Source: Flavivirga amylovorans
Lineage (GTDB): Bacteria > Bacteroidota > Bacteroidia > Flavobacteriales > Flavobacteriaceae
Direction of reading: 5' to 3'
DNA: 64,000 nucleotides
NCBI RefSeq assembly: GCF_030540875.1
Contig: NZ_JAUOEM010000009.1
Location: forward strand, 1-64,000
In this document: piece after piece, positions 1 through 64,000 of the stretch
How positions within the stretch are numbered: the stretch's first letter is position 1
Layout of the letters: each line of letters begins with the position of its first letter
Program-made: the position numbers and the translations under genes
Notes under the pieces: model-generated
Database searches by the model: none
The model's input: only the letters and a program-made list of their open reading frames with translations
Told to the model about the DNA's origin: nothing

Positions 1-1
1 T

Positions 2-901
2 AGCCAACCGGTAGTCGTCAATTCAATTCTGGCAATAGAGGGTAATGCAGGGGGCACCGTAGATTTTACGTTTACTCCGGATGGTGGTGATAATTTGGAA
101 GTGGAAGCAACGCTAGCTGGCGGTTTTAAGGATGTTGATTTAAATTGGACTAATGTGACTTCCTTTACGGTAACAAAGACAGGTGGTGGCTTTGCATTTG
201 ATAATTTATCGGTATATCCTATCAATCCTGAGATTATTTTTGATTGGGATACTAATGCCGTTGACACAGGAACGAGTATAACCGAGGAGATAGGAGGTTT
301 AACCACTACCGTAACAAGTGATACAGCAGGTTCCTCATGGTTATTGACACCCTTTGGGTCTTTTGGAGGGTCATCAGGAGATGTTATTTTTAATTCGGCT
401 GCATCAGTAACTACAGTGACATTTACATTTAGCCAACCCGTAGTCGTCAATTCAATTCTGGCAATAGAGGGTAATGCAGGGGGCACCGTAGATTTTACGT
501 TTACTCCGGATGGTGGTGATAATTTGGAAGTGGAAGCAACGCTAGCTGGCGGCTTTAAGGATGTTGATTTAAATTGGACTAATGTGACTTCCTTTACAGT
601 AACAAAGACAGGTGGTGGCTTTGCATTTGATAATTTATCGGTATATCCTATTCCAACATTATCGGTTACAGATAATTATAGATTTCAAAAAGCTGTAGTA
701 TATCCAAACCCAGTAGAAAACATACTTTACATTAAAAATATTTCAGGTTTAAAATCTATTGATGTTTATAATAACTTAGGGCAAAAGGTTTTCCAAAGCA
801 ATACCGAAAGTATAGATGTTGGGCATCTGTCAAAGGGTATGTATTTTTTACAGATACACACCGATCAAGGCACAGAGACTAAAAGGGTTATTAAAAAGTA
901 A
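2..901 (+). CDS. T9SS-secreted repeat protein, copy A (5' end outside window)
   Basis: The reading frame is open from the first bases, so the start lies upstream of the window. The visible part holds the end of one 143-residue repeat, one complete repeat (from about base 234) and a C-terminal type IX secretion sorting domain of about 80 residues (YPNPVENILYI, GMYFLQI, ending RVIKK). The repeats are almost identical to those of the protein at 14506-15666, rich in Gly, Thr, Val and Asp and free of Cys, which suggests a beta-sandwich adhesin or binding module. The sorting domain implies export through the outer membrane and surface attachment or release. It precedes susC by 109 bases and is probably the outermost component of the SusCD system. 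The ligand is unknown. Confidence 0.85.
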   Translation, partial: SQPVVVNSILAIEGNAGGTVDFTFTPDGGDNLEVEATLAGGFKDVDLNWTNVTSFTVTKTGGGFAFDNLSVYPINPEIIFDWDTNAVDTGTSITEEIGGLTTTVTSDTAGSSWLLTPFGSFGGSSGDVIFNSAASVTTVTFTFSQPVVVNSILAIEGNAGGTVDFTFTPDGGDNLEVEATLAGGFKDVDLNWTNVTSFTVTKTGGGFAFDNLSVYPIPTLSVTDNYRFQKAVVYPNPVENILYIKNISGLKSIDVYNNLGQKVFQSNTESIDVGHLSKGMYFLQIHTDQGTETKRVIKK

Positions 902-920
902 TTACTAATATAAATATATA

Positions 921-1000
921 CAGGAGGAAAAAAGTTGACACTGTGAGACGTAACAAACTGGATTTCCCCCTTAAGAATGTATTAATCAATTAAAATAATC
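921..1000 (+). promoter_or_regulatory. Conserved susC leader, copy A
   Basis: About 80 bases upstream of susC copy A are almost identical to 15918-15998 upstream of susC copy B, starting at AGGAGGAAAAAAG. The block includes a GTAAC motif and a C5 tract. Conservation outside coding DNA suggests a promoter or leader. The STN domain of the SusC would fit an ECF-sigma promoter, but I cannot assign -35 and -10 boxes with confidence. Confidence 0.4.
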
Positions 1001-1010
1001 AGCTAATTAC

Positions 1011-4000
1011 ATGAAAATTGGATTAACCAAAGTCTTTTTCTGTCTAAGAAAAGAATTCATAAAGCTCATTATGCGAACCTTTATATTTTTGTTTTGCACC
1101 ACATTGTTTGGTTTTTCACCAAGATATGCAGTATCCCAAAACGATAGGATTGTCATAGATACAGATCAAGTGGTATCTGTTGACAAGGTTTTTAAGATAG
1201 TGAAGGCACAAACCAATTATTCATTTGTTTATTATGAAAATTTATTTAAGGACTATCCGAAGGTAGCGCTCAAAAAAGGGGCGATCCGTCTTAATAAGTT
1301 ATTAACTCACAGCCTTTCATCGGGCAGAGTCCATGTTATCTTTACAGCTAATAATACCATTCTTATAAAAGAGCGTACAAGCAAAACCAAAGCGCAGCAG
1401 CTCTCTGTTTCTGGTATTGTAATGGGGCCATCAGGTCTTCCAGTCCCAGGGGCAACGGTTTTAATAAAAGGGACCCAAAAAGGAGCAGTCACCGATTTAG
1501 ACGGCCGGTACGCTATCACAGTCCCAGACCCTGCCAGTGTACTGATTTTTTCCTCATTAGGTTTTGAAACACAGGAAAAAGTGGTAGGTAATCAAACCAC
1601 AATAAATGTGAGTCTTAAAGAGAGTATAAGTGCATTACAAGAAGTAACTATTCGTGCGGGCTATTATAATACGTCCCAAAGAGAAGTAACAGGAAGTATT
1701 AGTAAGATCGATTCAAAAATCATAGAAAAGCAACCTGTCAACAATCCTTTGGCAGCCATGCAGGGGCATATGCCGGGAGTTAATATTTCGCAGAGATCTG
1801 GAACACCAGGAGGGGGCTTTAATATAGAGATTAGGGGGAAGAACTTTATAGGCAGTAATACGGAGCCTTTTTATATCATAGATGGGGTACCCTTTAGCAC
1901 GGAGGCAATAGGACAAGAATTGTCGGAGGCTGCGGTCTCTTTGAATAATGTCCTCCCCTTAAATGCGATAAACCCCTCGGATATTGAAAGTATCGAGGTT
2001 TTAAAGGATGCCGATGCTACGGCTATTTATGGTTCTCGAGGTGCCAATGGCGTGGTACTGATTACCACTAAAAGAGGCAAGTCAGGAAAGACCCGTGTGA
2101 GTGTGAATGTAAGTCGTACAGTTGGTAAGGTCAGTAGTTTTGTAGATTTAATGAATACGGAGCAATATTTAGAGATGCGACTAGAAGCGCTATCTAATGA
2201 GGGTTATACTTTAGAAACGGCCCCTGATGATTTTAAAGCTCGAGCGCACGATCTATACAGATGGGATCCAGATCGGTATACAGACTGGCAGGAGGAGCTT
2301 TTAGGTGGTACGTCCTATAGACATAATGTCCAATTGTCCTTTTCAGGGGGCAGCGAACAGACGCAGTTTTTAATTAGTGGGGGTTACCAAAATGAGACCA
2401 CGGTATTTCCAGGAGACTCAAACTATGGTAAGGCCTCGTTAAATAGTAGGATCAACCACCAATCGGCAGATAGCCGCTTCCAGATAAGTCTTTCGACAAA
2501 TTATACCGCTGATGACAACCAACTCCCAGCTGATGATTTAACAGATCTGGCCTATTCACTGGTACCCAATGCACCGGCGCTCTATGATGAGAACGGGGAT
2601 CTAAATTGGGAAAACGATACCTGGGCAAACCCACTGGCCCGTTTAGAGGATCAGTTTCGGGCGCAGAACCGTACCCTTATCATGAACTCGGTGATTTCCT
2701 ATCGACCAGTTCCAGACTTGGTGATTAAAACCAATTTGGGTTATACGAGCTATAACACGGAACAATATCTTACACAGCCACATACGCGTTACACCCCCTC
2801 TCGCAATTTGACAAGTAAAGAGTCATTACTTGTAACCAATAATGCGACACGTCAATCCTGGATTGTGGAGCCGCAGGTTCATTGGCAAAAGGCATGGGGC
2901 AAAGCGAGTCTTAATATCTTGTTGGGAGCGACCTTCCAGCAGCAGCAATCACAGGATATTGAAGTTGCAGGGGTCAGTTTTCCCAGTAACAGCCAGATTT
3001 TGGATCTGTCAGCAGCAAATTTTGTAGGTGTTGGATTAGATGCCGAATCGGAGTATAATTACCAGGCGTTTTTTGGGCGGCTTAATTTTAAATGGGCCGA
3101 TAAATATATCATTAACCTGACAGGTCGTAGGGATGGTTCCTCCCGTTTTGGACCAGGCAGGCAATTTGGTAATTTTGGAGCTGTTGGTATGGCATGGCTG
3201 TTTACAGAGGAAGGCTTTTTGGAAGGACAATCTGTTTTAAGTTTCGGAAAGCTTCGTAGCAGTTATGGTATTACGGGTAGCGATGGGATACCAAATTACG
3301 GATTTTATGATACCTATGAATCTTCAGGCCGTGACTACGACGGCTCTGTTTTAGAGCCTACCGGACTGTTCAATCCGATCTTTGGCTGGGAATCAAACAA
3401 GAAGTTTGAAGCCGCCTTGGAGCTTGGTTTTTTTCAGGACCGTATCTTTGTCACGGCTGCATGGTACCGTAACCGGTCTTCCAATCAACTGGTGGGGATT
3501 CCCCTGCCCAGAACGACGGGCTTTTCCAGTATTAATGCGAACTTTGATGCTACTGTGGAGAACACTGGTTTAGAAGTCGACTTTCGTTCTGTAAACATCC
3601 AAAACAAGGGTTTTAAGTGGACCACGACCTTTAATATCTCGGTACCCAAAAATAAGCTGGTAAAGTTTGATGGCCTGGAAGCATCCACTTTTAGAGATCG
3701 TTATATAGTGGGGGAGCCTTTGAGTATAGTTAAACTGTATCATAATCTTGGAGTAGACCCAGAGACGGGCGTATACCAGTTTGAAGATTATAATAGCGAT
3801 GGAAGTATAAATATTGATGATCGTCAATGGATTGTACAGACGGCTCCTAAGTTTTATGGCGGCTTGGGCAATACTATAAAGTACAAGAACTGGACCTTGA
3901 ATGCCTTTTTGAATTTCAAGAAGCAAAGTGCATCGGATCTTACTTTTAATGCACGATCCCCTGGAAGTTTAACAAATCAACATGTCTCGGTATTAAACCG

Positions 4001-4325
4001 CTGGCAGGGAGTTGGAGACCAGGCCGGGATACAGCGTTATACCACATCATTGGCCGATTTTAATGCGAGATTAGCTTTTAGTAATGATGTTGGTAGTAGC
4101 AGGCGTTATACAGACGCCTCCTTTATCAGGCTTAGAAGTGTCTCCTTGAGCTATGACCTGCCTAAGGATCTTGTCTCTGGCTTTAATGCTAGTATCTATC
4201 TTCAAGGGCAGAATCTTTTCTTTCTTTATTCTAATTCTAGAAATGCTGATGCAGAACAGGTATTGGAAGGTAGTAGGATGCCTTTATTGCGGCAATTGAC
4301 CTTGGGTCTGCAATTGGGTTTTTAA
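1011..4325 (+). CDS. SusC/RagA-type TonB-linked outer membrane protein with STN domain, copy A
   Basis: This 1104-residue TonB-dependent importer forms the barrel of a SusCD nutrient transporter. In order it shows a long N-terminal leader with signal peptide (to about residue 43, ending AVSQ), a secretin/TonB N-terminal (STN) domain (about 46-118), a carboxypeptidase-D-like domain (about 130-210), a plug (about 228-360; FYIIDGVPF, IEVLKDADATAIYGSRGANGV) and the 22-strand barrel. The STN domain normally contacts a FecR-type anti-sigma factor, yet no sigma/anti-sigma pair is in the window. susD follows after 35 bases. It is nearly identical to copy B except for clustered substitutions. The protease downstream makes peptides a plausible substrate, but this is inference. 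Confidence 0.95.
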   Translation: MKIGLTKVFFCLRKEFIKLIMRTFIFLFCTTLFGFSPRYAVSQNDRIVIDTDQVVSVDKVFKIVKAQTNYSFVYYENLFKDYPKVALKKGAIRLNKLLTHSLSSGRVHVIFTANNTILIKERTSKTKAQQLSVSGIVMGPSGLPVPGATVLIKGTQKGAVTDLDGRYAITVPDPASVLIFSSLGFETQEKVVGNQTTINVSLKESISALQEVTIRAGYYNTSQREVTGSISKIDSKIIEKQPVNNPLAAMQGHMPGVNISQRSGTPGGGFNIEIRGKNFIGSNTEPFYIIDGVPFSTEAIGQELSEAAVSLNNVLPLNAINPSDIESIEVLKDADATAIYGSRGANGVVLITTKRGKSGKTRVSVNVSRTVGKVSSFVDLMNTEQYLEMRLEALSNEGYTLETAPDDFKARAHDLYRWDPDRYTDWQEELLGGTSYRHNVQLSFSGGSEQTQFLISGGYQNETTVFPGDSNYGKASLNSRINHQSADSRFQISLSTNYTADDNQLPADDLTDLAYSLVPNAPALYDENGDLNWENDTWANPLARLEDQFRAQNRTLIMNSVISYRPVPDLVIKTNLGYTSYNTEQYLTQPHTRYTPSRNLTSKESLLVTNNATRQSWIVEPQVHWQKAWGKASLNILLGATFQQQQSQDIEVAGVSFPSNSQILDLSAANFVGVGLDAESEYNYQAFFGRLNFKWADKYIINLTGRRDGSSRFGPGRQFGNFGAVGMAWLFTEEGFLEGQSVLSFGKLRSSYGITGSDGIPNYGFYDTYESSGRDYDGSVLEPTGLFNPIFGWESNKKFEAALELGFFQDRIFVTAAWYRNRSSNQLVGIPLPRTTGFSSINANFDATVENTGLEVDFRSVNIQNKGFKWTTTFNISVPKNKLVKFDGLEASTFRDRYIVGEPLSIVKLYHNLGVDPETGVYQFEDYNSDGSINIDDRQWIVQTAPKFYGGLGNTIKYKNWTLNAFLNFKKQSASDLTFNARSPGSLTNQHVSVLNRWQGVGDQAGIQRYTTSLADFNARLAFSNDVGSSRRYTDASFIRLRSVSLSYDLPKDLVSGFNASIYLQGQNLFFLYSNSRNADAEQVLEGSRMPLLRQLTLGLQLGF

Positions 4326-4360
4326 ATTAAAAAAACATAAAAAACAATAATTATAAACCT

Positions 4361-5800
4361 ATGAAAAAATCACATACAAATTTAAGGTTATATCCCTTGG
4401 TTTTTATACTAGCATCTAAGACGTCTAAGTTATTGTGTCTATTTATATTATTTCTATTTTCAATAATGTCCTGCAGTGATTTTGTAGAAGTAGATCTTCC
4501 AAAGAACAGATTAACAAGTGAGGCCGTTTTCTTGGAGTCAGCGACCGCAGAAGCAGCCCTTAAAGGTATTTATGCCAAAATACGAGATATCGGATTGCTA
4601 TATGGTCGAACGGGGTTGAGTACCCGAATGGGAGTGTATACAGATGAATTGGATAATTATACTTCCGAGCAGAGCTTGGAAGATTTTCAAAACCATAACC
4701 TGCTTGCAACGAACTCAGATGTTGAAACATGGTGGAACAACACCTACAATCAAATTTATATCGCCAATGATGTTATTCAAGGGGTCAGCAATTCTACGGC
4801 CTTGACCATGGAAGATAAAGACCAGTTCAAGGGAGAGGCCTTATTTATTAGGGCGTACCTACATCTATTAATTGTAGAGCTTTTTGGGGATGTTCCCTAT
4901 ATTGACACTAAAAATTATATAGAGAACACGAATGTATCACGTATGCCCAGAGCTTTGGTTTATGATAGCATCATAGAGGACCTTCGCCTTGCTGCAAGCT
5001 TATTGCCTGGGGAGGGTGAGGCTAATCCCAGTGGGGACCCCATCCGTCCCATCCGTCCATACAAGGAAGCCGCTAACAGTGTGTTGGCGCGAGCTTACTT
5101 ATATATAGGGAACTGGGAGTTGGCTGAGTTGGCATCTACTAGTGTCATTAATAAATTTGGAGCCTTGGAACCTGATTTAAACAAGGTGTTTCTCAAGGAA
5201 GCTTCAGGAATCATATGGCAATTTAAGCCAAACTTAGAAGGCGGGAATACTATCGAGGCCCAGCAATTTATACTCGATAACTTACCGTCCCGAACTTTTG
5301 CTCTAAACGATGCTTTGTTCGATGGATTTGAAGTTGGAGATCAACGAAAGTCCGATTGGACAAAAACGGTGTTTAATAATAGAGGCGACACCTTACATCA
5401 CGCCTATAAGTATAAACAAAGAAATGCAGGAACTTCTGTGGAGTATTCGGTACAGCTTCGTTTGGCAGAGCAATATTTAATACGGGCAGAGGCCAGGGCA
5501 GAGCTCGAAAAAATACCTGAAGCACAATCTGATTTAAATGCGATTAGAAACAGGGCAGGATTACCAAACACGACAGCAACAACCATGGAAGAACTGTTAG
5601 AAGCCATTCTTCAGGAGCGGCGTGTAGAGTTATTTACAGAACACGGGCACCGTTGGTTCGACTTAAAGCGAGCAGGAAAAGCTGCGGAAGTACTGGCAAC
5701 AATCAAACCTAATTGGAAAGACACCGATATGTTATTGCCTATTCCTGAGGCAGAGCTATTGCTTAATCCAAATTTATTACCACAGAATGATGGGTATTAA
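4361..5800 (+). CDS. SusD/RagB family surface lipoprotein, copy A
   Basis: The 479-residue partner of the SusC upstream, probably a lid that captures ligand at the cell surface. A long hydrophobic leader ends in a lipobox (SIMSC, Cys38), marking a lipoprotein. The SusD N-terminal signature (FLESATAEAALKGIY) and the family C-terminal block (RRVELFTEHGHRWFDLKR, then LLPIPEAELLLNPNL) are both present. It differs from copy B at only about ten residues, mostly conservative. Expression should be coupled to susC; a terminator-like hairpin follows the stop codon. Confidence 0.95.
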   Translation: MKKSHTNLRLYPLVFILASKTSKLLCLFILFLFSIMSCSDFVEVDLPKNRLTSEAVFLESATAEAALKGIYAKIRDIGLLYGRTGLSTRMGVYTDELDNYTSEQSLEDFQNHNLLATNSDVETWWNNTYNQIYIANDVIQGVSNSTALTMEDKDQFKGEALFIRAYLHLLIVELFGDVPYIDTKNYIENTNVSRMPRALVYDSIIEDLRLAASLLPGEGEANPSGDPIRPIRPYKEAANSVLARAYLYIGNWELAELASTSVINKFGALEPDLNKVFLKEASGIIWQFKPNLEGGNTIEAQQFILDNLPSRTFALNDALFDGFEVGDQRKSDWTKTVFNNRGDTLHHAYKYKQRNAGTSVEYSVQLRLAEQYLIRAEARAELEKIPEAQSDLNAIRNRAGLPNTTATTMEELLEAILQERRVELFTEHGHRWFDLKRAGKAAEVLATIKPNWKDTDMLLPIPEAELLLNPNLLPQNDGY

Positions 5801-5830
5801 ATAAGTTTTTATGAAGGTAATAATCTCATT

Positions 5831-5885
5831 AAGAGGCAGCCCCTAAAAGAAGTTACAAACATAAAGGGAACCCTCTTTTCTTTTA
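5831..5885 (+). terminator. Terminator or attenuator after susD, copy A
   Basis: AAGAGG (5831-5836) can pair with CCTCTT (5872-5877), and CCCCT inside with AGGG, followed by a T-rich run (TTTTCTTTT). The same structure is at 20837-20890. In copy A it lies between susD and the metalloprotease gene, so it may reduce transcription of the distal genes rather than end the operon. Confidence 0.45.
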
Positions 5886-5933
5886 GAAAAGATTGTAATG
5901 GAGATTTATACTAAACTAAAGACCAGAATAAAG

Positions 5934-8276
5934 ATGAAAAAAATAATCAAAATAGCAATTCTAACATTTTGTATAATAAGTACAGGAGGTTATGCTCAAA
6001 AGACAACAAGTCATTTAAGACCATATGATGAAGTCATAACATCCGAAACTATTACAAAAAAAGGGTTTTTATCGGTTCATCTACTTAAAAATAAGTTCTA
6101 TTTGGAAATTCCATCAGCCATGCTAAACAAAGAGCTGTTGTTTGTAAGACATGGTCGATACGGTAATTCTAAACAAATAAAATGGATAAAAAAAGAAAAC
6201 AAAATTCATTTGATCATCCCTGAGATTCAGTCAAAAGCAGGAAATACCATTCCACTTATCAAGGGTAAATTCATTGAAAAAATGACAGTAGCTACGTTTC
6301 CTATACTGGCGATAGGAGATAAGGGTTTAAGTGACGTTATAGATATTACTTCTTTGTTTTTAAAAACGCCTAAAGAATTACATGGGGGTGTTATGGTTAT
6401 ATTTGATGATCTGGCATTTATCAATAAAGTGTTAGCGTTTGATGCTGTTATAGAAGTTAAAACAAGCAAAACAACCATGTCAGATAAAGGTTCAATAACA
6501 GCCGATGTTGATTATAGTTTGGTACTGCTTCCAGAACCAATGATGCCACGTTTATATGATTGTCGGATGGGTTTTCATCATGATAAACAAGTTCCTGCTA
6601 CTCTAGATAACAAGGTGTCCAGAGCCTCTATTGTGAGATGGCGCTTAGAGAAAAAGGATCCAGACAAAGAATTAAGTGATCCTATAAAACCCATAACTTT
6701 CTATTTTGATCCGGTCATGCCCGATAAATGGAAACCCTATGTAAAAATGGGAGTAGAAGAATGGTTACCAGCATTTGAGGCGGCAGGTTTTAAAAATGCG
6801 ATTGTGGTCAAGGAGCCTCCAGTAAATGATGAGAACTGGGCTATAAATAGTATGAGATACTCTTATATTCGTTGGGTAAACCATTCCAAATATAGAGGGC
6901 ATGAAGGAGAAGGAGGTACGACTGCAAGTAAAATTATAGACGAAAGAACAGGTGAGATTCTTAAGGGTGATGTATTGATAGGAGAGATTAATTTTTTGGT
7001 AGATCGATATTTTACAAGATGTAGTCCATTGGATAAACGAGCACAAGAGTATCCATTTCCAGATGATTTAATGGGGGAGCTAATTCAATCTTTAACTGCT
7101 CATGAAGCAGGCCATATTTTTGGGTTAATGGACGGTAATTATGGCGAATATACTTATCCCTTCGAAAGAATGCGTGATAAAAAATGGTTACAAGAGATGG
7201 GACATACACCAAGTGCTATGAGTTATGCTAGAGATAATTTTATAGTACAGCCAGAGGATAGTATTCCACCTTCGCTTTTAATTCAAAAAGTAGGACCTAC
7301 TGATCTTTATAGTATTCGTTGGGGCTACACACCTTTTAAAGAGGCCAAGACACCCGATGCCGAATTGCCTTATTTAGAAAAAATTGTAAGAGAACAGGAT
7401 TCAATTCCATGGTACAAGTATATAGGAAACACCGGAATAGATTATGGACCCGGAGTTTTAAATGAGATAGTAGAGAGTGATAATCCCGTAAAAGCGACTG
7501 CATTGGGCATCCAAAATTTAAAACGCGTGATCCAATTAATTCCTTCTGCGACGAGAAATGAACCAGAGAGTGAGATAAAACGACGTTTTTATAGAAAAAC
7601 ACTTCAACTCTGGATAGACCAAATGGAATCGGTAGTCTCTCTGGTAGGAGGGTATACGGCGCAATATAAATCAGCAGGTCAAGAAGGGTCGGTTTATACT
7701 CCGGTGCGAGCAAACCGTCAAAGAGAAGCCGTCGCCTTTTTGAATACATATGCTTTCCATCCACCATTATGGATGGCACCTCCAAATCTGATAAGAAGAT
7801 TTAGTTCAGAATCTTTTGAAAACGTAGTTATAAATAGTCGCCTGGCTATAATATCAAGAAGGCAATTAAAGATTCTTTTCGGTTTATTAGACACAGGACG
7901 TTTAAAAAGGGTAGAAGAAACAAGTCTAACAATGGAAAATGGGTACTCAATTACAGATCTTTTACAAGATTTATATAAAGGCTTGTGGAGCGAGTTGGAA
8001 TCCAGAGACATAAAAATTAACCCCTATCGCCAGGAACTTCAGATAGCATATATTATAAGATTAAAGGCAGCTATAAATAGTGTAAATTCACATTACCCTA
8101 GCAATTTTTTGAACCTAGCGGTAAATAAATATAGTTATAGTAATTATACAAGGGCAGGCATGTTAAGTGCGTTAAATACTCTTAAGAATACCATTGAGAA
8201 AGCCATACAAAACACTAATGATATAGTGACTAAGGAACATCTTGAATTATGTTTATTAGAGATAAAGAGTAAGTAA
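5934..8276 (+). CDS. Zinc-dependent metalloprotease (DUF5117/DUF4953 family), secreted
   Basis: A 780-residue protein of the Bacteroidota zincin family that pairs DUF5117/5118-type N-terminal domains with a catalytic DUF4953-like domain. I chose ATG 5934, 12 codons after the first possible ATG, because it gives a clean signal peptide (MKKIIKIAILTFC...GGYAQ). The zinc motif is HEAGHIFGLMD (His390, His394, third ligand probably Asp400), followed by a Met-turn-like SAMSYARD. Most relatives end this motif in His, so the Asp is notable. It follows susCD, is followed by a thioredoxin lipoprotein, and is absent from copy B. A role in degrading proteins for SusCD uptake or in peptide maturation is inference. 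Confidence 0.85.
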   Translation: MKKIIKIAILTFCIISTGGYAQKTTSHLRPYDEVITSETITKKGFLSVHLLKNKFYLEIPSAMLNKELLFVRHGRYGNSKQIKWIKKENKIHLIIPEIQSKAGNTIPLIKGKFIEKMTVATFPILAIGDKGLSDVIDITSLFLKTPKELHGGVMVIFDDLAFINKVLAFDAVIEVKTSKTTMSDKGSITADVDYSLVLLPEPMMPRLYDCRMGFHHDKQVPATLDNKVSRASIVRWRLEKKDPDKELSDPIKPITFYFDPVMPDKWKPYVKMGVEEWLPAFEAAGFKNAIVVKEPPVNDENWAINSMRYSYIRWVNHSKYRGHEGEGGTTASKIIDERTGEILKGDVLIGEINFLVDRYFTRCSPLDKRAQEYPFPDDLMGELIQSLTAHEAGHIFGLMDGNYGEYTYPFERMRDKKWLQEMGHTPSAMSYARDNFIVQPEDSIPPSLLIQKVGPTDLYSIRWGYTPFKEAKTPDAELPYLEKIVREQDSIPWYKYIGNTGIDYGPGVLNEIVESDNPVKATALGIQNLKRVIQLIPSATRNEPESEIKRRFYRKTLQLWIDQMESVVSLVGGYTAQYKSAGQEGSVYTPVRANRQREAVAFLNTYAFHPPLWMAPPNLIRRFSSESFENVVINSRLAIISRRQLKILFGLLDTGRLKRVEETSLTMENGYSITDLLQDLYKGLWSELESRDIKINPYRQELQIAYIIRLKAAINSVNSHYPSNFLNLAVNKYSYSNYTRAGMLSALNTLKNTIEKAIQNTNDIVTKEHLELCLLEIKSK

Positions 8277-8445
8277 AGTGAAATTTAATGATAATAAAAT
8301 CTTGAAGAATTTGAGTTTTAATTCTAATATCTTATCCTATTTAGAGGTCAACTAATTTTATTGAGACATTCAAAACAAGATATCATCAACCTGTGATTAA
8401 AAATTGTACTGCAAATTATAAGGAAAAATAAAAATAATTATAAAT

Positions 8446-9663
8446 ATGGATACATCAAAAAAAGGGCTAGTATTTTTTTATGTAATAGTAATAATACCCC
8501 TTTCATTATTTTTAAGTTGTGGAAATATACAAGCACAAGGCATTAATTTTGAAACAGGAGATTGGGTATCTGTTCTAAAAAAGGCTAAAAATACTAACAA
8601 ATTAATTTTTATTGATGTTTATACCACTTGGTGTAAACCTTGTAAGCAAATGGCTAAAAATATTTTCACAAATAAAGAAGTAGGTGATTATTTTAATACT
8701 CATTTTATATCTTATAAATTGGATGCTGAAAAAGGAAAAGGTATTAACTTAAGTAAAAAGTACGCTGTAGATAGTTATCCCAATCTGCTATTTGTAGATG
8801 GTAATGGAAAACTTGTTATAAGAAGAAAAGGTTCAATGGGTGTAAAAGAAATACTAGAATTTGGTAATAAAGCGATGCTCTCTAAAAGCGAAGTAACCAA
8901 TATGAGATCGACTTACAATGCTGGAGATAGATCTCCTAAGTTCATTATTAAGTACCTCGCTTTTTTAAAGGAAAGAGACCTTCCAACAGAAGAAATAATG
9001 ATTAGTTATTTAGCAAGGTTTGAGAAAAAGCAATGGCTATCTAAAGACAACCTGAAGTTAATCCAAGCATATATACAAAGCCCTTATAATGAGGTTATTG
9101 AGTATTTAGGAAAATGTCGGGCAGAATTTGCAAATTCGACTCTTGGAAGTTATTGGATTCCAGTTATTCTTGACTCAGTTTATAAACAGTATTTAAAACA
9201 AATTATAGAAGAAAGAAAAGAACAAAAGGACGTTGATACATTGTTATCACATGCTAGTTTAATGTTAAGTCCAAAGGAAGTAGCTTATTACGATTTTATT
9301 TCTAAAAGACTCATAACAAAAAGAGATCAAGATTGGGATAGCTATATAAAATATACTATTGCTTATGTAAATACCCATGCTCTGGATCAACCTACGGCGC
9401 TAAATAATTTTGCATGGGGGTTTTATAAAAATAACGCCATTACAGACTATAAAGTCTTGAATGAGGCATTAGGATGGGTAAATAGAGCATTACAAAATAA
9501 AGAGAATTACAGTTTTTTGGATACTAAAGCGGCTTTGCTTTATAAATTACATAGAAAAGAAGATGCACTTATGGCAGCCAATAATGCTGTGAAACTTGCA
9601 GAGGAAAATGCTAGGGATGCATCGGAAACATTAAGGCTAATTGAGAAGATAAAAGAACTATGA
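8446..9663 (+). CDS. Thioredoxin-fold lipoprotein with C-terminal helical repeats
   Basis: A 405-residue protein with an N-terminal hydrophobic segment ending in LFLSC (lipobox, Cys25), then a thioredoxin-like domain of the DUF255/thioredoxin_7 type with the active site WCKPC (62-66) and the cis-Pro loop VDSYPNLLF. The remaining 270 or so residues are helical and TPR-like near the end (LNNFAWGFYKNN, DTKAALLYKL). It is probably a periplasmic or outer-membrane thiol-disulfide protein. It sits between the metalloprotease and a small lipoprotein and is missing from copy B. Its likely partners are the cysteine-rich peptides and MauE-type protein encoded nearby, but only proximity supports this. 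Confidence 0.8.
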   Translation: MDTSKKGLVFFYVIVIIPLSLFLSCGNIQAQGINFETGDWVSVLKKAKNTNKLIFIDVYTTWCKPCKQMAKNIFTNKEVGDYFNTHFISYKLDAEKGKGINLSKKYAVDSYPNLLFVDGNGKLVIRRKGSMGVKEILEFGNKAMLSKSEVTNMRSTYNAGDRSPKFIIKYLAFLKERDLPTEEIMISYLARFEKKQWLSKDNLKLIQAYIQSPYNEVIEYLGKCRAEFANSTLGSYWIPVILDSVYKQYLKQIIEERKEQKDVDTLLSHASLMLSPKEVAYYDFISKRLITKRDQDWDSYIKYTIAYVNTHALDQPTALNNFAWGFYKNNAITDYKVLNEALGWVNRALQNKENYSFLDTKAALLYKLHRKEDALMAANNAVKLAEENARDASETLRLIEKIKEL

Positions 9664-9745
9664 TTTGAACATAGAAAATTTCATGTCTTTTTTTGTGAAA
9701 AAAGACAAAGCTATAAAACGAATTATCAATCTTAATAAAATTATT

Positions 9746-10435
9746 ATGAAACCCATTTTCAATCTATTACTATTAGTAGTCACTTTAATAATGCTGTCAT
9801 GCAGCGAAGATGATATTTTTACAAGAGCTACCACTATTAAAGTGGTTAATTTAATCAATGGAGCGGATAATGTGATCGTAAAGATAGAGAATAATCTGAT
9901 TAACTATGCTACTACTAAAGCGAAGGTAAGTTTTGATGATTATAGAAATTTTTCTTTTGAAGCAAGTATTAACAGACAATTAGAGATCGTTAAGCAAAGT
10001 GATACCTTAAATCCTATTTATTCCGAATCCCTTCATTTAAAAGGCATTCACTCTCTATATCTTTATGGTGCTTTAGAAAACGAAGAATGGCTTCTAATTG
10101 AAGATAAACCTAAACAAATTACAGATAGCCTTGTTGGGATTCGTTTTATAAACCTGTCCAAAACTTCGGGGTTAGTGAACATCAATATTACAGGTGAGAC
10201 CGCTACAGTTGTTTCTGGGTTAAATCAGGAAGTGGAGACAGATTATATCGAATTTCCTGCTAAAGAAGTAGATGGGAGCTATATTTTTGAGTTTAAGGAT
10301 GGCTCAGGTAATATGCTAAATTCCATTACAGTAGATCCTTTGCAGAAATTCAATGTGTCTAGTAAGAAGAATTTAACATTGGTTATGTATGATTTTGGAA
10401 CCTCCCAAAAAGTTGCCCGAGTAAATAGTTATTGA
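9746..10435 (+). CDS. DUF4397-like lipoprotein
   Basis: A 229-residue lipoprotein. I start it at ATG 9746, because this gives a textbook lipoprotein signal (MKPIF...LIMLSC, Cys19); the frame is open further upstream, but only from a TTG. The remainder is beta-rich, with two similar halves (IKVVNLINGADNVIVKI and GIRFINLSKTSGLVNINI) that resemble DUF4397 domains. No catalytic residues are visible. It is the last gene of the plus-strand copy A module and has no counterpart in copy B. Function unknown. Confidence 0.65.
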   Translation: MKPIFNLLLLVVTLIMLSCSEDDIFTRATTIKVVNLINGADNVIVKIENNLINYATTKAKVSFDDYRNFSFEASINRQLEIVKQSDTLNPIYSESLHLKGIHSLYLYGALENEEWLLIEDKPKQITDSLVGIRFINLSKTSGLVNINITGETATVVSGLNQEVETDYIEFPAKEVDGSYIFEFKDGSGNMLNSITVDPLQKFNVSSKKNLTLVMYDFGTSQKVARVNSY

Positions 10436-11566
10436 ACAATACTAAGAGACAATACAATAAAAGGTAAGTATGATAATAAATTTGTTAAAAGTAGAGAAAA
10501 ACTGTTTTATGAAAATAAGAGCTATGATTTTATGTGTAAGTATAAAAAATGAATCAACAGAAATAGATAGGAATTGAAAGTAAGGTTTAGTGCTACTGGT
10601 ATTTGAACTAACAATGGAGTCAAAGTGATTAATTGTGGTTTTATCCTCAGGTAGGAATACGCTGAAACAGTTAACTTATAAGCGTACCAATAAAGCTGCT
10701 GAGAAAATAATTAAACAAGAAAACTATACGATTAACATATAATGATAAAGGCCAAAAAGGAATAGGAATGAATGGTTTTAATATTAATTAGGTTAGAGTT
10801 GTTTATGACTCTACGATCCTTTCCTTTTTTATTGAGTGGACCATTTGGCGAGATGACTGAATCCGAAATAATGCGATTGATAAGTGTGTTAAAAATAATC
10901 AGCTTTCCTAGAAAATACTGGAAATAATAATAAAGGGTAATGCCAAAAGAATAGGCAGGTATTAAAAAATGAAACCGTTTGAAAAGTAAGTAATATTGAG
11001 TCCTTCAAAATGTTTTAACTTTTTGATAACCAATACCGATTTCGATAAAGTCTGTACTGAGCAAAGTTGAAGCATTTATGAGACAAAGTAAATTCAGATG
11101 GTGCAATGATATAGAAGAAAAAAAGTTAAAATTATCATAGTCAGTCTTGAGTAAAGTCGAAAGGTTGAAGATAAACTTCAAGAGAAATTTAAATACAGAA
11201 TTTCTAATTAGGTCAAAGCATCCCTTTGTGGCTTTGTTTGGAGGTCAGTTAAGTGCTTTTAACGGTAAATGAAAGGCTTATTCATTAAATCTAGAAAGGT
11301 ATCTTACCTCTAGATAAATAGTTCCTTTAAGCAATAGTGGCTTGTTGAAAAAGATATAAATCAAAAAATAGTTGAATTTCAAGTAGCACTGAATAAAAGG
11401 ATTTATAGATGTAGGGACTATGAAACCACTTGTCTGAGAGTAAGAACAAGCACTTAGGATGAGGAAGATTAGTTGTTTTTGATGTTTATTTTTAGATATA
11501 CAAGTTTAAGTATATTATTTTGAATATTGATGAGTAGCTTTTCAAAACAGGATTTAGATTAATAAA
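10436..11566. other. Gene-poor spacer A, diverged counterpart of spacer B
   Basis: About 1.1 kb between the converging modules without a convincing gene. Several stretches still align to the spacer of copy B (20891-21748), such as AATCAGCTTT near 10897, AAATTCAGATGG near 11091 and the approach to the peptide terminator, but with many indels. The spacer was therefore duplicated with the genes and has since drifted without coding constraint. A weak inverted repeat ending in CCTTTCCTTTTTT (10753-10830) may terminate the plus-strand operon. Confidence 0.5.
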
Positions 11567-11594
11567 AAAAGGTGGCCAAAGTTGGCCACCTTTT
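11567..11594 (-). terminator. Intrinsic terminator of peptide operon A
   Basis: A perfect 13-bp stem (AAAAGGTGGCCAA with its complement) around a two-base loop, with a T-run on the minus strand, 19 bases after the stop codon of the peptide gene. Confidence 0.85.
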
Positions 11595-11612
11595 CCTTAA
11601 TAAAATTTAGTA

Positions 11613-11894
11613 TCATGGCTTCCATAATGTCTTAGTACATTTAGTAACGCCTTGAACGGTTTGTAATCCAAAAACTTGTATTGGAGTACCTAATCCAATA
11701 GTACATTCTTGACCATTATCGATATCGCTACACATGATTGATTCGTCACAGATATCTTGTCCTTGCTGATTTACGCTTGGAATATAAGCTTGTTCAAGAG
11801 CAAAGTCGTCATTAGTAGTAAAAGCAAGAGAAGCTGTGATAGCTAACATAAGAGCAAAAGCTGGTAAAACGATTTTAAAAAAATTAGATTTCAT
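11613..11894 (-). CDS. Small secreted four-cysteine peptide (DUF6520-like), copy 1
   Basis: A 93-residue preprotein. Residues 1-25 form a signal peptide (KIVLPAFALMLAITASLAFT) that is almost identical in all four paralogues here. The mature part is about 68 residues and carries four Cys in the shared pattern CDESI-x-C, then CT(I/V)GxGTPIQVFG, then a final Cys about 18 residues later. I recognise the DUF6520 family of small flavobacterial proteins; no function is known to me. It is the last gene of the MauE-propeller operon, behind a conserved 38-nt leader structure. Four exported cysteines next to a MauE-type redox protein suggest two disulfides. Toxin, signal or structural roles are all open. 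Confidence 0.8.
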   Translation of the reverse strand: MKSNFFKIVLPAFALMLAITASLAFTTNDDFALEQAYIPSVNQQGQDICDESIMCSDIDNGQECTIGLGTPIQVFGLQTVQGVTKCTKTLWKP

Positions 11895-11917
11895 AATATA
11901 GATATTTAAAAATTAAT

Positions 11918-11955
11918 GACCTACTCTATTTTACAGGTTTTCGGTCTTAGCCCTG
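11918..11955 (-). promoter_or_regulatory. Conserved leader with pseudoknot-like complementarity, peptide 1
   Basis: Read on the minus strand, CAGG, GACC, CCTG and GGTC occur with spacings 5, 5 and 12, so that CAGG-CCTG and GACC-GGTC interleave as in an H-type pseudoknot, 24 bases before the ATG. The same element precedes all four peptide genes, including this internal operon position. Stems are only 4 bp, so the structure is a hypothesis. Confidence 0.4.
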
Positions 11956-11967
11956 ACTGCAGTATTT

Positions 11968-13089
11968 TTATTTAATTTGAGAATATGTTATTTTTTGGTC
12001 TATGGTCTCTTTTAAGAGGGGTTCTAGCTTATTAAAGCGATAGGTGCTTAGTTGATAAATAACAATATGATTGCCGATCATTGCAATAAGTTTATCATTA
12101 AGCACTTGAAATGTTTTTAATTTGTCTTTCCCTATGTTATAGACATAAAAACTAAACTCATAGGTGTTTTCTTCAATGTTGTAGACATCAATAATAGAGG
12201 CCTGTTCCCACATGTCAATGGGTTCGTACCGGCCTATCAATTTGGAGTTTACAAAAAGGTAGGAGCCATACGTAGCACTGAATTTGTTTACTAATAGTGC
12301 AGGAGCTGCCATTTTTAGTTGATTTTTGGAAGCTATAGTCCCCACTTTTATTTGGGCACGGCTTATGGTGTCTATGGTTTTTCCCAGGCGTTTCAATTCC
12401 AGATTTTTATCTGCGACAATATATTGGTTGCGATAGAAGTAGGTATATACCAGTTTTTGTAACTGCCTATTATATAGAAGAGAACCATCAGTATCAAAAA
12501 CACCATCTATTTGTTTTTGTAACAATTCGTAGGAGAGATCTACTTTAAGGGAGTCCACAAGGTTTATTTTGCCAAGGACACTTTCCTTAGTTTTATTACT
12601 TGTAGCCTTAATGATAAAATTAGTAGAATCTATAGGCTCTATTTTTGAAAAATAAGCGGGTCCGTCCATGATAGAACTAGCTGTCCAATCGGTAGTATTG
12701 CCTCTATATATATAAGGTATCACACCGTCAGTGAGAAAAAAATAAGGGGGAACAACCCGTAGCCTTATAGCGTGAAAGGGCAGACTGTCCTGATCCACAG
12801 ATAAAGAGATCTCCTTTTTGTTTTGAAGCGCAGTGTCCAGTACTGTTAGACGTAGAGGTGCAGTTGTATTTCCCAGATAAATCTGTCCATTGTCAGCACC
12901 TGCGATATAATAAGAATTGTATTTAAGATCTAACTTTTTGGCTTGTATAGCAGGATGTCCCGAAAGACGTCGTGTAAAACTATTGTCACGATGTATTTTT
13001 TTTTCTGAAGAAATAAATAATAAGGCAATAAACCCGATACTTCCAAGAGTGCATATTAAAAGAGGTATATAAGTTTTATTATATTTCAT
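11968..13089 (-). CDS. Membrane-anchored propeller-like protein, copy A
   Basis: A 373-residue protein with one N-terminal membrane segment (about residues 9-27) and a large beta-rich outer domain (YYIAGADNGQIYLGN, YFFLTDGVIPYIYRG, KLIAMIGNHIVIYQL) that looks like a beta-propeller. The outer part has no Cys. Its ATG overlaps the stop of the MauE-like gene (ATGA), so the two are translationally coupled, and the peptide gene follows after 73 bases. Copy B differs at only three residues. Bacteroides NVEALA-type peptide loci also pair small Cys-containing peptides with propeller lipoproteins, so a role in receiving or maturing the peptide is a reasonable guess. Confidence 0.7.
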   Translation of the reverse strand: MKYNKTYIPLLICTLGSIGFIALLFISSEKKIHRDNSFTRRLSGHPAIQAKKLDLKYNSYYIAGADNGQIYLGNTTAPLRLTVLDTALQNKKEISLSVDQDSLPFHAIRLRVVPPYFFLTDGVIPYIYRGNTTDWTASSIMDGPAYFSKIEPIDSTNFIIKATSNKTKESVLGKINLVDSLKVDLSYELLQKQIDGVFDTDGSLLYNRQLQKLVYTYFYRNQYIVADKNLELKRLGKTIDTISRAQIKVGTIASKNQLKMAAPALLVNKFSATYGSYLFVNSKLIGRYEPIDMWEQASIIDVYNIEENTYEFSFYVYNIGKDKLKTFQVLNDKLIAMIGNHIVIYQLSTYRFNKLEPLLKETIDQKITYSQIK

Positions 13090-13541
13090 AAGGAGGCATA
13101 TTTTGGGGTGCTGTAATTTTTTTGTCCGTTCATTATTTGGATTCCTATAAAAGCGAGTATAACAAAGGCGATATTAAAGATTAGATGTTCTGTCCATCCT
13201 AATTTTTCAAGAACACCTCCACAGGAACAAGGAATAGACTTACTGAAATTCAAAATAATGAATATATAGACGGTGAACATGACCATAAGGGAAAAGGAGG
13301 CATAAAGTCCCAATAGTCTGAATCGAGGAATGATTAACATCACTGCGATGATAATTTCAAGATAAGGTACAGTCCATGCTACCAAACCAGCATATGCTGT
13401 CAATACGGGGGACTGTCCAATCTGAATTATAAATTCGTCAAAGACCAGCAACTTGTTCATTGCAGCATATACAAACAAGAGTATATATAGGAAACAAATA
13501 AATTCTAAAAAAGCGTTTTTATATTTACCACTAATTTTCAT
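13086..13541 (-). CDS. MauE/DoxX-family redox-associated membrane protein, copy A
   Basis: 151 residues with four predicted membrane helices and the MauE-type motif CSCGG (Cys105, Cys107) in a loop after the third helix. The start is ATG 13541; a TTG eight codons upstream would fall close to the predicted transcription start. MauE proteins are linked to disulfide formation in exported proteins, and DoxX relatives couple to quinones. It is first in the operon MauE - propeller - peptide and lies 30 bases from promoter R1. The likely job is supplying disulfides to the four-Cys peptide, inferred from the pairing. Confidence 0.8.
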   Translation of the reverse strand: MKISGKYKNAFLEFICFLYILLFVYAAMNKLLVFDEFIIQIGQSPVLTAYAGLVAWTVPYLEIIIAVMLIIPRFRLLGLYASFSLMVMFTVYIFIILNFSKSIPCSCGGVLEKLGWTEHLIFNIAFVILAFIGIQIMNGQKNYSTPKYASL

Positions 13542-13567
13542 AAAAAATGAATTGTTTATTGACAATA

Positions 13568-13622
13568 CAAAGGTGCGAGATAAAATTTATTTATAATGGA
13601 TAAATACTTGTCTTAAAGGGAT
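13568..13622 (-). promoter_or_regulatory. R1: 21-bp direct-repeat operator and -7 box upstream of MauE operon A
   Basis: GGAT at 13598 and 13619 (21 bp apart) in the context ACTTGTCTTAAAGGGAT. The complement of a TTTG -7 box (CAAAGG) starts at 13568, 30 bp from the proximal GGAT, and the ATG lies about 27 bases beyond. No -33 TTG is seen, which fits activator dependence. Confidence 0.75.
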
Positions 13623-14505
13623 TTATAAGAGCCTTGGTTTTGCGATACTTTGATCTCCCAATAAACTCAAGGCAGACTAGATTCAATATAAATTATAAAC
13701 AGAAAATAAAGAAATTTTAGTGTCATGTTGAAAATGTTACGATTGAGGCATCACATCATATTTTAGCATTAATATTTTTATGTTTTGCTTAATTTGATTC
13801 CTTTTTACTGATATTTTGCTACATCAGAATGTTAGAAAAGATTAAACTTTGAGTACTATTTTTATATAAACCTTAATATGGATATTTTTAATAAAAAGAA
13901 CTCCATTTCAGAAAGAAACGAACGGAACAAAGAATCTAGAATGCTTAAGTAATTATAAACCAAAAACAGATGTCTATTTGAGTCTTTCATTTTGTTTAGG
14001 ATAGACTAAATTGATGGGCCATCTTGAACAACTAGTTATTAAACGAGTTACATAGAAAATGCTGCTTTTTATGAGTTAAAGGGAACTAAACCAATCAAGA
14101 ATTTTTGTAAAAAAACAAGAATATAATTTACTATAATTATATTTTTTTTAAAATTATACCACCCACTTTTATTTTTTAGTTGTGTTTTCAATAGAACTCA
14201 TCTTGCCTCTCTCATATTCGAAGTACAAATGATGCTCTCACCCCAATTTTATCCTTGCTACTCTCTTAAGAGGAGCAAAAGGTAAGGGCAAACTGTTGCA
14301 GACAAACAGGTATGATTGTTTTAATTATAAACCCAAAAGTTGGGTTTGTGACCTTAAGATTTTTAATATAAAAACGCTAACTATTGAGTCGTTGTATTTT
14401 GTAAAAAATCAAAATTTACAAATATATAGAAAGGATCGTTTCCAAAAAGGTATTAAATAATTAAGAACTAAAATTAAATAACTAACAATTAAATAATCCT
14501 AAATT
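13623..14505. other. Divergent intergenic region between peptide operon A and module B
   Basis: About 880 bases with no convincing gene. It holds one copy of the dispersed element around TCATGTTGAAA...CGATTGAGGCATCACA (near 13720-13760), AT-rich tracts and a small hairpin (AAACCCA / TGGGTTT, 14329-14347). The promoter of the T9SS gene at 14506 must lie here, but no box is clear. Confidence 0.5.
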
Positions 14506-15666
14506 ATGAAAAAAATTGCAATTTTATTTACGGTGTTAACATTGGTTATAAACTCAGTTAGTGGTCAGACTATTTTTGATTGGGATACTAATGCCGTTGA
14601 CACAGGAACGAGTATAACCGAGGAGCTAGGAGGTTTAACCACTACCGTAACAAGTGATACAGCAGGTTCTTCATGGTTATTGACACCCTTTGGGTCTTTT
14701 GGAGGGTCATCAGGAGATGTTATTTTTAATTCGGCTGCTTCAGTGACTACAGTGACATTTACATTTAGCCAACCGGTAGTCGTCAATTCAATTCTGGCAA
14801 TAGAGGGTAATGCAGGTGACACCGTAGATTTTACGTTTACTCCGGATGGTGGTGATAATTTGGAAGTGGAAGCAACGCTAGCTGGCGGTTTTAAGGATGT
14901 TGATTTAAATTGGACTAATGTGACTTCCTTTACGGTAACAAAGACAGGTGGTGGCTTTGCATTTGATAATTTATCGGTATATCCTATCGATCCTCCTACT
15001 ATTTTTGATTGGGATACTAATGCCGTTGACACTGGAACGAGTATAACCGAGGAGATAGGAGGTTTAACCACTACCGTAACAACTGATACAGCAGGTTCTT
15101 CATGGTTATTGACACCCTTTGGGTCTTTTGGAGGGTCATCAGGAGATGTTATTTTTAATTCGGCTGCATCAGTAACTACAGTGACATTTACATTTAGCCA
15201 ACCCGTAGTCGTCAATTCAATTCTGGCAATAGAGGGTAATGCAGGGGGCACCGTAGATTTTACGTTTACTCCGGATGGTGGTGATAATTTGGAAGTGGAA
15301 GCAACGCTAGCTGGCGGCTTTAAGGATGTTGATTTAAATTGGATCGATGTGACTTCCTTTACGGTAACAAAGACAGGTGGTGGCTTTGCATTTGATAATT
15401 TATCGGTATATCCTATTTCAACATTATCGGTTACAGATAATTATAGATTTCAAAAAGCTGTAGTATATCCAAACCCAGTAGAAAACATACTTTACATTAA
15501 AAATATTTCAGGTTTAAAATCTATTGATGTTTATAATAACTTAGGGCAAAAGGTTTTCCAAAGCAATACCGAAAGTATAGATGTTGGGCATCTGTCAAAG
15601 GGTATGTATTTTTTACAGATACACACCGATCAAGGCACAGAGACTAAAAGGGTTATTAAAAAGTAA
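14506..15666 (+). CDS. T9SS-secreted protein with two 143-residue repeats, copy B
   Basis: 386 residues: signal peptide 1-21 (MKKIAILF...VSGQ), two near-identical repeats at about 22-164 and 165-307 (DNA period 429 bp), then a type IX secretion sorting domain (about 308-386). Each repeat begins TIFDWDTNAVDTG and ends FAFDNLSVYPI. The last motif recalls beta-sandwich domains that end in FDDV or FDNL, as in some carbohydrate-binding or anchor domains, but no known family is certain. It begins the copy B module and is followed by susC after 350 bases. Near-identity of the DNA repeats implies recent expansion or ongoing gene conversion. Confidence 0.85.
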   Translation: MKKIAILFTVLTLVINSVSGQTIFDWDTNAVDTGTSITEELGGLTTTVTSDTAGSSWLLTPFGSFGGSSGDVIFNSAASVTTVTFTFSQPVVVNSILAIEGNAGDTVDFTFTPDGGDNLEVEATLAGGFKDVDLNWTNVTSFTVTKTGGGFAFDNLSVYPIDPPTIFDWDTNAVDTGTSITEEIGGLTTTVTTDTAGSSWLLTPFGSFGGSSGDVIFNSAASVTTVTFTFSQPVVVNSILAIEGNAGGTVDFTFTPDGGDNLEVEATLAGGFKDVDLNWIDVTSFTVTKTGGGFAFDNLSVYPISTLSVTDNYRFQKAVVYPNPVENILYIKNISGLKSIDVYNNLGQKVFQSNTESIDVGHLSKGMYFLQIHTDQGTETKRVIKK

Positions 15667-16016
15667 TTGCTAATATAAATAATAATAGAAGAAAGTAAAA
15701 AAGGATTCATTTAGAGAAGTGTATTGAAAACCAATTTGTAATAATGTTTGAAGCGGTTGGTTACTTAGCATTTTCTTAGATACTTTTAGTAAGTCTTTGT
15801 TTTTTTAAACTTTTTGTTCAAGCAAAAAGATGGTTAGAATCATTAAGAATAAAAAAGGTATAAGAATAAATTTACCCTAACGGCTAGAGTAAAAATTAAA
15901 CAAATTTAAAAACAAAAAGGAGGAAAAAAGTTGACACTGTGAGACGTAACAAACTGGATTTCCCCCTTAAGAATGTATTAATCAATTAAAATAATCAACT
16001 AATTACATGTAAATTT
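15667..16016 (+). other. Spacer between T9SS gene and susC B, with conserved susC leader
   Basis: 350 bases without a gene. The last 100 or so (15918-15998 best conserved) match the leader of susC A. The first 240 or so have no counterpart in copy A, where the leader follows the T9SS stop codon after about 20 bases. Either copy A lost this segment, possibly with a promoter, or copy B gained it. Confidence 0.55.
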
Positions 16017-19000
16017 ATGAAAATTAGATTAACTCAAGTCTTTTTCTGTCTAAGAAAAGACCCCATAAAACTCATTATGCGAACTTTTATATTTTTGTTT
16101 TGCACCACATTGTTTGGTTTTTCACCAAGACATGCAGTATCCCAAAACGATAGGATTGTCATAGATACAGATCAAGTGGTATCTGTTGACAAGGTTTTTA
16201 AGATAGTGAAGGCACAAACCAATTATTCATTTGTTTATTATGAAAATTTATTTAAGGACTATCCCAAGGTCGCGCTCAAAAAAGGGGCGATCCGTCTTAA
16301 TAAGTTATTAACTCACAGCCTTTCATCGGGCAGAGTCCATGTTATCTTTACAGCTAATAATACCATTCTTATAAAAGAGCGTACAAGCAAAACCAAAGCG
16401 CAGCAGCTCTCTGTTTCTGGTATTGTAATGGGACCATCAGGCCTTCCAGTCTCAGGGGCAACGGTTTTAATAAAAGGGACCCGAAAAGGAGCAGTTACCG
16501 ATTTAGACGGCCGGTACGTTATCACAGTACCAGACCCTGCCAGTGTACTGATTTTTTCCTCATTAGGTTTTGAAACACAGGAAAAAGTGGTAGGTAATCA
16601 AACCACAATAAATGTGAATCTTAAAGAAAATATAAGTGCTTTAGATGCGGTAACCATTCGTGCGGGCTATTATAATACGTCCCAAAGAGAAGTAACAGGA
16701 AGTATTAGTAAGATCGATTCAAAAATCATAGAAAAGCAACCTGTCAACAATCCTTTGGCAGCCATGCAGGGGCATATGCCAGGAGTTAACATTTCGCAAA
16801 GATCTGGAACACCAGGAGGGGGCTTTAATATAGAGATTCGAGGGAAGAACTTTATAGGCAGTAATACGGAGCCTTTTTATATCATAGATGGGGTACCCTT
16901 TAGCACGGAGGCAATAGGACAAAACTTGTCTAACCCTGCGATCTCTTTGGGTAATGTCCTCCCCTTAAATGCGATAAACCCCTCGGATATTGAAAGTATC
17001 GAGGTTTTAAAGGATGCCGATGCTACGGCTATTTACGGTTCTCGAGGAGCCAATGGCGTGGTACTGATTACCACTAAAAGAGGCAAGTCAGGAAAGACCC
17101 GTGTGAATGCGAATGTAAGTAGCACAGTTGGTAAGGTCAGTAGTTTTGTAGATTTAATGAATACGGAGCAATATTTAGAGATGCGACTAGAAGCGCTATC
17201 TAATGAGGGTTATACTTTAGAAACGGCCCCTGATGATTTTAAAGCTCGAGCGCACGATTTATACAGATGGGATCCAGACCGGTATACAGACTGGCAGGAG
17301 GAGCTTTTAGGTGGTACGTCCTATAGACATAATGTCCAATTGTCCTTTTCAGGGGGCAGCGAACAGACACAGTTTTTAATTAGTGGGGGTTACCAAAATG
17401 AGACCACGGTATTTCCAGGAGACTCAAACTATGGTAAGGTCTCATTAAATAGTAGGATCAACCACCAATCGGCAGATGGCCGCTTCCAGATAAGTCTTTC
17501 GACAAATTATACCGCTGATGACAACCAACTTCCAGGTCAAGATTTAACAGATCTGGCCTATTCACTGGTACCCAATGCACCGGCGCTCTATGATGAGAAC
17601 GGGGATCTAAATTGGGAAAACTTTACCTGGGCAAACCCACTGGCCCGTTTAGAGGATCAGTTTCGGGCGCAGAACCGTACCCTTATCATGAACTCGGTGA
17701 TTTCCTATCGACCAGTTCCAGACCTGGTGATTAAAACCAATCTGGGTTATACGAGCTATAGCACAGAACAATATCTTACACAGCCACATACGCGCTTCGC
17801 CCCTGCTCCTAATAATACAAGTGAAAGATCAATACTTGTAAGCAATAATGCGACACGTCAATCCTGGATTGTGGAGCCGCAGGTTCATTGGCAAAAGGCA
17901 TGGGGCAAAGCGAGTTTTAATATCTTGTTGGGAGCGACCTTCCAGCAGCAGCAATCACAGGACCTCGCACTAGGGGCGTCCAATTTCCCGAGTAACAGTC
18001 AAATTTTGGATCTGTCAGCTGCAAATTTAGTAAACGTTCGATTAGATGCCGAATCGGAGTATAATTACCAGGCGTTCTTTGGGCGGCTTAATTTTAAATG
18101 GGCCGATAAATATATCATTAACCTGACAGGTCGTAGGGATGGTTCCTCCCGTTTTGGACCAGGCAGGCAATTCGGTAATTTTGGAGCTGTTGGTATGGCA
18201 TGGCTGTTTACAGAGGAAGGCTTTTTGGAAGGACAATCTGTTTTAAGTTTCGGAAAGCTTCGTAGCAGTTATGGTATTACGGGTAGCGATGGGATACCAA
18301 ATTACGGATTTTATGATACCTATGAATCTTCAGGCCGTGACTACGACGGCTCTGTTTTAGAGCCTACCGGACTGTTCAATCCGATCTTTGGCTGGGAATC
18401 AAACAAGAAGTTTGAAGCCGCCTTGGAGCTTGGTTTTTTTCAGGACCGTATCTTTGTCACGGCTGCATGGTACCGTAACCGGTCTTCCAATCAACTGGTG
18501 GGGATTCCCCTGCCCAGAACGACGGGCTTTTCCAGTATTAATGCGAACTTTGATGCTACTGTGGAGAACACTGGTTTAGAAGTCGACTTTCGTTCTGTAA
18601 ACATCCAAAACAAGGGTTTTAAGTGGACCACGACCTTTAATATCTCGGTACCCAAAAATAAGCTGGTAAAGTTTGATGGCCTGGAAGCATCCACTTTTAG
18701 AGATCGTTATATAGTGGGGGAGCCTTTGAGTATAGTTAAACTGTATCATAATCTTGGAGTAGACCCAGAGACGGGGATATACCAGTTTGAAGATTATAAT
18801 AATGATGGAGAAATAGATAGAAAAGATCGTCAATGGATTGTACAGACGGCTCCTAAGTTTTATGGCGGCTTGGGCAATACTATAAAGTACAAGAACTGGA
18901 CCTTGAATGCCTTTTTGAATTTCAAGAAGCAAAGTGCATCGGATCTTACTTTTAATGCACGATCCCCTGGAAGTTTAACAAATCAACATGTCTCGGTATT

Positions 19001-19331
19001 AAACCGCTGGCAGGGAGTTGGAGACCAGGCCGGGATACAGCGTTATATCACATCATTGGCCGATTTTAATGCGAGATTAGCTTTTAGTAATGATTTTGAT
19101 AGTAGCAGGCGTTATACAGACGCCTCCTTTATCAGGCTTAGAAGTGTCTCCTTGAGCTATGACCTGCCTAAGGATCTTGTCTCTGGCTTTAATGCTAGTA
19201 TCTATCTTCAAGGGCAGAATCTTTTCTTTCTTTATTCTAATTCTAGAAATGCTGATGCAGAACAGGTATTGGAAGGTACAAGGATGCCTTTATTGCGGCA
19301 ATTGACCTTGGGTCTGCAATTGGGTTTTTAA
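16017..19331 (+). CDS. SusC/RagA-type TonB-linked outer membrane protein with STN domain, copy B
   Basis: 1104 residues, the same length and architecture as copy A: signal peptide, STN (about 46-118), carboxypeptidase-D-like domain, plug and barrel. Long stretches are identical to copy A at the DNA level, notably from about 18060 to 18770. Differences cluster in short patches: NLSNPAISLGN for ELSEAAVSLNN in the plug, ASNFPSNSQ for GVSFPSNSQ and RFAPAPNN for RYTPSRNL in barrel loops, and NDGEIDRKD for SDGSINIDD. These are probably surface-exposed or ligand-facing, so the two transporters may differ in ligand. Confidence 0.95.
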   Translation: MKIRLTQVFFCLRKDPIKLIMRTFIFLFCTTLFGFSPRHAVSQNDRIVIDTDQVVSVDKVFKIVKAQTNYSFVYYENLFKDYPKVALKKGAIRLNKLLTHSLSSGRVHVIFTANNTILIKERTSKTKAQQLSVSGIVMGPSGLPVSGATVLIKGTRKGAVTDLDGRYVITVPDPASVLIFSSLGFETQEKVVGNQTTINVNLKENISALDAVTIRAGYYNTSQREVTGSISKIDSKIIEKQPVNNPLAAMQGHMPGVNISQRSGTPGGGFNIEIRGKNFIGSNTEPFYIIDGVPFSTEAIGQNLSNPAISLGNVLPLNAINPSDIESIEVLKDADATAIYGSRGANGVVLITTKRGKSGKTRVNANVSSTVGKVSSFVDLMNTEQYLEMRLEALSNEGYTLETAPDDFKARAHDLYRWDPDRYTDWQEELLGGTSYRHNVQLSFSGGSEQTQFLISGGYQNETTVFPGDSNYGKVSLNSRINHQSADGRFQISLSTNYTADDNQLPGQDLTDLAYSLVPNAPALYDENGDLNWENFTWANPLARLEDQFRAQNRTLIMNSVISYRPVPDLVIKTNLGYTSYSTEQYLTQPHTRFAPAPNNTSERSILVSNNATRQSWIVEPQVHWQKAWGKASFNILLGATFQQQQSQDLALGASNFPSNSQILDLSAANLVNVRLDAESEYNYQAFFGRLNFKWADKYIINLTGRRDGSSRFGPGRQFGNFGAVGMAWLFTEEGFLEGQSVLSFGKLRSSYGITGSDGIPNYGFYDTYESSGRDYDGSVLEPTGLFNPIFGWESNKKFEAALELGFFQDRIFVTAAWYRNRSSNQLVGIPLPRTTGFSSINANFDATVENTGLEVDFRSVNIQNKGFKWTTTFNISVPKNKLVKFDGLEASTFRDRYIVGEPLSIVKLYHNLGVDPETGIYQFEDYNNDGEIDRKDRQWIVQTAPKFYGGLGNTIKYKNWTLNAFLNFKKQSASDLTFNARSPGSLTNQHVSVLNRWQGVGDQAGIQRYITSLADFNARLAFSNDFDSSRRYTDASFIRLRSVSLSYDLPKDLVSGFNASIYLQGQNLFFLYSNSRNADAEQVLEGTRMPLLRQLTLGLQLGF

Positions 19332-19366
19332 ATTAAAAAAACATAAAAAACAATAATTATAAACCT

Positions 19367-20806
19367 ATGAAAAAATCACATACAAATTTAAGGTTATATC
19401 CCTTGGTTTTTATACTAGCATCTAAGACGTCTAAGTTATTGTGTCTATTTATATTATTTATATTTTCAATAATGTCCTGCAGCGATTTCGTAGAAGTGGA
19501 TCTTCCAAAGAACAAATTAACAAGTGAGGCCGTTTTCTTGGAGTCAGCGACCGCAGAAGCAGCCCTTAAAGGTATTTATGCCAAAATACGAGATATCGGA
19601 TTGCTATATGGTCGAACGGGGTTGAGTACCCGAATGGGAGTGTATACAGATGAGTTGGATAATTACACTTCCGAGCAGAGCTTGGAAGATTTTCAAAACC
19701 ATAACCTGCTTGCAACGAACTCAGATGTTGAAACATGGTGGAACAACACCTACAATCAAATTTATATAGCCAATGATGTTATTCAAGGGGTCAGCAATTC
19801 TACGGCCTTGACCATGGAAGATAAAGACCAGTTCAAGGGAGAGGCCTTATTTATTAGGGCGTACCTACATCTATTAATTGTAGAGCTTTTTGGGGATGTT
19901 CCCTATATTGACACTAAAAATTATATAGAGAACACGAATGTATCACGTATGCCCAGAGCTTTGGTTTATGATAGCATCATAGAGGACCTTCGCCTTGCTG
20001 CAAGCTTATTACCTGAGGAGGGTGAGGCTAATCCCAGTGGGGACCCCATCCGTCCCATCCGTCCATACAAGGAAGCCGCTAACAGTGTGTTGGCACGAGC
20101 TTACTTATATATAGGGAACTGGGAGCTGGCTGAGTTGGCATCTACTAGTGTCATTAATAAATTTGGAGCCTTGGAACCCGATTTAAACAAGGTGTTTCTC
20201 AAGGAATCTTCAGGAATCATATGGCAATTTAAGCCAAACTTAGAAGGCGGGAATACTATCGAGGCCCAGCAATTTATACTCGATAACTTACCGTCCCGAA
20301 CTTTTGCTCTAAATGATGCTTTGTTCGATGGATTTGAAGTTGGAGATCAACGAAAGTCCGATTGGACAAAAACGGTGTTTAATAATAGAGGTGACACCTT
20401 ACATCACGCCTATAAGTATAAACAAAGAAATGCAGGAACTTCTGTGGAGTATCCGGTACAGCTTCGTTTGGCAGAGCAATATTTAATACGGGCAGAGGCC
20501 AGGGCAGAGCTCGAAAAAATACCTGAAGCACAATCTGATTTAAATGCGATTAGAAACAGGGCAGGATTACCAAACACGACAGCAACAACCATGGAAGAAC
20601 TGTTAGAAGCCATTCTTCAGGAGCGGCGTGTAGAGTTATTTACAGAACACGGGCACCGTTGGTTCGACTTAAAGCGAACAGGAAAAGCTGCGGAAGTACT
20701 GACAGCAATCAAACCTAATTGGAAAGACACCGATATGTTATTGCCTATTCCTGAGGCAGAGCTATTGCTTAATCCAAATTTATTACCACAGAATGATGGG
20801 TATTAA
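19367..20806 (+). CDS. SusD/RagB family surface lipoprotein, copy B
   Basis: 479 residues with lipobox Cys38 (SIMSC) and SusD family blocks as in copy A, from which it differs at few positions (for example Lys for Arg, Glu for Gly, Pro for Ser). Partner of the SusC upstream, 35 bases away. In copy B the module ends here: sequence identity with copy A continues about 115 bases past the stop and breaks near 20921, exactly where the protease gene begins in copy A. Confidence 0.95.
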   Translation: MKKSHTNLRLYPLVFILASKTSKLLCLFILFIFSIMSCSDFVEVDLPKNKLTSEAVFLESATAEAALKGIYAKIRDIGLLYGRTGLSTRMGVYTDELDNYTSEQSLEDFQNHNLLATNSDVETWWNNTYNQIYIANDVIQGVSNSTALTMEDKDQFKGEALFIRAYLHLLIVELFGDVPYIDTKNYIENTNVSRMPRALVYDSIIEDLRLAASLLPEEGEANPSGDPIRPIRPYKEAANSVLARAYLYIGNWELAELASTSVINKFGALEPDLNKVFLKESSGIIWQFKPNLEGGNTIEAQQFILDNLPSRTFALNDALFDGFEVGDQRKSDWTKTVFNNRGDTLHHAYKYKQRNAGTSVEYPVQLRLAEQYLIRAEARAELEKIPEAQSDLNAIRNRAGLPNTTATTMEELLEAILQERRVELFTEHGHRWFDLKRTGKAAEVLTAIKPNWKDTDMLLPIPEAELLLNPNLLPQNDGY

Positions 20807-20836
20807 ATAAGTTTTTATGAAGGTAATAATCTCATT

Positions 20837-20890
20837 AAGAGGCAGCCCCTAAAAGAAGTTACAAACATAAAGGGAACCCTCTTTTCTTTT
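20837..20890 (+). terminator. Terminator after susD, copy B
   Basis: Same imperfect stem as at 5831-5885, followed by CTTTTCTTTT. Here it closes the plus-strand module. Confidence 0.5.
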
Positions 20891-21748
20891 AGAAAAGGTT
20901 GTAATAGAGATTTATACTAAAATATTGTGGCTTCCATTTCCAGTTAGAGTGTGGGTTGAAAGTAATCAGCTTTACGTGAAGGACAGAAAAGAAAAATAAG
21001 AGTAATGTCAAAAATATGAATAGGGTGTTAAAAAATAAGGTCTAAAAAGCCATTGTAATTTACTTTATTATATTGATTTTTGTTATCAAACGGGTTAAGG
21101 TGTTTTTAGAAGCTCAATACAACATATGTTTTACTTTTTAAGAAGCCTCTTTTTAAGTGAATCTACCTAACGGTTTATCGAGCAAAGGCATGATAGTCAG
21201 GTAATATGGGTCGTAGTGACCAAATAAATTCAGATGGTATAATGGTATTGGAGAGAAAAGATCAAAATTGATATGTAAATAGAAATAACTCTAGTTGTTT
21301 TTTGAGATTGTTACTCTAGAGACAACGTTTTCAAATAATGTAATGGACACGGTTATTATAGTTTGGTTGCCAATAACGTTTTAATTAATAAACTATACTT
21401 TTAATCGAAAAGAATACCAAAAGTTCTGTTAAAATTCATTCCTTACCTTCTCATAACTTCTTTATGAGCAGCGAAGTTGAAAGGCTTTAAAGGTCAAGCT
21501 ATGTTGAAAGACTCCAGATACACTTAGTCACGTCACTCACGTTAAATTAGTAAAATAAATTTTCGTTGTGTTAGATAAAAACTACGTGTAAAACTATGTA
21601 AGAGTATATACCTAATAAGTATGTATGGTACTAAATACTATAAAACCTCACTATGAAGCCTTTAAAGTGTATAAAACCATAGACAAGTTTAAGTACACTA
21701 TTTTGAATATTAATGAGTAGTTTTTCAAAACAGGATTTTGATTAATAA
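20891..21748. other. Gene-poor spacer B
   Basis: About 860 bases without a gene between susD B and the convergent peptide gene. Parts align to spacer A (for example GTAATCAGCTTT near 20961 and AAATTCAGATGG near 21227), but the protease, thioredoxin and DUF4397 genes of copy A are missing. The rest is unrecognisable. Confidence 0.5.
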
Positions 21749-21776
21749 AAAAGGTGACCAAAATTAGTCACCTTTT
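21749..21776 (-). terminator. Intrinsic terminator of peptide operon B
   Basis: AAAAGGTGAC pairs with GTCACCTTTT around an 8-base loop, 18 bases after the peptide stop codon; a minus-strand T-run follows. Confidence 0.8.
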
Positions 21777-21793
21777 CCTTGATAAAACTATTA

Positions 21794-22084
21794 TTATTGT
21801 ACTCTATACAATACCTTAGAACAACTAGTTTGACTAAGAGTTTGTTTTCCAAAAACTTGTATTGGAGTACCTAATCCAACAGTACATACTTGAGCATTTT
21901 CTTCTGCATCACATATAATTGACTCGTCACATGCTGTTATCGTTCCTTGTTGGTCTAAGGTTTGAATAAATCCTTGTTCTAGAGTTACATCAGCGTCATT
22001 AGCAGGAGTAAAAGCAAGAGAAGCTGTGATAGCTAACATAAGAGCAAAAGCTGGCAAAACGATTTTAAAAAAATTAGATTTCAT
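21794..22084 (-). CDS. Small secreted four-cysteine peptide (DUF6520-like), copy 2
   Basis: 96 residues. The signal peptide is identical to copy 1 through residue 26, whereas the mature part has diverged strongly except for the framework CDESIIC, CTVGLGTPIQVFG and the fourth Cys in TSCSK. It is the last gene of MauE-propeller operon B, behind the same 38-nt leader. The contrast between a fixed signal and a variable mature region with fixed cysteines is typical of families under diversifying selection, but four sequences cannot prove it. Confidence 0.8.
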   Translation of the reverse strand: MKSNFFKIVLPAFALMLAITASLAFTPANDADVTLEQGFIQTLDQQGTITACDESIICDAEENAQVCTVGLGTPIQVFGKQTLSQTSCSKVLYRVQ

Positions 22085-22107
22085 AATATAGATATTTAAA
22101 AATTAAT

Positions 22108-22145
22108 GACCTACTCTATTTTACAGGTTTTCGGTCTTATCCCTG
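22108..22145 (-). promoter_or_regulatory. Conserved leader with pseudoknot-like complementarity, peptide 2
   Basis: Same interleaved CAGG/GACC/CCTG/GGTC element as at peptide 1, with identical spacing. Confidence 0.4.
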
Positions 22146-22157
22146 ACTGCAGTATTT

Positions 22158-23279
22158 TTATTTAATTTGAGAATATGTTATTTTTTGGTCTATGGTCTCT
22201 TTCAAGGCAGGTTCTAGCTTATTAAAGCGATATGTGCTTAGTTGATAAATAACAATATGATTGCCGATCATTGCAATAAGTTTATCATTAAGCACTTGAA
22301 ATGTTTTTAATTTGTCTTTCCCTATGTTATAGACATAAAAACTGAACTCATAGGTGTTTTCTTCAATGTTGTAGACATCAATAATAGAGGCCTGTTCCCA
22401 CATGTCAATAGGTTCGTACCGGCCTATCAATTTGGAGTTTACAAAAAGGTAGGAGCCATACGTAGCACTGTATTTGTTTACTAATAGGGCAGGAGCTGCC
22501 ATTTTCAGTTGATTTTTGGAAGCTATAGTCCCCACTTTTATTTGGGCACGGCTTATTGTGTCTATGGTTTTTCCCAGGCGTTTCAATTCCAGATTTTTAT
22601 CTGCGACGATATATTGGTTGCGATAGAAGTAGGTATACACCAATTTTTGTAACTGCCTATTATATAGAAGGGAACCATCAGTATCAAAAACACCATCTAT
22701 TTGTTTTTGTAACAATTCGTAGGAGAGATCCACCTTAAGGGAGTCCACAAGATTTATTTTGCCAAGGACACTTTCCTTTGTTTTATTGCTTGTAGCCTTA
22801 ATGATAAAATTAGTAGAATCTATAGGCTCTATTTTTGAAAAATAAGCGGGTCCGTCCATGATAGAACTAGCTATCCAATCGGTAGTATTGCCTCTATATA
22901 TGTAGGGTATCACACCGTCAGTGAGAAAGAAATAAGGGGGAACAACCCGTAGCCTTATAGCGTGAAAGGGTAGACTGTCCTGATCCACAGATAAGGAGAT
23001 CTCCTTTTTGTTTTGAAGCGCAGTGTCCAGTACTGTTAGACGTAGAGGTGCAGTTGTATTTCCCAGGTAAATCTGTCCATTGTCAGCTCCGGCGATATAA
23101 TAGGAATTGTATTTAAGATCTAACTTTTTGGCTTGTATAGCAGGATGTCCCGAAAGACGTCGTGTAAAACTATTGTCACGATGTATTTTTTTTTCTGAAG
23201 AAATAAATAATAAGGCAATAAACCCGATACTTCCAAGAGTGCATATTAAAAGAGGTATATAAGTTTTATTATATTTCAT
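22158..23279 (-). CDS. Membrane-anchored propeller-like protein, copy B
   Basis: 373 residues, differing from copy A at three positions (Ile for Thr in the WTASS segment, Tyr for Phe in VNKFSA, Ala for Leu in EPLLKE). One N-terminal membrane segment and a beta-rich outer domain. Its ATG overlaps the TGA of the MauE-like gene. Strong conservation of this protein beside a diverging peptide suggests it recognises the shared parts of the peptides or acts generally on them. Confidence 0.7.
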   Translation of the reverse strand: MKYNKTYIPLLICTLGSIGFIALLFISSEKKIHRDNSFTRRLSGHPAIQAKKLDLKYNSYYIAGADNGQIYLGNTTAPLRLTVLDTALQNKKEISLSVDQDSLPFHAIRLRVVPPYFFLTDGVIPYIYRGNTTDWIASSIMDGPAYFSKIEPIDSTNFIIKATSNKTKESVLGKINLVDSLKVDLSYELLQKQIDGVFDTDGSLLYNRQLQKLVYTYFYRNQYIVADKNLELKRLGKTIDTISRAQIKVGTIASKNQLKMAAPALLVNKYSATYGSYLFVNSKLIGRYEPIDMWEQASIIDVYNIEENTYEFSFYVYNIGKDKLKTFQVLNDKLIAMIGNHIVIYQLSTYRFNKLEPALKETIDQKITYSQIK

Positions 23280-23731
23280 AAGGAGGCATATTTTGGGGTG
23301 CTGTAATTTTTTTGTCCGTTCATTATTTGGATTCCTATAAAAGCGAGTATAACAAAGGCGATATTAAAGATTAGATGTTCTGTCCACCCTAATTTTTCAA
23401 GAACACCTCCACAGGAACAAGGAATAGACTTACTGAAATTCAAAATAATGAATATATAGGCGGTGAACATGACCATAAGGGAAAAGGAGGCATAAAGTCC
23501 CAATAGTCTGAATCGAGGAACGATTAACATCACTGCGATGATAATTTCAAGATAAGGTACAGTCCATGCTACCAAACCAGCATATGCTGTCAATACGGGG
23601 GACTGTCCAATCTGAATTATAAATTCGTCAAAGACCAGCAACTTGTTCATTGCAGCATATACAAACAAGAGTATATATAGGAAACAAATAAATTCTAAAA
23701 AAGCGTTTTTATATTTACCACTAATTTTCAT
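23276..23731 (-). CDS. MauE/DoxX-family redox-associated membrane protein, copy B
   Basis: 151 residues from ATG 23731, four membrane helices, motif CSCGG, and only a few conservative differences from copy A (Val for Ile, Ala for Val). First gene of operon B, 27 bases from promoter R2. Inferred role: disulfide supply to exported cysteine peptides, working with the coupled propeller protein. Confidence 0.8.
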   Translation of the reverse strand: MKISGKYKNAFLEFICFLYILLFVYAAMNKLLVFDEFIIQIGQSPVLTAYAGLVAWTVPYLEIIIAVMLIVPRFRLLGLYASFSLMVMFTAYIFIILNFSKSIPCSCGGVLEKLGWTEHLIFNIAFVILAFIGIQIMNGQKNYSTPKYASL

Positions 23732-23757
23732 AAAAGATGAATTGTTTATTGACAATA

Positions 23758-23812
23758 CAAAGGTGCGAGATAAAATTTATTTATAATGGATAAATACTTG
23801 TCCTAAAAGGAT
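23758..23812 (-). promoter_or_regulatory. R2: 21-bp direct-repeat operator and -7 box upstream of MauE operon B
   Basis: GGAT at 23788 and 23809; complement of the TTTG box (CAAAGG) at 23758. Same 21 and 30 bp geometry as R1. Confidence 0.75.
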
Positions 23813-23908
23813 TTGTTAAATTTTAATTACTAAATAATTTGCTTAGAAAATGGTAATAGCATTATAAAAATGTGGAAATAGCTTTAATTACAGTGATTCA
23901 CGAACTTG

Positions 23909-23953
23909 AGGAGATCACCTAAAACTATCTAAAATAGTTTTAGGTGATCTCCT
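23909..23953 (-). terminator. Long perfect hairpin after peptide gene 3
   Basis: A 20-bp perfect stem (AGGAGATCACCTAAAACTAT and its complement) with a 5-base loop, 15 bases after the peptide 3 stop. There is no strong T-run on either side, so it may stabilise the RNA 3' end or block read-through into operon B rather than act as a classical terminator. Confidence 0.55.
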
Positions 23954-23968
23954 TTAGTATTCGGAATG

Positions 23969-24265
23969 CTATTGTTGTGGGCATCTAAACAATAGCTTTG
24001 TACAGTTAGTTGGAGAAGGTGGACTATATTTTCCAAAAACTTGTATTGGATCAATTATTCCAACAGTACATATTATTTCACTTGGGGTATTACTGCACTG
24101 GATTGACTCGTCGCAACCTTTTAACTCTCCATGTTGATCTAAACGTTGTATATAGCCTGGTACTGTATTAACCTCATTGTTAGTAGACGTAAATGCAAGA
24201 GAAGAAGTGATAGCCAATACCAATGCAAGAACAGGTAACACGGTTTTAAAAAAAAATGTTTTCAT
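23969..24265 (-). CDS. Small secreted five-cysteine peptide (DUF6520-like), copy 3
   Basis: 98 residues, signal peptide MKTFFFKTVLP...SSLAFT, then CDESIQC, CTVGIIDPIQVFG, NCTK and an extra fifth Cys near the C-terminus (FRCPQQ) not found in the other three. An odd cysteine could allow dimer formation. It has no MauE or propeller gene of its own and follows peptide 4 after 244 bases, so it may be co-transcribed from R3 or have its own promoter. Confidence 0.75.
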   Translation of the reverse strand: MKTFFFKTVLPVLALVLAITSSLAFTSTNNEVNTVPGYIQRLDQHGELKGCDESIQCSNTPSEIICTVGIIDPIQVFGKYSPPSPTNCTKLLFRCPQQ

Positions 24266-24288
24266 AATATAGATATTTAAAAATTAAT

Positions 24289-24326
24289 GACCTACTCTAT
24301 TTTACAGGTTTTCGGTCTTAACCCTG
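24289..24326 (-). promoter_or_regulatory. Conserved leader with pseudoknot-like complementarity, peptide 3
   Basis: Same element and spacing as at peptides 1 and 2, here directly after the region downstream of peptide 4. Confidence 0.4.
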
Positions 24327-24408
24327 ATTGCAGTTATGATTTAAAAGTTTAAACCTTGGGTGCTATGGTGAAGAGAGCGTAAAGATTGCCTGATCAGTAT
24401 TTTAATTT

Positions 24409-24430
24409 CACATTCTTCCTGAAGAATGTG
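24409..24430. terminator. Hairpin after peptide gene 4
   Basis: CACATTCTTC and GAAGAATGTG form a 10-bp perfect stem with a 2-base loop, 80 bases after the peptide 4 stop, without a T-run. Termination is only possible. Confidence 0.35.
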
Positions 24431-24509
24431 CGAGACTCCCCTTCCTCTTTGCTAAAAAGTACAGGCATACATTAATCTTTGATTTCCTTTTCCTTAATAA
24501 AAAGTATTG

Positions 24510-24788
24510 TTAAGGTCTATACAATACTCTTGTACAACTAGTTGCAGAAGAATATTGTAATCCAAAAACTTGACTTGGAGTACCTACTCCAACAGTGCAT
24601 TCTTGGTCACTTCCAGTAGAACATATGATTGACTCATCACATCCTACTATGAATCCTGTTTCATCTAAGACTTGGATGTACCCTTGAACTAGAGAAGTAT
24701 CATTAGCAGGGGTAAAAGCAAGTGAAGCTGTGACAGCTAACATAAGAGCAAAAGCAGGTGGAACGATTTTAAAAAAAAATGTTTTCAT
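24510..24788 (-). CDS. Small secreted four-cysteine peptide (DUF6520-like), copy 4
   Basis: 92 residues. Signal peptide MKTFFFKIVPPAFALML...SLAFT, then CDESIIC, CTVGVGTPSQVFG and SCTRVLYRP. It is the most diverged of the four in its leader DNA, yet the leader spacing is unchanged. Promoter R3 lies about 310 bases upstream. It carries no accompanying MauE gene and presumably relies on those of operons A and B. Confidence 0.75.
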   Translation of the reverse strand: MKTFFFKIVPPAFALMLAVTASLAFTPANDTSLVQGYIQVLDETGFIVGCDESIICSTGSDQECTVGVGTPSQVFGLQYSSATSCTRVLYRP

Positions 24789-24812
24789 GATAATAAATAT
24801 TTAAAAATTAAA

Positions 24813-24850
24813 GACCTACTCTTTTATACAGGTTTTCAGCCTTAACCCTG
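24813..24850 (-). promoter_or_regulatory. Conserved leader with pseudoknot-like complementarity, peptide 4
   Basis: Minus strand CAGG, GGCT, CCTG, GGTC. GACC of the other copies has become GGCT, and both changes still pair with GGTC through G-U wobbles, weak support for a real stem. Confidence 0.4.
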
Positions 24851-25761
24851 GATGTAGTTTGGTTTACTGGAATACCAGTTTATTTTTTATGTCTAGGTGT
24901 TATGTTAGAAGACCGTATAGAGACTTAAACAATATTATTTACAAGGGTTCTATTCTCAAAGACAGCTGTCTTTAGTTTTTATATTGCAAAGAAGAATGCT
25001 GTATGGAATTAAAATTGAATAATTTGATTAATACTACAGAAAAACACTAACATTATTATAGATTTATGATAATCAATAACCAGTTATATAATAATTACAT
25101 AAAAATACATGATAAAATTTATTTTTAATGGATTAATACTTGTCTGAGAAGGATAAGTTCTCCTCTGAGAAGTAAGATTTTAAATAAAAGAAGATCCAAC
25201 CTATTGGTATTAAACTTTATAAATAAAGAACATTTTTTGTAAGTATCATGTCGAAAGAGGTATGATTGAGATATCACATAAGGTATTGAGCATATGTTTC
25301 ATAAATTATGTGATTTCTCATTGCATTCGAAATGACACGGAATATAAAATTATATTTAAGTAATCATGTCGAAGTGAGGCGCGATTGAGACATCTCATCT
25401 CATAGATTTATGCTATTATGATTCTATAATTTCTCATGGAGTTTATCTTGAGCTTGGATTACACTAAACTTGCCGAGGGGTCGAAAGATTAAAAATAACA
25501 TAACAAGTAAAACAAAACCTAGATATTCAAAATTAATAGTTGGTTTTTTAGATTCTTGTTAACTACAAAAAGTCTCTATTCTTGATTCTAAGAACAAAGC
25601 AGTCTTAACTTTTCAATACCATATTAGCTTAAAAAGAAAAACCAGAGCACATTCGTTTATGAAAAGAATTCTAAAAATTTAAGAAAAGATTTTGCTTTGG
25701 CTTTCTTTTGGGGCTTCTATATGATAAAGCCTTAACAACGTCCATAGATTACTATATACTA
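24851..25761. other. Intergenic region with R3 and dispersed repeats
   Basis: About 910 bases without a gene. It contains promoter R3 (25100-25154) and two copies of the dispersed element ATCATGTCGAA...GCGATTGAGACATCTCAT (near 25244 and 25365). Nothing else is recognised. Confidence 0.5.
25100..25154 (-). promoter_or_regulatory. R3: 21-bp direct-repeat operator upstream of peptide genes 4 and 3
   Basis: GGAT at 25130 and 25151. The -7 position at 25100 reads TAAAAATA (minus strand TATTTTTA), the weakest box of the set, still at 30 bp. Confidence 0.65.
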
Positions 25762-26382
25762 TTATAACGTAATAAGAGGTAAATTGTCAAGTTTGGATAA
25801 GGACTCATTTGATTTTATCTGTTTTACTAGGTCATCTCTTTTAATACCAAAGGCACTAGATAGGTAATGAAGCTGTGTTTTTTCTCCTGTGGAGTCCTTT
25901 GGTGTTGTAAAAAAACAATGCCAGTGTTCACCACAATCAATAATTCTGGCAACCGATTTAAAATCTTTTTTCGAAAATTCAGAGATATATTGACTTAAGG
26001 TGTATCCAAATTCATGATATGCAGTAAAAATAAAAGACGTTAAAGTTTCCAGAGGAAGAAAGAACCCATCAAGTAGTTTTTCCTGATCTTTTTTCTTGTC
26101 AGTTTTTAAAAGCTGCATTAAATTTTCAGGAACTTTTATTTTTTGGAAGTCACTTTTTAGCTTTAACCATTGTATATGGGCACTTTTAAGTATTTCGTTA
26201 CTCGTTGTAGTCAATTCTTTTTCACCAGTCATTTCCTCTTTAGAAACCCCATTTAAAATCATTTGTTTTGCAATAATATCATTTTCGTATTGTTTAATAG
26301 GGTTTTTCATTTCGAATTCCTCGTCATCAAATACGATATGTTTCTTGCTAGTCTTTTTATGTGTTAAAATACGGTATTTCAT
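25762..26382 (-). CDS. Hypothetical cytoplasmic protein, member of the R regulon
   Basis: 206 residues, not recognised. No signal peptide or membrane helix; charged N-terminal half (KKTSKKH, KKDQEK) and a C-terminal half with aromatic and His/Cys residues (IIDCGEHWHCFFTTPKD). The ATG at 26382 is 30 bases from promoter R4, and R5 lies a further 300 bases upstream. Being under the same promoter type as the peptide operons is the only clue to its role; it could be a cytoplasmic immunity or regulatory factor, but nothing in the sequence shows this. Confidence 0.65.
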   Translation of the reverse strand: MKYRILTHKKTSKKHIVFDDEEFEMKNPIKQYENDIIAKQMILNGVSKEEMTGEKELTTTSNEILKSAHIQWLKLKSDFQKIKVPENLMQLLKTDKKKDQEKLLDGFFLPLETLTSFIFTAYHEFGYTLSQYISEFSKKDFKSVARIIDCGEHWHCFFTTPKDSTGEKTQLHYLSSAFGIKRDDLVKQIKSNESLSKLDNLPLITL

Positions 26383-26411
26383 TTCTTATTTAGATTGAGG
26401 ATAACTACTTA

Positions 26412-26466
26412 CAAAATTCGTAAATAAAACTTAATTCAAAAGGATAAAAAATTGTCTTAAAGGGAT
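26412..26466 (-). promoter_or_regulatory. R4: 21-bp direct-repeat operator and -7 box upstream of the 206-aa gene
   Basis: GGAT at 26442 and 26463; CAAAATTC (minus strand GAATTTTG) at 26412, giving the standard 30 bp. The gene starts 30 bases downstream. Confidence 0.75.
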
Positions 26467-26849
26467 TTGTTAGTGAGACTCGATTTTGAGAAGACCATAG
26501 GACGAATTCAAAATCGTAAGTCGAACTAATCCCGCCTACAGCGGGATCCCAAAAACTCAAATAGCTTGTGCTGAACTCGTTTCAGTATTTCAGTATTTCA
26601 ATTTCAGTATCTAATGAGGACTGAAGTTTATATTCTTTATTATAATCTATTAATAAGGGCATTAAAACTGGGTAGCTTAATTTGAAAAGTAATTCAGGAC
26701 AACCGTAAATTAGTACTACCCAGCTTAGGGGGATTATATATAAGTTAATTTAAATTTTCGTTTACAAATGTAGATAACGGTAGTTAACTTACTAGGAGTA
26801 AAAGTTACCTTAGAGGGATTAATTCTGTCTGAATCTAAAACAAGACGTA
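26467..26849. other. Intergenic region with R5
   Basis: No gene. Holds a hairpin (ATCCCGC / GCGGGAT, 26529-26547), a short ATTTCAGT direct repeat near 26580-26610 and promoter R5. Confidence 0.5.
26765..26819 (-). promoter_or_regulatory. R5: direct-repeat operator with perfect TAnnTTTG box
   Basis: Half-sites GGAG at 26795 and GGAT at 26816; CAAATGTA at 26765 is the complement of TACATTTG, a perfect -7 consensus, at 30 bp. It reads toward R4 and the 206-aa gene. Confidence 0.65.
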
Positions 26850-28310
26850 TAACTTATTCATTCAATCAGTTTGAGAATGTCTCTTGCTTGAATCTCCCTG
26901 TCATGTCGACGGTAGGAGAAATCTCAGCCTTATGGGATTTCTCGTCATTCGTTCCTCATTCTGTCGAAATGACAAACGTGTGAATTTTGAGGTACGATAA
27001 AAATGTATCGAGACCTAATAAAAGTAATAATTATGATGAATTCTCGATACATTCCAATGAAAAATTGGAACACTCAAACTGACCTGTCATTATTTAATTA
27101 TGAATTAAAATTGTACCTCGTAGTTATGTCGACATGATGTACGATTAAGACAAAAAGAAGTTCCTGTGTCATGCTGAGCTAGTCGAAGCGAAAATTGAAG
27201 TTAAAATGAAACTTTATTATGTATATATATTAATCTGTTTATTCAATTAGTTTGAGAATGTGATTTTTACTTGAACCTCCCTGTCATGTCGACGATAGGA
27301 GACATCTCATCCTTATGGGATGTCTCGTTATTCGTTCCTCATTCTGTAGAAATGACAAGGGTGTGAATTTTGAGGAACGATAAAAATATATCGAGACCTA
27401 ATAAAAGTAATAATTATGATGAATTCTCGATACATTCCAATGAAAAATTGGAACACTCGAACTGACCTGTCATTATTTAATTGTGAATTAAAATTGTACC
27501 TCGTAGTTATGTCGACATGATGTACGATTAAGACAAAAAGAAGTTCCTGTGTCACGCTGAGCTTGTCGAAGCGAAAATTGAAGTTAAAATGAAACTTTAT
27601 TATGTATATATATTAATCTGTTTATTCAATTAGTTTGAGAATGTGATTTTTACTTGAACCTCCCTGTCATGTCGACGATAGGGGACATCTCATCCTTATG
27701 GGGTGTCTCGTCATTCGTTCCTCATTCTGTCGAAATGACATACGTGTGAATTTTGAAGAAAAATAAAAATGTATCGAGACCTAATAAAAAGTAATGATTC
27801 TGATGAGTTCTCGATACATTCAATGAAAAATTGGAACACTCAAACTGACCTGTCATTATTTAATTATGAATTAAAATTGTACCTCGTAGTTATGTCAACA
27901 TGATGTACGATTAAGACAAAAAGAAGTTCCTGTGTCATGCTGAGCTAGTCGAAGCGAAAATTGAAGTTAAAATGAAACTTTATTATGTATATATATTAAT
28001 CTGTTTATTCAATTAGTTTGAGAATGTGATTTTTACTTGAACCTCCCTGTCATGTCGACGATAGGAGACATCTCATCCTAATGGGATTTCTCGTCATTCG
28101 TTCCTCATTCTGTCGAAATGACAAACGTGTGAATTTTGAGGAACGATAAAAATGTATCGAGACCTAATAAAAAGTAATGATTCTGATGAGTTCTCGATAC
28201 ATTCCAACGAAAAATAGGAATACTCGAACTGACCTACCATTATTTAATTGTGAATTAAAATTGTATCTTGTAGTCATGCAGACATGAGATACGATTAAGG
28301 CATGACATTT
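26850..28310. repeat. Tandem array of a 383-bp unit, about 3.8 copies
   Basis: The landmark TCATGTCGAC recurs at 26901, 27284, 27667 and 28050, exactly 383 bp apart each time. Units are about 95 percent alike by eye. Each unit contains nested inverted repeats: GTCATGTCGA with TCGAAATGAC, GAGACATC with GATGTCTC, and GTATCGAGA with TCTCGATAC. There is no conserved open frame. The last unit decays after about 260 bases. Promoter R6 points into the array from the right. Confidence 0.9.
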
Positions 28311-28385
28311 AAGTAAGTCTATTAAAAATATAAATAACTTTGAAATGTTAAGACTAACCTAAAGAAAACATCAGATTTTCTGTTT

Positions 28386-28448
28386 AATTTCAGTTACGCT
28401 CAACCCCCAGAATCCCTATAAAAAAGTTGATCGGGCGCAACCGAAATT
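28386..28448. repeat. Hairpin element downstream of R6
   Basis: AATTTCAGTTACGCTCAAC and GTTGATCGGGCGCAACCGAA can pair imperfectly over about 19 bp. Related to the elements at 28661, 28981 and 33311. Confidence 0.6.
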
Positions 28449-28463
28449 AGATATCAGACTGAA

Positions 28464-28518
28464 CAAAGATCGATGATAAGATTTAACTGAAAAGGATTAA
28501 AACTTGTCCTTAAAGGAT
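28464..28518 (-). promoter_or_regulatory. R6: 21-bp direct-repeat operator and -7 box facing the 383-bp array
   Basis: GGAT at 28494 and 28515; CAAAGATC (minus GATCTTTG) at 28464. Standard geometry. Followed by a hairpin and then by the array, with no gene for over 2 kb. Confidence 0.7.
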
Positions 28519-28660
28519 GTCTTATAAGTCTGGTTTATAAATAGATATGTTCATGTTTTAATTTGTCCAACTTTGGAGATATGACTGCGTTAACAGCAAA
28601 AAAATATCGTAGTATATTATTTATAAAATGGGGCTTGGTTCGTGTATCTATTGAGTCTAT

Positions 28661-28740
28661 TTTTCTTTTTTGTTTCGGCTACGCGCAATCGGAAGAAATC
28701 CAGTAAATGGTTGATTGGGCGCAACCGAAGTCAAAAAGAC
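28661..28740. repeat. Hairpin element downstream of R7
   Basis: TTTCGGCTACGCGCAATC (28674) against GATTGGGCGCAACCGAAG (28714), extended by TCTTTTTG-type arms. Confidence 0.65.
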
Positions 28741-28758
28741 AAAAATTACTAACCACTA

Positions 28759-28813
28759 CAAATATCGAGGATAAGATTTAACTTAAAAGGATGAAAAATT
28801 ATCCGAAAAGGAT
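28759..28813 (-). promoter_or_regulatory. R7: 21-bp direct-repeat operator and -7 box in gene-free region
   Basis: GGAT at 28789 and 28810; CAAATATC (minus GATATTTG) at 28759. The downstream hairpin starts about 20 bases from the box. Confidence 0.7.
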
Positions 28814-28980
28814 GTCTTTTTGTTTGGTTTATATTGTAGGTATTTAACATCAACTAAAGTTGGGATATTATTAATAACTAAGGTTAAATAATGTCTTCGA
28901 CTACGCTCCTTTAGACTGACATAGAAGGATAGGTATATGCTTAGTTGACAAGATTGATTAAAAGAAAAAGATACTTTCTT

Positions 28981-29055
28981 TTTTTTGTTTCGGCTACGCA
29001 CAATCGGAAGAAATCCAATAGATGGTTGATTGGGCGCAACCGAAGTCAAAAAGAC
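28981..29055. repeat. Hairpin element downstream of R8
   Basis: TTTCGGCTACGCACAATC (28988) against GATTGGGCGCAACCGAAG (29028). Nearly the same as the element at 28661. Confidence 0.65.
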
Positions 29056-29073
29056 AAAAATTACTAACCATCA

Positions 29074-29128
29074 CAAATATCGAGGATAGAGTTTAATTTT
29101 AATGGATTAAAACTTAACTGAAAAGGAT
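29074..29128 (-). promoter_or_regulatory. R8: 21-bp direct-repeat operator and -7 box in gene-free region
   Basis: GGAT at 29104 and 29125; CAAATATC at 29074. Standard geometry. Confidence 0.7.
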
Positions 29129-29200
29129 TTAACGATATCGTGTTGGTTTTATAGAAAAGAGTAAGGCTATCCAAAAAAGGCATAGTAATTTTAACTTGTT

Positions 29201-29815
29201 AGGTCGAGTGTTTTAAAATGTATCGAAACCTAATTAAAAGTAACAATTCTGATGAGTTCTCGATACATTCCGATGAAAAAATCGGAATACTCGAACTGAC
29301 ACTGAATGTGAAATTGTGTTTTGTTGTCATGTCGACGATAGGAGATATCACATTAAAGAAAATATAGTTATTAATTATGTGATTTCTCCATTCCGAATAG
29401 TTATTGAAAATGTTCAAAGTAATTTGAAATAATATCAAGTTGTCAGGTCGAGTGTTTTTTGAGGAACGATAAAAATGTATCGAGACCTAATTAAAAGTAA
29501 TGATTATGATGAGTTCTCGATACATTCCGATGAAAAAATCGGAATACTGAACTGACACTGAATGTGAAATTGTGTTTTGTTGTCATGTCGACGATAGGAG
29601 ATATCACATTAGAGAAAATATAGTTATTAATTATGTGATTTCTCCATTCCGAATAGTTATTGAAAATGTTCAAAGTAATTTGAAATAATATCAAGTTGTC
29701 AGGTCGAGTGTTTTTTGAGGAACGATAAAAATGTATCGAGACCTAATTAAAAGTAACGATTATGATGAGTTCTCGGTATATTCCGATGAAAAAATTGGAA
29801 TACTCGAATTGACAA
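29201..29815. repeat. Tandem array of a unit of about 250 bp, 2.4 copies
   Basis: AGGTCGAGTG recurs at 29201, 29445 and 29701 (spacing 244 and 256). The unit shares the GTATCGAGA...TCTCGATAC inverted repeat and the GTCATGTCGACGATAGGAGA block with the 383-bp array, so both derive from the same dispersed elements. Confidence 0.85.
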
Positions 29816-30378
29816 GTAGATATGTTGTTTTATACTTGTTTAAAATATACGTCAACAGTAGCTTGTCGAAAAAAACGTTGATTATTAAATAGTTGAAATA
29901 TTTCGACAGGCCCCAATATGACATTCGTTTTACTTTTCTGGAAGGCTTCAAGTTTAGTTTAAGAACCTTGTTATAATAAGTATATATTTTTAAAAAATTT
30001 GTTTGTCAGAGCAAAGCGAACCTGCCTGCCGCACAATGTCATTAAGTTAAAGGAATTTATTTTATTTTGTCACGTTGAGCGCAGTCGAAATGCTATTGAA
30101 AGCAAGTAGTTTAAATGTCTTCGATAAGCTATGCTTGCTACTTTCATAACAAAACATGTTTTGTTATTCAGTAATGCTCAAAATGACACCACAGTCTTAA
30201 CTTAATGACATTGGCCTGCCGCAGGCAGGGAATCTCATAACACTTCTTAGATCTATTGAAAAATCAATGTTTTACATCGTTTCTGTATTTGTAGAATTAC
30301 TGATAAAGCGAAAAACGTTTTTTAGATTCTTCAGTCGTTCCTTCTTCTGACAAAGCAATTTACTAAATAGGAGATCTT
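29816..30378. other. Gene-free tail of the repeat region
   Basis: No gene. Besides the inverted-repeat element at 30021-30229, only AT-rich sequence and dispersed GTCGAAATG fragments are seen. Confidence 0.5.
30021..30229. repeat. MITE-like element with long inverted ends, about 209 bp
   Basis: The left end reads CCTGCCTGCC...AATGTCATTAAGTTAA (30021-30050); the right end is its inverted counterpart, TTAACTTAATGACATT...GCAGGCAGG (30197-30229). The inside contains a TCACGTTGAGCGCAGTCGAA block. No coding capacity. A related half-element, CCTTAACTTAATGACGTTG, lies near 33606. Confidence 0.6.
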
Positions 30379-33066
30379 TTAAAAATTATTAAACTTCCAA
30401 TTAAAACTAAACATAAAGTATTGTTTAAGAACCGTGCTTTGAGAATCTTGAATGTAGTTTTGGGTCGCAATACGCCTGGCGTTTGTGTTTTGATTTAATA
30501 AGTCATAAATTTTTAAAGATAAAGTTCCCTGATCTTTAAACATAGTATAAGCCAGAGTTGTATTCCAAAACCAGGCACTTTTTTGAAAGCCTTCTCCAAC
30601 ATTAGGATTATAATTAAAATTTATATCGTGCCGCCATTCGAAATTTTTGGGAACGAATGTTGTTATTTGTAATCCAGCCGAATGATTAATAAACTCCTGG
30701 TTTTCAAAATCATCTAAATCAAAGGTGGTTTTGTTAAATGATAGTCTGTAGTTGGGGACAATCATCATAACGTTATCCCATGCAAAAGTAATGCCTAGAT
30801 GTGGTGTTAAAGCCGTATTGTTTGAAGCATATTGTACGTCATTATTAAAGTTAACAGATTTGTTTATACTTGCAGAGAGCCCCACATTATATTTAAATGT
30901 TTTTAAACTATCTATTTTTATTGTCTTGTTGTAACTGCTACTGGCACTTAAAGTATAGCCACCATCTACATTAGAATAACTGGTGTTTCGAACAAAATTT
31001 TCGTCTATAGTTGTTTTAGTGACTATTTGGTTATTACTTAAATTGGCATAGATATAGCTAAAGAAACCGTTGCGTTTTTGAAAGTTGAATGTATTATACC
31101 CAAAATAAAAACTATGCGTGTTTGTGGGTTTTAGATTTGGATTACCTGTCACCGTATTTAGGGGGTTAGATATATCTTGAAAGGGTTGTAGTTGTGACAG
31201 TTGTGGTGGGACGTTGTCTAGGCCATAGCTAGCGTATGCATAAGATTTTGGATTGAATTGATACTGAAAATTCGATCGTAATTCGATGGTTTCAAAGTTA
31301 CGAGCTAAACTTAACTGAGGTCTTAAAAGGTCATTATTCTGTAAGCTCCTAAATACGTATCCTGCTTCAGAACTAACAGACCATTTTTCTTTTTTATAAG
31401 CAAGTCTTAAAGCTGGTGTGCTCCTTTTGTTCGTATATTTAAAATCGGTGCTCAGTTCTTCATCAAATTGAGTGAAATCTTGTGTGTTTGGATCAAAGGC
31501 GAAAGTACTTTTAATGTTTTGCTGTTTGTCATGCCTGTAATTAAATTTAAGGTCTAAAAACAATGCTTTTGATAGTAAAGGCCATCTGAAAGTAGTACTT
31601 GTATTAATACTTTTTGATTTTTGATCCCCATCTGTAAATTGATCCCTATTAATAGTTTCTGGATTATCTCCAAAAATGGCAATTTCAGTGTTTAAAAAGT
31701 CATCTGATTCTATAACATTATAGGTGTTTGAGATATTAAATCTTAAATAAGCTCCTTTTTTACCAAAACGCTTTGTAATACTTAAATGATTACTAAAATT
31801 TTTATTTAAAGCTTCTGAAAATGAAGATGTACTGGATTGATTTGTTAACGTGTTTTCTTCATCTCTGGATGCTTCACTTCCCGAAGTTTCGGTATTATTT
31901 TTAGAAACATTAAATGATGGATTAATATGAATTAAAAGTGTGGAATCTAACTCGATATTAAATCCTAGATTAACATTGTGATTATCACTTTCACTATATG
32001 ATTTTGTGTTAGAATTGGAATTGTATCTCGAATCTGGGAGAATATTTACACGTTGCACAGTGTTCTCGTTTTCAGTACTACTATTAGAGAAAAAATAATT
32101 GGAAGAGATATCGCTCTTGTCTTTTAATTTGTCAACGTAATTAGCGCCATAATTTTGTGATACTGTAATGCCCTGACCGTTTGTAAGTCCACCTCCAAAG
32201 CTAAAACCAGGTGAATTAATGTTATTTCCTCCAGCAAGAAGACTAATACGCTGATCGTTATTAAAAAGGTTAAGCATCCCAGCAAATTTATAACGCTTAT
32301 CTGTTCCGATGCCAGTTGCTACTTGCCCAAAAACACCATCGTTGTTTTCTTTTTTAATAACGAGGTTAATTGTTTTTTTCTCTCTATCTCCTTCGTCTCC
32401 AGCAAAAGCTTCAGCCTTTGTTTTTGTATCTGTAATCTGGATGTTCTCAATAATTTCCTTACTTAAATGTCTGGTCGTAATAGTGGGGTCGTTGCTAAAA
32501 AAAGGTTTTCCGTTTACCAAAATGTTATCTACTTCTTTACCATTTATGGTTATTTTCCCTGCTTCATTAACATCAACTCCTGGTAACTGTTTTAATAAAT
32601 CTTCAACATTAGCGTCTTTTTTTGTTTTAAAAGATGAAGCATTAAATTTTAGGGTGTCTTTTTTTATAACAACTGGAGGACTGACTTTTATAAAAACTTC
32701 CTCTAAAGCATTAAGATCAGTTTTTAAGCTAATGGTTTTTAAATCGGTAATTTCTTGGTCTAAATGAATTGTTTGATAATGGGTTTGATACCCTACATAC
32801 GAGACATAAAAGTTTAAATGAGTATCGGTTGTTTTACCTTCTAAAGAAAATATACCATTTTTATCTGAAATAGTGTAGGTAACTAGTGAGCTGTCCTTAA
32901 CACGTTCTAAATAAATGGTAGCAGCTTCTAAAGGTATTTTGTCTGTTTCAGAAATGAGTGTTCCAGAAATTTTAAACGGTTTTGTCTGTGCGAAAGATGC
33001 CGTCAGGTAAAGTATTGTAAATACAAAAAAACAATATTTCACACGTTTAAGTTTATTAACTGGCAA
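30379..33066 (-). CDS. Outer membrane beta-barrel / TonB-receptor-like protein
   Basis: 895 residues: signal peptide (ending ASFAQ), carboxypeptidase-regulatory-like domain (about 30-115, VSYVGYQTHY), a plug-like segment (LLKQLPGVDVNEAGKITINGKEVDNILVNGKPFF, given in parts) and a large barrel of the OMP_b-brl_3 type ending in aromatic FNWKFNNF. The frame opens at TTG 33066 just after a stop codon; GTG 33042 is an alternative start, and no ATG is available. A paralogue lies at 51148-53922. Promoter R9 and a leader hairpin lie 340-400 bases upstream, so it belongs to the R regulon. Ligand unknown. Confidence 0.85.
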   Translation of the reverse strand: MPVNKLKRVKYCFFVFTILYLTASFAQTKPFKISGTLISETDKIPLEAATIYLERVKDSSLVTYTISDKNGIFSLEGKTTDTHLNFYVSYVGYQTHYQTIHLDQEITDLKTISLKTDLNALEEVFIKVSPPVVIKKDTLKFNASSFKTKKDANVEDLLKQLPGVDVNEAGKITINGKEVDNILVNGKPFFSNDPTITTRHLSKEIIENIQITDTKTKAEAFAGDEGDREKKTINLVIKKENNDGVFGQVATGIGTDKRYKFAGMLNLFNNDQRISLLAGGNNINSPGFSFGGGLTNGQGITVSQNYGANYVDKLKDKSDISSNYFFSNSSTENENTVQRVNILPDSRYNSNSNTKSYSESDNHNVNLGFNIELDSTLLIHINPSFNVSKNNTETSGSEASRDEENTLTNQSSTSSFSEALNKNFSNHLSITKRFGKKGAYLRFNISNTYNVIESDDFLNTEIAIFGDNPETINRDQFTDGDQKSKSINTSTTFRWPLLSKALFLDLKFNYRHDKQQNIKSTFAFDPNTQDFTQFDEELSTDFKYTNKRSTPALRLAYKKEKWSVSSEAGYVFRSLQNNDLLRPQLSLARNFETIELRSNFQYQFNPKSYAYASYGLDNVPPQLSQLQPFQDISNPLNTVTGNPNLKPTNTHSFYFGYNTFNFQKRNGFFSYIYANLSNNQIVTKTTIDENFVRNTSYSNVDGGYTLSASSSYNKTIKIDSLKTFKYNVGLSASINKSVNFNNDVQYASNNTALTPHLGITFAWDNVMMIVPNYRLSFNKTTFDLDDFENQEFINHSAGLQITTFVPKNFEWRHDINFNYNPNVGEGFQKSAWFWNTTLAYTMFKDQGTLSLKIYDLLNQNTNARRIATQNYIQDSQSTVLKQYFMFSFNWKFNNF

Positions 33067-33310
33067 TGAATTAATTTAGTAATATGGAATTTGTAGGAGC
33101 AAGTAACTCCCACGCTAGACTTTTTAAAAGCTAATAAAAATGAGTGCCTCTTTATACAAACTTGTGATGAATAGCCTTGTTTTTTGATATGAAAGTTGAT
33201 TTTTGAGCCCATGCTATAAGTCTTTATAGAGGCTGTCGTTTTGTTAGTAATTAATGAAATGGTTATCAATGGGCGCTATGGATTTATTGTTTAGTACTAG
33301 AAATTTTGTT

Positions 33311-33382
33311 CTTTTCAAATCCAGTTACGCTCAACATCTAAAATCCCAATAAAGTTGACTGGGCGCAACCGAAGTTGAAAAG
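33311..33382 (-). promoter_or_regulatory. Leader hairpin between R9 and the receptor gene
   Basis: CTTTTCAAATCCAGTTACGC (33311) pairs imperfectly with TGGGCGCAACCGAAG...TTGAAAAG (ending 33382). It starts about 20 bases from the R9 -7 box and would fold early in the transcript. The same fold follows R6, R7 and R8. Confidence 0.55.
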
Positions 33383-33409
33383 ACAACTAACTAACTAACA
33401 ACTATATGG

Positions 33410-33464
33410 CAAATATCGATGATAGAATTTAACTCAAATGGATTAAAACTTATCTGAAAGGGAT
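33410..33464 (-). promoter_or_regulatory. R9: 21-bp direct-repeat operator and -7 box upstream of the receptor
   Basis: GGAT at 33440 and 33461; CAAATATC (minus GATATTTG) at 33410. It lies between the AraC-type gene and the receptor gene. Confidence 0.75.
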
Positions 33465-33707
33465 GTAATATTACAGGCAGTTGTCAGTTACAGTAAACGG
33501 GAGGTTGTATGTTCTTTCAAACTTAGAATTTGGTATTTGATTGAAGCTTAGATTCTAAGCTTTAGTTTATACTGCGCATAGTCGAAGTACTCAGACTAAC
33601 ATTTCAGCCTTAACTTAATGACGTTGAGCTAGAAGTCCAAAACTTGATACTTTGTGCTAGATGTTGGTATATTTAATATTTGGAACTTGATGTTTGGTTT
33701 TTTAAAC

Positions 33708-34709
33708 TTAGGAGCTATCATTAGATTGTACTGAATCATCTTTAGATCGTTTTCTCAAATCTCTGGGAGTATATCCATATTTTTCTGTAAAAGCTTTAGA
33801 AAAGTGAGGAGCGCTTTTAAAACCAGTTACATGCGCGACTTCTTTTATTGATGTATCCGTATGTTGAATTAATACACTAGCTTTTCTTAATCTTTCGTTT
33901 GTTAAAAAACGGAATACAGTTTGTCCGTATAATTGCTTAAAACCATACTTTAATTTAAACTCATTGGTTCCAAAAGTGTGTGCTAATTCTATTAATGGAG
34001 ACAGTGGTTTTTCTAAATTGCTTATGATGTGATCATATACGTTTCGTATTTTTTTAATATCAGAAATACTTAGACTTAACTGTTTACCTTTACCGGATAT
34101 ATGGTTTGTTTTACTTTGCTCCTTACCAAAACGTACTGTTTTTCGTAATTCATTTTCTCTTTCCGTACTATTTTTAATAATTTCTATAGACGTAATTACG
34201 ATTCTTTCTGATTGATTAGCTTTATCAATAAATTTACTAACCAGACAATTTGTTGTTAAAATTAACTTTTGTTTGGTTATAAAGGAAAGCAAAATAAATT
34301 CCTCTTGAGTGTTTAAATTAATTTGTGTGAGTTTATATTTTAAGGCATACCAAGCTAATTTAGAGTCTTGGGTTAAGAATGTAGAAAACGTTTTGTCTTG
34401 TAATTCATGATCATCAAAAAGCAACATTTGTTTTATGCGAGCATTAAAAGTGATAATAGTGTCCTCCATATCTAATATAAAGAACATTTGGACTAAATGT
34501 TTGTAAGTTTCATTTAGGTTTACGTAACCTTGATGAAGAAAAGAAGCTTTTATTTCCTCAAAGGTCATGTTAATTAGTGCGGTAAGTGCTTCAATATCAT
34601 CATCCAAATCAGATCTTTCAATCTTGTAAGCAAAATTTCCGCTAGCAAACTCCATAAGCATTCTATGGATTTGTTTTATCCTTTCTTTATTCGTAGCATC
34701 ATCAGGCAT
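33708..34709 (-). CDS. PAS-containing AraC-family transcriptional regulator
   Basis: 333 residues. The N-terminal 60 are helical and HAMP-like (FASGNFAYKIERSDLDDDI), about 65-180 resemble a PAS sensor domain, and about 228-325 are an AraC-type double helix-turn-helix (IKEVAHVTGFKSAPHFSKAF, KYGYTPRDLRKR). Such proteins usually bind direct repeats about 21 bp apart, the geometry of R1-R10, and R9 lies 240 bases downstream. It has a frameshifted sister gene next to it. It is therefore the best candidate in the window for the regulon activator, but that is inference. Confidence 0.85.
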   Translation of the reverse strand: MPDDATNKERIKQIHRMLMEFASGNFAYKIERSDLDDDIEALTALINMTFEEIKASFLHQGYVNLNETYKHLVQMFFILDMEDTIITFNARIKQMLLFDDHELQDKTFSTFLTQDSKLAWYALKYKLTQINLNTQEEFILLSFITKQKLILTTNCLVSKFIDKANQSERIVITSIEIIKNSTERENELRKTVRFGKEQSKTNHISGKGKQLSLSISDIKKIRNVYDHIISNLEKPLSPLIELAHTFGTNEFKLKYGFKQLYGQTVFRFLTNERLRKASVLIQHTDTSIKEVAHVTGFKSAPHFSKAFTEKYGYTPRDLRKRSKDDSVQSNDSS

Positions 34710-34780
34710 GAATACTGTTTTTTGAATTAAAGAATAACAAGTTACAAAAAGGAATGTTAATAAAACGTTATGTTATTTAG

Positions 34781-35775
34781 CTATAAATAATCATCGTTAT
34801 TAGATCGTTTTCTTAAATCTCTTGGAGTGTACCCGTATTTTTCCTTGAAAGCTTTAGAAAAATGAGGCGCACTTATAAACCCTGTTACATGGGCAACTTC
34901 TTTTATGGATGTATCCGTATGTTGGATTAATACACTAGCTTTTCGGAGCCTTTCATTTATTAAAAAACGAAATACTGTTTGTCCGTATAATTGTTTAAAA
35001 CCATACTTTAATTTAAACTCATTGGTTCCAAAAGTGTGTGCCAATTCTATTAGTGGAGAAAGAGGTTTGTCTAAATTGTTTATGATGTGATCATGTATTT
35101 TTCGGATTTTTCTAATATCAGCGAAACTTAAATTTAATTGTTTACTTTTAGTTACATTGGAGGAAAGACTGGCAATTTTATTTTGATTCTTGCCAGAGCT
35201 TACCGTTTTTCGTAACTCGGTTTCTCTTTCTGTACTGTTTTTAATAATTTCTATAGATGTGATGACGACTCTTTCCGATTGATTGACCTTATCTATAAAT
35301 TTACTAACCAGACAATTTGTTGTTAAAATTAACTTTTGTTTAGTTCTAAAGGACAGCAAAATGAATTCCTCTTGAGCATCGATATTAATTTTAGCTAGCT
35401 TAGATTTTAAACCATTCCAGGCTAATTTGGAATCATCAGTTAGAAACGTAGAAAACGTTTTATCTTGTAATTCATGATCATCAAAAAGCAACATTTGTTT
35501 AATACGAGAATTGAAGGCAATAATTGAGTCTTTGGTGTCTAAAACAAAAACATTTGAACCAGGTGTTTGTACGTTTCATTAAGATTTGCATAACCTTGAT
35601 GAAGAAAAGAAGCTTTTATTTCTTCAAAGGTCATGTTAACTAGTGCGGTAAGTGCTTCAATATCATCATCCAAGTCAGATCTTTCAATCTTGTATGCAAA
35701 ATTTCCACTGGCAAACTCCAAAAGCATCGTATGGATTTGCTTTATTCTTTCTTTATTAGTGTCATCATCGTTCAT
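34781..35775 (-). pseudogene. Frameshifted PAS/AraC-family regulator, sister of 33708-34709
   Basis: Two in-frame pieces (35775-35539 and 35494-34781, with homology continuous between them) match the neighbouring regulator along its full length. They are separated by a one-base loss in a run of five T (minus strand, 35546-35550): the intact sister reads FILDMEDTI where this frame stops after MFLF. Restoring one T gives an open, conserved frame, so the lesion is recent, a reversible slippage, or a sequencing error. The HTH part is fully intact and could be made alone from an internal start at ATG 35494. The canonical -1 frameshift heptamer is absent. Confidence 0.8.
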
Positions 35776-35798
35776 AAATGTTACTTTATAGGTTATGT

Positions 35799-36260
35799 TT
35801 AATGTTCAAGGGATTTATCCTTTTCAAATTTAATTGAACAGTTGGGGTCTAAAGTTCTATAGGGTTCATAGTTAATCGGTGTGGTGGTATAGTTATTAAG
35901 AAACTCTAATGCATTCTCTTTTTCAGTAAACGTTTCAATCTTAAAGACAGGATTATTGGCTTTAATAAAAAATTCTGGCAAGGTATTGTCTAATGGACTA
36001 TTGACTAATAATGCAACAGCAGTAATTGGTACAGAACTCTCCATAGCAAAGTAGTTTCTCGTATTTTTATTTGTGTTTTTAAGACCTCTTACATCACTAA
36101 GGATTAAAAAAGATTTACCTTGTTGCAATGTCAGGCGGTTTTCTACAATCTTTATGGCTGCAGATTCGTTTAATGAGACACTATTTTTGTATACGGTATA
36201 TAGAATACCTTTTTCAATCCAAAATTTAGCATACTCGTTTTCTATCACGCGGTTAGCCAT
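35799..36260 (-). CDS. STAS-like small protein (DUF7793-type), longer paralogue
   Basis: 153 residues, cytoplasmic, no signal or membrane segment. The pattern (NEYAKFWIEKGILYTVYK, then KSFLILSDVRGLK, then VALLVNSPL) matches a family of small flavobacterial proteins that look like STAS/SpoIIAA folds. A 30-residue tail is missing from the paralogue at 36393. It ends 24 bases before the frameshifted AraC gene in the same orientation, so the two were probably one operon. The family often accompanies PAS/AraC regulators; a partner-switch role is speculation. Confidence 0.65.
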   Translation of the reverse strand: MANRVIENEYAKFWIEKGILYTVYKNSVSLNESAAIKIVENRLTLQQGKSFLILSDVRGLKNTNKNTRNYFAMESSVPITAVALLVNSPLDNTLPEFFIKANNPVFKIETFTEKENALEFLNNYTTTPINYEPYRTLDPNCSIKFEKDKSLEH

Positions 36261-36392
36261 ACTATTTACATTGATAGGGGGTAAAATTAAATTTAAATAG
36301 ATGCATTGTTTTATATTATTAGAGGGGTTTAATATGTTATAAACAGTAAAAGCTAAAAATTATTTTACTTGAAAAAATAGAGAAATCAAAAC

Positions 36393-36773
36393 TTATAAAG
36401 GGTTATAGTTATTTAGAAATTTTAAAGCATCCTCTTGTTCGGTAAATACCTGAGTTGTAATTGAGGGATTACTAGTTTTTATATAAAAACCAGATATAGT
36501 ACTAGATAATGGGGTATTAACTAATAAAGCAACCGCTTTAATTAAAGTAGATCCTTCCAACGCTAGATAATTTCTTGCGCTTTTATTGATTTTTTTAATA
36601 CCTCTCATATCACAAAGGATTAAAAAAGCCTTGCCTTGTTGCAGTAGAAGTCGATCTTCTACAACTTTTATCGCGACCGATTGATCTATAGAGATTCCAT
36701 CTTTGTAAACAAAATAAAGAATGTCTTTTTCTATCCAAAACTTCGCGTACTCATTTTCTAAATGGTCTATCAA
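36393..36773 (-). CDS. STAS-like small protein (DUF7793-type), shorter paralogue
   Basis: 126 residues, about half identical to the neighbour at 35799 (NEYAKFWIEKDILYFVYK, KAFLILCDMRGIK). There is an in-frame stop three codons before TTG 36773 and no ATG in the conserved N-terminus, so TTG is the likely start. Probable promoter: CAAATATA at 36913 (minus TATATTTG). R10 lies about 370 bases upstream. Likely a duplicate of the STAS-AraC pair that lost its AraC partner. Confidence 0.65.
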   Translation of the reverse strand: MIDHLENEYAKFWIEKDILYFVYKDGISIDQSVAIKVVEDRLLLQQGKAFLILCDMRGIKKINKSARNYLALEGSTLIKAVALLVNTPLSSTISGFYIKTSNPSITTQVFTEQEDALKFLNNYNPL

Positions 36774-37325
36774 AGTGTTTTATAATTTAGGGGTTTCAAA
36801 AATTTTATACATAACTAATCTAAACGCATAAATTGCAATTATATTTGTATAAGGGAGAGATTTATCTTAATATAAAGCGAAACAAATTATGACAAAATAG
36901 ATTATAACAAAACAAATATAATTACAATTATTTTAACGTAGCTGGGGTAAAACCGTACTTTTTAATCCTTAGATGTCTTTTTTAGTTAATTATGTATTAT
37001 GTTTTAATTCTCTGCTTTTAAAAAAAACAAAAAAAAATGAATCTCCTGTTAATCGTCTGTTTGTTAGGTTTTTTGGTTGTTTTTTTGATTGTATAAATTA
37101 GTCTCAACACATTTTTTTACTTTAACAAAACTTGTCTTAAAGGGATAAAAACTTATCTGTAAGGGATTTTTTATTAAATCATTAGAGTTATTGTGAAATT
37201 AGGTTCTTAATTTTAATAAATATCTAGGTGTTAGTATTGTTTGGATTTATAGCCTATACGGGTTAAGTACTATAGATCGTATCTGTCCCCATATATATTA
37301 CTTTAATCACATAATAAACTTTAAA
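36774..37325. other. Divergent intergenic region with R10
   Basis: About 550 bases between the STAS-like gene and the AOS/GNAT gene. No gene; it is poly-T and poly-A rich near 37010-37120 and includes R10. Confidence 0.5.
37122..37167. promoter_or_regulatory. R10: degenerate direct-repeat operator without the -7 box
   Basis: GGAT at 37143 and 37164 (21 bp) in near-perfect AACTTGTCTTAAAGGGAT context, but no CAAA at the expected position 37113. It could regulate either flanking gene or be a relic. Confidence 0.45.
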
Positions 37326-39746
37326 ATGGCAAAAATTAAGCACAATAATTTTCTTGACACCGTTAATGAAGTATTCACAGATGCAAAAGAACAAGGTGTC
37401 TTGCATTTGTATGCAGAAGGCGATAGTTTTACAGGTAGAAAGATACGGATAAAACAAAAAGATCTTTTTCATTTCGGAACAACAGGATATTTAGGGTTGG
37501 AACAGGATGAGCGTTTAAAAAAAGCAGCTATGGACGCTGTTTATAAATACGGAACACAGTTTCCACTTTCTAAAAGCTATATTTCAAACCCATTATATGC
37601 TGGGCTAGAGGAGAAAATCACCCAATTGTACGATGCGCCAATTATTATTACAAAGAACAGTACGCTTGGGCATCTTGGTGTTATTCCTAGTGCTGTTGAA
37701 GATGGTGATGCTATTATTTTAGATCATCAGGTGCATTGGAGCGTGCAAAGTGCAGCAAATGTACTTAAAACGCGTAGTGTGCCCATTGAGATGATTAGGC
37801 ATAGCAACCTTGATATGTTAGAAGACAAAATCAAAAAATTATCTTCTAAGTACAAAAAGATATGGTACATGGCCGATGGTGTTTATTCTATGTACGGAGA
37901 TGTGGCGCCTTTAGATGAACTTATGGAGTTATGTAACAAATACCCGCAACTACACTTGTATTTAGATGATGTTCATGGAATGAGTTGGGCAGGTAAAAAT
38001 GGAACAGGATATGTTCTTAGTAAATTAGATGAATTACCAGATAATGTGTTATTGTTTGGAACACTTAGTAAAACTTTTGGAGCCAGTGGTGCTGTTGCAG
38101 TATGTACTCATAAAAAAAGATATCATAAAATTAAAACTTTTGGAGGCCCTTTAACCTTTTCAGCTCAATTAGAACCAGCGTCAGTTGCAGCAGCAATAGC
38201 ATCTGCCGATATTCATCTTTCCCCCGAAATTTATATGCTTCAAAATGAACTATTGGAACGCATAACGCTATTCAATACCTTATTATCAAAAACAGACCTG
38301 CCTTTAGTTGAAGAAAACAATTCTCCTGTATTCTATATTGGTACAGGTATGCCGGTTACTGGATATAATTTTGTGAATAGGTTAATGAAAGAGGGATTTT
38401 TTGTGAATTTAGGAATATTTCCAGCAGTCCCTGTAAAGAATACAGGTATAAGAGTTACTATTTCTAGACATAATCAAGCAGAAGAAATTAAAAGCTTAGT
38501 AGATGCCATGGTTTACCATTATCCGAAAGCCTTAGAAGATACACATACAACTTCAGATAAAGTAAGAAGAGCTTTTAAGTTGCCTACTTTAGACGAAACG
38601 CCTAAAAAGAAAGTTCATGAAGAATTCCGTGTCGTGTATGAAAAGACCATACAAGATGTCGATATGGGTGAATGGAACAAACTGATGGGAGGAAAAGGAG
38701 TTTTTGATTGGGATGGTTTACTTTTTCTTGAAAATGTTTTTACTAAAAACAAGCTTTCCGAAAATAATTGGGACTTTCACTATATCATTATTAGAGATGA
38801 AAACAACACTCCTATACTAGCTACATTTTTTACATACGCGCTTTGGAAAGAAGATATGTTAGCTCCGGTTTCTGTATCGCTTAAGTTGGAAGAAACACGA
38901 AAGAACGATCCTTATTATCTCACCTCACAGGTATTGGGAATGGGGTCGCCATTTACTGAAGGGGAGCATATATACTTAGATAAATCACATCCAGATTGGA
39001 AGTTGGCAATGAAGCAAATGCTGGATAAAATTGAAGAACTGGAGCTGAAATTTAACTCAAATTGGGTCGTACTGAGAGATTTTGAAAACGATGATGAGCT
39101 AAGTCAATTATTCCATCAACAAGGTTTTATTAAAACAGTGATGCCAGACTCATGCCAAATACTTGATCTTCATTGGAAAACCATAGATGAGTATCCAGAG
39201 TCATTATCCACACGTTCTAGAAAACACTTTAAAAAAGATATCCAGCCTTATGAAAAACACTTTAAGGTATCATATAGTGAAGCATCCAGTGAAAAACTGA
39301 TAGATCAATTTTATGAATTATATACTAATGTGAATAAGCATAATCTTGCTTTAAACATGTTTCCTTTACCGAGAAAGTTATTTACAATGATGTCCCAGCA
39401 TCCTAATTGGGAGTTTATAGCAATTTATTTAAAAGAGGAGTTTAATGAAGGGAAATCGCATATCCCAGTGGGCGTTATGTTTTGTTATAAGAATTTAGGA
39501 GTGACATACACACCCGCATTTATTGGTATGGATTATAATTATACCGAAAAACATCAGGTTTATAGACAGTTATTGTATCAAACAATTAAACGAGCTACAA
39601 GACTTGGGTTTAAAAAGATAGATTTTGGTATGACTGCATCCTTTGAAAAGAAAAAAGTAGGGGCTACTATTATTCCTAAAGTAGCCTATATACAGGCAAA
39701 AGATAACTATTCAATGGAGCTAATGGGAGTTATGGAGAATAATTAG
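37326..39746 (+). CDS. Alpha-oxoamine-synthase-like PLP enzyme fused to a GNAT/FemAB-like acyltransferase domain
   Basis: 806 residues. About 1-410 are a fold-type I PLP enzyme of the AOS group (LYLDDVHGMSWAG; PLP-lysine 249 in GTLSKTFGASGA). About 430-800 form a second domain with a GNAT/peptidoglycan-acyltransferase look (SRKHFKKDIQPY, YRQLLYQTIKRATRLGFKKIDFGMT). AOS enzymes condense an amino acid with an acyl thioester, and the fused domain could then transfer an acyl group. Lipids such as sulfonolipids or sphingolipids of Bacteroidota are candidate products, but the substrate cannot be read from the sequence. It is monocistronic, with a terminator 100 bases downstream. Confidence 0.8.
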   Translation: MAKIKHNNFLDTVNEVFTDAKEQGVLHLYAEGDSFTGRKIRIKQKDLFHFGTTGYLGLEQDERLKKAAMDAVYKYGTQFPLSKSYISNPLYAGLEEKITQLYDAPIIITKNSTLGHLGVIPSAVEDGDAIILDHQVHWSVQSAANVLKTRSVPIEMIRHSNLDMLEDKIKKLSSKYKKIWYMADGVYSMYGDVAPLDELMELCNKYPQLHLYLDDVHGMSWAGKNGTGYVLSKLDELPDNVLLFGTLSKTFGASGAVAVCTHKKRYHKIKTFGGPLTFSAQLEPASVAAAIASADIHLSPEIYMLQNELLERITLFNTLLSKTDLPLVEENNSPVFYIGTGMPVTGYNFVNRLMKEGFFVNLGIFPAVPVKNTGIRVTISRHNQAEEIKSLVDAMVYHYPKALEDTHTTSDKVRRAFKLPTLDETPKKKVHEEFRVVYEKTIQDVDMGEWNKLMGGKGVFDWDGLLFLENVFTKNKLSENNWDFHYIIIRDENNTPILATFFTYALWKEDMLAPVSVSLKLEETRKNDPYYLTSQVLGMGSPFTEGEHIYLDKSHPDWKLAMKQMLDKIEELELKFNSNWVVLRDFENDDELSQLFHQQGFIKTVMPDSCQILDLHWKTIDEYPESLSTRSRKHFKKDIQPYEKHFKVSYSEASSEKLIDQFYELYTNVNKHNLALNMFPLPRKLFTMMSQHPNWEFIAIYLKEEFNEGKSHIPVGVMFCYKNLGVTYTPAFIGMDYNYTEKHQVYRQLLYQTIKRATRLGFKKIDFGMTASFEKKKVGATIIPKVAYIQAKDNYSMELMGVMENN

Positions 39747-39847
39747 TTTAGATATAAAAACTCCTAGTGAATTTGTTTATTGTTACCAACTTAATCACTT
39801 GTACCCCAGAAGCGTTATTTATAAAATCAAAAAGAAATCGAATAGGC

Positions 39848-39879
39848 AAAACCTTCAATTATAGATTGAAGGTTTTTTT
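39848..39879 (+). terminator. Intrinsic terminator after the AOS/GNAT gene
   Basis: AAAACCTTCAAT and ATTGAAGGTTTT form a 12-bp stem, 5-base loop, then TTTT. Confidence 0.85.
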
Positions 39880-39947
39880 ATTGAAAATTAGTAAAACTTC
39901 TACTTTTGGTGGAATTACGCCCCCATTGGTTTCACCGATTTTTATAA

Positions 39948-40414
39948 TTTTGGTTTACGCCAAAATAGAGGAAATTAACACATTGTGTTTATAGTTGTAC
40001 ATATCATATAGTTTGGACGCCTAAGTATAGGTTTCGTGTTTTAGAGGGAAAAATCAAAGAAATAGTAGTATCAAGAATAGAACAAATATGTAGTTGGTAT
40101 GATGTTTTGATAGAAGAAATTTTAATTCAACCGGATCACATCCACTTAGTTTGTTCAATTCCTTCGAAGTATTCTGTTTCTAAGATAGTAGGAGTTGTCA
40201 ATGGAAAGACAGCCGTTCAAATATTTTCAAAGAAGTGCTATTTAAAAGAGAAACCATATTGGGCAATCATTTTTGGGCTCGAGGATATTTACGTGGCTTC
40301 TAAATTGCTATAGAAAATGTTCAAACATTACCAAGCGATTATTTTGGAGGTAAGACAGTTGGTACATTGGTAGTGTTTTCTGGAATTGCTGCAAAGTTAG
40401 CAGCAGCAGTTTAA
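39948..40414 (+). pseudogene. Decayed IS200-family (HUH, Y1) transposase
   Basis: Translated pieces read HIVWTPKYRFRVLEG, then IEEILIQPDHIHLVCSIP with the HUH motif His-Ile-His, then VSKIVGVVNGKTAVQIF; after a frameshift near 40262, GNHFWARGYLRGF. These are the ordered blocks of IS200/IS605-type TnpA. There is no start codon, one frameshift and a stop before the catalytic tyrosine region. A small hairpin (TTTTGG / CCAAAA, 39948-39965) upstream may be the left end. Dead insertion sequence. Confidence 0.8.
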
Positions 40415-40434
40415 ACGAATTTCTATAATAGAAA

Positions 40435-41466
40435 TTATGAATTTTTAATGTTAGAAGAATCTCTAACAATTAACTCGGCATCCAGTATTATTTTATTCAA
40501 TTGCTGTTTAACAACCGATTTTTTTGCATGCTCTAAAAACGTTTTAGCGGCCTGTTTTCCTATCTCTGCACTATGTTGATTTATACTCGTAATACTGGGA
40601 GTAACCATTGCAGTAAAAGGTTCATTACCAAACCCAACTAAAGCAATATCTTCAGGTATTTTGATACCCTGTTCGTTTAATATTTGTAGGGCACCCAAAG
40701 CGGCATAATCCCCAGCAACATAAACAGCATCCGGTTTGTTTTTTAAAGCCAACAGTTGAGACATTTTTTCTCTTCCATCCTCAATCGTAAGATTACTTTC
40801 AATTAATAGTTCATCTTCTAAAGAAAGATTATGCTTTTTTAGAGCGTCAATATAACCTCTAATCCTATTATTAAAAATTCGTGTACGCTTATAACCACCA
40901 ATATGAGCAATTCGTTTACAACCTTGCTGTACTAAATGCTCAACAATCATGTGGCTACTATCGTAATCATTAATACCAATATAATCTACGTTTAAATCAT
41001 TTTCCCCACGGTCAAATAAAATCAGTGGAATCCCTTTAGATTTAATTTTTTCATAGTAATCTAAGTTAATAGTCTCATTAGCCATAGAAGCTATAATGCC
41101 ATCAACCTGTGTAAATAAAAGAGTATCGATATTACGGCACTCTTTTTTATAAGATTCGTTAGACTGCGTAATAATAATGTTATAACCTTCTTTATCTAAT
41201 TCTTCCTCAATATTTTGAATTACAGAAGAAAAGAAGTTACTATTTGTTCTAGGGACAATAACACCAACTAAATGACTTTTCCCTTTGCGTAATGCACTGG
41301 CAAGATGATTTGGTTGGTAATTTAAATTTTTAGCAACTTGTTTTACAGCTTTTTTTGTCTTTTCACTTATACGAGAGTCATCATGCAAAGCCTTGGAAAC
41401 AGCAGCTGGAGAAATATTTAATACGTTAGCAATATCTTTTATGGTTGTTTTCTTTTTGATATTCAA
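40435..41466 (-). CDS. LacI-family repressor of the KDG operon
   Basis: About 344 residues. N-terminal LacI helix-turn-helix (TTIKDIANVLNISPAAVSKAL), then a periplasmic-binding-type sensor domain (VGVIVPRTNSNFFSSVI, AHIGGYKRTRIFNNRIRGY, ALVGFGNEPFTAMVTPSIT). The frame extends upstream to 41565 but that would run through operator 41479-41500; TTG 41466 sits just before KKKTTIKDIA and is the best start. It is divergent from the KDG kinase/aldolase operon, with two perfect palindromes between. Likely autoregulated and induced by a uronate-derived intermediate. Confidence 0.85.
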   Translation of the reverse strand: MNIKKKTTIKDIANVLNISPAAVSKALHDDSRISEKTKKAVKQVAKNLNYQPNHLASALRKGKSHLVGVIVPRTNSNFFSSVIQNIEEELDKEGYNIIITQSNESYKKECRNIDTLLFTQVDGIIASMANETINLDYYEKIKSKGIPLILFDRGENDLNVDYIGINDYDSSHMIVEHLVQQGCKRIAHIGGYKRTRIFNNRIRGYIDALKKHNLSLEDELLIESNLTIEDGREKMSQLLALKNKPDAVYVAGDYAALGALQILNEQGIKIPEDIALVGFGNEPFTAMVTPSITSINQHSAEIGKQAAKTFLEHAKKSVVKQQLNKIILDAELIVRDSSNIKNS

Positions 41467-41478
41467 ATTTTTTATATA

Positions 41479-41500
41479 TTTGCTTAAACGTTTAAGCAAA
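41479..41500. promoter_or_regulatory. LacI-type operator O1
   Basis: A perfect 22-bp palindrome centred on AACGTT (TGCTTAAACGTTTAAGCA core), 13 bases before the predicted repressor start. Confidence 0.85.
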
Positions 41501-41568
41501 TATACTGCGTTAGTTTTTATAATCAAAATTATATAATTTTTATGACTTTGATTATATTTTAGCATATA

Positions 41569-41586
41569 TGCTTAAACGTTTAAGCA
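41569..41586. promoter_or_regulatory. LacI-type operator O2
   Basis: A perfect 18-bp copy of the same palindrome, 35 bases before the KDG kinase ATG. Centres are 87 bp apart, compatible with repression by DNA looping. Confidence 0.85.
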
Positions 41587-41620
41587 AAATAATAAATTAA
41601 CCTAAATAAGGATTTAAGTA

Positions 41621-42667
41621 ATGGGTAAAGTAGTAACATTTGGAGAGATCATGTTAAGATTAGCTCCTCAAGGATTTTTAAGATTTTCACAAGCTAATAA
41701 TTTTGATGCTATTTATGGTGGAGGTGAATCAAACGTAGCGGTTTCATTAGCTAATTATGGTGTCTCAGTAGATTTCGTAACACGTTTACCAAAAAATGAC
41801 ATTGGTGAATGTGCAATGATGGAAATGCGTAAAAGAGGCGTAGGTGTCGATAAGATTGTTTATGGAGGAGATCGTTTAGGGATTTATTTTCTAGAAACGG
41901 GAGCCGTTTCAAGAGGAAGTAAAGTTGTTTATGATAGGGCACATTCTGCGATTGCTGAAATTGAATCAGGAATGATTGATTGGGATGAAGTATTTGATGG
42001 TGCAGAATGGTTCCACTGGACTGGTATTACACCAGCAATTTCTCAAGGTGCTGCAGATGTTTGTTTAGAAGCTGTAAAAGCAGCTAGCGCAAAAGGAATT
42101 ACTATCTCTACAGACTTAAATTACCGTGCTAAATTATGGAAATACTGTGATGAAGCGCACAGAGAAGCCGTTATGACCGAGTTAACATCATACTGTGATG
42201 TTGTTTTAGGAAATGAAGAAGATGCAGAAATGCACTTTGGTATTAAACCAGAAGGTATTTCGGTTCAAACGCAAGGACATGATGTAAAAGCGGAAGCATT
42301 CCTATCTGTTTGTCAGCAAATGATGGAAAAATTTCCAAGAGCTAAAAAAGTAATTACAACGTTAAGAGGTTCAATATCTGCATCCCACAATACTTGGGCA
42401 GGTGTTTTATATGATGGTAAGCAAATGTACGAAACACGTCAATACCAAATCACAGATATTGTTGATAGAGTAGGTGGCGGAGATTCATTTATGGGAGGCC
42501 TAATCTACGGATTATTAAAATACCCAGAAGATGACCAAAATGCTTTAGATTTTGCCGTAGCAGCATCATGTCTAAAACATACAATAAAAGGAGATGCTAA
42601 CTTAGTTACTGTTAGTGAAGTAGAAAAATTAATGGGCGGTGACGCTTCAGGAAGAGTTGCTAGATAG
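41621..42667 (+). CDS. kdgK: 2-keto-3-deoxygluconate kinase (PfkB family)
   Basis: 348 residues. PfkB ribokinase fold: N-terminal substrate region (GGGESNVAVSLANYG) and C-terminal signature DRVGGGDSFMGG with catalytic Asp288. It phosphorylates KDG to KDPG, the last sugar-acid kinase step in degradation of uronates such as alginate or pectin. The aldolase gene follows after 35 bases, which supports the assignment over other PfkB sugars. Controlled by the divergent LacI repressor through O2. Confidence 0.9.
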   Translation: MGKVVTFGEIMLRLAPQGFLRFSQANNFDAIYGGGESNVAVSLANYGVSVDFVTRLPKNDIGECAMMEMRKRGVGVDKIVYGGDRLGIYFLETGAVSRGSKVVYDRAHSAIAEIESGMIDWDEVFDGAEWFHWTGITPAISQGAADVCLEAVKAASAKGITISTDLNYRAKLWKYCDEAHREAVMTELTSYCDVVLGNEEDAEMHFGIKPEGISVQTQGHDVKAEAFLSVCQQMMEKFPRAKKVITTLRGSISASHNTWAGVLYDGKQMYETRQYQITDIVDRVGGGDSFMGGLIYGLLKYPEDDQNALDFAVAASCLKHTIKGDANLVTVSEVEKLMGGDASGRVAR

Positions 42668-42702
42668 TAAAATATCTCAATAAATCAACAAATTAAAGAT
42701 AT

Positions 42703-43368
42703 ATGGCACAATTTACAAGAATAGAAGTTGCAGAAGTTATGAAAAGCTCAGGATTAGTTCCTTTGTTTTATAATAGTGATATAGAAGCTAGTAAAAAAGT
42801 ATTAAAAGCTTGTTACGATGGTGGTGCTAGATTACTAGAGTTTACAGCTCGTGGTGATTTTGCTCATGAAGTTTTTGGTGAGCTAATAAAATATGCAATT
42901 AAAGAATTACCAGGTATGGTAATGGGTGTTGGTTCTGTAACCGATGCTGCTGCTGCTTCTAGGTATATGGCTTTAGGAGCTAACTTTATTGTAACACCAG
43001 TTTTAAGAGAAGATATCGCTATTGCTTGTAATAGAAGAAAAGTTTTATGGTCTCCTGGTTGTGGAACTTTAACAGAAATAGCAAGAGCAGAAGAATTAGG
43101 CTGTGAGATTGTTAAATTATTCCCTGGAGATATTTACGGACCACAATTTGTAAAAGGGATTAAAGGGCCTCAACCTTGGACAAGTATTATGCCTACTGGG
43201 GGGGTGTCTCCAACAAAAGAAAACCTTGAAGCTTGGTTTAATGCAGGAGTTACTTGTGTTGGAATGGGATCTAAGTTAATGGCGAAAGATGCCAATGGGC
43301 AGTTTGATTATGCTAAGATTGAAGAGAAAGTAAGGTTTTCTATTGAACTTATTAAAGAGGTTAGATAA
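42703..43368 (+). CDS. eda: KDPG/KHG aldolase
   Basis: 221 residues of the class I KDPG aldolase family. It splits KDPG into pyruvate and glyceraldehyde 3-phosphate. Visible are the catalytic Glu region (LLEFTARG), the Schiff-base Lys138 in IVKLFPG, and the phosphate-binding segments MPTGGVSP and GVTCVGMGSKL. Second gene of the kdgK operon, closed by a strong terminator. No polysaccharide lyase is in the window, so the upstream steps are encoded elsewhere. Confidence 0.93.
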   Translation: MAQFTRIEVAEVMKSSGLVPLFYNSDIEASKKVLKACYDGGARLLEFTARGDFAHEVFGELIKYAIKELPGMVMGVGSVTDAAAASRYMALGANFIVTPVLREDIAIACNRRKVLWSPGCGTLTEIARAEELGCEIVKLFPGDIYGPQFVKGIKGPQPWTSIMPTGGVSPTKENLEAWFNAGVTCVGMGSKLMAKDANGQFDYAKIEEKVRFSIELIKEVR

Positions 43369-43402
43369 TCAATTAAAAGAATATCATTAACCCTACATGG
43401 TT

Positions 43403-43440
43403 AAAAACCTTCCTGTATTCAGGAAGGTTTTTCTTTTTTT
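43403..43440 (+). terminator. Intrinsic terminator of the kdgK-eda operon
   Basis: AAAAACCTTCCT and AGGAAGGTTTTT form a 12-bp stem with a 6-base loop, then CTTTTTTT. Confidence 0.92.
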
Positions 43441-43457
43441 TATGCGTGTAAATTTGT

Positions 43458-43465
43458 TACTTTTG
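43458..43465 (+). promoter_or_regulatory. Predicted promoter -7 box of the FKBP gene
   Basis: TACTTTTG matches TAnnTTTG, about 92 bases before the ATG; no clear -33 TTG. Confidence 0.5.
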
Positions 43466-43557
43466 GCATCAATTGAAAAATAACATAATAAAACTTAGCA
43501 TTTATAGTCGAAATTATAAATGTAATAACTAGTAACTAAAAAAATAAAATTAAAAAG

Positions 43558-44286
43558 ATGAAGACAATAAAATTTTTAAGTGTAGCAATGATTGCTTTAC
43601 TTGTAGTGTCATGTAATAAGAGCGGTGTTACAAATAAACCATTAACAACACAAATAGACTCTGTTAGTTATGCCATTGGAATGGATGTAGCTAGAAACGT
43701 AAAAACTAGTTTTACTGAGTTTGACAATGATTTATTTGTTCAAGGATATGTGAATGCATCAGATTCTTCTAATATTTTAATTAAACAAGAAGAAGTTCAG
43801 AAAATTATTCAAACCTATATGCAAAAAGCACAGCAAGAAAAAGCTAAAAAGGCGCAAGAAGAAGCGCTTAAAAAAGCTGAAGAGCAGTATGGAGGAAATA
43901 AAATAGAAGGTGAGAAATTTTTAACTGAAAATCTATCTAAAGAAGGTGTAGAATCTACAGAAAGTGGATTGCAATATATTGTTTTAAAACAAGGTACAGG
44001 AGAAGTTCCTACAGTAACGTCAAAAGTTAAAGTTCATTATCATGGAACTAGAATTGATGGAACTGTATTTGATAGTTCTGTAGATAGAGGAAAACCAACA
44101 GAATTTGGAGTTAATCAAGTAATTCCAGGATGGACAGAAGGACTTCAACTTATGAAAGTTGGTTCAAAATATAAATTTTTCATTCCACAAGATTTAGCAT
44201 ATGGTGCTTTTCCACGTCAAGGTGGTGCTATTAAGCCATTTGATGCCTTAGTATTTGAAGTAGAATTATTAGAAATAGTTAAGTAA
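43558..44286 (+). CDS. FKBP-type peptidyl-prolyl isomerase lipoprotein
   Basis: 242 residues. Lipoprotein signal ending LVVSC (Cys19), an N-terminal helical dimerisation domain of the Mip/FkpA type (about 25-125, with charged [18 protein letters not shown]), and an FKBP domain (about 135-242; [27 protein letters not shown]). It probably assists folding of envelope proteins in the periplasm. Transcribed alone, closed by the large palindrome at 44469. Confidence 0.92.
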
Positions 44287-44305
44287 TTTAAAACTATTTA
44301 ACACT

Positions 44306-44465
44306 GAACTCATTTAGACTTTTTCAATTTGCTAAAAAATGGCTGTTTTCAGCTCTGTTTTCGTCTTTTTTTCCTTCCGTAGCTCTGCTATGCAACTCAA
44401 AAAAGTCTTCAACATAGGCAAAAACTTCTAATTTTCGCTTAAATCCTAAAAGTCTAAATGAGTTC
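44306..44465. mobile_element. MITE-like element, copy 1 (160 bp)
   Basis: Ends are exact inverted repeats, GAACTCATTTAGACTTTT and AAAAGTCTAAATGAGTTC, enclosing 124 bases without coding capacity. A second copy of the same length is at 46298-46457, about 93 percent alike by eye. Confidence 0.8.
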
Positions 44466-44468
44466 ACT

Positions 44469-44514
44469 ATAAAACAAAAAACAGGAAGCACGTGCTTCCT
44501 GTTTTTTGTTTTAT
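44469..44514. terminator. Bidirectional terminator: perfect 46-bp palindrome
   Basis: Two 23-base arms (ATAAAACAAAAAACAGGAAG... and complement) meet without a spacer at CAC/GTG. Runs of T on both strands suit termination of the FKBP gene and shield era. Confidence 0.85.
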
Positions 44515-44547
44515 AAGTATTGATGCTGTGATAAAGTACAAACATCG

Positions 44548-44555
44548 TAACTTTG
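44548..44555 (+). promoter_or_regulatory. Predicted -7 box of era
   Basis: TAACTTTG is a perfect TAnnTTTG match 24 bases before the ATG; a TTG lies at 44520, 25 bases upstream, slightly far. Confidence 0.6.
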
Positions 44556-44578
44556 CATCAGTAAAAAATAGAGAACAT

Positions 44579-45460
44579 ATGAGTCACAAAGCAGGTTTTG
44601 TAAATATTATTGGTAATCCTAATGTAGGTAAGTCTACATTGATGAATGCCTTTGTGGGAGAAAAGTTATCTATTATAACATCTAAAGCGCAAACGACACG
44701 TCATAGAATTTTAGGTATCGTAAATGGAGATGATTTTCAAGTACTGTTTAGTGATACGCCAGGAATTATAAAGCCAGCTTATGAATTGCAAGAATCAATG
44801 ATGGGTTTTGTGAAATCGGCTTTTGAAGACGCAGATGTATTAATTTATATGGTTGAAATTGGAGAGCAAGCATTAAAAGATGAAGCATTCTTTAAAAAAA
44901 TTACAAGCTCTAAAATTCCTGTATTATTACTTTTAAATAAAATTGATAGATCAGATCAAGAACAATTAGAAACACAAGTACAGCTTTGGGCAGAAAAAGT
45001 ACCTAATGCTGAGATTATACCAATTTCTGCGCTTGAAGGTTTTCAAGTAAAAGAAGTATTTGATAGAATTATAGACTTACTTCCGGAATCGCCACCATTT
45101 TATCCCAAAGATCAGTTAACAGATAAACCAGAACGTTTCTTTATAAATGAGAGTATAAGAGAAAAAATACTACTTCATTATAAAAAGGAAATCCCTTATG
45201 CTGTTGAAGTCGATACCGAAGAGTTTTTAGAAGAAGAGAAAATAATCAGAATTCGTTCTGTTATCATGGTAGAACGAGAAACTCAAAAAGGCATTATTAT
45301 CGGTCATAAAGGAAGTGCTTTAAAGCGTGTAGGCGTAGAAGCTAGAAAAGATTTAGAAAAGTTCTTCGGTAAGCAAATCCACCTAGAGTTGTATGTTAAA
45401 GTGAATAAAAACTGGAGAAGCAATCAAAATCAATTGAAACGTTTTGGTTACAATCAATAG
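44579..45460 (+). CDS. era: GTPase Era
   Basis: 293 residues. Start ATG 44579 is chosen because it matches the family start (MSHKAGFVNIIGNPNVGKS) and follows a -7 box; the frame is open upstream into the terminator palindrome. G1 GNPNVGKS (12-19), G3 DTPG, G4 NKID, and a C-terminal KH domain (GIIIGHKGSALKRVGVEARKDLE). It binds 16S rRNA during small-subunit assembly. Near der, as is usual in Bacteroidota. Confidence 0.97.
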   Translation: MSHKAGFVNIIGNPNVGKSTLMNAFVGEKLSIITSKAQTTRHRILGIVNGDDFQVLFSDTPGIIKPAYELQESMMGFVKSAFEDADVLIYMVEIGEQALKDEAFFKKITSSKIPVLLLLNKIDRSDQEQLETQVQLWAEKVPNAEIIPISALEGFQVKEVFDRIIDLLPESPPFYPKDQLTDKPERFFINESIREKILLHYKKEIPYAVEVDTEEFLEEEKIIRIRSVIMVERETQKGIIIGHKGSALKRVGVEARKDLEKFFGKQIHLELYVKVNKNWRSNQNQLKRFGYNQ

Positions 45461-45729
45461 AAAACCTTAATACTTTCTTCTTAATAGGGTAACGTTAATT
45501 TTAAATATATGTATCATCTTTGAGACTTTAAAAGTAGCCAAATATGAAACTTTATAGCAAACCGTTTAGTATTTATGCTTAGTACTCTGCAATGCAACAA
45601 AGCCAAAATATAGGAGTATTTATTATTGGCTTCTGATGAAGTTGGTAGTTGGTTTCTTAGAAAATATTCAATAATGTTTAGTTAGTTTAGCTTATTGAGT
45701 TTTAGTTAGTTGATTAAGCACTTTGATTT

Positions 45730-46242
45730 TTAAAATTTAGGTGCTTTTTCAATTTTAATAACATCGTTCATAAAATTATGCAATGCTCGCATTTCATTTT
45801 TACTCGAAGCCTTCCCTATACTACCAGCAAAGTATAAAACAACCCATATAAGTACCATTAAGAACATTAGGCTAACTTGTATTGCATAACTTTTATCTAA
45901 AGATGAATTAGTATAAGCCCATATTCCAGAGGCTATAAATAAACCTGCAACTAGAAAATGAAAAAATATAAACATGGTCCAAACCGTAGGATTTGGTCCG
46001 AATAGTCCATGAAGTAAACTTGAATTGCTGTCAATTTCATCAATTTCTAGATGGAGTTGAGGCGACCAAAAATGCTGTTTTTCTTTTGGGAATTTAATAA
46101 ATACATGATTGTCTAGTCGTGTTACAATAAAATCAGATTGGCTGGATTTTAGAGCTTCAAAATCTTTTAAAATAGATTGGTTGCTTTTATTAAGTTCTAT
46201 TTTAAAACGAGGTCTTAAAACAATATCATTTGTTGCTGGCAT
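45730..46242 (-). CDS. Hypothetical membrane protein with two C-terminal helices
   Basis: 170 residues, not recognised. The first 90 are soluble and beta-rich (FIVTRLDNHVFIKFPKEKQ), followed by two membrane helices (about 93-118, VWTMFIFFHFLVAGLFIAS; about 126-148, VSLMFLMVLIWVVLYFAG). It sits on the opposite strand between era and der. The sequence gives no catalytic clue. Confidence 0.7.
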   Translation of the reverse strand: MPATNDIVLRPRFKIELNKSNQSILKDFEALKSSQSDFIVTRLDNHVFIKFPKEKQHFWSPQLHLEIDEIDSNSSLLHGLFGPNPTVWTMFIFFHFLVAGLFIASGIWAYTNSSLDKSYAIQVSLMFLMVLIWVVLYFAGSIGKASSKNEMRALHNFMNDVIKIEKAPKF

Positions 46243-46297
46243 GTTATCAGTATTTTAAGTACAGTAAATTACTGTTTTTTTCTATAAAACATAAATA

Positions 46298-46457
46298 GAA
46301 CTCATTTAGACTTTTTCAATTTGCTAAAAAATGGCTGTTTTCAGCTCTGTTTTTGTCTTTTTTTCCTTCCATAGCTCTGTTATACAATTCAAAAAAGCCT
46401 TCAACATAGTCAAAAACTTCTAATTTTCGCTTAAATCCAAAAAGTCTAAATGAGTTC
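46298..46457. mobile_element. MITE-like element, copy 2 (160 bp)
   Basis: Same inverted ends as at 44306 (GAACTCATTTAGACTTTT; the right end has one nearby change). It lies in the der promoter region, ending 46 bases before the der -7 box. Confidence 0.8.
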
Positions 46458-46483
46458 TTAGTTTTAATCTTTATAAAAACACT

Positions 46484-46510
46484 TTGAGTAGACTATATTT
46501 CCTATTTTTG
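46484..46510 (+). promoter_or_regulatory. Predicted promoter of der
   Basis: TTG at 46484 and TATTTTTG at 46503, 16 bases apart, a near-consensus Bacteroidota promoter 66 bases before the ATG. Confidence 0.6.
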
Positions 46511-46575
46511 CAAAATATTTCAAACGAGGAATATAAATAAATCAGCCTTAGGCTGTTGCATATCATTTATAGATT

Positions 46576-47880
46576 ATGAGCAATATAGTAGCTATAGTAG
46601 GAAGACCAAATGTAGGGAAATCAACTTTTTTTAATCGTTTAATACAGCGAAGAGAAGCTATAGTTGATGCAGTGAGTGGCGTTACAAGAGACCGTCATTA
46701 CGGTAAAAGTGATTGGAACGGAAAGGAGTTTTCTCTTATAGATACTGGGGGCTATGTGTTAGGTAGTGATGATGTTTTTGAAGCTGAAATTGATAAGCAA
46801 GTCGAATTAGCTATAGATGAAGCAGATGCTATTATTTTTATGGTAGATGTTGAAAATGGCGTTACAGGTATGGACGAAGACGTTGCTAATTTGCTTAGAA
46901 AAGTTAGCAAACCAGTGTTTTTGGTAGTTAATAAAGTTGATAATGCTAAACGTTCTGAAGATGCCGTAGAGTTTTATTCATTAGGATTAGGAGAATATTA
47001 TAATATTGCAAGTATCAACGGAAGTGGTACAGGTGATTTATTAGACGCTTTAGTTGAAGCCTTACCAGAAAAGGAAGAAGTAGAAGAAGAGGAACTACCA
47101 CGCTTTGCAGTTGTTGGTCGTCCCAATGCAGGAAAATCGTCATTTATTAATGCATTAATAGGGGAAGATAGGTATATAGTAACTGATATAGCAGGAACCA
47201 CAAGAGATTCTATTGATACAAAATATAATCGTTTTGGTTTTGAGTTTAATTTAGTTGACACAGCGGGAATACGTAGAAAAGCCAAAGTAAAAGAAGACTT
47301 AGAATTTTACTCAGTCATGCGTAGTGTTAGAGCTATTGAGCATGCAGATGTGTGTCTTTTAGTATTAGACGCCACACGTGGTTTTGATGGACAGGTACAG
47401 AATATATTTTGGTTAGCAGAGCGTAACCGAAAAGGCATTGTTATTTTAGTTAACAAATGGGATTTGGTAGAGAAAGACCATAAGTCAATGAAAGCGTATG
47501 AAAAGGCTATTAGAAAGCAAATAGAGCCTTTTACGGACGTGCCAGTTATATTTATTTCAACAGTATCCAAGCAACGTATTTTTAAAGCGATAGAAACAGC
47601 TGTTGAGGTTTATAAAAATCGTTCCAAAAAAATAAAAACGAGCCAGCTTAATGATGTATTGCTTCCTATTATAGAAAACTATCCACCGCCAGCTTATAAA
47701 GCAAAATTTGTAAAGATTAAATACATTATGCAATTGCCAACACCACAACCGCAGTTTGCTTTTTTCTGTAATTTACCACAATATGTAAAAGATGCTTATA
47801 AACGTTTCTTAGAAAATAAACTTCGCGAACACTTTGACTTTAATGGTGTGCCTATTAGTGTTTATATGCGTAAGAAATAG
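46576..47880 (+). CDS. der: Ribosome biogenesis GTPase Der (EngA)
   Basis: 434 residues with two tandem GTPase domains: GRPNVGKS (8-15), DTGG and NKVD in the first; GRPNAGKS (181-188), DTAG and NKWD in the second; then a C-terminal KH-like domain ending [11 protein letters not shown]. Normal length and complete. It acts in 50S subunit maturation. A diverged second copy of its last 30 or so codons lies at 50908-51004. Confidence 0.97.
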
Positions 47881-48183
47881 CCTTTTAAGACTTTTTATGA
47901 AAAATAAAAGCATATTTCTAGTTAATTATAGTAAATCACTCATTTTTTGAGACAAAATGCTGTAATTGGTATAGAGTACTTTTATATTTATTGGAAATTT
48001 GTAACATTCTACTTAAAGCTTATACTTACCAATAAGTAAAGCATGTTCTTTTTATAAAAAGGATAAAAAATAACATCAGTTTAGAGTATTTTATAATTTG
48101 ATTAAGAACCTTCATACGGTTTATGTTTTACATTCGTTATAACAAAAGCTATTAATAATCAAATCAATTTATTGACAATCAAC
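47881..48183. other. Spacer between der and the thioredoxin-domain gene
   Basis: 303 AT-rich bases. No gene or clear terminator. Confidence 0.4.
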
Positions 48184-50763
48184 ATGAAAAAAAGCCTGAT
48201 CATCACTTTCCTATTAGGATTCGTATGTATTAACACATTTGCACAAAAAGTAATTGAAAATCCAGAATACGGGTTTAGTTCTGTTCCTGGAACTATCGTA
48301 AAAGTAGAATTATTAGATACATCAACTGTATTGCATTTCCATCTTAAAATGCGTCATGGTAGCCGTTTCTTTATTCCTAAGCAATCTTACATACAAGATT
48401 TAAATGGAGGAGATAAGTTATTTATAACCAAGACTGAGGGGACGAAGCTTGGAAAATGGAATGTAGTCCCAGAATCTGGTGAAAATAGCTACAGTTTACA
48501 TTTTCCAAAATTAAATAAGAACGTTAAAGCAATTGATTTTGGTGAAGCTAATGAAGGAGGAGATTGGAAAGTTTATGATATTGTAATTAATGAAGATAAA
48601 AGTATTTTAAGGCTGCCAAAAGCACTTAGAGGAAATTGGATGTTAACCGATGGAAGCAATCAATGGCACTACGGTTTATATTCAAAAAGAGCTGTCATAG
48701 ACAAGACTATATGGAAGTATAAGTCTATAGAAGTGAAAGGGAAAAAATACACCATAGTTTTAGAAAAAGGGAGTACTATAAAAACAGTGTATGCCAAACT
48801 TCTTAAAAATGATAAAGTTGGATTTGGTGAAAGCCGAAAAAAATCACAAAGTTATAGTTTAAAGAAAGTAAATAACCCTAATTACAAATTAGCTAATAAT
48901 GTTGAATATACAGAACCTATATTTAATTTAGATTCAACAACATATTCTGGATTTGTAAAAGGTTTTACAACTAGAGCAGAGCAAAAAACTGGGACGATAC
49001 ATATTAATAACGCCTTTTCTGGGCATCAAGATTCTTATTTAATCAAAATTGCTGACGATGGTAGTTTTTCTGTAAAGTTCCCAATTACTCATCCTCAGTC
49101 TGCATTTGTAAGAATGCCGAATGGTGCCTATTCCGTTTTTGTAGAACCAGGTAAGGAAACGTTTCATTGTATAGATGGAAAAGAATCATTTTTCATGGGA
49201 GATTGTGCTCAAGTGAATTCAGATTTACAAGCTTTGGAGTTTATAAAGTATTTTAATTCTCGAAAAACAAGAGAAAATATTGGGATTACTTCTCCTGAAG
49301 ATTATAAAAAAGTATGCTTAGATGTAAGAGATAAAGAGTTAAATACGCTAAAAGAATATGCTAATAATCATTTTGTAAGTGCTAAAGCATTTCAAATTAA
49401 AAACATACAGATAGAATTAACGGCTTATCAAAATGCTTTAGGTTATGGAATGTCTAGACGAAGTTTAAAGCGTCAAAATGAAAAGGCGAAATCAGATAAA
49501 AAGAAAAAACCTTTTAAAGATTTTAAGGTTCATGAAGACTATTATGATTTTATCCCAAAAGATATTATAAATAACAAACTAGCACTATTATCCAATGACT
49601 ATTATTTTTTCGTAAACAGATTAATATATGCAGACCTTTTTAAAGTAAATCAATCTTCTAGAGCGACTTTTACAGAATTTGCTGATTGGTTACAAAAAAA
49701 CAATAGAGAACTTACAGTAGAAGAATTAGAGATGGTTGAAATGAGTAAGCAAATACAAACATCTGAAATTTTGAAGAAAGAAGAGGCTTTTAGAAAAGTT
49801 CATGGTAAATCTGAACAAGCATTTTATAAAAAGCACAAAGAAGACATGAAAGCTTATAGGGACTATTTAAAAGAAAATGATTTAAAGCCAAAACATGGTC
49901 ATTTTCTTGTAAATATGGCAGAGTATATTAAAAGTAAAGGCGAAAAACTATCTAATGAAGAAATGAAGATGGTAGAAGCTGTTAAAATCATGAAGACTAA
50001 AGAAGAATTTGAAAAAGAACGCATTTTTTATGAAACGTATGGAGAAGTAACCAAACGGTTTTACAAAAAGTATGGAAAGAGTTTTTCTGATGTGAGTAGA
50101 TATAAATACTACTCTGATAGAGATAATAAGATTAAAGCCTATTTCGGTAAATCTGATGCGTTTTTATATGATGTAATAAGATTTCAAAGAGCAAGCAAAA
50201 GATTGGAAGATTATAAAGTCTATACAGATAATGAGTTAGTAAGAGTTCAGAGCGAAATAAAAGATCCCTTTTTGGCAAACTATCTGTCTGTGGAAAATGA
50301 GCGGACAAAAGCCAACATTGAAACAAACAAAACTAAAGGAGGGTATACTGTAAATGAAGTCAATAAAACAGAAGGGGATGAATTGTTTGATTCTATGATA
50401 GAAAAGTTTAAAGGAAAAGTAGTGTATGTGGATTTTTGGGCAACATGGTGTAGACCTTGTAAATCTGGTATTAAGAGAATTGCACCACTTAAAGAAACTA
50501 TGAAAAATGATGATGTGGTTTTTTTATATATAACAAATCAAACGTCTCCAGAAGACACGTGGAAAAATGCTATTGCAAATATTAAAGGAGAACATTATAG
50601 GGTATCTACAGATGAATGGAATTACTTAACTGAGAAATTTAATATTTCAGGAATTCCACATTATGTATTGGTAAATAAGAAAGGTAGAGTTGTAAACCCT
50701 AAGATGGGGCATAGCTCGAATGCTAAACTCAAAACAATTTTTAATACTGAAATACAGAAATAA
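48184..50763 (+). CDS. Secreted TlpA/thioredoxin-domain protein with N-terminal beta domain
   Basis: 859 residues from ATG 48184, which gives the signal peptide MKKSLIITFLLGFVCINTFAQ. A beta-rich N-terminal half includes a DUF4369/carrier-like segment (about 275-340). A charged helical region (about 440-660) contains two similar blocks about 77 residues apart (EEMKMVEAVKIM and EELEMVEMSKQI). The C-terminal 140 are a TlpA-type thioredoxin domain (VDFWATWCRPCKSG, cis-Pro loop SGIPHYVLV). Probably a periplasmic disulfide reductase. It is flanked by the two der 3' ends, so it may have arrived as cargo. A terminator follows. Confidence 0.85.
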   Translation: MKKSLIITFLLGFVCINTFAQKVIENPEYGFSSVPGTIVKVELLDTSTVLHFHLKMRHGSRFFIPKQSYIQDLNGGDKLFITKTEGTKLGKWNVVPESGENSYSLHFPKLNKNVKAIDFGEANEGGDWKVYDIVINEDKSILRLPKALRGNWMLTDGSNQWHYGLYSKRAVIDKTIWKYKSIEVKGKKYTIVLEKGSTIKTVYAKLLKNDKVGFGESRKKSQSYSLKKVNNPNYKLANNVEYTEPIFNLDSTTYSGFVKGFTTRAEQKTGTIHINNAFSGHQDSYLIKIADDGSFSVKFPITHPQSAFVRMPNGAYSVFVEPGKETFHCIDGKESFFMGDCAQVNSDLQALEFIKYFNSRKTRENIGITSPEDYKKVCLDVRDKELNTLKEYANNHFVSAKAFQIKNIQIELTAYQNALGYGMSRRSLKRQNEKAKSDKKKKPFKDFKVHEDYYDFIPKDIINNKLALLSNDYYFFVNRLIYADLFKVNQSSRATFTEFADWLQKNNRELTVEELEMVEMSKQIQTSEILKKEEAFRKVHGKSEQAFYKKHKEDMKAYRDYLKENDLKPKHGHFLVNMAEYIKSKGEKLSNEEMKMVEAVKIMKTKEEFEKERIFYETYGEVTKRFYKKYGKSFSDVSRYKYYSDRDNKIKAYFGKSDAFLYDVIRFQRASKRLEDYKVYTDNELVRVQSEIKDPFLANYLSVENERTKANIETNKTKGGYTVNEVNKTEGDELFDSMIEKFKGKVVYVDFWATWCRPCKSGIKRIAPLKETMKNDDVVFLYITNQTSPEDTWKNAIANIKGEHYRVSTDEWNYLTEKFNISGIPHYVLVNKKGRVVNPKMGHSSNAKLKTIFNTEIQK

Positions 50764-50781
50764 TTTAAATTGATATTATAT

Positions 50782-50815
50782 AAAAGTCTCAATTATTAAT
50801 AGGTTGAGACTTTTT
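50782..50815 (+). terminator. Intrinsic terminator after the thioredoxin-domain gene
   Basis: AAAAGTCTCAA and TTGAGACTTTT form an 11-bp stem followed by TG and further T; 19 bases after the stop codon. Confidence 0.85.
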
Positions 50816-50907
50816 GTATTATATAATGCTCTCTTACCGTTCGCCAGAAATAAGCCTCTCACAACCATCGTGAAAACGGAACTTCTGTTTTATGTAATTA
50901 CCATTAC

Positions 50908-51004
50908 ATGTAAAAGTCCTTATAAACGTTTCTTAGAAAACAAACTTCGCGAACACTTTGATTTTAAAGGAGTTCCCATTAGTGTGTGTATGAGAAAGAA
51001 ATAA
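50908..51004 (+). pseudogene. Duplicate 3' end of der
   Basis: The segment [21 protein letters not shown]...MRKK repeats the Der C-terminus (Lys for Asn, Cys for Tyr). About 11 of 86 bases differ, several of them synonymous. Homology fades upstream of 50908, though scattered matches reach about 50845. There is no plausible start for a real gene. Either a duplication or the scar of an insertion at the der 3' end. Confidence 0.85.
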
Positions 51005-51147
51005 CATTTCTTTATGAATGATTTATATTTTTTTTAAGAAAGTTTATACAATTACTAATTTATCTTCGTTTAAGTTTTTTCCTAAGTAAGGAGTAATGCA
51101 TGTAAGGAAAAGATATCAGTTAGTCATCAATCTAGTTTATCAATCAA

Positions 51148-53922
51148 ATGGAAAAAAACTTTTTCTATCTAGTTTTCTTATGTGTAACATTATCCTTTTC
51201 TCAATCTAAAACGTTTAAAATTTCTGGAACCTTAATTTCAGATGACGAAAATCTCCCATTAGAGTCTGCAACTGTTTATATAGAGCGTATAAAAGATAGT
51301 GCTTTAGTTAATTATACAATAACCGATAAAAAAGGTCTTTTTACCCTAGAAGATAAAACTGTAGATATGCAGTTAAACCTATTAATATCCTATGTTGGTT
51401 ATGAAACCTATTCAAAAACGATAAAAATAGATAGGCCTGAAATTAATTTAGGTAAAATTATCATGCAGATTGACGCTAACGCTCTGGATGAGATTGTTAT
51501 AAAATCTAGAGCACCAATTACTATTAAAAAAGACACGCTTGAATTTAATGTAAAATCTTTTAAAACTAAAAAAGACGCTAATGTTGAAGATCTGTTAAAA
51601 GTGTTACCAGGTATTGAAGTAGATGAAGAAGGAGTGATAACTGTAAATGGCAGACCTGTAAACAGGATTCTCGTAAACGGTAAACCTTTTTTTGGAAATG
51701 ACCCTACAATAACTACTAGAAATTTAACAAAAGATGTTATTGAAAAAATACAAGTAGTAGATACAAAAACAAAGTCGCAAGCATTTTCTGGAGAAGAAGG
51801 AGATGATGAAAATAAAACGATTAACCTTACTATAAAAGAAGAAAATAACAAAGGTGTTTTTGGTAGAGCCTCGGCAGGTACAGGAACAGATGAAAGATAT
51901 GAGTTTGCGGGTATGTTTAATCGTTTTGACAATGATCAGCGATTTAGTGTGCTGGTTGGAGGAAATAATATAAATTCTCCAGGGTTTAGTTTTGGGGAAA
52001 TACGAAAAATGTTTGGAGGGGGTAATTCCATGAACTTTAACGGAGGAGGAGCTTTTCAAATAGGGGGGCGTTCTTTTGGAGGAGGTCAAGGGATTACAAC
52101 ATCTAATAATGTAGGGGCTAATTTTGCCGATAAATTTGGTGAGAAAGTAGATTTGAGCACAGATTACTTTTATTCAGGGAGTAGCTCAGAAAATGTTACA
52201 TCTACGCAACGAGAAAATATATTACCAGACTCCAGGTTTTTTACTAATTCAGAGTCTAGGTCTTTTAGCGATAATGACAATCATAGTGCTAATATGGAAT
52301 TTGATATGAAAATTGATTCTACATTTTTAATCAACATAGAACCTTCATTTAGGCATACAAGAAGTAAAACTGTTTTTTCTAGAGATGAAGATTCCAGAGA
52401 TGAATTAAATGCACTAATCAATGAGTCAAATACAGAATCGGTTGTGGAAACTGTTGGTAAGAATTTCACTAATGATATTCAAGTTACCAAGCGTTTTGGT
52501 TCAAATGGAGCTTACTTGAGGCTAAATATAGATAACGAAATTAGTAGTAGAGAGAGCGATGATTTTTTATTTTCTAAGACTGATATTTATGGAGATAATC
52601 CTGATGAAATTATAAGGGATCAATTTACAAGAGGGAATAATAAGGTTAATGATTTAAGAACAAGTATAAATTATAATATCCCTTTAATCGCAAAAGAACT
52701 ATTTTTAAATTTTGGATACGGGTATAGTCGAAATAAGCAAGAAGATAAACAAAGCACACTAGATAAAGATGTTAACGGAGATTATACAGTTTTTAATACG
52801 GAATTAAGTACAGATTTTGAATATATAAATGAAATACTTACACCAGAATTTTCAATTAGATATAGAAATAAAAAATGGTCAGCTAGATTTAATACAAGTT
52901 ATCTGTTTAGAAACTTAGAAAATAAAGATTTATTAAGACCTGAATTTACTATTAAACGTAAATTCGAAGCCGTAGAATTACGTTCTAACTTTCGTTATAG
53001 GTTTAGTCCAAAATCGTCAATACGTATTGGTTATGGATTGAATAATAGCCCACCACAATTAAGGCAATTACAAGCCTTTCAAAATGTTTCTAACCCATTA
53101 AACACCATAGTAGGTAATCCTAATTTGGAACCAACAAATAATCATAGAGTTGATTTAAGTTACAATGCGTTCGATTTTCAAAAAGGAACAGGATTTTACT
53201 CATATTTTAATGTTAGTTTTATAAATAATCAAGTGGTTTCCAATACAACTATTGATGAGAATTTTGTTAGAGAAACAACCTATTCGAATGTAAATGGAAA
53301 TTATAGAATTAACGGAAATTTAAATTATAATAAAAGTGTTAAACTAGATTCACTAAGGACTTTAAGATTGGCCATTGGAATAAACGGAAATAAAAATAGA
53401 AACATAAATTATAATAATGGGGTACAATATGCTAGTCATATAACGGGTTTATCTCCTAGTGTTAATTTTATGTTCACATGGAAAGATGTTATGGAGTTTA
53501 TGCCACGATATCAAATTAATTTTACTAAAAACACTTTCGACATTACTTCCTTTGAAGATAGAGAGTTTTTGTTTCATTCGCTGCATTTAAGCACAGCAAC
53601 CTTTTTGCCTAAACATTTTGAATGGCGAAACGAAATGCAATATAATTATAATCCTAATATTGCTGAAGGTTTTCAAAAAAGTTCTTGGTTCTGGAATGCT
53701 ACTTTAGCTTATTCTTTTATGAAAGATAAATCTACCATAACATTTAAAGCTTACGATTTATTGAACCAAAACACGAATGCAAGGCGAACTGCAAATCAGA
53801 ATTTTATTCAAGATTCTCAAAGTACAGTGCTACAACAATATTTTATGTTAAGCTTTAGTTGGAAGTTTAATAGTCTGGGGCAAAAGGGAGAAATAAGAGA
53901 AGGTGGTTTTCATGTGTTTTAG
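51148..53922 (+). CDS. Outer membrane beta-barrel / TonB-receptor-like protein, second paralogue
   Basis: 924 residues: short signal peptide (ending TLSFSQ), carboxypeptidase-regulatory-like domain (ISYVGYETYSKTI), plug-like segment (LLKVLPGIEVDEEG, RILVNGKPFFGNDPTI) and barrel. It closely follows the 30379-33066 protein, including the final RTANQNFIQDSQSTVLQQYF, but has an extra Gly-rich loop (about 285-310, GGGNSMNFNGGGAF) and a 12-residue C-terminal tail after the barrel. It has no R-type promoter, so the two paralogues are regulated differently. Confidence 0.88.
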   Translation: MEKNFFYLVFLCVTLSFSQSKTFKISGTLISDDENLPLESATVYIERIKDSALVNYTITDKKGLFTLEDKTVDMQLNLLISYVGYETYSKTIKIDRPEINLGKIIMQIDANALDEIVIKSRAPITIKKDTLEFNVKSFKTKKDANVEDLLKVLPGIEVDEEGVITVNGRPVNRILVNGKPFFGNDPTITTRNLTKDVIEKIQVVDTKTKSQAFSGEEGDDENKTINLTIKEENNKGVFGRASAGTGTDERYEFAGMFNRFDNDQRFSVLVGGNNINSPGFSFGEIRKMFGGGNSMNFNGGGAFQIGGRSFGGGQGITTSNNVGANFADKFGEKVDLSTDYFYSGSSSENVTSTQRENILPDSRFFTNSESRSFSDNDNHSANMEFDMKIDSTFLINIEPSFRHTRSKTVFSRDEDSRDELNALINESNTESVVETVGKNFTNDIQVTKRFGSNGAYLRLNIDNEISSRESDDFLFSKTDIYGDNPDEIIRDQFTRGNNKVNDLRTSINYNIPLIAKELFLNFGYGYSRNKQEDKQSTLDKDVNGDYTVFNTELSTDFEYINEILTPEFSIRYRNKKWSARFNTSYLFRNLENKDLLRPEFTIKRKFEAVELRSNFRYRFSPKSSIRIGYGLNNSPPQLRQLQAFQNVSNPLNTIVGNPNLEPTNNHRVDLSYNAFDFQKGTGFYSYFNVSFINNQVVSNTTIDENFVRETTYSNVNGNYRINGNLNYNKSVKLDSLRTLRLAIGINGNKNRNINYNNGVQYASHITGLSPSVNFMFTWKDVMEFMPRYQINFTKNTFDITSFEDREFLFHSLHLSTATFLPKHFEWRNEMQYNYNPNIAEGFQKSSWFWNATLAYSFMKDKSTITFKAYDLLNQNTNARRTANQNFIQDSQSTVLQQYFMLSFSWKFNSLGQKGEIREGGFHVF

Positions 53923-54064
53923 TTTTCTGTTTTTTAAATCAGAAATTAATGCGCTGTTTATTAGGCACTTACAGATGTAATCTTTTATTGTTTTTTCAGT
54001 ACTATTCCCTATTATGATATCCGTTTTTCTATCGTTTTTTGAAATGATAATACTCTTTTCATAA

Positions 54065-54907
54065 TTACCAACTACCCCCAGCACCACCACCAGAAAAACC
54101 ACCACCACCGAAGCCGCCTCCAAAGCCACCGCCGCCGAATCCACCTCCTGAGCTTCCGCCCCAACCACTAGATGAACCTCGGTTGTAGCTGCCACGTCCC
54201 ATATTGCTGAGTATAATAGCCTCTAGAATATTACTGCCTTTAGATCTATTACCTCTATTTCCACCTCCGCCACCACGTTTGTTTTTAGAAATAGAAATAA
54301 GTATGATTATAAAAATAAATATAAGAATGAAAATGAATCCAACAGGGAAGCCACTCTCAGATGATTTTTTGCGCGTTCCTTTATATTCACCATTTAAAAC
54401 TTGAAATATGGCATCAGCTCCTTTATTTAACCCGCTGTAATAATCTCCACGTTTAAATTCTGGAATTATAATGTTTCTAATAAGCTCACCTGTAATACCT
54501 GCTGTTAATTTATGCTCGACACCATACCCAGGGGAAATCCAGATTTTCCGATCATCTTTAGCTAATAAAACGAATACTCCATTATCTTCTTCAGCTTGTC
54601 CAATACCCCATTCATGCCCCCATCTTGGTGCTAATAAACCGATATTCTCCCCTTTAGTTGTGCTTATTATTGCAATGACTATTTGAGTAGAAGTAGTATC
54701 TGAATATTTAATAAGTTTTTGTTCTAAACTCTTTTTTTGTGAGGTAGAAAGTAAGTTAGCATAATCGTAAATGCTTGTTTGAAATTCAGGCTTTTCAGGA
54801 ATGTTAAATTGAGCATGGGAACTAACAAATGAGAAAAGTGTTATTATTAAAACGGAGATAATACCTTTCGCTTTAAATGATTGGATATTGGGGTTTGAAT
54901 ATTGCAT
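54065..54907 (-). CDS. TPM-domain protein with Gly-rich tail
   Basis: 280 residues. Signal peptide to about residue 33 (SSHAQ), TPM domain (TLP18.3/Psb32/MOLO-1 type; about 40-180, GENIGLLAPRWGHEWGIGQ, DDRKIWISPGYGVE), one membrane helix (about 195-212) and a C-terminal tail of Gly and Ser (GGGGFGGGFGG). It is last in the operon LemA - TPM - TPM, a conserved bacterial arrangement implicated in envelope functions. The exact role is not established. Confidence 0.88.
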   Translation of the reverse strand: MQYSNPNIQSFKAKGIISVLIITLFSFVSSHAQFNIPEKPEFQTSIYDYANLLSTSQKKSLEQKLIKYSDTTSTQIVIAIISTTKGENIGLLAPRWGHEWGIGQAEEDNGVFVLLAKDDRKIWISPGYGVEHKLTAGITGELIRNIIIPEFKRGDYYSGLNKGADAIFQVLNGEYKGTRKKSSESGFPVGFIFILIFIFIIILISISKNKRGGGGGNRGNRSKGSNILEAIILSNMGRGSYNRGSSSGWGGSSGGGFGGGGFGGGFGGGGFSGGGAGGSW

Positions 54908-54916
54908 ACTTAAAAC

Positions 54917-55354
54917 TTAGCCTTTAGAAATTTCATTAGACAATTCATCAACATCTCCATGTTTCCATGGAAAATAAGTTTCTAACTGTTTTCCAGCTTT
55001 TAATACACCTTCAGAGATCCCTTTTTTAAAGTTGCCCTTTTTAAAATGTGATTGCATTAGGTCTTTTGTACTATCCCAAAAATTATCAGGAACAACATCA
55101 TTAATACCTTTATCTCCATATATAACAAATGCTTTGTCTTCGACTGCAACATAAATTAAAACACCATTTTGATCTTTAGTATTGTCCATTTTGAGGTAAT
55201 GGAAGACTTCCATGGCACGATTAAAAATATCATCATTTGATGTTTTTTCAATGTGAACTCTAATTTCCCCAGAAGTATTCTGTTCAGCTATTCTAATAGC
55301 TTCAACGATTTCCTGTTCTTCTTCTTTAGAAAGAAAATCTTCTATTTTAGACAT
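54917..55354 (-). CDS. TPM-domain protein without signal peptide
   Basis: 145 residues made almost only of a TPM domain (EIRVHIEKTSNDDIFNRAMEVF, DKAFVIYGDKGINDVV). No N-terminal signal is visible; family members of this type may be cytoplasmic or membrane-associated. It is 9 bases from the next gene and 6 from lemA, so certainly co-transcribed. Confidence 0.85.
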   Translation of the reverse strand: MSKIEDFLSKEEEQEIVEAIRIAEQNTSGEIRVHIEKTSNDDIFNRAMEVFHYLKMDNTKDQNGVLIYVAVEDKAFVIYGDKGINDVVPDNFWDSTKDLMQSHFKKGNFKKGISEGVLKAGKQLETYFPWKHGDVDELSNEISKG

Positions 55355-55360
55355 GAACTT

Positions 55361-55957
55361 TTAATTAAAATCGAACTTTACATCAACAGGTTTATCTGCT
55401 CCCACTTCTGCATCGAAATACGGTTTTTCATCAAAATTCAAAATACCAGCAAGTATTGAATTTGGGAAGCTATTTACGTGTACATTATACGGCTTTATCT
55501 TTTCATTATAGCGCGTTCTTGCTGTTTGAATAGTATTTTCCGTACTGGTTAACTCATCTTGCAATTTTAAAAAGTTTTGATTTGCTTTTAATTCTGGGTA
55601 GCGCTCTACAGTTACCAATAAACTTTTTAAAGCACCACTTAAACCTCCTTGAACTTGGTTGTATTTTGCTAATTGTTCTGGTGTAACATTAGATGGGTCA
55701 ATGTTTATAGAGGTTGCTTTAGCACGAGCTTCAATCACTGCAGTTAAAGTGCTCTTTTCAAAATCAGCAGCACCTTTTACAGTATTAACTAGATTGCCAA
55801 TAAGATCATTTCTACGTTGATAAGATGTCTGAACATTTCCCCAAGCTTCTTTTACATTTTCATTAAGATTAACTGCTGTATTGTTAAAACCTTTTCCCCA
55901 AGAATATAGACCAAATACAAGAACTCCTATAATGATCCATGGTAAAAATTTCTTCAT
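55361..55957 (-). CDS. lemA: LemA family protein
   Basis: 198 residues. One N-terminal membrane helix (MKKFLPWIIIGVLVFGLYSW) and a long helical domain with the LemA signature (NVQTSYQRRNDLIGNLVNTV, YPELKANQNFLKLQDEL). First gene of the LemA-TPM operon. Function unsettled; associated with the envelope. Confidence 0.93.
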   Translation of the reverse strand: MKKFLPWIIIGVLVFGLYSWGKGFNNTAVNLNENVKEAWGNVQTSYQRRNDLIGNLVNTVKGAADFEKSTLTAVIEARAKATSINIDPSNVTPEQLAKYNQVQGGLSGALKSLLVTVERYPELKANQNFLKLQDELTSTENTIQTARTRYNEKIKPYNVHVNSFPNSILAGILNFDEKPYFDAEVGADKPVDVKFDFN

Positions 55958-56058
55958 AATAAATTAGTTTAATATAATTTGTTAATGGTTATTTATGAGA
56001 CACACAATTTTTAAAAACGTTACATAATTAAATGTATTTTTAATTCTAGACGGTCACT

Positions 56059-56388
56059 TTAAAGATGTTGCTTTATTTTTATGAGTTGATTTTTAACATC
56101 TTCAAGCTTGCTTATAATTTCAAAATTAGTAAGGGTTTCTTTTTTGCCTTCCTTTAAATGAATTTTGGCACCTTCAAGAGTAAAACCACGTTCTTTAACC
56201 AGATGATAAATAAGTTTTAGGTTTTTTATGTCTTCAGGGGTAAACTTGCGATTGCCTTTAGCATTCTTTTTTGGTCTAAGAGCATCAAATTCTTTTTCCC
56301 AAAAACGAATCAATGAGGTATTAACATTAAATGCTTTGGCGACTTCGCCAATACCATAATATCGTTTTTCAGGTAAGTCTATATGCAT
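56059..56388 (-). CDS. MerR-family regulator
   Basis: 109 residues: MerR-type winged HTH at the N-terminus (YYGIGEVAKAFNVNTSLIRFWEKEF) and a short helical tail without effector cysteines. Its ATG overlaps the stop codon of the M23 peptidase by one base, so the two are coupled. This pair is common in Flavobacteriaceae; the targets are unknown. Confidence 0.85.
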   Translation of the reverse strand: MHIDLPEKRYYGIGEVAKAFNVNTSLIRFWEKEFDALRPKKNAKGNRKFTPEDIKNLKLIYHLVKERGFTLEGAKIHLKEGKKETLTNFEIISKLEDVKNQLIKIKQHL

Positions 56389-57359
56389 TAATCCAGAGAT
56401 TGATTTTCTAAAGAAGCATGCTCCAATAGTTTGTTAAATTCTTCAGCTGTTAAACTACCGTAGTAGAAGTTTATAGGGTTAATACGTGAACCATCTTTAA
56501 AAATTTCATAGTGTAAGTGAGGTGCTTCAGAGCGCCCAGTACTACCAACAAAACCAATAATATCACCACGTTTAACTTTTTGATTTTTTCTCACATTATA
56601 TTTATACAAATGAGCATATAAACTTACGTAGCCAAAACCATGATCAATTCTTATATGCTTACCGTAACCACTAGATCCTGAATCTGCACGTACAACTTTT
56701 CCATCGCCACTAGCATAAATAGGCGTGCCTCTTGGTGCAGTAAAATCCATGCCCCAGTGCATTTTTCTAGCTTTAGTGAAAGGATCGGATCTCATACCGT
56801 AACCAGAAGCCATTCTTGTTAAGTCTTCATTACTAACAGGTTGTATTGCTGGAATAGCTGCCAAAATCTTTTCTTTTTCTTCTGCTAAAATAGCAATTTC
56901 ATCAAGAGATTTAGATTGTACTACAATTTGCTTTTGTAATATATCTATACGCTTATTACTTTCTATAATTAATTTAGAATTATCAAAACCTTCTAGAGTC
57001 TTATATCTATTTATACCTCCAAATCCAGCTTTACGTTGTGCTTCAGGTATTGGATTGGCTTCAAAGTAAACACGATAAATATTATTATCCCTATCTTCTA
57101 TATTAGCCAAAACAGTTTCTGCTTCAGACATTTTTTTATTAAGCAATTCAAATTGTAGCTCCATATTATGTAGCTCTCTTTTCATTGCTTTCTCTTTAGG
57201 AGATTCCAGATATTGACTTGCTATAAAAACAAAGATAAAAGCAAAAAAAGCACAGCCTAATATAAAAAAGGAAGCATACTTAAAAGTGGTTCTTTTTTTT
57301 CGCTCTATTTTTCGGTAGGAAAGCGATTCTGAATCGTAATAATATTTTACCTTACTCAT
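56388..57359 (-). CDS. M23-family metallopeptidase (LytM type), membrane anchored
   Basis: 323 residues. One membrane helix (about 29-49), a coiled coil (about 55-95 and 130-165) and an M23 domain with zinc ligands His201 and Asp205 (HWGMD) and His283 (HLHYE). All catalytic residues are present, so it is probably an active peptidoglycan endopeptidase rather than an EnvC-like activator. Coupled to the MerR gene and divergent from alaS. Confidence 0.92.
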   Translation of the reverse strand: MSKVKYYYDSESLSYRKIERKKRTTFKYASFFILGCAFFAFIFVFIASQYLESPKEKAMKRELHNMELQFELLNKKMSEAETVLANIEDRDNNIYRVYFEANPIPEAQRKAGFGGINRYKTLEGFDNSKLIIESNKRIDILQKQIVVQSKSLDEIAILAEEKEKILAAIPAIQPVSNEDLTRMASGYGMRSDPFTKARKMHWGMDFTAPRGTPIYASGDGKVVRADSGSSGYGKHIRIDHGFGYVSLYAHLYKYNVRKNQKVKRGDIIGFVGSTGRSEAPHLHYEIFKDGSRINPINFYYGSLTAEEFNKLLEHASLENQSLD

Positions 57360-57373
57360 TTCTTAAATTATAC

Positions 57374-57381
57374 TATTTTTG
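57374..57381 (+). promoter_or_regulatory. Possible -7 box for alaS
   Basis: TATTTTTG on the plus strand, about 200 bases before the start; no -33 TTG at proper distance. Weak. Confidence 0.35.
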
Positions 57382-57578
57382 CAACTAAATTGAGGTCATA
57401 GCAATTCCCTCATTTAATATGCAAACGAGCAAACCTACAAAAAAATTATCATAACCATTTGTGATTATTTTCATTGTATGTTTAGTTGATCTTAAATTTA
57501 GAATTAATCGAAAGTAAATATAAAAATTGTTTTTTATTAAAAGACACTTAATGAAAACAAGATTTTTAACAAAAATAT

Positions 57579-60194
57579 ATGAAGTCACAAGATATACGGT
57601 CAAAATTTTTAAGTTTTTTTGAGGAAAAGAAACACAGTATAGTCCCATCTGCACCTATGGTTTTAAAAGATGATCCTACCTTAATGTTTGTAAATTCGGG
57701 AATGGCTCCTTTTAAAGAATATTTTTTGGGCAATGCGGAACCAAAGAATAATCGTATTTCTGATTCTCAAAAATGTTTACGTGTTTCAGGTAAGCATAAC
57801 GATTTAGAAGAGGTTGGTTATGATACTTATCATCACACACTTTTTGAAATGCTTGGAAACTGGAGTTTTGGAGACTATTTTAAAAAAGAAGCCATTGCAT
57901 GGGCTTGGGAATTATTAACAGAAGTTTATGGTATCGATAAAGATATCTTATATGTTACTGTTTTTGAAGGAAGTGATGATGCAGATGATCTTCCTATGGA
58001 TACAGAAGCGTATGATTTTTGGAAACAATACACCTCTGAAGATCGCATATTAAAAGGTAATAAAAAGGATAATTTTTGGGAAATGGGTGAGCAGGGACCT
58101 TGTGGCCCTTGTAGTGAAATACATGTTGATATTCGTTCTGCAGAAGAAAAAGCAAAAGTATCTGGTAAAGATTTAGTAAATAAAGACCATCCACAAGTTG
58201 TAGAAATTTGGAATTTGGTTTTCATGCAATATAACAGGAAAGCAAACGGTAGTTTAGAGAACCTTCCGGACAAACATATTGATACAGGAATGGGATTCGA
58301 ACGTTTGTGTATGGTATTACAAGGCGTGCAATCTAATTACGATACAGATGTTTTTACTCCCTTAATTAGGGAAATAGAAACGATTACAAAAAAGAAGTAT
58401 GGTAAGCTTGATAAGTCTGATGTGGCTATACGTGTTATAGCCGATCATGTTAGAGCTGTAGCATTTTCTATAGCAGACGGGCAACTACCAAGTAATACTG
58501 GAGCGGGTTATGTTATTCGTAGAATTTTACGACGTGCAGTACGTTATGGTTTTACTTTTTTAGATAAAAAAGAAGCATTTATTTATAGGTTAGTTGATGT
58601 TTTGAGTAAGAAAATGGGAAATGCTTTTCCTGAATTGAAAGCTCAAAAACAACTTATTGAAAATGTTATTAAAGAAGAAGAACAATCTTTTTTAAGAACA
58701 TTAGATCAAGGGTTGGTATTGCTAAATAGAATTGTTGAAGAAACAAAAGGAGATACTGTATCTGGTGAAAAAGCTTTCGAATTATATGATACCTATGGCT
58801 TTCCAATAGATTTAACAGCGCTTATCTTAAGCGAAAAAGGGTTTAAGCTTGATGAAAAAGGGTTTAATGCAGAACTTCAAAAACAGAAGAACCGTTCGCG
58901 TGCAGCTAGTGAAATGTCAACGGATGATTGGACTGTCTTATTTGATGACGCAGAGGAAGAGTTTGTAGGTTATGATACACTTGAAGCGAATGTTAAATTA
59001 ACCCGATATAGAAAAGTAGTTTCAAAAAAGGATGGTGAGATGTATCAATTGGTGTTTAATGTTACACCATTCTATCCAGAAGGGGGTGGCCAGGTAGGAG
59101 ATAAAGGGTACTTAGAAGATGCACATGGTGACGTTATCTATATATTAGATACTAAGAAAGAAAACAATGTGATTATTCATTTTGCTAAAAACTTACCAAA
59201 GCATATTGAAGAAACGTTTAAAGCCGTTGTAGATTCAAAGCAGCGCTATAGAACTGAATGTAATCATACCGCAACACATTTGTTACATCAGGCTTTAAGA
59301 GAAGTTTTAGGTGACCATGTAGAGCAAAAAGGAAGTGCTGTACACTCAAAGTACTTACGGTTCGATTTTTCTCATTTTTCAAAGCTAACTATTGAAGAAT
59401 TACGCGATGTTGAAAACTTTGTAAATGCTAGAATAGCAGGAAAATTACCTTTAATAGAAAAACGTAATATACCCAAAGAAGAGGCTATTGCAGATGGAGC
59501 TATGAGTTTGTTTGGTGAGAAGTATGGCGATACCGTTCGTGCTATTCGTTTTGGTCAATCTATAGAGCTTTGTGGAGGAACACATGTGAAGAATACATCA
59601 GATATTTGGCATTTTAAAATAGTATCGGAAGGAGCTGTAGCAGCTGGAATCCGTCGTATTGAAGCGATCACTAATGATGCTGTTAAGGATTTTTATTTTG
59701 AAAATAATCGTGCTTATTTTGAAATGAAAGATTTGCTTAATAATGCCAAAGAACCAGTAAAAGCATTACAAAATTTACAGGAAGAAAATACGAATCTTAA
59801 AAAGCAAATAGAATCACTTCTAAAAGATAAAGCTAAAAGTATAAAAGGCGAATTAAAAAGTGAATTGCAAGATATTAATGGTATTCAGTTTTTAGCAAAG
59901 AAACTAGATTTAGATGCAGGCGGAATAAAAGATGTTGCTTTTGAATTAGGAAGTCAGTTTGATAATTTATTCCTGTTATTTGGTGCTGAGCAAAACGGAA
60001 AGGCATTATTGTCTTGTTATATTTCAAAAGAACTAGTTGCGAGTAAAGAATTAAATGCTGGACAAGTCGTTAGAGAACTCGGGAAGTTTATTCAAGGCGG
60101 CGGTGGCGGACAACCGTTTTTCGCCACTGCAGGAGGTAAGAATCCGGCTGGGATTGATGAGGCTTTAGAGGATGCGAAGAGGTATGTGATTTAA
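57579..60194 (+). CDS. alaS: Alanyl-tRNA synthetase
   Basis: 871 residues. Class II catalytic core ([26 protein letters not shown]-like [12 protein letters not shown]), editing domain with HTATH (563-567) and CGGTH (Cys665), and a C-terminal DHHA1 domain ([17 protein letters not shown]). Complete and of usual length. It charges tRNA-Ala and edits Ser/Gly mischarging. Confidence 0.97.
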
Positions 60195-60600
60195 TCTCGC
60201 AAAGGCGTGAAGACGCAGAGTTTAGGGGCTTTATAGTAATTGGTTTATACTTGATTATGTGATTTCTCCTTTTGTCGAAATGGCTCGGAATACAAATAGA
60301 ATCTCGTTGTCATGTCGAAATTAGGCACGATTGAGACATCACGTAGTCATTAATAAAGGCTAAGGGTTATTTGAGCTGATCTCGCAAAGGCGCGAAGACG
60401 CAAAGTTTAGGGGTTTTTATAGTAATTGGGTTGTACTTGGTTATGTGATTTCTCCTTTAGTCGAAATGTCTCGGAATACAAATAGAATCTCGTTGTCATG
60501 TCGAAATGAGGCGCGATAGAGACACCACGTAGTCATTAATAAAGGCTAAGGGTTATTTGGGTTAATCTCGCAAAGGGACCAAGTCGCAAAGTTATATGGA
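60194..60600. repeat. Tandem 185-bp intergenic repeat, 2.2 copies
   Basis: ATCTCGCAAAGG recurs at 60194, 60379 and 60565. Each unit joins a CGCAAAGGCGCGAAGACGCA block to a GTCATGTCGAAA...CGATTGAGACATCACG block of the kind dispersed through the left half. No coding capacity. Confidence 0.85.
60565..60595. repeat. Left inverted repeat of the GxxExxY unit
   Basis: ATCTCGCAAAGGGACCAAG... is the imperfect inverse of 61147-61176. It is also the last partial unit of the 185-bp repeat. Confidence 0.6.
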
Positions 60601-60745
60601 TATATAATGAATATCTATGATTAGATTTAAATGTTAATCCGCAAAAAAAACAAATTAAGTAACTTTTAAAACTTAGCGATTTTGTATTATTGTAAGAAAA
60701 TAAAACTTTATTGAATTATTCTAACAATAAAAGATACAGAGTTAT

Positions 60746-61141
60746 ATGGTTGATAAAGAACAGCTTTTTGAAAATTATTTAGCAACAAAAATAGTTGATT
60801 GTTGTTATCATATTCATGTTAATTTAGGTCCAGGTTTGCTGGAGTCTGTTTATGAAGAGATTTTGTTTTCTGAATTAACTGAAAAAGGCTTTAAAGTAGA
60901 GCGCCAAAAACAATTACCGGTTATTTGGAAAAGCAAAACATTAGATTTGGGATTTAGAACCGATTTAATTGTTGAAAATAAAGTGATTATTGAAATCAAA
61001 TCAGTACAAGAAATTCATCCTGTCCACCCTAAACAATTATTGACGTATTTAAAGTTGAGCGGATTAAAACTGGGATTACTGATTAATTTTAATAGTCCTT
61101 TAATAAAAACAGGAATAACCAGAATAGTTAATGGCTTATAA
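60746..61141 (+). CDS. GxxExxY protein, PD-(D/E)XK nuclease-like
   Basis: 131 residues of the GxxExxY family: the motif GPGLLESVYEE gives Gly-x-x-Glu-x-x-Tyr, and the nuclease-like core RTDLIVENKVIIEIKS supplies Asp and Glu-x-Lys. Such proteins are scattered through environmental genomes, usually alone between short repeats, and have no proven function. Here the gene is enclosed by inverted CTTTGCG-type repeats. No toxin-antitoxin partner is visible. Confidence 0.9.
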   Translation: MVDKEQLFENYLATKIVDCCYHIHVNLGPGLLESVYEEILFSELTEKGFKVERQKQLPVIWKSKTLDLGFRTDLIVENKVIIEIKSVQEIHPVHPKQLLTYLKLSGLKLGLLINFNSPLIKTGITRIVNGL

Positions 61142-61146
61142 TTTAG

Positions 61147-61176
61147 TAAACTTTGTGTTTCCGTGTCTTTGCAAGA
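61147..61176. repeat. Right inverted repeat of the GxxExxY unit
   Basis: AAACTTTGTGTTTCCGTGTC...GCAAGA, the inverse of the block at 60565 with several mismatches, 6 bases after the stop codon. Confidence 0.6.
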
Positions 61177-61209
61177 AAAAGAGAACTTTAGGACTTTATT
61201 AGGAAATAA

Positions 61210-62175
61210 ATGAAACTACAAACAAAAATACCATTGCAAAAGCAGTCTGAAAAACTAATAGACTATCATTCCAATATATTATTAATTGGTTCATGTTTTG
61301 TAGAAAATATAGGAGAAAAACTAGATTACTTCAAATTTCGAAATACTCAAAACCCGTTTGGTATTTTATTTCATCCCAAGGCTATTGAAAGTTTAATCTC
61401 TGATGCTATAAACGAAAAAATATATTCTCAAGAAGACATCTTTTTTCATAATGAACAATGGCATTGCTTCAATGCGCATTCAAAATTTAGTAATACCTCT
61501 AAAGAGCTACTATTAAACGACTTAAATAAAAATATTAAGTTAACAAATCAACAAATTAAAGAATCAACACATATTGTAATTACCTTGGGAACGGCTTGGG
61601 TATATCGTTTTGTTGATACTAAAGAAATAGTTGCGAATTGTCATAAAGTTCCTCAAAAACAATTTACAAAGGAGTTGCTTTCTGTTGGTGAAATTTCTAA
61701 ATCAATAGAAACCATAGTGAGTTTAATTAGAAGTGTTAATTCCAAAGCTTCAATTATTTTTACAGTATCTCCAGTACGTCATATAAAAGACGGATTTATT
61801 GAAAACACACAGAGTAAAGCGCATTTAATAACTGGAATACACCAGTTCTTAGGTCAAAAATCATCAATTGTTAATCGTCAATCATTTTATTTTCCTTCTT
61901 ATGAAATCATGATGGACGAACTCCGCGATTATCGTTTTTATAAAGAAGATATGATTCATCCCAATACAACAGCTGTTAATTATATTTGGAATTGTTTTCA
62001 AGAGGTTTGGATGTCTTTAAAAGCAGATAAAACCATGAAAGATATTGATGTTATTCAAAAAGGATTACAACACAAACCATTTAATCCAAACTCTGAAGCA
62101 CATCAAAGGTTTCTTCAAAATATAGAAGCTAAAAAAGCTCAAATTAAAACGCAGTTTTCATACATTGTATTTTAA
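61210..62175 (+). CDS. GSCFA-domain protein
   Basis: 321 residues. The N-terminal motif IGSCFVENIGEKL defines the GSCFA family, which has an SGNH-hydrolase-like layout; a late block (DELRDYRFYKEDMIHPNT) could supply the catalytic Asp and His. No signal peptide. Substrate unknown. Closed by a hairpin near 62400. Confidence 0.88.
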   Translation: MKLQTKIPLQKQSEKLIDYHSNILLIGSCFVENIGEKLDYFKFRNTQNPFGILFHPKAIESLISDAINEKIYSQEDIFFHNEQWHCFNAHSKFSNTSKELLLNDLNKNIKLTNQQIKESTHIVITLGTAWVYRFVDTKEIVANCHKVPQKQFTKELLSVGEISKSIETIVSLIRSVNSKASIIFTVSPVRHIKDGFIENTQSKAHLITGIHQFLGQKSSIVNRQSFYFPSYEIMMDELRDYRFYKEDMIHPNTTAVNYIWNCFQEVWMSLKADKTMKDIDVIQKGLQHKPFNPNSEAHQRFLQNIEAKKAQIKTQFSYIVF

Positions 62176-62380
62176 AATGTATATAATTCAAAAGAGATTT
62201 TAAAGAAAAAACGACATGTGTTTATGGTTTTGAAAGCTAAATCTGTGTTGATATTTGTTGACTAGGATGCCCAAAATTGTATTATTACTTTTAATCTTTT
62301 TTAATAACGGTTTATCGAAAAATTATGAATTCTAAATCTAATAATTGTAGATTTAAAATGCTATTAATCAGTTCGTATAA

Positions 62381-62432
62381 AAAACATCAATTGTAATAAT
62401 CAGTAAAATGATTAGCAGTTGGTGTTTTTTTT
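62381..62432 (+). terminator. Intrinsic terminator after the GSCFA gene
   Basis: AAACATCAATTG... pairs imperfectly with CAGTTGGTGTTT, followed by eight T. Confidence 0.65.
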
Positions 62433-62647
62433 ATACTGTTTCTTTGCTCTAAGAGATCAGTCCTTGAATTTAATATTAGTTTAACTTTCTTTTAATGTTG
62501 CTTCTAAGCAAGTTCACTATTTTTGACTTGTTAATTTAAATTCCATAAAATGCATTGGTTAGACTTCTTATGTCGAAGGAAACTAATGTTTTTTTGTTTT
62601 ATAAAATAAACTTCAAGAATACAATAGAATTATTTTTAAATTAGTGC
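62433..62647. other. Spacer upstream of the DUF4230 gene
   Basis: Together with 62176-62380 this makes a 470-base gap. Apart from the terminator no feature is recognised; TATTTTTG-like boxes are lacking except ACTATTTTTGAC at 62516-62527, a possible promoter. Confidence 0.4.
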
Positions 62648-63262
62648 ATGCGTAAAATTCTATTTGGTATTGTAATTACTTTGATTATCCTGTTCTCCTT
62701 TAAATACTGTGGAGATAAGCAGAATGAGAAAGTAGTACTTCAGGAAAGTTCAGCTCTAATTCAAAAACAAATTAAAAATGTTGGAAAGTTAGTAGTGACC
62801 GAAGGTCATTTTAGTGAGGTCTTTAATTATAAGAACTCTAAAGATATTTTTGGAGATTATTTTACATCAGAAAAAAAGGCACTGATTGTTGTTAATGCTG
62901 AAGTCACAATAGCTTATGATTTAAGTAAAATTGAATTTGAAATAGATGAAGCTAATAAAACATTAACGATTATAAATATTCCAAAGGAAGAAGTGAAAAT
63001 TAGTCCAGATTTAGAATATTATGATATACAGTCCGATTTCTTAAACCCTTTTGAGGCTAAAGACTATAATGATATTAAGAAAATTGTTAAAGCATCGTTG
63101 AACAAAAAAATAGAAGCTTCCGATTTAAAAACAAATGCCAAGAATAGGTTAATAAGTGAACTTTCAAAATTTTATATCCTAACAAATTCTTTAGGTTGGA
63201 CTTTAGAATATAACAAAAACCCAGTATCTACAATAGATGCTTTACAAGATTTAAAATTATAA
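62648..63262 (+). CDS. DUF4230-domain protein, membrane anchored
   Basis: 204 residues: an N-terminal membrane helix (MRKILFGIVITLIILFSF) and a DUF4230 domain (KLVVTEGHFSEVFNY, KKALIVVNAEVTIAYDLSKI). The family is found in Bacteroidota and Firmicutes without a known function. The dehydratase gene starts 9 bases after its stop codon, so they are co-transcribed. Confidence 0.85.
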   Translation: MRKILFGIVITLIILFSFKYCGDKQNEKVVLQESSALIQKQIKNVGKLVVTEGHFSEVFNYKNSKDIFGDYFTSEKKALIVVNAEVTIAYDLSKIEFEIDEANKTLTIINIPKEEVKISPDLEYYDIQSDFLNPFEAKDYNDIKKIVKASLNKKIEASDLKTNAKNRLISELSKFYILTNSLGWTLEYNKNPVSTIDALQDLKL

Positions 63263-63271
63263 TTATTGGTA

Positions 63272-64000
63272 ATGAATAAATCTACTTTACAAAAAATTCA
63301 TAATCTTATAAAACCCTACATACACAGAACTCCAGTTTTAACATCAAAGTTATTAAATGATATATGTGAAGCGGAAGTGTTTTTTAAATGTGAAAACTTT
63401 CAAAAAATGGGAGCATTTAAAATGAGGGGAGGGGTAAATGCTATTTTGAATTTAACAGAAGAACAAAAAAGTAAAGGAGTTGTTACGCATTCTTCTGGAA
63501 ACTTTGCACAAGCATTATCTTTGGCAGCTAAAACACTTAATGTGAAAGCATACATAGTTATGCCTAAGAATGCTCCACAAGTTAAAAAGGATGCTGTTAA
63601 AGCTTACGGAGGTGTAATTATTGAATGTGATTCCAGTACGAAAGCCAGAGAAACTGAAGCAGCAAGAATTCAAAAAGAAAAAGGAGTCACCTTTATTCAT
63701 CCTTCTAATCAAGATCATGTTATTTATGGTCAGGGAACGGCCGCTATAGAGTTGTTGGAAGATTATCATGATTTAGAGTATATATTCACACCAGTAGGAG
63801 GAGGTGGTTTATTGGCAGGAACTATTCTAGCGGCAAATCATTTTTCGAATGGATGTAAAGTCATTGCTGGCGAGCCTAAGGAAGTTGATGATGCTTATAG
63901 ATCATTGATTTCTGGAAATATTGAAAAAAATGAAACATCTAACACCATAGCAGATGGTTTACGAACTCATTTAGGGGATAGAAATTTTCCAATTATAAAA
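63272..64000 (+). CDS. Serine racemase / threonine dehydratase-like PLP enzyme (3' end outside window)
   Basis: The first 243 residues of a fold-type II PLP enzyme: PLP-lysine region CENFQKMGAFKMRGGVNA, substrate loop HSSGNFAQAL, and the phosphate-binding Gly loop TPVGGGGLLAG. It matches the short serine racemase/threonine dehydratase group rather than the long biosynthetic IlvA, though the C-terminus that would decide this is not in the window. Confidence 0.88.
   Translation, partial: MNKSTLQKIHNLIKPYIHRTPVLTSKLLNDICEAEVFFKCENFQKMGAFKMRGGVNAILNLTEEQKSKGVVTHSSGNFAQALSLAAKTLNVKAYIVMPKNAPQVKKDAVKAYGGVIIECDSSTKARETEAARIQKEKGVTFIHPSNQDHVIYGQGTAAIELLEDYHDLEYIFTPVGGGGLLAGTILAANHFSNGCKVIAGEPKEVDDAYRSLISGNIEKNETSNTIADGLRTHLGDRNFPIIK

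Follow-up and report, generated by a model that had tools for sequence, protein, structure and literature searches.

What reads a repeat that recurs with fixed geometry through a cluster of peptide, MauE and receptor genes in Flavivirga amylovorans, and what does it switch on? The repeat lies in a stretch of 64,000 nucleotides (contig NZ_JAUOEM010000009.1, positions 1 to 64,000), here called the window. An initial annotation described nine minus-strand sites (R1 to R9), each with two half-sites and a -7 box, and a tenth pair of half-sites, R10. It suggested that they define a nine-member regulon under an AraC-type (or perhaps LytTR) activator. I propose that R1 to R9 are promoters of one regulon, activated by a soluble PAS-AraC protein encoded nearby, two copies of which bind in tandem across the -33 region, a reading that rests on sequence comparison and that I put at roughly four chances in five.

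Geometry of the sites

All ten sites lie where the initial annotation placed them. R1 through R9 read ATCC-N17-ATCC on the minus strand, save that the proximal (second) half-site of R5 is CTCC (i.e. GGAG). The half-site period is 21 bp at each of them and at R10, and the distance of 30 bp claimed between half-site and box holds at 9 sites of 9, when the count starts at the final C of the half-site nearer the box and stops at the final letter of the box. The box is TTTG, as had been described, at eight of the nine, but R3 has TTTA. R10 is indeed a pair with no box at the set distance.

Might such a pattern arise by chance? The sequence GGAT-N17-GGAT occurs 12 times on the two strands of the window against 1.32 expected from dinucleotide shuffles, and none of 100 shuffles reached that count. 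Nine of the matches are on the plus strand, and these are R1-R4 and R6-R10; the remaining three sit on the other strand and are unrelated to R1-R10. With CAAA required as well at the distance of the box, 7 are found in the window against 0.00 expected from the shuffles, R3 (for its TTTA) and R5 (for its CTCC) being missed by the exact pattern. The geometry of R1-R9 is real and beyond chance.

The sigma-A box TAnnTTTG of F. psychrophilum is located at -12 to -5, according to an excerpt of PMC9723704. Taken over to the present sites, that position would place the half-sites near -60 to -44 and -39 to -23.

Table 1. Sites, predicted RNAs and genes discussed in the text, numbered from the first letter of the window
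Feature	Position	Strand	Remarks
R1	13568-13623	-	two half-sites and TTTG box, before MauE-propeller-peptide operon 1
R2	23758-23813	-	two half-sites and TTTG box, before MauE-propeller-peptide operon 2
R3	25100-25155	-	pair and TTTA box, about 310 nt before the DUF6520 peptide gene 24510-24788
R4	26412-26467	-	pair and TTTG box; box 30 nt before 206-aa gene
R5	26765-26820	-	proximal half-site CTCC; precedes apparently non-coding RNA
R6	28464-28519	-	pair and TTTG box; precedes predicted hairpin RNA
R7	28759-28814	-	pair and TTTG box; precedes predicted hairpin RNA
R8	29074-29129	-	pair and TTTG box; precedes predicted hairpin RNA
R9	33410-33465	-	pair and TTTG box; hairpin leader, then beta-barrel receptor gene
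R10	37131-37168	-	boxless pair in divergent gap between oxoamine-synthase gene and DUF7793-AraC operon
Predicted RNA behind R5	26661-26761	-	terminator-like hairpin with U run at end; approximate ends
Predicted hairpin RNA behind R6	28377-28460	-	approximate ends
Predicted hairpin RNA behind R7	28662-28755	-	approximate ends
Predicted hairpin RNA behind R8	28977-29070	-	approximate ends
Predicted hairpin in leader behind R9	33308-33406	-	approximate ends
MauE protein	13086-13565	-	putative R1 target; likely start ATG at 13541
MauE protein	23276-23755	-	putative R2 target; likely start ATG at 23731
Membrane-anchored beta-propeller protein	22158-23279	-	copy at 11968-13089
DUF6520 peptide	24510-24788	-	similar peptides at 11613-11894, 21794-22084, 23969-24265
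206-aa protein	25762-26382	-	putative R4 target
Outer-membrane beta-barrel receptor (OMP_b-brl_3)	30379-33066	-	putative R9 target
PAS-AraC regulator	33708-34709	-	N-terminal helices, PAS fold (69-179), AraC DNA-binding domain
Second PAS-AraC copy	34781-35775	-	in two pieces only: 34781-35494, 35539-35775
Second DUF7793 protein	35799-36260	-	
DUF7793 protein	36393-36773	-	first gene of regulator operon

Sites in the genome and the genus

A 73-column sequence model built from R1-R9 was used on whole genomes. In the organism's own genome (4.86 Mb) it finds R1-R9, R10 and four sites outside the window (E <= 1.4e-6). The nine members first claimed are thus all there, but the set is larger than nine. 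All 12 Flavivirga-like genomes searched carry R-type sites, and each of the 11 same-genus genomes gives 9-33 matches when the cut is set at E <= 0.1, the strongest having E values from 1.3e-15 to 1.2e-18. Among 28 genomes outside the genus, 18 gave weak matches to this model and none fell below E 1e-3.

Within the genus the cluster is largely syntenic, running R10, DUF7793, PAS-AraC, R9, receptor, R8-R7-R6-R5, R4 with the 206-aa gene, peptides and MauE operon. By my assignment of the sites, R6, R8 and R9 are present in 12 of 12 genomes, R5 in 11 and R7 in 7. One genome (G007) has the receptor block inverted and carries three near-identical copies of R8.

What do the sites elsewhere precede? 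The distant sites considered are those among the matches listed (E down to 9e-7) from G001, G003-G005 and G007-G010, together with the four of the own genome. They stand before DUF6520 peptide and MauE operons, genes for SusC-like receptors, DUF547 and PHO4 genes and a PAS-AraC paralogue. A Pfam check of the targets covered 10 representative proteins, two of which have no family. Leaders of the SusC-like receptor genes are mostly 28-30 nt long, and the DUF547 and PHO4 genes lie several hundred nt past their sites. One locus (L094) held no matrix score of 22 or above, and Rfam gave nothing at threshold in nine loci with distant targets.

The initial annotation had raised the thought that the motif might be a dispersed repeat with no preference for positions upstream of genes. 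Outside the main cluster, every one of the 55 sites with a score of 28 or more is intergenic; one of them, in L098, corresponds to R10 in G008 but sits on a separate contig. Of 2040 38-mers drawn at random from these loci, 851 are intergenic.

Nearer home, the 373-aa protein of the MauE-propeller operons, taken earlier for a beta-propeller, is one, with an N-terminal helix. No family was found for the 206-aa protein. The leaders of four peptide genes score 17.2-19.7 bits with the DUF805b RNA model, against an Rfam gathering threshold of 35.6, and their interleaved complementary strands are kept in many loci.

Which protein reads the repeat?

The initial annotation pointed to a PAS/AraC gene close to R9, and the gene is close, at 244 bp rather than 240. 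Pfam finds HTH_18 in its 333-aa product (E 1.3e-19), and the C-terminal double helix-turn-helix of the AraC type is found by Pfam, by an AlphaFold2 model and by Foldseek alike. The model, made from a 26-row alignment, predicts the domains of Table 1 with a linking helix before the AraC domain; its mean pLDDT is 80.5 and its pTM 0.38, so the arrangement of the domains is not reliable. Foldseek matched the model to PAS and AraC domains, 3oio among them. No LytTR domain is found in this protein by Pfam (E <= 0.01), which gives AraC and PAS families.

Among 147 other genera, each represented by a single genome, 14 have an orthologue of PAS-AraC (31-45% identical), and the setting of these genes is recurrent: a divergent oxoamine synthase, DUF7793, PAS-AraC, MauE, often a propeller and a DUF6520 peptide, then SusD and SusC. 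In a first set of loci (15 of 16 outgroup AraC matches), scored with a half-site matrix from the window only, the gap before DUF7793 has its best pair at a spacing of exactly 21 bp in 13 loci of 14, and the gap between AraC and MauE in 10 of 15. A larger set holds 71 outgroup AraC loci (79 less 8 of the genus), which are not independent, some genera being represented by more than one species. In it the spacing that scores best is 21 bp for 58 of 64 gaps ahead of the DUF7793-AraC operon and for 47 of 62 AraC-MauE gaps. This set kept L160 (a MAG with 76% identity that may belong to the genus), some MAGs whose family is uncertain, L233 for example, and L185 (a paralogue from F. rizhaonensis with no measurable gap). 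Among the 48 AraC-MauE pairs that were scored, TTT(G/A) follows the half-site at exactly 14 nt in 46, as in the window, and two have TTTC. A strand control on whole loci (n = 79, genus included) gave 21 as the best spacing in 69 on the AraC strand versus 4 on the opposite one.

The argument can be turned around. A model built blind to the genus, from 32 of 42 retained outgroup sites, was run on the own genome, where it recovers all of R1-R10 along with the four distant sites and a further, weaker one, 15 in all at E <= 0.01. Some of its matches in outgroup genomes arise by construction, but those in the own genome do not. With that reservation, 11 of 12 AraC-bearing outgroup genomes (of the 14, G142 and G169 were left out) have 2-4 sites each; none was found in the twelfth, G152, nor in several AraC loci. 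The 12 genomes of the genus have 8-32 sites each by the same model, and among 28 other genomes 6 have weak matches, all at E >= 0.001, one of these genomes (G018) carrying the AraC gene.

Because the repeat recurs with the same box offset beside PAS-AraC orthologues in other genera, and because the blind model finds R1-R10, AraC is favored over LytTR, and the AraC-type reading of the initial annotation is supported. It is quite unlikely, I think, that the sites belong to some other regulator, a distant AraC or a LytTR protein, to which the PAS-AraC gene is merely a neighbor. Other AraC-like proteins are probably present, since a loose first look at the 16 genomes that had a match gave between 9 and 59 candidates, but the site flanks PAS-AraC orthologues on both sides in many loci, and the neighbor gene is itself of the AraC type by Pfam. 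The comparison covered genes that have a homologue in the window, and the one other regulator among them, the LacI protein at 40435-41565, is matched by nothing in the 71 outgroup loci. Comparison thus lends strong support to the PAS-AraC protein as the probable regulator.

Activation or repression?

AraC at araI1-I2, MelR and RhaS are AraC-type activators that work from tandem direct repeats, the proximal half lying over the -35/-33 element. The sites described here are of the same form: half-sites of 17 bp, head to tail with a period of 21 bp, in the same orientation to the promoter and, in many genomes, linked to the regulator gene, which is itself linked to a target. They differ in their Bacteroidetes-type -7 box, in a PAS in place of a sugar-binding domain, and in their targets, which are peptides, receptors and apparent RNAs.

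The geometry is also of a kind known from Bacteroides, since the AraC-type hybrid two-component (HTCS) regulators there have predicted direct repeats of 16 bp + 5 bp and of 12 bp + 9 bp, both with a 21-bp period (PMC3878776, in excerpt). The HTCS regulons of that excerpt share with the present one an AraC domain, repeats of that period and SusC/SusD targets. Unlike HTCS proteins, the 333-aa protein here has no kinase or receiver domain that was found. Of the full architecture, periplasmic sensor, histidine kinase and receiver, neither Pfam nor the structural model gives any part, only PAS-like and AraC domains and helices.

A protein sitting over -33 might as well block RNA polymerase, its release switching the genes on. 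The proximal half-site covers the -33 region, which would also fit repression, and R4 and R9 have a TTG there (at -32). The other seven of the nine sites lack it, however, for which reason the core promoters look weak and dependent on an activator. AraC proteins at such positions usually activate. I consider the sites unlikely to be operators of a repressor, and return to PAS-AraC as an activator.

R10

R10 is another matter. Its pair is kept in 12 of 12 genomes of the genus with no box at the canonical distance. Over 67 R10-type sites scored in loci (8 of the genus), TTT(G/A) stands at 14 nt in 6, as against 46 of 48 AraC-MauE sites, and at 9 nt in 14. In 45 of the 67 loci, 65-70 nt separate the site from the point where the oxoamine synthase match starts, and in 19 there is a TAnnTTTG box 52-54 nt downstream on the side of the regulator operon. 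R10 is most likely a conserved operator, which may serve autoregulation of the DUF7793-AraC operon, control of the divergent oxoamine-synthase gene, or both.

The synthase scores 267 bits with the model of an unnamed subfamily and 147-159 with BioF and two serine palmitoyltransferase models, all below cut-offs. It makes a weak candidate for a quorum-sensing synthase, the alpha-hydroxyketone synthase model giving 70 bits against the 267.

Predicted RNAs behind R5-R9

The initial annotation named genes that the sites precede, but no protein gene follows immediately behind R6, R7 or R8. R5-R8 directly precede conserved, structured, apparently non-coding RNAs of about 85-105 nt. (This, with the conservation of R10 without a box, is new relative to that annotation.) R6-R9 share sequence downstream, and behind R6, R7 and R8 a conserved hairpin begins about where transcription should start. 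The RNA behind R5 is unlike these hairpins and has a terminator-like stem in 11 genomes. Conservation extends from about -60 to +75-90 at R6 and R8, and to +105 at R5, and then drops, in a profile that set +1 one base early with no effect on its 15-nt bins. Standard pairs fill 97.9% of the pair cells of the hairpin, a level as high in 1 of 500 shuffles; covariation in the hairpin is not above that of shuffles, 71 of 500 reaching its score.

Could the RNAs encode peptides? This reading of R7 and R8 was rejected: one base of a T run is missing in R8 of L056 and L058 and in R7 of L065, and no frame of at least 30 aa starting in the RNA is common to all. Frames of that length occur in 11 of 21 R7/R8 RNAs and 5 of 12 R6 RNAs, all with TTG starts. 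The own genome has one TTG frame, of 88 aa, that overlaps the R8 RNA. A phage relation of the R6-R8 region was also set aside, there being no match in the phage collection. Rfam, searched with window positions 25000-34000, has no family for R5-R9; its 5 matches at E <= 1 are all microRNA models, at 23-24.5 bits versus curated family scores of 70-93.

Shared sequence downstream of R6-R9 brings to mind a hairpin repeat, mobile or dispersed, with the motif as its passenger, as do the three R8 copies of G007. A hairpin model made from 44 of 45 hairpins (R8b of G007 was left out) gives 45 strong matches in the 12 genomes of the genus (E <= 1.8e-9), and every one is behind R6-R9. Three weak matches are found elsewhere, in the relatives G004, G005 and G010 (E 2.7e-4 to 0.006), and there are weak opposite-strand matches at the same places as known hairpins. 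But no match at E <= 0.01 was found in 28 genomes outside the genus, and the order of R6, R8 and R9 is kept in 12 of 12 genomes of the genus (that of R7 in seven). The hairpin search and the intergenic test both disfavor a dispersed repeat, which I regard as highly improbable.

Another question is whether the hairpins are attenuators or terminators of their promoters and not trans-acting small RNAs. The R9 hairpin does lie within the leader of the receptor gene, and the R5 RNA does end in a terminator-like stem. However, at 27 of 33 R6-R8 sites (12 genomes) no ATG frame of at least 60 aa begins in the 600 nt that follow. For the six others the closest such frame starts at 224-565 nt and differs from genome to genome, three of the six being the 206-aa gene, which lies behind further sites. 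Moreover, the 5' single strand at R8 is as strongly conserved as the stem. Attenuation seems to me possible but doubtful; I infer instead that the RNAs behind R5-R8 are transcribed and regulatory.

To my knowledge, few small RNA families are known in the phylum Bacteroidota. Flavobacterium has small RNAs, Rfp18 for example, that are short and structured (excerpt of PMC9723704). By their description, those behind R5-R9 are similar in being short, structured and conserved within a genus. The RNAs here differ in lying behind what appears to be a dedicated activator array, none being described in the excerpt of PMC9723704.

A model for the regulon

In this model, two monomers of the soluble PAS-AraC protein would bind head to tail on the two 17-bp half-sites. 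Since 17 + 4 bp make 21 bp, or two helical turns, both would lie on the same face of the DNA. The proximal monomer, covering the -33 region, would bring RNA polymerase with sigma-A to the box of TAnnTTTG type. Binding, activation, a ligand for the PAS domain, and transcription and action of the RNAs are all steps that the model supposes.

The ancestral regulon looks as though it had about two sites, because outgroup genomes have 2-4 in 11 cases of 12 and other genomes only weak matches (6 of 28). One would have controlled the regulator's own operon and the other the operon of MauE, propeller and DUF6520 peptide. In the genus the regulon has apparently expanded to 8-32 detectable sites, with TonB/SusC receptors now among its targets, as well as small RNAs arrayed in tandem (R5-R8, with the leader of R9) that probably act as regulatory RNAs.

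The system is of an ordinary kind and has good support from comparison, and the regulon was not found described: searches of titles and abstracts gave no account of an AraC-MauE-TonB regulon of this sort, and searches on DUF6520 and NVEALA gave no paper in the library searched.

More tentatively, the single PAS-AraC switch may drive a tandem array of a new small RNA family (the R6-R9 hairpins, joined by the unrelated R5 RNA), and with it TonB receptors, MauE proteins of redox type and secreted peptides that bear cysteines, the RNAs retuning the envelope whenever the switch fires. The conserved oxoamine synthase beside R10 might produce a small molecule to which the PAS domain responds. If that were true, the locus would be a module for cell-cell or metabolite signaling.

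For the marine Flavobacteriaceae, the soluble PAS-AraC type of regulator gains a proposed DNA site, a promoter geometry and a list of targets that can be scanned for in any genome. The DUF6520 peptides and the MauE-propeller operons are tied to one proposed switch. The array points to possible new families of small RNAs, and from the comparison it seems that a regulon of some two sites became, inside a single genus, one of dozens.

Leaders of the peptide genes

There is a conserved leader immediately 5' of the start in all four DUF6520-type peptide genes of the window's cluster, and its complementary strands are interleaved in the manner of a pseudoknot. The leaders weakly match Rfam DUF805b, and peptide genes in other genera are preceded by the same element. 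The SusC-SusD-peptide-propeller-MauE cassette stands in two tandem copies (window 1-13565 and 14506-23755), 95% identical in SusC and 98% in SusD.

Positions of leader elements and other features
Feature	Position	Strand	Remark
Peptide-gene leader	window 11918-11955	-	interleaved complementary strands
Peptide-gene leader	window 22110-22145	-	interleaved complementary strands
Peptide-gene leader	window 24291-24326	-	interleaved complementary strands
Peptide-gene leader	window 24815-24850	-	interleaved complementary strands
Fused alpha-oxoamine synthase/acetyltransferase-like protein	window 37326-39746		divergent to regulator
L116	own genome, C1, near 203,000		promoter with ~350-nt stretch

Stretches downstream of regulon promoters

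A further class of regulon promoters (loci L116, L103, L101, L108 and L084) has a partly conserved stretch of about 350 nt downstream, which precedes DUF547 or phosphate transporter genes and apparently has a terminator-like stem at its end. A search of Rfam with this stretch gave nothing at threshold. Between the promoters R5 and R6 (window ~27000-28300), inspection by eye shows several similar and apparently non-coding units, each of roughly 380 bp, in succession.

The regulator and its neighbor

The PAS-AraC gene, the candidate regulator, has a second copy in the window (34781-35775), split into two pieces, while three genomes of the same genus (G003, G004, G007) each carry two near-full-length copies. 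In other genera, the fused alpha-oxoamine synthase/acetyltransferase-like protein is a very frequent divergent neighbor of the regulator.
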